Virus record (IMG/VR): IMGVR_UViG_3300008448_010756
Location: 1 to 21,032 of that record
Source: a virus
Reading direction: 5' to 3' (one strand)
DNA length: 21,032 nt
In this document: positions 1 to 21,032 of the stretch, piece by piece
Position numbering within the stretch: position 1 is the stretch's first letter
Layout: each line of letters opens with the position of its first letter
Notes under the pieces: model-generated
The model's database searches: none
Told to the model about the DNA's origin: nothing
Seen by the model: only the letters and a program-made list of their open reading frames with translations
Made by a program: the position numbers and the translations under genes

Positions 1-1
1 T

Positions 2-526
2 GACGGTTCTGGAACCACCTTTGCTTTCACTAACTCTCTGGATGCCTTTGGGGGATGGACTGTTGGTGTTGGTAAGTCCGTCAAGTGGCCTGTTGGTGTC
101 GGTGGTAAAGGCAATGAAGGTGTTGCTGGAAACATTCGTCAAACCGCTGGTTCTATCGGTTATGTGAACACTGGATTTGTAAAAGCAAACAAACTCCAAG
201 CAGCAGCAGTTCAAAATAAGGCAGGACAGTTTGTTCTTCCTAATGCTAAATCTGGTGCTATTGCTCTGAATAGTATTACTCTTGATGGTAATCTTGCTGG
301 AGAAAATCCCAATCCTTCTGCCTCTGGTGCTTATCCTATTTCCACTCTGACTTGGGTTCTTGCCTATAAGAGTGGTAATGGTGCCAAGGCAGATGATATT
401 CAGAAGGCACTCAATTATGCTCTGAGTTCTAAGGCACAAATGATTGCCGATGATCTGGGTTATGTTCCTCTTGCAGGAAGCATTCTCAACAAATCAAGGA
501 TTGCTGTGAAGCGTATCGGAAACTGA
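2..526 (+). CDS. pstS: PstS phosphate-binding protein, 3' part
   Basis: Periplasmic phosphate-binding subunit of the Pst ABC transporter; the 5' part lies outside the window. The open frame runs from the left edge and gives 174 residues. It opens with DGSGTTFAFT, the phosphate-contacting SGT-type loop of PstS, then a W..G..V.WPVG segment, a GN.GVA...R...GSIGYV segment and the usual C-terminal SKAQ/ADDLGYVPL ending. All of these fit the second half of PstS (family about 320-350 residues). An internal GTG at 164 is not the real start, because homology continues upstream of it. Cyanophages are known to carry pstS as an auxiliary gene under host PhoBR control, but no pho box can be assessed here. 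The gene is closed by the hairpin at 538-562. Its base composition is clearly less AT-rich than the genes to the right. Confidence 0.93.
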   Translation, partial: DGSGTTFAFTNSLDAFGGWTVGVGKSVKWPVGVGGKGNEGVAGNIRQTAGSIGYVNTGFVKANKLQAAAVQNKAGQFVLPNAKSGAIALNSITLDGNLAGENPNPSASGAYPISTLTWVLAYKSGNGAKADDIQKALNYALSSKAQMIADDLGYVPLAGSILNKSRIAVKRIGN

Positions 527-537
527 TATAGATATGG

Positions 538-562
538 GGGGTTGACAAACAACCCCTTTTTT
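538..562 (+). terminator. Intrinsic terminator after pstS, overlapping a promoter
   Basis: A perfect 7-bp stem (GGGGTTG / CAACCCC) with a five-base loop ACAAA is followed by six T. It lies 12 bases after the pstS stop. The loop side of the stem contains the TTGACA of the downstream promoter, so the two signals share bases. Confidence 0.88.
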
Positions 563-570
563 AGTATCAT
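542..570 (+). promoter_or_regulatory. Sigma-70-type promoter embedded in terminator
   Basis: TTGACA at 542-547, a 17-base spacer and TATCAT at 565-570. The predicted transcription start near 577 leaves about 15 bases before the ATG at 592. The -35 lies within the terminator hairpin and the T-run lies in the spacer. Confidence 0.72.
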
Positions 571-591
571 AGATAATGAATTGAGGGTTAT

Positions 592-786
592 ATGTCTCTT
601 ATTTCTCAACGAGATAGGCAACTTGCTATTGAAGCACTAGAGTATTATCATGATGATGCTCTTCGAAGAGACCAAGCATACAAAGAACTTGGTATATCTG
701 ATGTTCAATTAAATAATGCTTTTATGATGGAACTTAACGCTCTTATTAATTGGATCAAATTAGAATATCAGAAAAATGAAAATTAA
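592..786 (+). CDS. Small hypothetical phage protein (64 aa)
   Basis: I do not recognise a functional family. The protein is 64 residues, acidic to neutral and mostly helical in character (QRDRQLAIEALEYYHDDALRRDQ then a second hydrophobic helix MMELNALINWI), with no membrane segment and no signal peptide. The ATG at 592 is preceded by GAGGG (583-587) at a short spacing, which supports this start. It is the first gene after the promoter at 542-570, so it is probably expressed early from a host-type promoter. Its 3' end overlaps the next small gene by 11 bases, suggesting translational coupling. Gene reality is supported by the ribosome site, promoter and overlap; the function is unknown. Confidence 0.75.
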   Translation: MSLISQRDRQLAIEALEYYHDDALRRDQAYKELGISDVQLNNAFMMELNALINWIKLEYQKNEN

Positions 787-934
787 TTTGTGGTTCTGTA
801 AAGAAATGAATCAGTGGCGTTGGACTCTTTGTGATAGTTCTCGTCCGATTCGTAGACAAGAATCCGGACAAAGGGAAAATTTGCGTGATGCAATGAATGA
901 TATTGCAAATACTGTAGAGTACATGTTAATTTAA
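776..934 (+). CDS. Small hypothetical phage protein (52 aa)
   Basis: A 52-residue ORF starts with MKINLWFCKEMNQWRWTL and ends TVEYMLI. It is rich in Trp and Arg near the start and has a helical, acidic C-terminal half (RENLRDAMNDIANTVEYM). From memory, short proteins of this pattern recur in T4-like cyanophages, but no function is known to me. The ATG lies inside the end of the preceding gene (11-base overlap) and the stop lies 6 bases before the tRNA-like structure at 941. Base use looks coding and the overlap is the arrangement seen across the window. The short length is the main reason for caution. Confidence 0.68.
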   Translation: MKINLWFCKEMNQWRWTLCDSSRPIRRQESGQRENLRDAMNDIANTVEYMLI

Positions 935-940
935 TCTAAG

Positions 941-1013
941 GCCCGATGACCCAGCTAGTGAAGGGACCTGCCTTACAAGCAGGCATCGGTAGGGGCGGAA
1001 CCTATATCGGGCA
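941..1013 (+). tRNA. tRNA-Val(UAC)-like, non-canonical elbow
   Basis: The cloverleaf stems are good. The acceptor is GCCCGAT (941-947) with ATCGGGC (1006-1012), 7 of 7 pairs. The anticodon arm is CCTGC / GCAGG around CTTACAA, giving anticodon UAC at 974-976. The variable loop has five bases and the T-stem is GTAGG / CCTAT (one G-T pair) with a 7-base loop. The discriminator is A1013 and CCA is not encoded. Bases that normally form the elbow are missing: the T-loop reads GGCGGAA instead of TTCRANN, the D-loop has no GG pair, and position 8 is G, not T. The D-stem has only three pairs (CCC/GGG). It may be a decaying tRNA, an unusual functional one, or a tRNA mimic. Confidence 0.6.
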
Positions 1014-1052
1014 TATTTGCGTATACATAATTAACTACCAAGAGGTTTCATA

Positions 1053-1310
1053 ATGTCAATGATCGTTCGTTGTCGAGATTGTAATAAAGAATTAGTCAGT
1101 CATCCTACTAGAACTCAATGTTGTGGATGTTCTAATATGATGACCGTTCGTGCAGATAGTGTATCTGCAATAGATTTAAGTCGTGTTGTGATGGTTTCTT
1201 CTGTTGATAATAGTTATAAAAAATCTTCATTTCTTACCAAGGAAGATATTGCTTGGCAAGAACAAAGGAGACAAAGGAAGATTCGTAAATTAGATTTTGA
1301 AATTAGATAG
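1053..1310 (+). CDS. Small Cys-rich, putative zinc-ribbon protein
   Basis: This 85-residue protein has an N-terminal metal-knuckle pattern: C7-x2-C10 followed by C23-C24-x-C26, typical of a zinc ribbon. A basic, charged C-terminus follows (WQEQRRQRKIRKLDFEIR). From memory, similar short Cys-rich proteins recur in T4-like cyanophages without an assigned role. A nucleic-acid or protein-binding role would fit a zinc ribbon but is inference. The ATG at 1053 has AGAGG at 1041-1045, seven bases upstream. The 3' end overlaps the convergent minus-strand gene by 8 bases, so the boundary with the opposite-strand pair has no space for a separate terminator. Confidence 0.78.
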   Translation: MSMIVRCRDCNKELVSHPTRTQCCGCSNMMTVRADSVSAIDLSRVVMVSSVDNSYKKSSFLTKEDIAWQEQRRQRKIRKLDFEIR

Positions 1311-1968
1311 GATTTAAATTTCCATTTTTATCATATTCTGCATATTGAAAGTCATTTTGTTTTACTGATCCAAAACCAAATCTTTGAGCAACTCTTCCTC
1401 TTTGATTAGTTCCTTCAACGATAGATGAGTTAGTAAATCCTTCGTTTATTTTAGGACCATATGGTCTAGATGCTAATATATCTCCAGGTCGGGGGGTGAA
1501 CTTAAATGCACCTTCTTTCAACATTAAGGTCATTTTTTGAAAGAGGTCAAATATAATTTTTACTTTCTCTTTCAGTGTAAATTGATCCGGATTTTTAGTG
1601 TAAATTACTTCCCACCCAACTTCACCTATTCTTGTTTTTTCTTCAAGTTTTATATATTTTGCTAAAGTTTTTATTTTCAATTCTAAATGCGGATCATTTA
1701 TCCATTTTAGATACTTAAAATCAATGTAGATATAACTTTTTTTCGTCAGGAAAGGAATAAGAAAGCAAAATATTCCCATAGCAGATCCATCTTGGCAAAT
1801 ATAGTTAATCTGATTTCTTATTCTTTCTTTTCTTTTATGAATAGGAGATCTGTCTCTGTATCCTAATTTTTTAATTAAACGTTCAAATTCCAACCTTAAT
1901 TTTGGCAACTTGATAGTTTGTTTTTTTTGCTGTGATTTTACTTTAATAATTTTATTTGTTGTTTTCAT
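1303..1968 (-). CDS. Hypothetical protein, paralogue A (221 aa)
   Basis: The family is not recognised. The frame extends to 1998 with a TTG, but the ATG at 1966-1968 (protein beginning MKTTNKII) is more likely. The protein is strongly basic and soluble. It shares with the adjacent minus-strand gene an ordered set of motifs: EFE.(L/I)..K.G(Y/F)RDRSPIH near the start, EEK.RI.EVGW.V in the middle, a PGDILASRPYGPK-like segment, and a C-terminal R.GFG..K...QY..YD..GNL.PI. The shared order shows tandem duplication. The conserved Asp/Glu/His/Trp residues could be catalytic (for example nuclease-like), but I cannot assign a fold. Both genes lie opposite to everything else in the window and are very AT-rich, suggesting separate acquisition. 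Confidence 0.72.
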   Translation of the reverse strand: MKTTNKIIKVKSQQKKQTIKLPKLRLEFERLIKKLGYRDRSPIHKRKERIRNQINYICQDGSAMGIFCFLIPFLTKKSYIYIDFKYLKWINDPHLELKIKTLAKYIKLEEKTRIGEVGWEVIYTKNPDQFTLKEKVKIIFDLFQKMTLMLKEGAFKFTPRPGDILASRPYGPKINEGFTNSSIVEGTNQRGRVAQRFGFGSVKQNDFQYAEYDKNGNLNPI

Positions 1969-1998
1969 TTCCGTAAATAGTAATATTATAGCATACAA

Positions 1999-2625
1999 TT
2001 AAATGGGAATTAAGTCTAATTTATCATTATATTTTCCATATTGATTTCTACTTTCCTTTATTTTACCAAATCCAATTCTTTCATTTAGTTTCCCCCTTTT
2101 GTTAAGTCTTTGAAGACCTTTTGGTCCATTAGGAGTACTTACTAGCATATCATTTTCTTTAGGTTGATAGAATTCATTACCACTTTTTAATATTTTTTTA
2201 GCAAATTTTAAAACTTTAATATATATTGTTGCCTTCTGTCTACTATTTAAATGTATTATATTTAAACCAAGCTCAACTTTCCATCCAACTTCACAAATTC
2301 TTGCTTTCTCTTCGTAATAAATTTCATTTAAAAGTATTTTTATAGATTTAACTAACCTTCTATTTTTCATGAATTTAGAATATGTTAGATATGAATTATA
2401 TAAAAAACTTTTTTTATTTGGATAAAATAAATAAAATCCCGACAATGTGACGTTATTTGGCAAATGAATATCTCTCAATACCGGAACGTATATAAGTTTC
2501 GTATCATGAATTGGAGATCTATCACGAAAACCAAATTTCCTTAAAATTTTTTCAAACTCACATCTTTGTTTGGGTGCTTTTATTAAATATTTTCTTCTCT
2601 TAAATCTTTTAATTTTAGTTGACAT
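1999..2625 (-). CDS. Hypothetical protein, paralogue B (208 aa)
   Basis: This is the upstream gene of the minus-strand pair; 30 bases separate its stop from the ATG of paralogue A. It begins with a very basic stretch (KIKRFKRRKYLIKAPKQR) and then carries the same motif series: EFEKILRKFGFRDRSPIH at about residues 23-40, EEKARICEVGWKV in the middle, a D.L.S.P.GPK segment, and the terminal RIGFGKIK...QYGKYND...LIPI. No signal peptide or membrane segment is visible. No clear Shine-Dalgarno or sigma-70 promoter precedes it, only a run of TATA-like sequence at 2626-2650. Basic N-terminus and conserved acidic/His/Trp positions would suit a nucleic-acid enzyme, but this is only inference. Confidence 0.72.
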   Translation of the reverse strand: MSTKIKRFKRRKYLIKAPKQRCEFEKILRKFGFRDRSPIHDTKLIYVPVLRDIHLPNNVTLSGFYLFYPNKKSFLYNSYLTYSKFMKNRRLVKSIKILLNEIYYEEKARICEVGWKVELGLNIIHLNSRQKATIYIKVLKFAKKILKSGNEFYQPKENDMLVSTPNGPKGLQRLNKRGKLNERIGFGKIKESRNQYGKYNDKLDLIPI

Positions 2626-2659
2626 TATATAAAATATATGATATATTACTTATCTATAA

Positions 2660-2746
2660 GGAAGGTCAATCCGATTGGCGACGGAACCGCTCTTGAAAAG
2701 CGTTGAGGTGTTAAAGCCCTTGGGAGTTCGACTCTCCCACCTTCCG
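2660..2746 (+). tRNA. tRNA-Ser(UGA)
   Basis: The acceptor GGAAGGT (2660-2666) pairs with ACCTTCC (2739-2745), discriminator G2746. The D-arm TCCG / CGGA has an ATTGGCGA loop with the GG. The anticodon loop CTTGAAA gives UGA, the long class II variable arm is typical of Ser, and the T-arm is GGGAG-TTCGACT-CTCCC. The outermost anticodon-stem pair is a C-T mismatch. CCA is not encoded. Six T follow immediately and may help end the transcript. Confidence 0.92.
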
Positions 2747-2772
2747 TTTTTTATCAATAAATCAACACAAAG

Positions 2773-2803
2773 TTGACAAACTGAAAATTCTTATTAGTAT
2801 AAT
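2773..2803 (+). promoter_or_regulatory. Probable sigma-70-type promoter
   Basis: TTGACA at 2773-2778 and TATAAT at 2798-2803, separated by 19 bases (an overlapping TAGTAT gives 16). The TATAAT lies 30 bases upstream of the ATG at 2828, the same geometry as the other promoters in the window, and follows directly on the tRNA-Ser T-run. Confidence 0.6.
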
Positions 2804-2827
2804 TAGTAGTATTCAACTTAAAACTCT

Positions 2828-2977
2828 ATGGATCAGCACACCTACGACAACTGGGTGAAGATCAAGCAGACTTTTGAGAAGTCTGGAAATACTAATAATA
2901 TGTTTTACACTAGAGCATGTGAAATAGTTAAAACAAAAAGAGACCCATTAGAAAAATATCTTAACGGAAAAAAATGA
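2828..2977 (+). CDS. Small hypothetical phage protein (49 aa)
   Basis: A 49-residue ORF reads MDQHTYDNWVKIKQTFEKSG at the start and ends KYLNGKK. It is a charged, helical, soluble peptide with no recognised domain. From memory, short proteins starting in a similar way recur in cyanophages, with no role known to me. Its less AT-rich 5' codons differ from the AT-rich 3' part. It is the first gene after the promoter at 2773-2803 and its TGA overlaps the next ATG (ATGA at 2974-2977), which points to translational coupling and supports both being real. No Shine-Dalgarno is seen before its ATG. Confidence 0.7.
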   Translation: MDQHTYDNWVKIKQTFEKSGNTNNMFYTRACEIVKTKRDPLEKYLNGKK

Positions 2978-3174
2978 GAATCAAAGACGAACACTTTCGG
3001 AAGAGAGCGTTTATTTTAAGTTCTTTTACAAGATTAAAAATAATTCTTGATACGAATGTTTATAGATTTGCCGATAAACTTATTAATGAAGAATGGATTC
3101 CTCCATTAACGAGTCTTGATGATGTAGATGTAGAGATTAGAAACAAGTATTATGACTTCTTACAAAATGGATAA
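2974..3174 (+). CDS. Small hypothetical protein (66 aa)
   Basis: This is a 66-residue protein with a basic N-terminal third (RIKDEHFRKRAF) and an acidic end. No family, signal or membrane segment is recognised. It starts in an ATGA overlap with the preceding small gene, and the following gene's ATG overlaps its end by 8 bases (ATGGATAA). The chain of overlaps through 2828-3448 argues for one early transcript of very small proteins, a common place for host-takeover proteins in phages. A specific role cannot be assigned from sequence. Confidence 0.65.
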   Translation: MRIKDEHFRKRAFILSSFTRLKIILDTNVYRFADKLINEEWIPPLTSLDDVDVEIRNKYYDFLQNG

Positions 3175-3358
3175 ACATGAAGTTCAGCAAATGATTGATG
3201 AGTCTATTGCAATAGCAATACGTAGACATAATCGAAATGCTTCTATCATTAGTATGTGTGTTGGGTGGGTTGTTCTTGGACTATTTGCTGAAGGATTACT
3301 CAGACTTATTGGGGTAATTCCACCTATATTACCATGGCTCAAAATTACTCTGAATTAG
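3167..3358 (+). CDS. Small single-pass membrane protein (63 aa)
   Basis: A charged N-terminal helix (MDKHEVQQMIDESIAIAIRRHNR) is followed by one long hydrophobic segment rich in Gly, Val, Leu and Trp (about residues 27-60), consistent with one membrane pass. An in-frame ATG lies five codons upstream (3152), but the ATG at 3167 sits in the stop overlap with the previous gene and gives the more natural MDKHE start. Inner-membrane or thylakoid location is inferred. The next ORF, another membrane peptide, begins at the very next base after the stop. No enzyme motif is present, so the role is unknown. Confidence 0.7.
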   Translation: MDKHEVQQMIDESIAIAIRRHNRNASIISMCVGWVVLGLFAEGLLRLIGVIPPILPWLKITLN

Positions 3359-3448
3359 ATGAATAAAACTTTTATATCTTCTATTCTCCTTTTTTCTTCA
3401 ATTATACTGTTTATTCAGTGGGGATTGGCAAATGCATATCCCAGATAA
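3359..3448 (+). CDS. Possible 29-aa membrane or signal-bearing micro-protein
   Basis: The ATG follows directly on the stop of the upstream membrane gene. The 29 residues (MNKTFISSILLFSSIILFIQ then WGLANAYPR) are one hydrophobic helix after a short Lys-containing start, with a possible signal-peptidase-like ANA site near the end. The abutting start is the main support. Nothing else confirms translation, so it could also be untranslated trailer. Confidence 0.42.
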   Translation: MNKTFISSILLFSSIILFIQWGLANAYPR

Positions 3449-3463
3449 TCGTGTTTCATGCAG

Positions 3464-3471
3464 CATAAATA
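3464..3471 (+). promoter_or_regulatory. T4-like late promoter motif CATAAATA
   Basis: CATAAATA matches the NATAAATA late-promoter form described for T4-like cyanophages (T4 itself uses TATAAATA). It stands in a 51-base intergenic gap, 29 bases before the ATG at 3500, a typical late-promoter distance. Confidence 0.7.
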
Positions 3472-3499
3472 AAACAAAAATCATTAAGCATTATTAAAT

Positions 3500-3928
3500 A
3501 TGGCAACTGTTAATTATACTATTAATAGCACTACTGGGGATGATTGGACTGGAGTCATCACAGTTAGTGACCTAAACGCACAAGTTCAACTGACAACACC
3601 ATCAAGCATCACTGCTGTAGGTGGGTATACATTTACACCGGCTGCTAATTTTGGGATGTATCCAGGAGAACCACTGGCCAATCAAGAATATATAACTTGG
3701 AGAAGTGATAATACACTAGTATATGGGCAATATCCCAATAGTGGAAAATCTTTTGATGTCTGGTCAACTGATTTGTATGATGATGTAACTGGAGGTTTTA
3801 CCTGGAATCAATTGATTTCTGCCCCAGCATATCTTTTAACTGGTAATAAAAATACGCTTTACTATGATTATGATATTCCGACACAAATTTATTGGGGAAT
3901 TGGTGGTACAATTGATTTTACTAGTTGA
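3500..3928 (+). CDS. Putative late, structural-type protein (142 aa)
   Basis: The protein is 142 residues, rich in Thr, Ser, Gly, Asn, Tyr and Trp, almost without Lys or Arg, and beta-strand in character (MATVNYTINSTTGDDWTG and a closing WGIGGTIDFTS). This composition is typical of tail-fibre, head-decoration or other virion surface proteins, but no fold is recognised. It has its own late-promoter motif 29 bases upstream and differs in composition from the small early-type genes around it. A virion or lectin-like surface role is inference; sequence alone does not show it. The gene ends 9 bases before tRNA-Pro. Confidence 0.78.
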   Translation: MATVNYTINSTTGDDWTGVITVSDLNAQVQLTTPSSITAVGGYTFTPAANFGMYPGEPLANQEYITWRSDNTLVYGQYPNSGKSFDVWSTDLYDDVTGGFTWNQLISAPAYLLTGNKNTLYYDYDIPTQIYWGIGGTIDFTS

Positions 3929-3937
3929 TCTAGTTGC

Positions 3938-4011
3938 CGGGGTGTAGCGCAGTTTGGTAGCGCATCCGCTTTGGGAGCGGAGGGTCGCAGGTTCAAATCC
4001 TGTCACCCCGA
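3938..4011 (+). tRNA. tRNA-Pro(UGG)
   Basis: This is a canonical 74-base cloverleaf. The acceptor CGGGGTG (3938-3944) pairs with CACCCCG (4004-4010), discriminator A4011. The D-arm is GCGC / GCGC with AGTTTGGTA, the anticodon stem TCCGC / GCGGA encloses TTTGGGA with anticodon UGG, and the T-arm is GCAGG-TTCAAAT-CCTGT. No CCA is encoded. A small hairpin TGCCAG / CTGGCA follows at 4014-4033, and then a perfect consensus promoter. Confidence 0.97.
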
Positions 4012-4036
4012 CTTGCCAGTTTTTTATCTGGCACAC

Positions 4037-4065
4037 TTGACATAAAACTGTTCAACCATTATAAT
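4037..4065 (+). promoter_or_regulatory. Perfect consensus sigma-70 promoter
   Basis: TTGACA (4037-4042), a 17-base spacer and TATAAT (4060-4065) match the bacterial consensus exactly. The predicted start near 4072 leaves about 17 bases of leader to the ATG at 4089. It should drive the 4089-5153 genes early in infection with host RNA polymerase. Confidence 0.88.
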
Positions 4066-4088
4066 ACTTGTGTAATTAAATCAAGACA

Positions 4089-4301
4089 ATGGCTCTGACC
4101 CAAAAATTTAAAAAAGACGTTCAAACTCTTCGTGGCGCTGCTAACGGTGATTTTTATCTTGATGTTAAAAATCCGAAACTTTATAAAAAAGTTCGTCGTT
4201 TCTATGAAAGTTATGGTATAATTTTTTCTGGTGATCCTCTTGATGATTATGAAATCCTAATGGAATATGTTGCCGCTGATCTTGAAACTGCAGAAGTTTG
4301 A
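4089..4301 (+). CDS. Small hypothetical phage protein (70 aa)
   Basis: The 70 residues start MALTQKFKKDVQTLRGAANG, with a basic first half (KNPKLYKKVRRFYESYG) and a strongly acidic end (DPLDDYEILMEYVAADLETAEV). It appears soluble and helical, with no domain I can name. From memory, proteins beginning with this pattern recur in T4-like cyanophages. It is the first gene after the perfect consensus promoter, so strong early expression is likely. The stop overlaps the next ATG (TGATG). No clear Shine-Dalgarno precedes the ATG. Confidence 0.8.
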   Translation: MALTQKFKKDVQTLRGAANGDFYLDVKNPKLYKKVRRFYESYGIIFSGDPLDDYEILMEYVAADLETAEV

Positions 4302-4528
4302 TGAGTAAAGTTCTTTTTGAACGTGAAGGATATCGTTTTATTGAAGCGGGTATTCTAGATATAAATGGTAAACCAGATTTTCGTCTACAGAAACAAAATT
4401 ATTATACTAAACGTTGGAATGACATTTATCTATTTGATAATGGGATGCAATGCTCTCTTGCAATGGAAGACATTGAATATGCTAAATGGTTAGATCCAGA
4501 TACTGTACCTTGTTATATTAAAGATTAA
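4301..4528 (+). CDS. Small hypothetical protein (75 aa)
   Basis: The reading frame also opens with a TTG one codon earlier, but the ATG at 4301, overlapping the upstream stop by one base, is the natural start. The 75 residues (MSKVLFEREGYRFIEAGILD to DPDTVPCYIKD) have alternating charged and aromatic positions and read like a small beta-rich soluble domain. No membrane segment, signal or metal motif is visible. It lies in a tight early unit between the gene at 4089 and the hydroxylase-like gene, with one base separating its stop from the next ATG. The function is not recognised. Confidence 0.72.
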   Translation: MSKVLFEREGYRFIEAGILDINGKPDFRLQKQNYYTKRWNDIYLFDNGMQCSLAMEDIEYAKWLDPDTVPCYIKD

Positions 4529-4529
4529 A

Positions 4530-5153
4530 ATGTTTTTGCCACTTTCTAAAGTTATTGATAATAATCAACTATTGGATAATTATAAATTAATTAAAAATGA
4601 TTATTTGAATTTTGTAGAAAAAGATTATCTAGTTGATTATTCTCATAGTTATGATTTAGTCTGTGATGATTTAACAAAATTAAAAATGCCTCCCAAAACA
4701 GGGTATTTTTGGCAAGTATGCCCATTAATAATTGGTGGAAAGGTTATACCACTTTTACCCCTAGAGGTTCAAAATTGTTTTACTATTAATCTATTAATGT
4801 CATTTGACGTTAAACCAGTTCTTGCAGTTTTTTCTCTGCTTGAACCTCACTCAGAAGTAGATCCTCATTATGATGCTGATGATGAAATTGTAATGCATAA
4901 TCGTCATATTCCAATTCATCAAAGAAAAACTAGCATTGTTAAGTATCATTACAGTTTAGATATTCCTAAAGGTGGAAAATGTGGGTTGCAAGTTCTGAAT
5001 GAACTTCGAATTCTTAAGAACAAAGATATAAATCCTTTTGTTGAAACTAGCGTTCATTCTGCATTTAATAGAAGTGATTATAGACGTGGTGTATTAATTG
5101 TTTCCTATTTGAAGCATCAAATATATCCAGAATTAGACATGGAGAGTCTTTAA
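4530..5153 (+). CDS. Aspartyl/asparaginyl beta-hydroxylase-like 2OG-Fe(II) enzyme
   Basis: The 207 residues carry the layout of the Asp/Asn beta-hydroxylase branch of 2-oxoglutarate/Fe(II) dioxygenases. There is an EPHSEVDPHYD segment (about 105-115) in the position of the first iron His, a YHYSLDIP strand (139-146) equivalent to the family's HL.L..P, a GLQVLNELR strand, and VHSAFNRSDYRRGVLIVSY (175-193), matching the family pattern H.A.N.S...R..L. H113 and H176 are the best iron ligands and R186 the best 2-oxoglutarate contact. The substrate is unknown; protein or small-molecule hydroxylation is possible. It ends a short early unit behind the consensus promoter and lies just before the glycan operon, but in a separate transcription unit. 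The family call is fairly secure; the role is not. Confidence 0.72.
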   Translation: MFLPLSKVIDNNQLLDNYKLIKNDYLNFVEKDYLVDYSHSYDLVCDDLTKLKMPPKTGYFWQVCPLIIGGKVIPLLPLEVQNCFTINLLMSFDVKPVLAVFSLLEPHSEVDPHYDADDEIVMHNRHIPIHQRKTSIVKYHYSLDIPKGGKCGLQVLNELRILKNKDINPFVETSVHSAFNRSDYRRGVLIVSYLKHQIYPELDMESL

Positions 5154-5334
5154 AAACCCTGGTCGGGAACCCCCCCTTCAGTCACGGAGAGACTTTAAAA
5201 GAACTGGTGGAGTCAAATATGACCCTATTGTTTTATTGCTTTTTTCAAAAGCAATTGGTGCGGATGGGACTCTCTCCCGCCTGGTTTCCAATTTCCAGTA
5301 AAAGAATTGGTGGCGAGCCTGGTAAAAACCCAAA
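5137..5334 (+). other. Unassigned stretch with repeat-like units and a start-less open frame
   Basis: No gene with a proper start fits between the hydroxylase and the terminator. One frame is open from 5137 to the TAA at 5299-5301 (54 codons, no ATG). It reads like protein toward its end (TGGVKYDPIVLLLFSKAIGA, then DGTLSRLVSNFQ). Related short units recur: GGAGAG(T/A)CTTTAAAA at 5141 and 5185 (each followed by CTGGT), and AAAAGAA(C/T)TGGTGG at 5197 and 5301. The sequence is less AT-rich than its surroundings. It may be a remnant of a deleted gene, a recombination scar or a structured trailer. Confidence 0.35.
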
Positions 5335-5335
5335 G

Positions 5336-5362
5336 GGGGAGTTGCATAAACTCCCCTTTTTT
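5336..5362 (+). terminator. Intrinsic terminator ahead of the glycan operon, overlapping its promoter
   Basis: An 8-bp stem GGGGAGTT / AACTCCCC with loop GCATA is followed by six T. It is built on the same plan as the terminator at 538-562, including an identical CCCCTTTTTTAGTAT stretch. Confidence 0.88.
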
Positions 5363-5370
5363 AGTATAAT
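5342..5370 (+). promoter_or_regulatory. Promoter of the 19-gene glycan operon
   Basis: TTGCAT (5342-5347) starts inside the terminator hairpin. After exactly 17 bases comes a perfect TATAAT (5365-5370). The start near 5377 gives about 21 bases of leader before the ATG at 5398. It is the only clear promoter seen before the 15.4-kb run. Confidence 0.72.
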
Positions 5371-5397
5371 ATATACTAAGAAGAATTTATTAATCTA

Positions 5398-6459
5398 ATG
5401 ATTGATCGTCAAAAAACAGCACTTGTTCTCGGTGCTGGTGGTTTTATTGGAAGTCATATGGTAAAAAGACTGCGAGCAGACGGTTATTGGGTTCGTGGTG
5501 TAGATCTTAAGTATCCGGAGTTTTCTCAAAGTCAAGCAGATGAATTTATTGTTGCTGACCTCAGAGATGTTTATATAGTTCGTAAAGCAATTCGTTTTGC
5601 TGGATATCTTGGAAATTATTACAAACAAATTGAAGATAAGTTCTGCGAACCCTTTGATGAAATTTATCAATTTGCTGCCGATATGGGTGGTGCCGGATTT
5701 GTCTTCACTGGTGAGAATGATGCCGACATTATGCATAATTCGGCAACGATTAATTTGAATGTGTTGGATCAGGTTGTAAAGTTTAATAAGTTTAAAGGTG
5801 TAAACAAAACTAAAATTTTCTATTCCGGATCTGCTTGCATGTATCCTGAACATAACCAACTAGATCCTGACAATCCTGATTGCCGTGAAGAGTCTGCTTA
5901 CCCCGCTAACCCAGATTCAGAATATGGTTGGGAAAAACTTTTCGCTGAACGACTATTTTTCTCTTATCATCGTAATTATGGGATCCCTGTTCGGGTTGCT
6001 CGCTATCATAATATCTTTGGACCCGAAGGAACCTGGGAAGGTGGTAGAGAAAAGGCACCAGCAGCAATCTGCCGTAAAGTCGCTTATCTACCCCTAGAAG
6101 GCGGCACTATAGAGGTTTGGGGTGATGGTAAGCAGACTAGATCATTTCTCTATATTGATGAGTGTATTGAGGCAACCAGGAGAATGATGGATAGTGAGTT
6201 TATCGGACCCGTTAATATTGGTTCTGAGGAGATGGTAACTATCAATCAACTTGTTGATACTGCTGCTGAAGTTGCCGGTAAGAACGTTGAAAAGGAACAT
6301 ATTTTAGACGCTCCTCTTGGAGTTCGTGGTCGTAATTCAAATAATGACGTAGTTCGTAGAGAGCTTGGGTGGGATTATTCTCAAACTCTTGAAGATGGTA
6401 TTCGTAAAACCTATAATTGGATATCCGAACAAATTCAATCTAAAAAGTTGTCCTCATAA
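5398..6459 (+). CDS. GDP-mannose 3,5-epimerase
   Basis: This is an extended SDR enzyme expected to convert GDP-D-mannose to GDP-L-galactose (and GDP-L-gulose) using bound NAD. The Rossmann loop is GAGGFIGSH (12-20). The signature AADMGGAGFV, the SGSACMYPE segment, NPDSEYGWEKL, YHNIFGPEGTWEGGREKAPAA, WGDGKQTRSFLYIDEC and GVRGRNSNNDV all match plant GME closely. C147, Y176, K180 and K219 correspond to the catalytic Cys, Tyr, Lys and Lys of the Arabidopsis enzyme. Length (353) is that of the family. It is the first gene of the operon. No GDP-fucose genes (Gmd/Fcl) accompany it. Instead fucosyltransferase-type enzymes follow, so GDP-L-galactose may be their donor. Action on a GDP-heptose is an alternative. 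Confidence 0.9.
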   Translation: MIDRQKTALVLGAGGFIGSHMVKRLRADGYWVRGVDLKYPEFSQSQADEFIVADLRDVYIVRKAIRFAGYLGNYYKQIEDKFCEPFDEIYQFAADMGGAGFVFTGENDADIMHNSATINLNVLDQVVKFNKFKGVNKTKIFYSGSACMYPEHNQLDPDNPDCREESAYPANPDSEYGWEKLFAERLFFSYHRNYGIPVRVARYHNIFGPEGTWEGGREKAPAAICRKVAYLPLEGGTIEVWGDGKQTRSFLYIDECIEATRRMMDSEFIGPVNIGSEEMVTINQLVDTAAEVAGKNVEKEHILDAPLGVRGRNSNNDVVRRELGWDYSQTLEDGIRKTYNWISEQIQSKKLSS

Positions 6460-6471
6460 TTGGTATTGTAT

Positions 6472-7245
6472 ATGAATAGGATTAAAGATTTTTCTGATTT
6501 GAAAGATAGGATTGTTGAATGGATTCAACAATATTGTGTAGATAATTCTATCAAATCTCTTGTGATTGGGGTGTCTGGTGGAATTGATTCTGCAGTTTCT
6601 TCAACTCTTGCTGCCTCTACAGGTCTTCCTGTGTATGCACTTGGTATGCCAATTCATCAAAAAGAAGATCAGGAAGTATTATCTGATACGCATTTAGATT
6701 GGCTTCAACAAAACTTTTCTAATGTAATAGTTAATAAATTTGATCTTACTAAAGTTTTTGATACTTTCGAGTATACGATGAGGGAGTTTGGAGTAAATGA
6801 ACTCTCCCTTGCTAATAGCAGATCACGTCTTCGTATGATGACCTTATATCAAATTGCTGGATCTGTTGGTGGAATTGTTGTTGGAACTGGTAATAAAGTG
6901 GAAGATTATGGTATTGGATTTTATACAAAGTATGGTGATGGTGGAGTTGATATTGCCCCTATTGCGGACCTTTACAAGACAGAAGTGTGGAAACTTGGTG
7001 AGCATCTTGGTATAGATCAACGTATTATTGAAGCACAACCCACAGATGGTCTCTGGGAAGATGGGAGAACTGATGAGGATCAAATTGGAACCTCTTATGA
7101 GATGCTTGAGTGGGTAATGGAAAAAGGTTTTTATGAAGACCCCATGTTTTTAAGCGAAGAACAGATAAATGCCATATCTACATATAATAAATTCAACACA
7201 CAAAACAAACATAAAATGATTTCTATCCCCACTTTCAAATTATGA
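6472..7245 (+). CDS. nadE: NH3-dependent NAD synthetase
   Basis: It amidates nicotinic acid adenine dinucleotide to NAD with ATP and ammonia. The ATP pyrophosphatase loop SGGIDSA is at 35-41, GTGNKVED at 138-145, the YTKYGDGGVDIAPI segment at 151-164, and PTDGLWEDGRTDEDQIG at 190-206, all diagnostic of NadE. Length (257) fits the short, ammonia-using type; no glutaminase domain is present. The frame opens at 6460 with TTG, but the ATG at 6472 gives the natural MNRIKDF start. The next gene overlaps by ATGA. Inside a glycan operon it may sustain NAD for the three NAD-dependent sugar enzymes or for the infected cell. A shift toward amidating a sugar acid is a less likely alternative, given the intact NadE motifs. 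Confidence 0.9.
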   Translation: MNRIKDFSDLKDRIVEWIQQYCVDNSIKSLVIGVSGGIDSAVSSTLAASTGLPVYALGMPIHQKEDQEVLSDTHLDWLQQNFSNVIVNKFDLTKVFDTFEYTMREFGVNELSLANSRSRLRMMTLYQIAGSVGGIVVGTGNKVEDYGIGFYTKYGDGGVDIAPIADLYKTEVWKLGEHLGIDQRIIEAQPTDGLWEDGRTDEDQIGTSYEMLEWVMEKGFYEDPMFLSEEQINAISTYNKFNTQNKHKMISIPTFKL

Positions 7246-8018
7246 CTTCAACTATTAATGATGTTAAAAAGTTTTGGGATGATCGTCCCTGCAATGTAAA
7301 ACATTCCTCAAAGGAAGTTGGTACAAGAGAATACTTTAATGAGGTGGAACGTAAGAAGTTTAGGGCAGAACCTCACATTATCAAGTTTACTGAATTTTCA
7401 AGTTGGGAAGGTAAAAAAGTTTTAGAAATTGGTTGTGGTCTTGCTACAGTTGGAGCTAATTTTGCTTTTCATGGTGCAGATTATACTGGAGTAGAATTAT
7501 CAGAATCTAGTCTTGAACTTGCTAAAAAAAGATTTGAAGTCTTTGATCAAAAAGGTAAGTTTTATTCTGGAAATGCCGAAGAACTTTCTACCTTTGTTCC
7601 TGTTGAAACTTATGATTTGATTTATTCTTTTGGAGTAATTCATCACAGTCCTTATCCAGAAAAGATTATTTCTGAAATTAAGAAATATATGAATAAGGAC
7701 AGTGTTCTTAAGATCATGCTTTATGCAAAAGATTCTTGGAAGAATTATATGATTGATGCAGGTTTAGATCAACCTGAAGCACAGTATGGATGTCCGATTG
7801 CAAATACATATACTAAAAAAGATGTGCTAGAATTACTAGATGGATATAGTGTGGTTTCTATCGAACAGGATCATATATTTCCCTATCAAATTGAACCCTA
7901 TAAAAGGGGTGAATATGTTAAGCAACCTTGGTTTCAATCTATGCCTTTTGAAATGTTTAGGACTCTTGAGAAAAATCTTGGTTGGCATTTATTAATCACT
8001 GCTAAATTGGACGTATGA
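7242..8018 (+). CDS. Class I SAM-dependent methyltransferase
   Basis: A Rossmann methyltransferase of 258 residues. The SAM-binding motif I is VLEIGCG (60-66), the acidic residue of motif II is in GVELS (83-87), and motif IV is in the YDLIYSFGVIHH segment (124-135). The N-terminal region (FWDDRPCNVKHSSKEVGTREYF) resembles a group of methyltransferases found in surface-polysaccharide clusters. The likely substrate is a sugar hydroxyl or carboxyl, inferred from the context. Start and stop overlap the neighbours by ATGA on both sides, placing it firmly in the operon. It lies between NAD synthetase and the sugar dehydrogenase. Confidence 0.85.
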   Translation: MTSTINDVKKFWDDRPCNVKHSSKEVGTREYFNEVERKKFRAEPHIIKFTEFSSWEGKKVLEIGCGLATVGANFAFHGADYTGVELSESSLELAKKRFEVFDQKGKFYSGNAEELSTFVPVETYDLIYSFGVIHHSPYPEKIISEIKKYMNKDSVLKIMLYAKDSWKNYMIDAGLDQPEAQYGCPIANTYTKKDVLELLDGYSVVSIEQDHIFPYQIEPYKRGEYVKQPWFQSMPFEMFRTLEKNLGWHLLITAKLDV

Positions 8019-9127
8019 AAATAGGTGTTATTGGTGCCGGAAGACTTGGAATTTGTTTTGCTCTTCTTTTAGAGAAGGCAGGATATGAAGTTGTGGCATC
8101 TGATGTTCGTGAAGATTATGTAAAAGATCTTCAAGATAAACGAATCATTACAAATGAACCACATGTTCAGGAACTTCTTTCCGAATCAAAAAATATTACA
8201 TTTAAGACTGGAAATTTAGATGTAATTAAAGAATGCGATATTCTCTATACTCTTGTTGCAACTCCATCTTTATCTGACGGTAGTTATGATATTTCTAGTA
8301 TTTGGAATGTCGTAAATGATCTTCAGAATGCTAATTTTTCAGTAAAAGGAAAATCTTTAGTTATTGGATGTACAACAAATCCTGGGGATTGTGAGAAGTT
8401 TCAGGAAAAACTCCAAGCATATGGGGTTGATGTATTTTATAATCCAGAATTTATTGCACAGGGATCCGTTATTAAGGATCTCCAAAATGCTGATATGGTT
8501 TTAATTGGAGGTAGAGGAAATCATCTTTATGCATTAAATGACATCTATCTTAAGATACAAGAAAATCCTCCTAAAATTTATTTTATGAGCACCAAAGCTG
8601 CTGAAATTACTAAAATAGCAGTTAATTGTTTCCTCACTACAAAGATCAGTTATGCCAATATGGTTGGACAAGTTCTTGCTCTTTCTGGCATGGAGGATGA
8701 GATATTCCATGTTCTCGAAGCAATTGGTAGTGATACTAGGGTTGGTGGCAAGTATATAAATTATGGTTTTGGATTTGGTGGTCCATGCCTACCAAGAGAC
8801 AATAGAGCTTTTGGTGTTTATATGAAAAAATTGGGATTGAATAATAATCTTGGATCTACCACCGATGATTTTAACAATGAACATGCAAAGTTTTTGTTTA
8901 ATTATTTTGTAAATAAAAATACTAAAAATCTTCCATTTTGTTTTCATTACATTACATATAAGGAGCAAACTGATATTCTCACTGAAAGTCAACAGTATCG
9001 TTTGTGTTTAGACTTATTGAATGCTGGGTATAAAGTTTATGTTGTTGATGAACTTATAAAGGATCAGTGTGATGAAAGAATAGAATGGGGCATACCATGT
9101 GAAGAAGTATTTTGGATAGAGCTATGA
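8015..9127 (+). CDS. UDP-glucose/GDP-mannose-type 6-dehydrogenase
   Basis: NAD-dependent four-electron oxidation of a nucleotide sugar to the uronic acid. The dinucleotide loop is GAGRLG (7-12), with YNPEFIAQGSVIKDL (142-156) in the middle domain, the AAEITKIAVNCFL helix with K200 and N204 in the positions of the catalytic Lys/Asn, and FGFGGPCLPRD (252-262) with C258 as the thioester Cys. The 370-residue length is shorter than the usual 390-440, the shortening being in the C-terminal sugar-binding domain. The choice between UDP-glucose, UDP-HexNAc and GDP-mannose cannot be made from motifs alone. The ATGA overlaps at both ends show coupling. It gives the pathway an acidic sugar. Confidence 0.87.
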   Translation: MKIGVIGAGRLGICFALLLEKAGYEVVASDVREDYVKDLQDKRIITNEPHVQELLSESKNITFKTGNLDVIKECDILYTLVATPSLSDGSYDISSIWNVVNDLQNANFSVKGKSLVIGCTTNPGDCEKFQEKLQAYGVDVFYNPEFIAQGSVIKDLQNADMVLIGGRGNHLYALNDIYLKIQENPPKIYFMSTKAAEITKIAVNCFLTTKISYANMVGQVLALSGMEDEIFHVLEAIGSDTRVGGKYINYGFGFGGPCLPRDNRAFGVYMKKLGLNNNLGSTTDDFNNEHAKFLFNYFVNKNTKNLPFCFHYITYKEQTDILTESQQYRLCLDLLNAGYKVYVVDELIKDQCDERIEWGIPCEEVFWIEL

Positions 9128-9735
9128 ACATTTTTATTGATTGTGGAACTCATTTATTTCAGGGATTTAGGCAATTTGCCGAAAAGTATAATATTGATGG
9201 GGATTGGAAATGCTATTGCTTTGAAGCAAATCCTTTTACCTATAAAAAGTCAATTTCTGAATATAATGCTCTTTTAGAAGAAGGTTATAATATAACTCAT
9301 TTTAATAAAGCTGTTTATATTGAGGATGGTAAAATATCCATGAATTGTTCTCGTGATGAAGGTGGACCTTATGCTGACGGACATTTTAGTCAATCATCTA
9401 ACATCCTAACAGATCCTCCTGATTATGATCATGTTTATCATTATGGATTTGACTACCTTGAGGAAAAGGTTGAAGTTGAATCTATTAATTTCTCAAAATT
9501 TCTTCAGGAAAATGTAAGTAATGGTGACTTTGTTGTTGTCAAAATGGATGTAGAAGGAGCAGAGTTTTCTATCCTACCTTCTATTGTTCATGATAATTCT
9601 TATAAATTAATCAGTCATTTTTATTGCGAATTCCATGAAAGATTTTTTGAACCAAAAAGTAAGTATAAAGTGCTTAAAGAGCAGTATATAAATATTTTTA
9701 AGGATTCTGAAATTTTATTTGAGGAATGGATTTGA
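9124..9735 (+). CDS. FkbM-family methyltransferase
   Basis: It carries the FkbM signature: FIDCGTH in the SAM loop (4-10), CFEANP (32-37) and KMDVEGAEF (140-148), with an E/H-rich end. FkbM-type enzymes methylate hydroxyls, including sugar hydroxyls in bacterial glycans; the substrate here is inferred. The frame can be extended to a TTG at 9112, but the ATG at 9124 in the ATGA overlap with the dehydrogenase is the natural start, giving 203 residues. The stop overlaps the GT6 start (TGATG). The position directly before a terminal-type glycosyltransferase fits modification of its acceptor or donor sugar. Confidence 0.85.
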   Translation: MNIFIDCGTHLFQGFRQFAEKYNIDGDWKCYCFEANPFTYKKSISEYNALLEEGYNITHFNKAVYIEDGKISMNCSRDEGGPYADGHFSQSSNILTDPPDYDHVYHYGFDYLEEKVEVESINFSKFLQENVSNGDFVVVKMDVEGAEFSILPSIVHDNSYKLISHFYCEFHERFFEPKSKYKVLKEQYINIFKDSEILFEEWI

Positions 9736-10541
9736 TGAAAAAAATTGCTATTAGTTTTATTGGTACTGGGAATTATGTGAACTTTTTTCCCAAGTACTAT
9801 GAAACGATAAATGAATACTTTGTGCCAGAATGTGAGAAGCATTTCTTTGTTTTAACTGATGGTGTATTTGATGGAGATCTACCCGATAATATTACTATAA
9901 TACCCACAACGGACAAGTACGAACAAACTCCACATGATTATGCCCCTAATGGGTGGGTTAGTATGATCCATAAAACTATCGGTGGATTGTACAGATTTGA
10001 GACAATTAAAAATTTGAAAGATAGGTTAAAAGAATTTGATTGGTATGCATATATCGATGCTGATTATTATGCTTGCCCAGAAGTAATTACCTATGAAAGT
10101 TTCTTTGATGATACGAAAGATTTTTTTGCCGTTCAGCATCCATGTTTTACTAAAGAATGGACAAGGTATGCTGGTGGAAATAGACCATTCGAAAGAAATT
10201 CTGAATCTTTATCTTGCGTAAAGAAAGAAGAAGAAATTGATGAAGTTTATTTGCAGGGATGCCTATGGGGTGGAAAAGTACCCAAGGTTTTTGATATGGT
10301 AGAGGAACTGGATAGGAGAGTCAAAGTAGATATAGAAAATGATTTTGTTTCTAAAGTTGTATCCAGTGCTCTTGATGAAAATCATCTAAACCGATATAGA
10401 ATAGATTATGCAGATCAGTTTCATATACTTCACCCCTCTTTTGCCAAACCTGGAAACATTCCTAGTGAGCAATTTTCATATGAAGCAAAAATGATTCATT
10501 CTCCTGCATATAGGTATGAACTTCTAGGAGCATCTACTTAA
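9735..10541 (+). CDS. GT6 (ABO-like) alpha-1,3-Gal/GalNAc transferase
   Basis: Family 6 retaining glycosyltransferase, related to the human ABO and alpha-1,3-galactosyltransferases, which add Gal or GalNAc alpha-1,3 to a galactoside. The family blocks appear in order: YIDADYY with metal motif D108-A109-D110, FAVQHPCF (131-138), PFERNSES (151-158), YLQGCLWGGKV (172-182) and DENHLNRY (214-221), the last matching DESHLNKY of ABO. The soluble catalytic domain only, with no membrane anchor, is as in bacterial relatives. I recall that bacterial GT6 enzymes mostly carry NxN in place of DxD and that cyanophage P-SSM2 has a GT6, so the DxD here is notable. The ATG at 9735 has GAGG ten bases upstream; the alternative ATG at 9726 would leave one base. 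Two GT11 enzymes downstream could build an H-like acceptor. Confidence 0.87.
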   Translation: MKKIAISFIGTGNYVNFFPKYYETINEYFVPECEKHFFVLTDGVFDGDLPDNITIIPTTDKYEQTPHDYAPNGWVSMIHKTIGGLYRFETIKNLKDRLKEFDWYAYIDADYYACPEVITYESFFDDTKDFFAVQHPCFTKEWTRYAGGNRPFERNSESLSCVKKEEEIDEVYLQGCLWGGKVPKVFDMVEELDRRVKVDIENDFVSKVVSSALDENHLNRYRIDYADQFHILHPSFAKPGNIPSEQFSYEAKMIHSPAYRYELLGAST

Positions 10542-10557
10542 TTATTGGAGAGTTGTT

Positions 10558-11367
10558 ATGAAAAAATATTATTTTTCTATTGCTTCGGTTTTTAAAAATG
10601 AAAGTTGGGGAATGAAAGAGTGGTTGGATCATTACAAATTTCATGGTGTCGATCACATTTATCTTGTAAATGATTTTAGCACTGATGATTATATGAATAT
10701 TCTCAATCCTTATATTGAGGATGGATTTGTTACTTTATATCATAATGACAATTCGGAAAGATATACTGGAAGACAAATTGATATTAATAATAAATTTTTT
10801 AAACCAGTTGTAAATGAAACTCAATGGATTGTTAATTTAGATCTTGATGAATTTCTTTATAGTCCTAAAGAAATGGATTTAAAAAATATATTGCAGAAAT
10901 ATGAATCGTATGCCTGCATAATTGCTAATTGGGTTTGGTTTAATTCTAATGGTCATGTCAAACAACCATCATCTATAGTTCATTCTTTTACGAAAAGATG
11001 TGAATATGACGGTAAAGTTTATATGAAAAGTCCTGGTAATTCTTTTTTTGAGTGGATTCAATTCAATGCTCCAAAAGTTATTTTAAATTCTGACTTTAGT
11101 ATAGAATCATTTAACATACATTCTGCTAAAGTAAATGGAAATGGTATTAATGTATCAACTCAAGATATGTCAGATGATCCTGAACTATTGATAAATCATT
11201 ATCAACTTCAATCTAGAGAATATTGGGAAAAGATTAAGATGAATCGGGGCGATGTAAATCATTGGTTCAAAGGATCTCCAAGAGATTTTGGGGGATATGA
11301 ATCCATGGATATTGGGGACATTGATGATTTTAGACTTTCGGAACAGAATAAGGAGATATGCAAATGA
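10558..11367 (+). CDS. GT92-like / GT-A glycosyltransferase
   Basis: The 269-residue inverting GT-A enzyme has the start pattern of the GT92/DUF23 and Glyco_tranf_2_4 group: SVFKNESWGMKEWLDHYKFH (10-29), then GVDHIYLVNDFSTDD. The metal-binding block is NLDLDEFLY (93-101), the characteristic DxDEF. The acceptor and sugar are not predictable; galactosyl transfer is common for GT92. GGAG at 10547-10550 lies seven bases before the ATG, one of the clearer ribosome sites in the operon. The end overlaps the following GT11 start by four bases (ATGA at 11364). No membrane segment is seen, so it should act at the cytoplasmic side. Confidence 0.8.
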   Translation: MKKYYFSIASVFKNESWGMKEWLDHYKFHGVDHIYLVNDFSTDDYMNILNPYIEDGFVTLYHNDNSERYTGRQIDINNKFFKPVVNETQWIVNLDLDEFLYSPKEMDLKNILQKYESYACIIANWVWFNSNGHVKQPSSIVHSFTKRCEYDGKVYMKSPGNSFFEWIQFNAPKVILNSDFSIESFNIHSAKVNGNGINVSTQDMSDDPELLINHYQLQSREYWEKIKMNRGDVNHWFKGSPRDFGGYESMDIGDIDDFRLSEQNKEICK

Positions 11368-12224
11368 TCGGAATGAATAACCTAGGTAAAAATGGTAGAC
11401 TAGGCAATCAAATGTTTCAATATGCGGCATTAGTAGGTATTGCTAAAAATCGTGGATTTGATTTTGCTATACCAGATTGCTCCAATGCTAAAAGTTTTGA
11501 TTACCATAATGGGCATTCAATCGTAACTGTATATCATCAATTGCAGCATTGTTTTGAAATGAGTTATTGTGATGGTAGATATGGATTAATTGATGGAGAT
11601 GAGGTAGATCTTCATGAGTCTCATGAATTTTGTCAGGAACTTTTTGATGAGTGTCCCGATAATGTTTCTTTAAATGGATATTTTGAGACTGAAAAATATT
11701 TTCAAAATGCCGAGGAAGAAATAAGACTTGATTATAAATTTAATAAAGAAATTATAGATCAAGTTGATTCTCATTTTGAATCTTATTTGGATCAAAATCC
11801 TGTTTCTATAGTGGTTAGGGATTTCAATGCAACTTTTGACCATCCTGGATGTGAACAGTCTCATAGAAATCTTCCATTTGAATATTTTGAAAAGGCAATT
11901 GAATTTATGGGAAAGGATAGAACATATATTATATGCTCTAACAATATTGAATTATGTAAAAAACAAACGCAATTTAAAGGTGAAAATTTTATTTTTAATG
12001 AAATTAATCCTGAAGGAATATATAAGGGGCATTTTGATTTGTGCTTAATTTCTAAATGTTCAGACTTTATTATTTCAAATAGTACATTTGCTTGGTGGGG
12101 TGCCTGGTTGGGAGAAAATAAAGATAAAAAAATTGTTTGCCCACACCCTTGGTATGGAGAGACTTTAAGTCATATTAAAACTGATGACTTATATCCGGAC
12201 AGTTGGATAAAAATTAATTGTTAA
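11364..12224 (+). CDS. GT11 fucosyltransferase-like, altered HxRRGDY motif
   Basis: Family 11 (alpha-1,2-fucosyltransferase type). The block GRLGNQMFQYAA is at 11-22, LNGYFETEKYF at 103-113, and the closing block NSTFAWWGAWL at 239-249. The normally near-invariant HxRRGDY donor-phosphate motif is replaced by VVRDFN (150-155), with only one Arg left. This suggests a changed donor, lower activity or decay. The protein is otherwise full length (286), unbroken, and carries the rest of the fold. The start at 11364 is chosen over ATG 11358 because AGGAG at 11351-11355 is eight bases away and because the second GT11 in the operon also begins MIG.N.LG. The two copies share MIG.N.LG..GRLGNQMFQY and look like diverged paralogues. 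Confidence 0.82.
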   Translation: MIGMNNLGKNGRLGNQMFQYAALVGIAKNRGFDFAIPDCSNAKSFDYHNGHSIVTVYHQLQHCFEMSYCDGRYGLIDGDEVDLHESHEFCQELFDECPDNVSLNGYFETEKYFQNAEEEIRLDYKFNKEIIDQVDSHFESYLDQNPVSIVVRDFNATFDHPGCEQSHRNLPFEYFEKAIEFMGKDRTYIICSNNIELCKKQTQFKGENFIFNEINPEGIYKGHFDLCLISKCSDFIISNSTFAWWGAWLGENKDKKIVCPHPWYGETLSHIKTDDLYPDSWIKINC

Positions 12225-12240
12225 TTACTTGGAGGATTTT

Positions 12241-13032
12241 ATGGACTTAACGAATTTACATGGATGGGGGGCACCAAAAGAATCATCCGAGATCTATCTT
12301 GAATGGTGTGAAAAATATTTAAATGATGATGAATTATTTAAAACTTTTAAATCAAATCCAGATTATCATAATACATTTGATGTTGAACCGGAGCACGGTA
12401 GAATTTATAAAAATATTGTTGAAACCGAATACGAATTTGATAGTGTTGAATATTTGAAATTGCTGAAAAGATTTCAAGAAAATGATCATTTTGGAAATCC
12501 AAAACTATATGATTATGATGGACATATGTTCGCAGCAATAACTCTTCGTTATATGAAAGATAGTTTTTTTATTAAATCTAAAATTGGCGATGAACCAATT
12601 AGTAGAGTTCTTGAAGTTGGATCTGGGTATGGGGGTCTTTGTAAAACACTAGATGTTATTGTTGATTTTGATGAATATTATTTTGTAGATCTTGAACCTG
12701 CGGTTAAGATTCAACAAAAATATTTAAAAAAGTTTGATTGTTTGAAAGATAAAAAACTAACTTTCATACCTACAAATAAACTTAAAAAAGTTGACAGTAT
12801 TGATCTTTTTATTTCAAACTATTCTTTGTCCGAATGTAGTTTTGATACTCAAATGATTTACTTTGAAAAATATATTGTAAATTCAAAATATCTTCATATT
12901 ATTTACAATAATCATATTACATATAATACTCATTTAGATTTCGAAAAGTTCATTGATAAATTAAGTCCATTATTTGATATAGAAATTTTTAGTGATTTTC
13001 ACAATAAACTAATCTTTGCAAAAAGAAAATAA
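12241..13032 (+). CDS. Putative sugar O-methyltransferase
   Basis: The protein (263 residues) has an N-terminal helical part and then a Rossmann methyltransferase. SAM motif I is VLEVGSGYGG (123-132), the motif II acid is in YFVDLEPA (147-154), and SNYSLSECS (192-200) is the post-motif typical of the putative sugar O-methyltransferase family found in polysaccharide clusters. The ATG at 12241 is preceded by GGAGG (12231-12235) at five bases, so the TTG at 12229 is not the start. There are 16 bases between the upstream stop and this start, one of the few gaps in the operon. The substrate is presumably a sugar hydroxyl. Confidence 0.78.
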   Translation: MDLTNLHGWGAPKESSEIYLEWCEKYLNDDELFKTFKSNPDYHNTFDVEPEHGRIYKNIVETEYEFDSVEYLKLLKRFQENDHFGNPKLYDYDGHMFAAITLRYMKDSFFIKSKIGDEPISRVLEVGSGYGGLCKTLDVIVDFDEYYFVDLEPAVKIQQKYLKKFDCLKDKKLTFIPTNKLKKVDSIDLFISNYSLSECSFDTQMIYFEKYIVNSKYLHIIYNNHITYNTHLDFEKFIDKLSPLFDIEIFSDFHNKLIFAKRK

Positions 13033-13049
13033 GATAGATAGGTAAAAAA

Positions 13050-13775
13050 ATGATTACTTTAAAAACAACGAAAGACGTAGCTTATGATTCTCCGGATCAT
13101 CTTTGTCCAATTGGAACTATTAATGATAATTTTTCATCGATTGGATTAATTGGTGAAATCACTGAATATTTTAATAATAGGCAGATTACTGTTTTGGATT
13201 TGGGGTGTGCTGGCGGACAATTTGTAGCAGATTTTATAGGTCAAGGTGACATTGCGGTAGGTTTGGAGGGCAGTAGTCACGCTCTTACTGGAACTGGTAA
13301 AAAAAATTGGAAAAAATATTATAATAAAAATTTATTCTTATGTGATATTACGGAAGACTATCAATTATATGATGACGGAGTTCCTATGTTATTTGATGTC
13401 ATCCATTCTGAGGAAGTCTTTGAACACATTTCACCTGAAGATGTTGATAGTTTGCTTTTAAATATTTTTAAACATCTAAAAGAGGGTGGTATTGGTATAT
13501 TTGGTATTTCTTTGGTTCCTGATGTTAGAAATAAAGATGGGGAAGCAATGGTTCCTCCTTTTGCCTCCGAAGATAAAACTATTGGATATAATGATGAACT
13601 CTTCGTTCTACATCAATCCGTCTTTCCTGCCAAATGGTGGAAAGAAAAAATAGAATCAATTGGATTTAAAATTTTTAAAAATGGAATTCATACTGATAAT
13701 TGTTTTGGTTATATCTTTAATCATAGTGTAAGATATGCAGGTAATGAATCTGTTTACATATGTTGTACTAAATAA
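13050..13775 (+). CDS. Class I SAM-dependent methyltransferase
   Basis: The 241 residues include SAM motif I VLDLGCAGG (48-56), motif II acid GLEGS, and FDVIHSEEVFEHI as motif IV. The rest, with WWKEKIESIGFKIF near the end, matches the usual methyltransferase type-11 ending. The substrate is probably a sugar or sugar phosphate in the same glycan. It is separated from its neighbours by 17 and 20 bases. It is the third of five methyltransferases in this run and is not closely similar to the other four in the motifs I can compare. Confidence 0.82.
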   Translation: MITLKTTKDVAYDSPDHLCPIGTINDNFSSIGLIGEITEYFNNRQITVLDLGCAGGQFVADFIGQGDIAVGLEGSSHALTGTGKKNWKKYYNKNLFLCDITEDYQLYDDGVPMLFDVIHSEEVFEHISPEDVDSLLLNIFKHLKEGGIGIFGISLVPDVRNKDGEAMVPPFASEDKTIGYNDELFVLHQSVFPAKWWKEKIESIGFKIFKNGIHTDNCFGYIFNHSVRYAGNESVYICCTK

Positions 13776-13795
13776 AAAAATTAATTATTACAAGC

Positions 13796-14578
13796 ATGAC
13801 AACTATTGTTAGTTTAGCAACTCCAGGAATGGGGAATAGAATAAAGACATATGTGAGTGCATTTGCTAGGTACGATGTTGTCAAAACATGTAAACAATCT
13901 GATACTTTTATCTTTAATGGTTTAGAGTTTGCTACGCATGAAGACATTCAAAAATATCCAAATGTTGATTCTTGGAGATTAGATGTTGATCTTGATGAGG
14001 AGAAATATATTGATGAATATAAAACTATAGATCTTTTATATGAAAAGACCCCTCAATATTTTATTGACAAATACTTACCTTGTTTTAAAAAATTAAATAT
14101 TAATCCTGATATTTTAAATTTTGTTGATAAGTTTGCTCATGAGTGGGATGACAATGTAGTTGGACTTCATGTTAGAACATATTACCATCCAGTAGTTATG
14201 CAATGGTATGATATTAATTTGTTTGATGATGAAATATCCAAATTAGATCCTAATATAAAAATATTCTTTTGTTGCGATAATTCTGATGTCCACAACCGTT
14301 TTATTGAGAGGTATAAAGATCGCTTGATCATTTATGATCGGGAGAGATACAATAATGCATATCAAGCGGAATCTGGATTTAATGATGATATTCAAATCAA
14401 TGTAGACGCATTTATTGAAATGTTGCTATTATCCCGATGTTCAACTATAATAGGAACATATATTAGTACGTTTACGGAATGTGCCTGGTGGTTTGGTGAA
14501 TGTAAATCTAAAGTTATTGTTCCAATTCCATCAAAGATTCCAAGCACTTATATTGAAGATCATTTTGTTAAAAAATAA
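13796..14578 (+). CDS. Fucosyltransferase-like GT-B glycosyltransferase
   Basis: A tentative call. ATPGMGNRIKTYVSAFARY (8-26) resembles the G(L/M)GNR.. start of fucosyltransferase-fold enzymes, GLHVRTYYH (123-131) occupies the place of their H.R..(D/H) phosphate-binding block, and the segment at 211-232 ending TFTECAWW resembles the S..S.(F)S..A loop shared by NodZ/FUT8-like and GT11 enzymes. The protein is 260 residues and soluble. The donor is probably a GDP-sugar by family analogy. Alternatives are an O-FucT-like enzyme of unknown specificity or an inactive relative. Its ATG follows an AT-rich 20-base gap without a clear Shine-Dalgarno. Confidence 0.62.
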   Translation: MTTIVSLATPGMGNRIKTYVSAFARYDVVKTCKQSDTFIFNGLEFATHEDIQKYPNVDSWRLDVDLDEEKYIDEYKTIDLLYEKTPQYFIDKYLPCFKKLNINPDILNFVDKFAHEWDDNVVGLHVRTYYHPVVMQWYDINLFDDEISKLDPNIKIFFCCDNSDVHNRFIERYKDRLIIYDRERYNNAYQAESGFNDDIQINVDAFIEMLLLSRCSTIIGTYISTFTECAWWFGECKSKVIVPIPSKIPSTYIEDHFVKK

Positions 14579-14593
14579 ATTTATTAATTAGAA

Positions 14594-15274
14594 ATGTTAG
14601 ATTTAAAAGATCCGTGGTCTTATTATGAAAGATCTGATTTAGAAAAATTAAAAGTAAAATTTAATGATATTGAAAAGATAGAACGTAATTATTCACAATC
14701 TTTTCAAGACATGTTTGTTCTTTCTATGTTAAATGGAAAAAGAAATGGAATATATGTGGAAGTGGGAGCTGCTGCTCCATTTTTTGCTAGCAATACATAT
14801 ATACTCGAACAAATTTTTGGGTGGACTGGAGTTTCGTTGGAAATTGATGGAACTAAAGTAAATTCATTTAACCACCATAGATCTAATAAATGCATTTGTT
14901 CAGATGCTATGGTAGTAAATTATACTAATATGTTTGAAGAAAATAATTTTCCAAAACAAATTGATTATTTGCAAATAGATATTGAACCTGCCTTTCAATC
15001 TTTAAATGCTCTAAAGAAAATTGATTTGGAAACTTATAGATTTTCTGTCATTACATTTGAAACGGACATTTATTCGGATAAGGATAATGAAAAAGTCCTT
15101 AAAGAGTCTAGAGAAATATTCCAAAAACATGGATATAAGTTAGTTGCATCCAATGTAAAATCTTGTGGATATCCTTATGAAGATTGGTATGTTGATCCTG
15201 AAATTGTTACTGAAGATATATGGAAAAACTTTAAATGTGATTCTTTTGAATGTACGAATATTTTATATAAATGA
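14594..15274 (+). CDS. FkbM-like methyltransferase, second type
   Basis: The 226-residue protein opens with a SQSFQDMFVLSML helix (34-46), then IYVEVGAAAPFFASNTYILE (53-72) as the SAM loop, GVSLEID (79-85) as motif II and DYLQIDIEPA (124-133) in the place of the usual D.(D/I)(V)EG. This matches the distant FkbM group with an S.(F/Q)QD..V leader often found in polysaccharide clusters. The canonical EG is EP here, so the substrate site may differ from the first FkbM protein of the operon. The ATG lies 15 bases after the previous stop; the end overlaps the kinase gene by ATGA. It precedes the heptose module directly, which makes the heptose a candidate substrate. Confidence 0.75.
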   Translation: MLDLKDPWSYYERSDLEKLKVKFNDIEKIERNYSQSFQDMFVLSMLNGKRNGIYVEVGAAAPFFASNTYILEQIFGWTGVSLEIDGTKVNSFNHHRSNKCICSDAMVVNYTNMFEENNFPKQIDYLQIDIEPAFQSLNALKKIDLETYRFSVITFETDIYSDKDNEKVLKESREIFQKHGYKLVASNVKSCGYPYEDWYVDPEIVTEDIWKNFKCDSFECTNILYK

Positions 15275-16218
15275 TTATTTCATCGTGCCCATTAAGAATA
15301 TCTTTATTTGGGGGATCTACAGATAATCCATTTTTTGTGGAAAAATTTGGATATGGATCTGTAATAAGTTTTACATGTGACTTAAAAACTTATGTAACTA
15401 TCAGTCAAGATAAATTTGGATTTAATCGAGATCAACATAAGTACATTGTTAATTATTCTCGTAGGGAGGAAGTGTTAGAAGTTAATCAAATTGAAAATGA
15501 TGTAGTAAGAGTTGTCCTAGAGTATTTTAATATGCCTCCAGTTCAAGTTACATTGACTAGTGATGCATATTCTCAGGGTAGTGGTCTTGCATCATCATCT
15601 TCATATATTATTAGTTTAATCAAATCCTGTATTATTTTTCTTGATATTCATATGACAGAGATTGAAATCTGTAAACTGGCATATGAGTTGGAGTTGAAAT
15701 TTAATCCTTATTGTGGGTATCAGGACCCTTATGGATGTGGTATTGGTGGATTCAAAAAAATAGAATTCATCAAAGGTGGTATTGTTAAGTATGATTTTCT
15801 ATCTACCAAAATGTTCAATGATTATGATATGCATCTTGTCTTTACTGGAGTTACTAGAAATTCAAAGAATATATTGAAAGATGTTTCTGAAAATATTGAT
15901 AAAGCAAAACCACTTTTAATAACTCTTGATGAATCTTATAAGACATTAATTAAAAATGATTATAGTCAATTTTTAAACTATCTCAAACAGAGTTGGATTC
16001 AAAAGAAAGAAACAAGTTCTACGATTATGGAAAATCATTCTGTTCAAGAAATGGATGATTTTTTGAATAATAATAATACCGTGATCGCACATAAGTTATG
16101 TGGTGCGGGAAACGGTGGATTTTTTCTCGTGTTTTCTGAAAAAGAAAACTTGAATATTCCTTATGAATCTGTTAGAATAAGTGTAACGCCTACTGGAGTA
16201 TCTGGGACTAGAATATGA
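15271..16218 (+). CDS. hddA: HddA-like heptose-7-phosphate kinase (GHMP family)
   Basis: A GHMP kinase of 315 residues. PLRISLFGGSTDNPFFVEKF near the start is the typical HddA opening, GSGLASSSS (103-111) is the ATP loop, QDPYGCGIGG (151-160) the substrate and metal region, and CGAGNGGFF (277-285) the third GHMP motif. The expected reaction is phosphorylation of D-glycero-D-manno-heptose 7-phosphate at C1. It sits as hddA-gmhA-phosphatase/nucleotidyltransferase with ATGA overlaps, the order of a compact NDP-heptose module. The known bacterial GDP-heptose route uses these steps in sequence. Other GHMP sugar kinases are possible, but the neighbouring isomerase makes heptose the best reading. 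Confidence 0.86.
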   Translation: MIISSCPLRISLFGGSTDNPFFVEKFGYGSVISFTCDLKTYVTISQDKFGFNRDQHKYIVNYSRREEVLEVNQIENDVVRVVLEYFNMPPVQVTLTSDAYSQGSGLASSSSYIISLIKSCIIFLDIHMTEIEICKLAYELELKFNPYCGYQDPYGCGIGGFKKIEFIKGGIVKYDFLSTKMFNDYDMHLVFTGVTRNSKNILKDVSENIDKAKPLLITLDESYKTLIKNDYSQFLNYLKQSWIQKKETSSTIMENHSVQEMDDFLNNNNTVIAHKLCGAGNGGFFLVFSEKENLNIPYESVRISVTPTGVSGTRI

Positions 16219-16718
16219 ATCCATTCGTAAGATATATTGAAGCACTTCAAGGTGCTCATATAGCAGAAGAATTTACCAAATTTTTTATCGCATTTGGTTC
16301 TCATAAAAGAATTATTATTCTTGGAAATGGTGGAAGTAACTCCGTAGCATCTCATATCTCTCAAGACTATATGAAGTTTCATGGAAAGAAAGTTTCCATT
16401 CTTTCTGATCCTTCAATGCTGACTATGCTTACAAATGACTTTGGGTATGAGAATGCGTATCAAAAGTTTTTAGAATATTATATTGAGGAAGATACTCTTG
16501 TCATTATTATGAGTTCTGGTGGTGAGTCTAAAAATATGTTAAATGCTCAACAATGGTGTGAAGATAACAAAGTCTCCTATGGAGTTTTGAGTGGGTTTAA
16601 AGAAAACAATTCATTGAGAACTAATTCAATAAATGCTCTCTGGAACTACTACATCAACAGCACTGATTATGGTGTAGTTGAATGTGTTCATCAAATCTTT
16701 CTTCATGGGGTAGTATGA
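16215..16718 (+). CDS. gmhA: GmhA-like sedoheptulose-7-phosphate isomerase (SIS domain)
   Basis: A single SIS-domain protein expected to convert sedoheptulose 7-phosphate to D-glycero-D-manno-heptose 7-phosphate. GNGGSNSVASH (37-47) binds the phosphate, NDFGYE (74-79) and MSSGGES (99-105) are the next SIS blocks, and VECVHQIFLH (155-164) is the C-terminal catalytic helix. At 167 residues it is shorter than E. coli GmhA (192). The usual acidic residue after the first block appears as SQDY in place of A.E, so catalysis may rest on a shifted Asp. Sedoheptulose 7-phosphate is abundant in the host's Calvin and pentose-phosphate cycles, which provides substrate. It overlaps both neighbours by ATGA. 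Confidence 0.83.
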   Translation: MNPFVRYIEALQGAHIAEEFTKFFIAFGSHKRIIILGNGGSNSVASHISQDYMKFHGKKVSILSDPSMLTMLTNDFGYENAYQKFLEYYIEEDTLVIIMSSGGESKNMLNAQQWCEDNKVSYGVLSGFKENNSLRTNSINALWNYYINSTDYGVVECVHQIFLHGVV

Positions 16719-17470
16719 GATATTGTTTTGATATTGATGGTACTCTTTGTAATACTCCAAATAATGAATTAGGAAAACCTGATTATATTAATGCCAAACC
16801 ATTTCCCTTTATGGTTGAGCAAGTTAATCGTTTATATGATGAAGGAAACTACATCATCATGCAGACTGCTAGAGGAAAGGGATCTGGTATTGATCATACC
16901 GAATTGACCAAAAAGCAACTTGATGAATGGGGATATAAGTATCACGAATTGTTCCCAATGTTCTGTAAACCGAATGCTGATATTTTTATAGATGATAAAG
17001 GAGTAAATGCCGTAGACTGGGCAGCATCTCAACCTAAAGTAAAAGGTATTATTGCCGGTGCATTTGATATAATTCATCCCGGATATGTTAGAATGTTTGA
17101 AGATTGCAGAATGTATTGTAATCATCTTACCGTCGCTTTACATGCAGATCCTTCATTGGAAAGAGATTATAAACTAAAACCAGTTCATTCTGTTTCAGAA
17201 AGAATAGAAATACTTTTGTCTATGAAGTATGTTGATAGTGTTGTAGTTTATGCTGTAGAAAGTGAGTTTCATAATTATCTCAGTAGTGGAAATTATGATG
17301 TTAGATTTTTAGGAACAGATTATATTGATGGGAAGTATACTGGAAAGGATATAGATATTAATATTGTGTGGTTAGATAGGGAATCGCACGAATACTCAAG
17401 TACAAGATTAAAAAATTTAATTTTTGAATCAGTTTATTTAAAAAAAATGGAGCGTGAAAATTATGACTAA
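16715..17470 (+). CDS. HAD phosphatase fused to cytidylyltransferase-like domain
   Basis: Two enzyme domains in 251 residues. Residues 1-105 are a HAD phosphatase: DIDGT at 6-10 with D6/D8, TAR at 51-53 and IDDK at 92-95. Residues 110-251 are a cytidylyltransferase-like domain: GAFDIIHPGY (115-124), SERIEIL (161-167) and SSTRLK (228-233). Its HxGH motif reads HPGY, so the second His is Tyr. Next to the heptose kinase and isomerase the expected job is to remove the C7 phosphate (GmhB role) and load a nucleotide on heptose 1-phosphate. The transferase resembles the HldE/TagD type and not the GDP-forming HddC type. The ATG at 16715 lies in an ATGA overlap; the frame upstream of it is the 3' end of gmhA in another frame. 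Confidence 0.83.
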   Translation: MRYCFDIDGTLCNTPNNELGKPDYINAKPFPFMVEQVNRLYDEGNYIIMQTARGKGSGIDHTELTKKQLDEWGYKYHELFPMFCKPNADIFIDDKGVNAVDWAASQPKVKGIIAGAFDIIHPGYVRMFEDCRMYCNHLTVALHADPSLERDYKLKPVHSVSERIEILLSMKYVDSVVVYAVESEFHNYLSSGNYDVRFLGTDYIDGKYTGKDIDINIVWLDRESHEYSSTRLKNLIFESVYLKKMERENYD

Positions 17471-18362
17471 AAGTTTGGTTACTGGTGGTGCAGGATTTAT
17501 TGGATCTCATCTAGTAGATAAATTATTGGAACTTGGTCACGAAGTTGTCGTAATTGATAATGAGTATGCCGAGTGTCATGAGCAATTTTATTGGAATGAT
17601 GGGGCACAAAATTATAAGTATGATATTCGTGATTATGAAAATACTAGACCTCTTTATGAAGGAGTTGATTATGTTTTTCATGTTGCCGCAGAGGCAAGAA
17701 TTCAACCTGCCATTTTAAATCCTATTGAAGCAGTTAGTATTAATTCTGTTGGAACAGTTACAGTGCTTCAGTGTGCAAGGGAGGCAGGAGTTAAGAAGGT
17801 AATGTACTCATCCACCTCTTCTGGATATGGTTTTAATGAACCACCTAACCATGAAGATCAACCAGATGATTGCTTAAACCCATATTCTGTTTCTAAAGTT
17901 TCTGGCGAAAAACTTTGTTCAATGTATACAAAATTATTTGGATTGAATACAGTTATTTTCAGATATTTTAATGTATATGGAGAACGTTCACCTATTAAAG
18001 GTCAATATGCTCCTGTTATTGGAATTTTTCTGCGACAAAAAAATGATAATGAACCATTAACTATTGTTGGTGATGGTGAACAGAGAAGAGATTTTACTCA
18101 TGTATCTGATGTTGTATCTGCAAATATTGCTGCTGCTATTTCTGATGTTTCTGATGAAAATTATGGGCAACTGTATAATATTGGAAATGGTACAAATTAT
18201 TCCATTAATGAAATTGCAGATTCTATCTCAAGTAATCAGGTTAATATTCCTCCAAGAGTTGGTGAGGCAAGAACAACCTTGGCTAATAATAGTAAAATGA
18301 GAAAAGTTTTTAATTGGGAACCCAAAGTAAATCTTTTCCAGTGGATTTCTGATCATAAATGA
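17463..18362 (+). CDS. NAD-dependent UDP-hexose/HexNAc 4-epimerase-like SDR
   Basis: Extended SDR enzyme of 299 residues. TGGAGFIGS (7-15) binds the dinucleotide, D32 after the second strand favours NAD, and SSTSSGYG (116-123) with Y141-x3-K145 form the catalytic set. RYFNVYGERS, a DGEQRRDFTHV.D segment and NIGNGTNYSINE complete the epimerase pattern (close to UDP-GlcNAc/UDP-Glc 4-epimerases of polysaccharide clusters). It would supply UDP-Gal or UDP-GalNAc, the donors expected by the GT6 and galactosyltransferase genes. Dehydratase activity on another NDP-sugar remains possible. The ATG at 17463 has GGAG (17449-17452) ten bases upstream; the GTG at 17454 is too close to it. It overlaps the previous gene by 8 bases. 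Confidence 0.86.
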   Translation: MTKSLVTGGAGFIGSHLVDKLLELGHEVVVIDNEYAECHEQFYWNDGAQNYKYDIRDYENTRPLYEGVDYVFHVAAEARIQPAILNPIEAVSINSVGTVTVLQCAREAGVKKVMYSSTSSGYGFNEPPNHEDQPDDCLNPYSVSKVSGEKLCSMYTKLFGLNTVIFRYFNVYGERSPIKGQYAPVIGIFLRQKNDNEPLTIVGDGEQRRDFTHVSDVVSANIAAAISDVSDENYGQLYNIGNGTNYSINEIADSISSNQVNIPPRVGEARTTLANNSKMRKVFNWEPKVNLFQWISDHK

Positions 18363-18363
18363 A

Positions 18364-19164
18364 ATGATAGGATTTAATCATCTAGGTAGACTGGGAAGAC
18401 TTGGAAATCAAATGTTCCAGTACGCGGCATTGAAAGGAATTGCCAAGCATAAGAACTATGAATTCTGTATACCATATTATGCAGAATCTGTTAATGATGG
18501 TATTGGGAATTATTTGAAGACAGAACTATTCAATGCTTTTGAATTGAAAGTTGAAAACATTCAACATGTCAGAGGACCGTATATTAACGAACCTCACTTT
18601 CATTTTTCTGAACAATTTTTTAATGACTGTCCTGATAATGTCTCTTTAAATGGATTTTTTCAAACAGAAAAATATTTTAAACACATTGAAAATGAGATTC
18701 GTGAAGATTTTACCTTTAAAAAAGAAATAAGAGATTCTTGTTTAGAAGTATTTAATGAGTTAGATTTAAAAAATCCAATTGCTTTACATATTCGTAGAGG
18801 AGATTATGTTATTAATTCAAACCGCCATCCTGTAATGCCCTTGAGTTATTATGAAACTTCTCTTTCTAACTTTGACAAAGATAGAGAAGTAATTGTTTTT
18901 TCTGATGATCCATCTTGGTGTAAGGAGCAAGAACTTTTTTCTGAAGATAGATTTTTAGTTTCCGAAGGAACTGATACTTACCATGATTTATGCCTAATGT
19001 CAATGTGTTCTGATTTTATTATTGGCAACTCATCTTTTTCCTGGTGGGCAGCATGGTTGGCAAATAGAGGTAAAGTTTTTTATCCATCTATTTGGTTTGG
19101 ACCAGAATTAAATAATGATCTAAAAGATTTATTCCCAGAAGAATGGGTTGAGGTGCAATTATGA
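18364..19164 (+). CDS. GT11 alpha-1,2-fucosyltransferase-type glycosyltransferase
   Basis: Intact family 11 enzyme of 266 residues: GRLGNQMFQYAA (11-22), LNGFFQTEKYF (95-105), HIRRGDY (142-148), FSDDPSW (179-185) and NSSFSWWAAWL (222-232). The classical reaction moves L-fucose from GDP-fucose onto O2 of a galactose. No GDP-fucose synthesis gene is in the window, whereas a GDP-mannose 3,5-epimerase is, so GDP-L-galactose is an alternative donor. It is the functional-looking partner of the altered GT11 at 11364. The ATG is the base after the previous stop plus one. The ATGA overlap links it to the next transferase. Confidence 0.88.
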   Translation: MIGFNHLGRLGRLGNQMFQYAALKGIAKHKNYEFCIPYYAESVNDGIGNYLKTELFNAFELKVENIQHVRGPYINEPHFHFSEQFFNDCPDNVSLNGFFQTEKYFKHIENEIREDFTFKKEIRDSCLEVFNELDLKNPIALHIRRGDYVINSNRHPVMPLSYYETSLSNFDKDREVIVFSDDPSWCKEQELFSEDRFLVSEGTDTYHDLCLMSMCSDFIIGNSSFSWWAAWLANRGKVFYPSIWFGPELNNDLKDLFPEEWVEVQL

Positions 19165-20018
19165 ATAAACTAGAAAATACAACTTTTATTATTCCTTTAA
19201 GAATCGAAAGTGGCGATAGAATGAGAAATATCATCACGGTTCTTTGTTTTCTTTTATATAATTTTGATTCCAAAGTTATAGTTAAAGAAGTCGACTCTCA
19301 AAAAGTTTTTGAACCAGATGTTCTACCACAAATAACTGAATTTCTGGGAGATAGAATTCAAAATCTTACTCATATATTTGAACATTCTGATAATCAAGTT
19401 TTTCACAGAACAAGAATATTGAATGAAATGATTCATATGTCAACAACCGAAGTTGTTGTTAACTATGACTGTGATATTGTTCTGAGACCAGAGACATATT
19501 ATAAGTCAGTTGATATGATTGTAAATGATGGATATGATCTAATTTATCCATATGGTAAAGGTAGTTATCAGCAGCAAGTTTTTGCTACAGATGAAATAGT
19601 TTCTGAATTTATTAGTAATGATTTTGATTTTGATATTTTAATGAGGAACAGTCAAAATTATCTTTCTGACCGTGGACATGTCCAATTTTTTAAAAGATCT
19701 TCTTATATTGAAGGTGGAATGGAAAATGAAAATTTTATAGGTTCTGCCCCAGAAGACTTGGAGAGACATGATAGATATATCAAACTTGGATATAAAGTTG
19801 GAAGAATAGATGACATTATTTTTCATTTTGAGCATAGTAGAGGTATGAATTCATATCCCATTTCTGTTCAAAGAAGTCCTCACTGGAATGATAATTGGAA
19901 ATTATATGAGTATCTAAATACGGCATCGGTAGAAGAATTAAAGGAGTATTATCAAACACAAAAATACTTAAAAAAATATCCCACAAAAATATTACTGGAG
20001 GATTTGAGTGATGGATGA
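19161..20018 (+). CDS. GT2/GT27-type galactosyltransferase-like enzyme
   Basis: GT-A fold enzyme of 285 residues. TFIIPLRIESGDR (8-20) is the first strand, RTRILNEMI (83-91) lies in the donor site, YDCDI (102-106) is the DxD motif and GGMENENFIGSAPEDLERHD (185-204) resembles the (G).(E)(D).D...R block of the N-terminal galactosyltransferase domain (Glyco_transf_7C, as in chondroitin synthases and GalNAc-transferases). The R..R.GY.(V/I).R.D...FHFEH ending, with HFEHSRG (222-228), supports this. The UDP-sugar donor would match the 4-epimerase two genes upstream. ATGA overlap upstream and an 8-base overlap downstream keep it in the coupled chain. Confidence 0.75.
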   Translation: MNKLENTTFIIPLRIESGDRMRNIITVLCFLLYNFDSKVIVKEVDSQKVFEPDVLPQITEFLGDRIQNLTHIFEHSDNQVFHRTRILNEMIHMSTTEVVVNYDCDIVLRPETYYKSVDMIVNDGYDLIYPYGKGSYQQQVFATDEIVSEFISNDFDFDILMRNSQNYLSDRGHVQFFKRSSYIEGGMENENFIGSAPEDLERHDRYIKLGYKVGRIDDIIFHFEHSRGMNSYPISVQRSPHWNDNWKLYEYLNTASVEELKEYYQTQKYLKKYPTKILLEDLSDG

Positions 20019-20856
20019 GGATAAAAATAAATCAATTTATAAATTAAATGGATTTCCTACAATATACTATAACAACCTTGATGACGATATTTCCAGAAGA
20101 GAGTACATGGAAGATCAATTTAAATATTGGGGGATCAAAAACTACCATAGAACATCTGGATATGATGGTAGAAAGAGTGATTTGAGTGAAATTTTAGTAG
20201 GAAAATATCCAGAACAAATGAATTCCAGAGATGTTGGGAGTGCAACTTCTCATCTAAAAACGATAAAAACTTGGTTAGAAACTTCTGATGAATCAGAAAA
20301 ATCCATAGTTGTTATGGAGGATGATTGTGATATGAGCACTATCAAGTATTGGCCATTTGTATGGAAAGATTTTATTGCTAAACTTCCCCCCGATTGGGAC
20401 ATCATTCAATTAGCAGTTATTAATCCAATAAGTGTTCATTTAAAAATTCATAGAACATATGTTTGTGATTATTCAAGTGCTTGTTATATGATTAAAAGGC
20501 ATTATGCTAAAAAATTAGTTGATATTTACTGCCGTAAAGACAAATATAAACTTGATTGGAATATCAAGCCAAGATGTTGTTCTGAGCATATTAAGTATCA
20601 AGGTGGTAAAAGTTTAACCATGCCTTTGTTCTTGTATAACGAAACATATCCATCTTCTATACATTCTCCAGAACATATTCAAACTTTTCATATGTCTTCT
20701 CATGATAGTTTATGGTCTTTCTGGAAAAATAAAGCATCAGATGTAGATTGGAATGATCTTTTTACATATGATCCTGTGAATCATCAAGGAGTTCCTCCAG
20801 AAGCAATGAAAGAACAAAATTCAGTTGAACCAATACAATCAGAAACTTATTCATAA
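20011..20856 (+). CDS. GT25 (LPS galactosyltransferase) family protein
   Basis: The last gene of the operon, 281 residues. NLDDDISRRE (22-31) is the NLDR.(D)R-like opening of GT25 enzymes, SHLKTIKTWL (80-89) the conserved SH...(W) helix and VVMEDDCDM (100-108) the ED(D).(D) metal motif. GT25 enzymes of Gram-negative bacteria add beta-1,4 galactose to LPS. The acceptor is unknown here. GGAGG at 19997-20001 sits nine bases before ATG 20011; the preceding GTG at 20008 is a possible alternative start. The C-terminal 80 residues are variable. The gene is followed by 42 bases and then the second operon-ending terminator. Confidence 0.82.
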   Translation: MDEDKNKSIYKLNGFPTIYYNNLDDDISRREYMEDQFKYWGIKNYHRTSGYDGRKSDLSEILVGKYPEQMNSRDVGSATSHLKTIKTWLETSDESEKSIVVMEDDCDMSTIKYWPFVWKDFIAKLPPDWDIIQLAVINPISVHLKIHRTYVCDYSSACYMIKRHYAKKLVDIYCRKDKYKLDWNIKPRCCSEHIKYQGGKSLTMPLFLYNETYPSSIHSPEHIQTFHMSSHDSLWSFWKNKASDVDWNDLFTYDPVNHQGVPPEAMKEQNSVEPIQSETYS

Positions 20857-20898
20857 TGGTAAGCATTTATACTTAATAAAGTTATGATTTCACAACAG

Positions 20899-20923
20899 AG
20901 GGGCTTGACGCCCCTTTCTTTTT
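20899..20923 (+). terminator. Intrinsic terminator at the end of the glycan operon, overlapping a promoter
   Basis: The stem AGGGGC / GCCCCT with five-base loop TTGAC is followed by a T-rich tail (TTTCTTTTT). The loop plus the first G of the descending arm forms the -35 of the next promoter. Confidence 0.85.
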
Positions 20924-20933
20924 GCTATATAAT
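20905..20933 (+). promoter_or_regulatory. Sigma-70-type promoter embedded in terminator
   Basis: TTGACG (20905-20910), 17-base spacer, perfect TATAAT (20928-20933). The predicted start near 20940 leaves about 21 bases to the ATG at 20961. It is the third copy of the terminator/promoter layout in the window. Confidence 0.75.
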
Positions 20934-20960
20934 ACTGTAACAGTTCTTCACAAAACTTAT

Positions 20961-21032
20961 ATGACTGTAACGACTAACGAGCATGGGCAAATGAATATGT
21001 TTGCCAAAGAACCTACAATGTGGATGTCGGAA
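20961..21032 (+). CDS. hli: Probable high-light-inducible protein (5' part)
   Basis: Only 24 residues are in the window (MTVTTNEHGQMNMFAKEPTM then WMSE). The opening, with T.TT..G..N.(F/Y)A.EP.M, resembles the N-terminus of cyanophage high-light-inducible proteins, which later carry the single chlorophyll-binding helix. That helix lies outside the window, so the call depends on the start alone. Hli proteins help protect photosystems of the infected cell under light stress. The gene has its own promoter at 20905-20933, immediately after the glycan operon's terminator. No Shine-Dalgarno is seen. Confidence 0.55.
   Translation, partial: MTVTTNEHGQMNMFAKEPTMWMSE

Follow-up and report, generated by a model that had tools for sequence, protein, structure and literature searches.

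Cyanophage glycan gene clusters have reportedly been in print since 2005. In cyanomyoviruses, LPS gene clusters were described near hli03 in S-SSM7, S-SM2, and P-SSM2 (Sullivan 2010, PMC3037559), and a comparable cluster is found in S-SCSM1 (PMC9602691). Such clusters have been published since at least 2010. Here, we analyzed a 21,032-nt stretch of DNA (the window) from an incomplete 21 kb virus record, whose gp206, PstS, hli, and wcaG features are of the cyanomyovirus type in a fragment without T4 core genes. Its operon probably belongs with the published LPS gene clusters of cyanomyoviruses and is not a new system. The first-pass annotation had proposed the operon as a whole as a candidate new system, which is an overstatement in view of the published clusters and of the related operons present in six phages (S-SSM7, S-SCSM2R, P-TIM68, S-SM2, Sf-FS3, and Bellamy). 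Known clusters share with the window a site adjoining hli and tRNAs (here, tRNAs at 2660 and 3938 and hli at 20922), a GDP-mannose 3,5-epimerase (GME)-type epimerase, GT11-type genes, and a GT25-type gene in last position. The S-SSM7 cluster also shares a NadE-like gene followed by a UDP-glucose 6-dehydrogenase (UGDH) gene, whereas the likeness of the P-SSM2 cluster rests on one GT25 match. The comparison of gene order in related phages, suggested earlier as a check, gave kindred operons, but gene set and order differ: the S-SSM7 operon has no annotated heptose isomerase or kinase, and PstS lies upstream in the window but downstream in five of six sister phages. What is new is the swappable site marked by wcaG RNA, the terminator/promoter hybrid, the NadE-UGDH coupling, the rule that GT25 comes last, and the dN/dS values; the RNA, the site, the bracketing hybrids, and the coupling all go beyond the first-pass annotation.

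The genes, wcaG RNA, and hybrids of the window listed below with coordinates lie on the plus strand. The ORF list gives 19 open frames over 5398-20856 (15,459 bp), separated by at most 20 bp or overlapping slightly. Terminator/promoter hybrids flank them at 5336-5370 and 20897-20933, the latter closing the operon and followed by hli (20922..21032, HMM 47 bits), which starts probably at an ATG at 20964 and runs off the window end. Since the hybrids bracket both ends, the operon is read as one transcription unit, in agreement with the single 19-gene unit claimed previously. Family and profile searches, some of them weak, also reproduced the claim of several donor sugars, seven probable transferases, and five methyltransferases. 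On the donor side, seven genes were assigned: GME (5398..6459; PDB GME 273.6 bits, next family 82.9), a NadE-like ammonia-dependent synthetase (6460..7245; PF02540 1.9e-47; TIGR00552 163 bits, cut-off 63.65), UGDH (8015..9127; TIGR03026 206 bits, cut-off 189.8), an HddA-like heptose 7-phosphate kinase (15271..16218; NF049969 101 bits, below the equivalog cut-off of 600), a GmhA-like sedoheptulose 7-phosphate isomerase (16215..16718; TIGR00441 1e-12, below cut-off), a fusion of HAD phosphatase-like and heptose-1-P nucleotidyltransferase-like parts (16682..17470; PF01467 1.7e-9; phrog_7878, phrog_1238), and an NAD-dependent nucleotide-sugar epimerase (17454..18362; PF01370 3e-56). For the first of these, GME is the nearest solved SDR epimerase, and the presumed catalytic residues, a Cys within SACxYPE and a Lys within GGREKAPAA, are aligned. 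The five methyltransferases comprise 7242..8018 (PF08242 3e-14; phrog_22502), an FkbM type at 9112..9735 (PF05050 1.8e-11), a NanM-type sugar O-methyltransferase at 12229..13032 (TIGR04371 86 bits, cut-off 44), 13050..13775 (PF13489 2.1e-10), and a weak FkbM-like match at 14594..15274 (PF05050 0.0026, below cut-off). The seven glycosyltransferases are GT6-like (9726..10541; PF03414 7.6e-8; phrog_3317), GT92/GT2 (10558..11367; PF13704 3.7e-14; PF01697 1.1e-13), GT11 fucosyl/galactosyltransferase-like (11358..12224; PF01531 3.9e-16), weakly NodZ fucosyltransferase-like (13796..14578; PF05830 4e-4, below cut-off), a second GT11 (18364..19164; PF01531 3.8e-31), a GT-A fold protein of GT2 type (orf24, 19161..20018; AlphaFold pLDDT 89.8; Foldseek top K4 chondroitin polymerase 1.1e-10), and the final GT25-type protein (orf25, 20008..20856; phrog_2835 2.5e-96; fold of Mimivirus R655 and human COLGALT1).

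Upstream of the operon, a gp206-type gene (4298..4528; HMM 135 bits) and an Asp/Asn beta-hydroxylase-like 2OG oxygenase (4530..5153; PF05118 4e-11) precede a full-length wcaG RNA match (5227..5324; RF01761 101 bits, gathering 42), which scored 109.5 bits with our own model R1, built from 43 training sequences with the window among them. This RNA occurs as a single copy in each record where it was found and marks one genomic site (the dock) between the gp206/Phd block and hli. The contents of the dock vary: the window has a glycan operon there, whereas other phages carry a tail-fibre gene, a gene for a 2OG oxygenase, or hardly anything. S-SM2 and Bellamy likewise have wcaG ahead of a sugar operon. 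Of 100 informative environmental loci, seven have tail-fibre-like genes at the dock, and in S-RSM4 it holds an annotated tail fibre, to the first part of which the L154 protein is 59% identical. Judged by these sequence comparisons, the glycan operon is best described as exchangeable cargo at a fixed, wcaG-marked site. Like other RF01761 members, the RNA has sugar-nucleotide genes downstream, but the next gene is GME instead of GDP-L-fucose synthase, the hybrid intervenes, and the RNA marks a dock with varied cargo. The targets of wcaG were previously read as exopolysaccharide or high-light genes (Weinberg 2010, PMC2864571), and the dock explains why these RNAs precede both. Two roles for the RNA, as a glycan-specific riboswitch or in regulating fibre and glycan genes jointly in the same genome, were considered and are unsupported, as one RNA was found per record and the cargo varies; the single copy suggests instead that the dock holds either fibres or the glycan operon.

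The upstream hybrid consists of a hairpin with a -35-like box in its loop, a T-run, and a -10 box (TATAAT, 5365-5370). Of 85 environmental loci, 80 have a terminator hairpin behind wcaG, and 71 have a predicted promoter whose -35 box lies in that hairpin; under a stricter scan, the same arrangement was seen in only 3 of 19 isolate loci. Because the predicted promoter lies between the RNA and the operon, operon transcripts probably begin 3' of wcaG, and the RNA merits consideration as the end of an upstream transcript, besides a leader. A motif scan of the window detected no T4 late promoter (WATAAATA) at the operon start; two were observed (2426 and 9687) versus 10.2 expected.

A NadE-like gene (gp225 in Bellamy) is followed by UGDH in all 20 loci with room for both and in all 15 phage records at >50% identity. 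The pair occurs in cyanophages, one pelagiphage, and one 642 kb uncultured phage; the adjacent methyltransferase is also common to the last, and that of the window (7242..8018) has 45% identity to one behind NadE-UGDH in phage LR756502. In contrast, UGDH follows NadE at none of 80 loci of cellular relatives, and no NadE was found within flanks of ~0.8-1.5 kb at nine bacterial UGDH loci (four from two of four genomes, five from five of 397 genomes of one order). The phage protein has 79 near-invariant columns in common with its cellular relatives and exceeded TIGR00552, but missed the PRK13980 equivalog cut-off (185 bits versus 255). The coupling may mean that a uronate is amidated or that NAD+ is supplied. 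We tentatively suggest that the phage protein is a recruited amide synthetase converting the UDP-glucuronic acid produced by UGDH to UDP-glucuronamide and not an NAD+ supplier, a possibility with odds of perhaps one in three. If so, phage glycans would gain a uronamide formed by a pathway that has no relation to WbpS, whose role in uronamide synthesis is given in PMC7468200; WbpS/WbqG (AsnB type) would likewise yield a hexuronamide, but the enzyme family differs. Among the literature matches listed, none treated uronamide and NAD synthetase together. The activity of the pair could reveal one chemical feature of the phage glycan. Two positions presumably in the substrate pocket, 147 (F in cellular sequences, Y in phages) and 163 (S and A, respectively), separate 18/18 phage sequences from 79/80 cellular ones, and position 255, close to the C-terminal end (V/I and T, respectively), separates them from 80/80. 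The cellular exception (L222) has the phage-type 147/163 and lies amid housekeeping genes, so the residue differences were counted as neutral on a new substrate. A one-residue insertion does not count as phage-specific since cellular relatives, themselves selected by that very motif, have it too.

Regarding function, we favor remodelling of the host surface over glycosylation of the virion, with a probability of about 0.5. A T4-like marine cyanophage would carry the operon as exchangeable cargo at the wcaG site, express it as a middle-class transcription unit, and make GDP-L-galactose-type, uronic-acid-type, and heptose-type donors, from which seven soluble transferases would build a methylated oligosaccharide. 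These would extend the host lipid A-core in LOS style on the inner leaflet, and the host's own export would then display the extended glycan, which may mask receptors from competitors or re-adsorption. Hydropathy over 19 residues peaks at 1.77 among the operon products, i.e., no membrane segment, as expected from the earlier view that every product is soluble, and the 236 genes of 17 operons contain one TM-like stretch and no multi-TM protein. As the record of the window is incomplete, export genes were searched for in 11 long related records (8 isolate records and 3 contigs of 156-215 kb). PF02397, PF00953, PF04932, and PF01943 (initiating transferase, flippase, polymerase/ligase) had no match in any of them, and matched 9, 12, 9, and 13 of 14 control genomes. 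By these four families, the initiating transferase, flippase, polymerase, and ligase reported as missing were not found in these relatives either, including Wzx/Wzy/WaaL genes elsewhere in their genomes, which sets these phages, with the window's own phage incomplete, apart from Wzx/Wzy-type O-antigen or capsule systems. LPS-core or LOS-type extension requires only soluble cytoplasmic transferases, as in the phage operons, and the host lipid A-core, which fits these results and makes the missing export machinery less puzzling than had been claimed.

The heptose-type genes also count for the host LPS reading, as do genes annotated as KdsA/KdsB in S-SCSM2R, ~9 kb past its sister operon. Against it, LPS without heptose and KDO has been reported for some marine Synechococcus, where these sugars would be foreign. 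SLH+OprB outer-membrane porins, recognized by N-terminus, follow the last gene at seven loci (five of seven Pfam-checked), in favor of a role at the host surface, and the S-PM2 gene just 3' of wcaG resembles one of these porins at residues 45-132, chiefly in the SLH region. Such porins might serve nutrient uptake instead, and in S-SRM01 the full-length porin gene precedes wcaG by ~5 kb rather than following it, which speaks against remodelling of the host surface. The dock is near talC, hli, and psbA, middle genes in P-HM2 (PMC5082946), which counts for a middle-class operon.

It is rather unlikely, at somewhat longer odds than the uronamide route, that the enzymes decorate capsid or fibres in the cytoplasm, with the GT25 protein attaching or capping a glycan on protein. 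Some phage- and giant-virus-coded transferases do glycosylate their own virion, and the lack of a lipid-carrier step in the 11 long records would suit this as well. A GT25-type gene ends the operon in 24/24 loci, and the orf25 HMM retrieves genes labelled T4-GC266 (final glucosyltransferase), one of seven LPS gene families that the published clusters share, in S-SSM7 and S-SM2; searching viral_contigs gave no relative. Foldseek ranked Mimivirus R655 and human COLGALT1 above entries named beta-1,4-galactosyltransferase, presumably bacterial LPS enzymes, a weak ranking (TM ~0.4-0.5) among collagen/LPS enzymes of common fold but only 12-19% identity. This order, and the tail-fibre genes at the same dock (7 of 100 environmental loci; S-RSM4), argue for virion glycosylation and against the host surface. 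However, fibres and operon appear as alternatives and were not seen co-regulated in one genome, no dedicated protein acceptor was seen, and hydroxylase plus GT25 as a general collagen-like protein-glycosylation pair was rejected: in Sf-FS3, the small gene ahead of GT25 annotated as "prolyl hydroxylase" belongs to DUF6445, as does its counterpart in S-SSM7, and the S-SCSM2R "2OG oxygenase" behind wcaG proved to be a carbamoyltransferase. A genuine 2OG gene abuts GT25 in L054.

Less probable still is that the operon feeds a host capsule or exopolysaccharide pathway, whose WecA/Wzx/Wzy would finish the polymer; the rich donor side and the exopolysaccharide targets of wcaG (PMC2864571) agree with this, but seven transferases and five methyltransferases seem too specific for donor supply alone. 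That the cluster merely fills the head of large-genome cyanophages with no selected function, raised in PMC3037559 and in keeping with the highly variable cargo, is very improbable given 19 intact frames, the regular NadE-UGDH and GT25-last order, and dN/dS of 0.09-0.28 in 11 of 19 genes (dS 1.1-1.8, near saturation; eight genes not measurable). These ratios indicate purifying selection on the 11 genes and argue that such costly clusters are used. Two further contigs match the window closely, L006 (11,191 bp) with 100% identity to 153-11343 and L007 with 99.4% over 2759-6434.

The 21,032-bp window is an entire IMG/VR virus record, itself incomplete. Nineteen frames on its + strand (5398-20856), with intergenic gaps of at most 20 bp, were sorted using Pfam, NCBIfam and PHROGs into seven donor enzymes, five methyltransferases and seven transferases, three assignments having weak matches (NodZ-like, 4e-4; the second FkbM, 0.0026; the HAD part of orf21, via PHROGs). 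Judged by its sequence, orf7, the first gene, is a GDP-mannose 3,5-epimerase (GME): plant GME scored 273.6 bits against it and the next family 82.9, and the GDP-L-fucose synthase model gave 92.7 with a cut-off of 500. The glycosyltransferase orf24 (19161-20018) has no significant Pfam family; by its structure model (pLDDT 89.8; top structural match, K4 chondroitin polymerase) it is a GT-A enzyme. The last gene, orf25 (20008-20856; model pLDDT 77.4), is GT25-like as judged by predicted fold. In the fusion protein orf21 (16682-17470), the nucleotidyltransferase motif is HPGY, not HxGH; among 75 matches of this family, the motif expression gave H in 18, Y in one and no match in 56. The first GT11 gene (11358-12224) lacks the HxRRGD motif, which the second (18364-19164) contains.

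A 7.9-kb blastn query matched 99 phage records, none of which reached 80% query coverage; the names of 96 contain Synechococcus, Marine, Cyanophage or Prochlorococcus. Operons akin to that of the window are present in P-TIM68, S-SCSM2R, S-SSM7, S-SM2, Sf-FS3 and Bellamy. The operon, put forward as a candidate new system by the first-pass annotation, belongs to a known kind, the LPS clusters of cyanophages. Sullivan 2010 (PMC3037559) described such clusters near hli03 and tRNAs without deciding between a functional role and 'stuffer DNA', and a comparable gene set plus a wcaG RNA is described for S-SCSM1 in PMC9602691.

Host-surface remodelling is given a probability of about one half as the role of the operon. 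None of the export families was found in 11 long related records, and a membrane-like stretch occurs in one of 236 genes from 17 operons (the transketolase-like gene of S-SM2). Extension of the lipid A-core at the inner leaflet requires none of these families. The dN/dS values were 0.09-0.28 in 11 operon genes; saturation affected one further gene, and the remaining seven lacked a comparator in the 55-97% identity range. The P-HM2 genes talC, hli and psbA belong to the middle class (PMC5082946), and the operon would probably be expressed likewise.

A full-length wcaG RNA (5227-5324) precedes the operon, and the site that it marks is flanked by gp206 (4298) and hli (20922). Our own wcaG model, with 43 relatives as the training set and double changes in 12 of 24 pairs, matched 64 of 87 sources, including 60 of 80 GME-selected loci (three of the 60 below 36 bits); for the 43 sequences used in training, a match follows from the way the model was built. 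The RNA was found as a single copy in 43 of 49 whole records and was not detected in six (P-TIM68, S-SSM7 and four contigs), yet the glycan operons of P-TIM68 and S-SSM7 are likewise placed before hli. The RNA resembles two like hairpin units (GUUU..stem..UGGYG twice; alignment A1), with the motif in 37/43 first and 43/43 second halves; 23 of the 43 beat all 50 shuffles.

The phages collection contained 56 wcaG places in 56 records, and 16 of these regions were inspected for neighbours. Upstream, an annotated Phd/prevent-host-death antitoxin or gp205-gp207-type gene was present in 11, and only other or unnamed genes in five (S-H38, S-CREM1, S-SRM01, S-SZBM1 and S-RIM4). Within the stretch shown, hli follows wcaG in all but S-SRM01, S-RSM4 and DSL-LC03 (13/16), and psbA does so in eight. 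The cargo comprises only short genes or tRNA in Syn9, S-IOM18, S-CAM1 and S-CAM3, and elsewhere ferrochelatase (S-H38), 2OG oxygenase (Syn1), an S-layer/porin-like gene (S-PM2), tail fibre (S-RSM4) or sugar genes (S-SRM01, DSL-LC03). Among the matches listed by a scan with the RNA alone, plus the window, gp206, Phd, gp207 or talC lies upstream in 87 of the 98 sources whose upstream sequence spans 1.5 kb, duplicates included. Removal of 10 duplicates and nine matches lacking room from the 119 listed left 100 loci, whose cargo (the first classified among up to three downstream frames, by our own seeds with a Pfam check of 10 proteins and Gmd) was sugar-nucleotide/glycosyl in 77, fibre-like in seven, 2OG oxygenase in seven, CpeT-like in two and unclassified in seven. 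This varied cargo and the nearby hli account for the exopolysaccharide and high-light target groups of wcaG given in part of Weinberg (PMC2864571). Two annotations were rejected: the '2OG-Fe(II) oxygenase' of related locus L004 (18111-19703) is a NodU-type carbamoyltransferase, and the 'prolyl 4-hydroxylase' of L087 (26155-26676) is DUF6445. Long tail-fibre-like genes lie shortly after wcaG in L105, L109, L113, L145, L154, L165, L173, L184, L203 and S-RSM4 (L217); Pfam was uninformative apart from a beta-helix in L113, and the L154 protein shares 59% identity with the first 178 residues of the protein annotated as tail fibre in S-RSM4.

A survey of 93 of 120 sources (85 unique loci) revealed a terminator-like hairpin behind wcaG in 80 loci, versus 11.6 in mononucleotide shuffles, followed by a -10-like box in 71, versus 2.8. 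In the window, three such hairpins (542, 5342 and 20905) carry in their loops the -35 box of the promoter predicted to follow, the latter two enclosing the operon. A stricter scan for these hybrids found seven in seven loci, versus none in one shuffle. Among 19 isolate loci with wcaG, it placed a hybrid behind the RNA in only three (S-SM2, S-SRM01 and DSL-LC03, all with sugar cargo), and a hybrid lies directly before hli in six isolates (L088, L205, L210, L213, L216 and L220), which ties it to the cargo start and not to wcaG itself. The hybrid is thus predicted to be a common element of cargo starts in these phages, and wcaG in the window would lie at the 3' end of the transcript from the genes before it, barring terminator read-through.

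In phage loci selected for carrying GME or wcaG or for their relatedness to the window, 22 non-identical matches of the ammonia-dependent synthetase NadE were found, two of them cut off. UDP-glucose 6-dehydrogenase (UGDH) lies within 1.75 kb downstream in all 20 uncut cases; in 15 of these the two genes overlap or are at most 101 bp apart. Conversely, 19 of 24 non-identical UGDH matches have NadE; the other five are divergent (81-387 bits), one with little upstream room. By tblastn, NadE occurs in 18 of 50,697 phage records, 15 of them at >50% identity, which come from 11 named phages and include near-identical ones. All 15 have a UGDH-family dehydrogenase downstream (ten by tblastn; Bellamy and HTVC008M by annotation in one record of each GenBank pair; AG-345-E15 by Pfam); the remaining three (33-39% identity) gave no UGDH match by tblastn. 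Pfam also confirms such a dehydrogenase in the 642 kb phage LR756502, where the next gene is a methyltransferase with 45% identity to orf9 (7242-8018), so that NadE, UGDH and the methyltransferase constitute a shared cassette. Among cellular NadE relatives (49-57% identity), UGDH was found within the fetched flank in 0 of 80. As UGDH reduces two NAD+ per UDP-GlcA, NadE may supply NAD to it. Alternatively, NadE might amidate the carboxylate of UDP-GlcA, since in both NaAD and UDP-GlcA the nucleoside diphosphate carries a six-membered ring with a carboxyl group. Comparison of NadE residues favours neither reading.

None of the window's operon families occurs within 3 kb after GT25 in 24 of 24 non-redundant loci, five of which have <500 bp of room downstream. 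Carbamoyltransferase-like genes, named by eye, follow GT25 in L054 and L069, and SLH+OprB outer-membrane porins do so in seven loci (L041, L053, L071, L079 and L114, called by Pfam; L036 and L067, by N-terminus). The porin of L182, also called by Pfam, comes after wcaG, not GT25. S-SRM01 carries a full-length porin homologue upstream of its own wcaG, and the 'S-layer protein' after wcaG in S-PM2 matches such a porin over residues 45-132. Upstream in the window, two neighbouring low-GC frames on the - strand (1303-2625) resemble tandem paralogues by eye.

Follow-up and report, generated by a model that had tools for sequence, protein, structure and literature searches.

The question raised by this locus is which reactions are carried out by a protein that joins a HAD-type phosphatase to a nucleotidyltransferase in which a tyrosine takes the place of the second histidine of the HxGH motif. 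The protein is encoded in a viral record 21,032 bases long, analysed here as a whole and referred to as the window, which is of the T4-like marine cyanophage type and has Synechococcus phages as its best nucleotide matches. Our best explanation, to which we give about even chances, is that the fusion acts as a bifunctional heptose-1,7-bisphosphate phosphatase/heptose-1-phosphate cytidylyltransferase, which would supply CDP-(alpha)-heptose, or a very similar sugar, for a surface glycan.

The right two thirds of the window form a glycan island that encodes epimerases, a UDP-glucose-dehydrogenase-type enzyme, methyltransferases, and glycosyltransferases. The fusion is the third of four overlapping genes that form a block on the plus strand: an HddA-like GHMP sugar-phosphate kinase (15271-16218), a GmhA-like SIS isomerase with sedoheptulose 7-phosphate as its predicted substrate (16215-16718), the fusion itself (16715-17470), and a GalE-type SDR epimerase (17463-18362). 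The fusion ORF runs from an ATG at 16715 to a TAA ending at 17470, shares the four bases ATGA with the end of the GmhA-like gene, and is overlapped at its end by the first 8 bases of the epimerase gene. An alternative in-frame ATG lies upstream at 16682; position 16715 was chosen as the start because of the ATGA overlap and the alignment with the starts of its relatives. In our NCBIfam scan, none of the four genes scored above any curated equivalog cut-off for heptose enzymes. Elsewhere in the island are an NAD synthase-like enzyme above the nadE cut-off (6460-7245) and two members of glycosyltransferase family 11, which resemble fucosyltransferases (11358-12224 and 18364-19164). Two adjacent look-alike proteins without known function (1303-1998 and 1999-2625, minus strand) appear by eye to be a tandem duplication.

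The preliminary description placed a phosphatase and a nucleotidyltransferase in one polypeptide, and this holds: the ORF of 251 residues comprises a HAD domain (residues 1-105, 16715-17029) followed by a cytidylyltransferase-fold domain (residues 108-251, 17036-17467), as indicated by PF01467, alignments, and fold matches, and its AlphaFold2 model has a mean pLDDT of 87.8. The first half has the size of a capless HAD enzyme and contains FDIDGT with D6, D8, and T10, followed by T51, K85, and D93/D94; this signature (DxDxT, T/S, K, DD) shows little or no variation among 45 distinct fusions. That the phosphatase would be of the GmhB type is ruled out by our family scans, in which residues 1-104 gave no match to a HAD model of Pfam or NCBIfam at E<=1e-3. 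The domain matches phrog_1238, and its nearest solved relative is PDB 9iqw (sequence match 1.7e-9; fold match with 37% identity), whose title reads phage HY126 D-arabinose 1,5-diphosphate phosphatase AfhF and therefore supports the role of a sugar 1,n-bisphosphate phosphatase for the HAD half. A literature search found no relevant paper for 9IQW, AfhF/HY126, or the HPGY/HXGY motif. In public records, the small HAD phosphatase that cyanophages and T4-like phages encode (L003:6086-6430, L004:5001-5366, phrog_1238) is misannotated as 'phosphoheptose isomerase', although it is a HAD protein and no isomerase.

The nature of this relative raises the alternative of the same chemistry on another sugar, with a CDP-pentose or another aldose 1-phosphate being made, comparable to the phage D-arabinose route, and the SIS enzyme using some other ketose phosphate. 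It is also favored by the T4-like phages, in which the HAD-family gene adjoins a nucleotidyl transferase gene, and by two substitutions in the neighbouring isomerase. Our residue census of the isomerases of the block showed that they differ from E. coli GmhA by E65D and Q172E, with Asp at the Glu65 position in 62 of the 63 sequences that have a residue there and the His180 counterpart kept in all 64 (Glu65 and His180 are active-site residues of E. coli GmhA). Since both substitutions lie at positions important in GmhA, the ketose may differ from sedoheptulose 7-phosphate, and the pair may represent a coordinated swap that accommodates another ketose substrate. Against this stand the PDB relatives of the two enzymes: the four best for the kinase belong to the HddA group of D-glycero-D-manno-heptose (or sugar) kinases (1e-26 to 1e-21), and all 13 for the isomerase are phosphoheptose isomerases. 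We therefore consider another sugar rather unlikely, and the HddA/GmhA setting recognized in the preliminary description is retained, with the reservation that the kinase reaches 101 bits against the NF049969 cut-off of 600 and the isomerase 48 bits against the TIGR00441 cut-off of 209. The epimerase has UDP-glucose 4-epimerases as its best PDB relatives. It is labelled heptose 6-epimerase in a Synechococcus phage record, but it was not HldD-like in our analysis, and the HldD annotation (MT408532) is unsupported, as TIGR01179 (152 bits) outscores TIGR02197 (105 bits) and the PDB relatives are GalE-type.

The second half of the fusion matches PF01467 (CTP_transf_like) at residues 113-231 with 38.6 bits, above the cut-off of 21, and its best Foldseek matches are glycerol-3-phosphate cytidylyltransferase (GCT; 2b7l and 1coz) and HldC (5xf2). 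The sugar nucleotidyltransferase fold with GXGXR that defines HddC is thus replaced here by a cytidylyltransferase-like fold, as had been proposed. The profile of this half scores highest against the CTP:ethanolamine-phosphate cytidylyltransferase 3elb and GCT. The C. jejuni CDP-glucitol enzyme HS5.18, considered as a relative, belongs to another family (PF01128). In a maximum-likelihood tree of 97 nucleotidyltransferase domains, the HPGY enzymes form a single clade (support 100/97) whose sister is a bacterial HxGH family without known substrate; the clade lies on the GCT side, apart from HldC/E, and the GCT branch is long.

Special attention was given to the column of R113 in GCT, the arginine of RTEGIST. 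In PfCCT the corresponding residue, R755, stacks on the cytosine, and a similar movement has been reported for ECT and GCT (PMC6060094). In the fusion, the counterpart of RTEG(I/V)ST is R222-E-S-H-E-Y-S-S-T230 (17378-17404), and our alignment census found arginine at this column in 33 of 33 phage-type and 20 of 20 bacterial HPGY enzymes (53/53), as well as in all six members of the sister family and all 13 phage HPGH enzymes. HldC/E have Phe, Leu, or Tyr in 23 of 23 cases. Since the phage HPGH enzymes, some of which lie beside PfkB kinases, carry it too, the arginine may mark more than the use of CTP. The hallmark of CDP/UDP-heptose promiscuity in HENases, (F/L)XXGRSTT or STTR5 (PMC11461863, PMC11573728), is absent from the alignment of the fusion, which reads RESHEYSST with Tyr/Trp at the Arg5 position. 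From the invariant arginine, the position on the GCT side of the tree, and the absence of STTR5, we infer that CTP is the most likely donor.

These same data bear on the alternative that the fusion is a heptose enzyme with another nucleotide, making ADP- or UDP-heptose or being promiscuous, as known HENases can be (PMC11461863). The best single NCBIfam match is indeed rfaE_dom_II (TIGR02199; 52.5 bits, below the equivalog cut-off of 181.5), and HldC counts among its best matches by fold; however, arginine never occurs in HldC/E at the R222 column, STTR5 is lacking, and HPGY groups with GCT, which together make this alternative unlikely. The earlier suggestion of a non-standard NDP-heptose stands in part: a product other than ADP- or GDP-heptose is plausible, and the evidence leans towards CTP, but the HPGY motif alone says nothing about the heptose or the nucleotide. 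Several cyanophage HPGH enzymes are named 'heptose 1-phosphate adenyltransferase' (L003:4974-5390, L028:2781-3218, and L042:2799-3218), a label that is doubtful because they carry the CTP-type arginine; some phages carry HPGH and HPGY modules together.

The tyrosine itself, as first described, lies in GAFDIIHPGY (residues 115-124), where H121-P-G-Y124 (17075-17086) ends with a TAT codon. It is important to note that a sequencing error or an isolated mutation is ruled out by the presence of HPGY in 54 of the 55 fusion ORFs of our first viral set (and of Y124 in 44 of the 45 distinct sequences among them); the lone exception, L072, has HRGH, is 43% identical, and lies elsewhere in the tree. Tyrosine also occupies the position in all bacterial members of the clade that could be read. 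Comparison of the fusion with six relatives (dN 0.16-0.21, dS 0.96-1.25, dN/dS about 0.15-0.2) indicates purifying selection. Phage and bacterial HPGY proteins show no variation at F117, D118, H121, K153, R163, R222, and S228, and H225 is kept throughout both the HPGY clade and its sister family. The second histidine of HxGH is regarded as essential across a large superfamily, and in a bacterial FAD synthetase its change to Ala or Asp abolished activity, Tyr not being among the changes made (PMC3509593). This precedent is the argument for a catalytically dead HPGY domain that would serve the phosphatase for binding or as a scaffold. The conservation of D118, H121, K153, R163, R222, and S228 speaks against such a role, as does a Prochlorococcus fusion (L223) whose HAD half is degenerate while HPGY is intact; we regard a dead domain as very unlikely, and the inactivity of HPGY proteins, mentioned at the outset as a possible objection, is unlikely given this conservation. 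Judging from the sequences, the domain is probably active, with Tyr124, perhaps together with His225, replacing the second histidine. A natural and widespread clade with tyrosine at this position offers a direct test of transition-state stabilization in HxGH enzymes.

A search for the same fusion and the HPGY variant had been recommended, and it proved productive. Our scan of viral contigs identified the fusion in 53 IMG/VR contigs besides the window and in the isolated Synechococcus phage SynMITS9220M01. In 57 of 61 fusions a GmhA-like gene lies upstream at a distance of at most two genes; of the remaining four, three are truncated by contig ends and the last is L072. The full order HddA-GmhA-fusion-epimerase is found in 41 of the 61. 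In one contig binned as an archaeon (L090:5509-6441), a GmhA-like isomerase is fused straight to an HPGY domain without HAD, with an HddA-like gene nearby; no further GmhA-HPGY fusions were found in the viral contigs.

Among cells, the fusion is present in five of 300 genomes of the family of Prochlorococcus. Two 85-kb Prochlorococcus contigs carry the block, one also encoding AcnB, polyphosphate kinase, FtsZ, and CbiB and the other MurA and ArgD, and in a 1.94-Mb contig of the same family the block lies amid genes resembling glycosyltransferases. Another Prochlorococcus (L224/L225; G428:C1 near 1263254) has a related HAD joined to a classical GmhA, and the genes on either side resemble, by eye, NeuB- and NeuA-type genes, so that members of the HAD family take part in other routes too; this HAD-GmhA fusion points to a related phosphosugar route that would yield a CMP-ulosonate.

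Stand-alone HPGY enzymes were identified within the HPGY clade in marine Flavobacteria and gammaproteobacteria. Although this bacterial set was gathered with the HPGY pattern and is therefore biased, a search without this bias, made in one order, found only HxGY (one being HMGY) among the close homologues with a readable motif. Only four of the 22 marine genomes that encode a stand-alone HPGY enzyme had a convincing GmhA, which rules out HPGY as a marker of heptose, and HddA was above its cut-off in none of the 22; we read two GHMP matches in gammaproteobacterial genomes as HMG-CoA reductase-mevalonate kinase fusions. As the stand-alone enzymes mostly occur without a heptose pathway, HPGY is specific neither to phages nor to heptose but marks a clade, and as most lack gmhA, the substrate of the clade is not heptose in general. 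The settings also vary: in Arcticimaribacter (L105:3803-8232) the gene lies, by eye, between trehalose-phosphate synthase/phosphatase-like and glucoamylase-like genes, a very different setting, and in a marine gammaproteobacterium (L107:4848-6411) it directly follows a LapB-like gene (TPR and rubredoxin-type metal-binding domain). The scarcity of gmhA beside stand-alone enzymes, and the place of GCT among the closest characterized families by profile, fold, and tree, are compatible with a TagD-like enzyme that transfers a cytidylyl group to glycerol 3-phosphate or some other non-sugar phosphate, the heptose neighbours being incidental. We consider this very unlikely in view of the near-invariant linkage to HddA- and GmhA-like genes, the fusion in L090, and a GCT score (TIGR01518) of 41.8 bits against an equivalog cut-off of 165.4.

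In the reading that we prefer, the fusion would perform the final two reactions in a route to a nucleotide-heptose (or closely similar sugar). Sedoheptulose 7-phosphate would be isomerized by the GmhA-like enzyme, and the HddA-like kinase is predicted to phosphorylate C1 and yield the alpha 1,7-bisphosphate; HddA-type kinases give the alpha anomer (PMC10680097), and for this reason CDP-alpha-heptose is the predicted product of the fusion, whose His225 may help compensate for the replacement of the second histidine by Tyr124. The GalE-type epimerase may then modify the product, and the glycosyltransferases of the island would put it into a surface glycan. Such a route is supported by the gene order, the overlapping start and stop codons, the kinase and isomerase matches, and the fusion in L090; by the sugar-1,5-bisphosphate phosphatase 9iqw, the position of the HPGY clade on the GCT side, and arginine in 53/53 vs 0/23; and by purifying selection and the same module among glycan genes on Prochlorococcus chromosomes. 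Counting against it are the equivalog cut-offs that no gene passed, E65D/Q172E, the loss of activity without the second histidine in FAD synthetase, the stand-alone HPGY enzymes mostly without gmhA, the arginine in phage HPGH enzymes, and the long GCT branch. The earlier mention of immune signalling in animals finds no support, as nothing ties it to the cyanophage enzyme.

The HAD-cytidylyltransferase fusion is a new architecture: three architectures have been described for HENases, and a HAD-fused one is not among them (PMC11461863, PMC11573728). Heptose pathways in viruses have been described without a phosphatase (PMC11461863), a gap that the fusion fills with a HAD of another family. More tentatively, and as a possibility that we rate below an even chance, cyanophages and some Prochlorococcus may possess a third route to activated heptose, in which an HxGH-fold alpha-heptose 1-phosphate cytidylyltransferase, with Tyr for the second His, is fused to an AfhF-type bisphosphate phosphatase and makes CDP-alpha-heptose. 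If true, this would be a nucleotide sugar, for which we found no description, common to cyanophages and their hosts.

Compared with known systems, the fusion shares with GCT/TagD (1coz, 2b7l), its best Foldseek match and among its best profile matches, the fold, the first histidine, and the counterparts of R55, R113, and ST(T), and differs by Tyr for His17, the HAD domain, the heptose-like setting, and a score far below the TIGR01518 cut-off. With HldC and the C-terminal domain of HldE (HENases, Tang et al. 2024) it has in common the fold and the predicted step of the route, but these enzymes have HxGH and Phe/Leu where the fusion has HPGY and Arg and lacks STTR5, and their route employs a PfkB (beta) kinase in place of the GHMP (alpha) kinase of the block. 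AfhF (9iqw) resembles the HAD half at 37% identity, but it stands alone and acts on a pentose bisphosphate, in a context that we read, from its T4-like relatives, as DNA modification. The three-gene modules of cyanophages (P-SSM2, PSSM2_309-311) have neighbouring genes for a CTP_transf_like enzyme, a sugar kinase, and a member of the same HAD family, but these genes are separate, with a PfkB kinase and HPGH, whereas the window has a fused protein, a GHMP kinase, and HPGY. A parallel in the order of steps is the GDP-heptose-type route (HddA/GmhA/HddC; PMC10680097), with its HddA-like kinase, GmhA-like isomerase, HAD phosphatase, and nucleotidyltransferase; in the block, an enzyme of unrelated fold stands in for HddC, which has the sugar nucleotidyltransferase fold with GXGXR (PMC6981941), and the phosphatase fused to that enzyme is of the AfhF type and not of the GmhB type.
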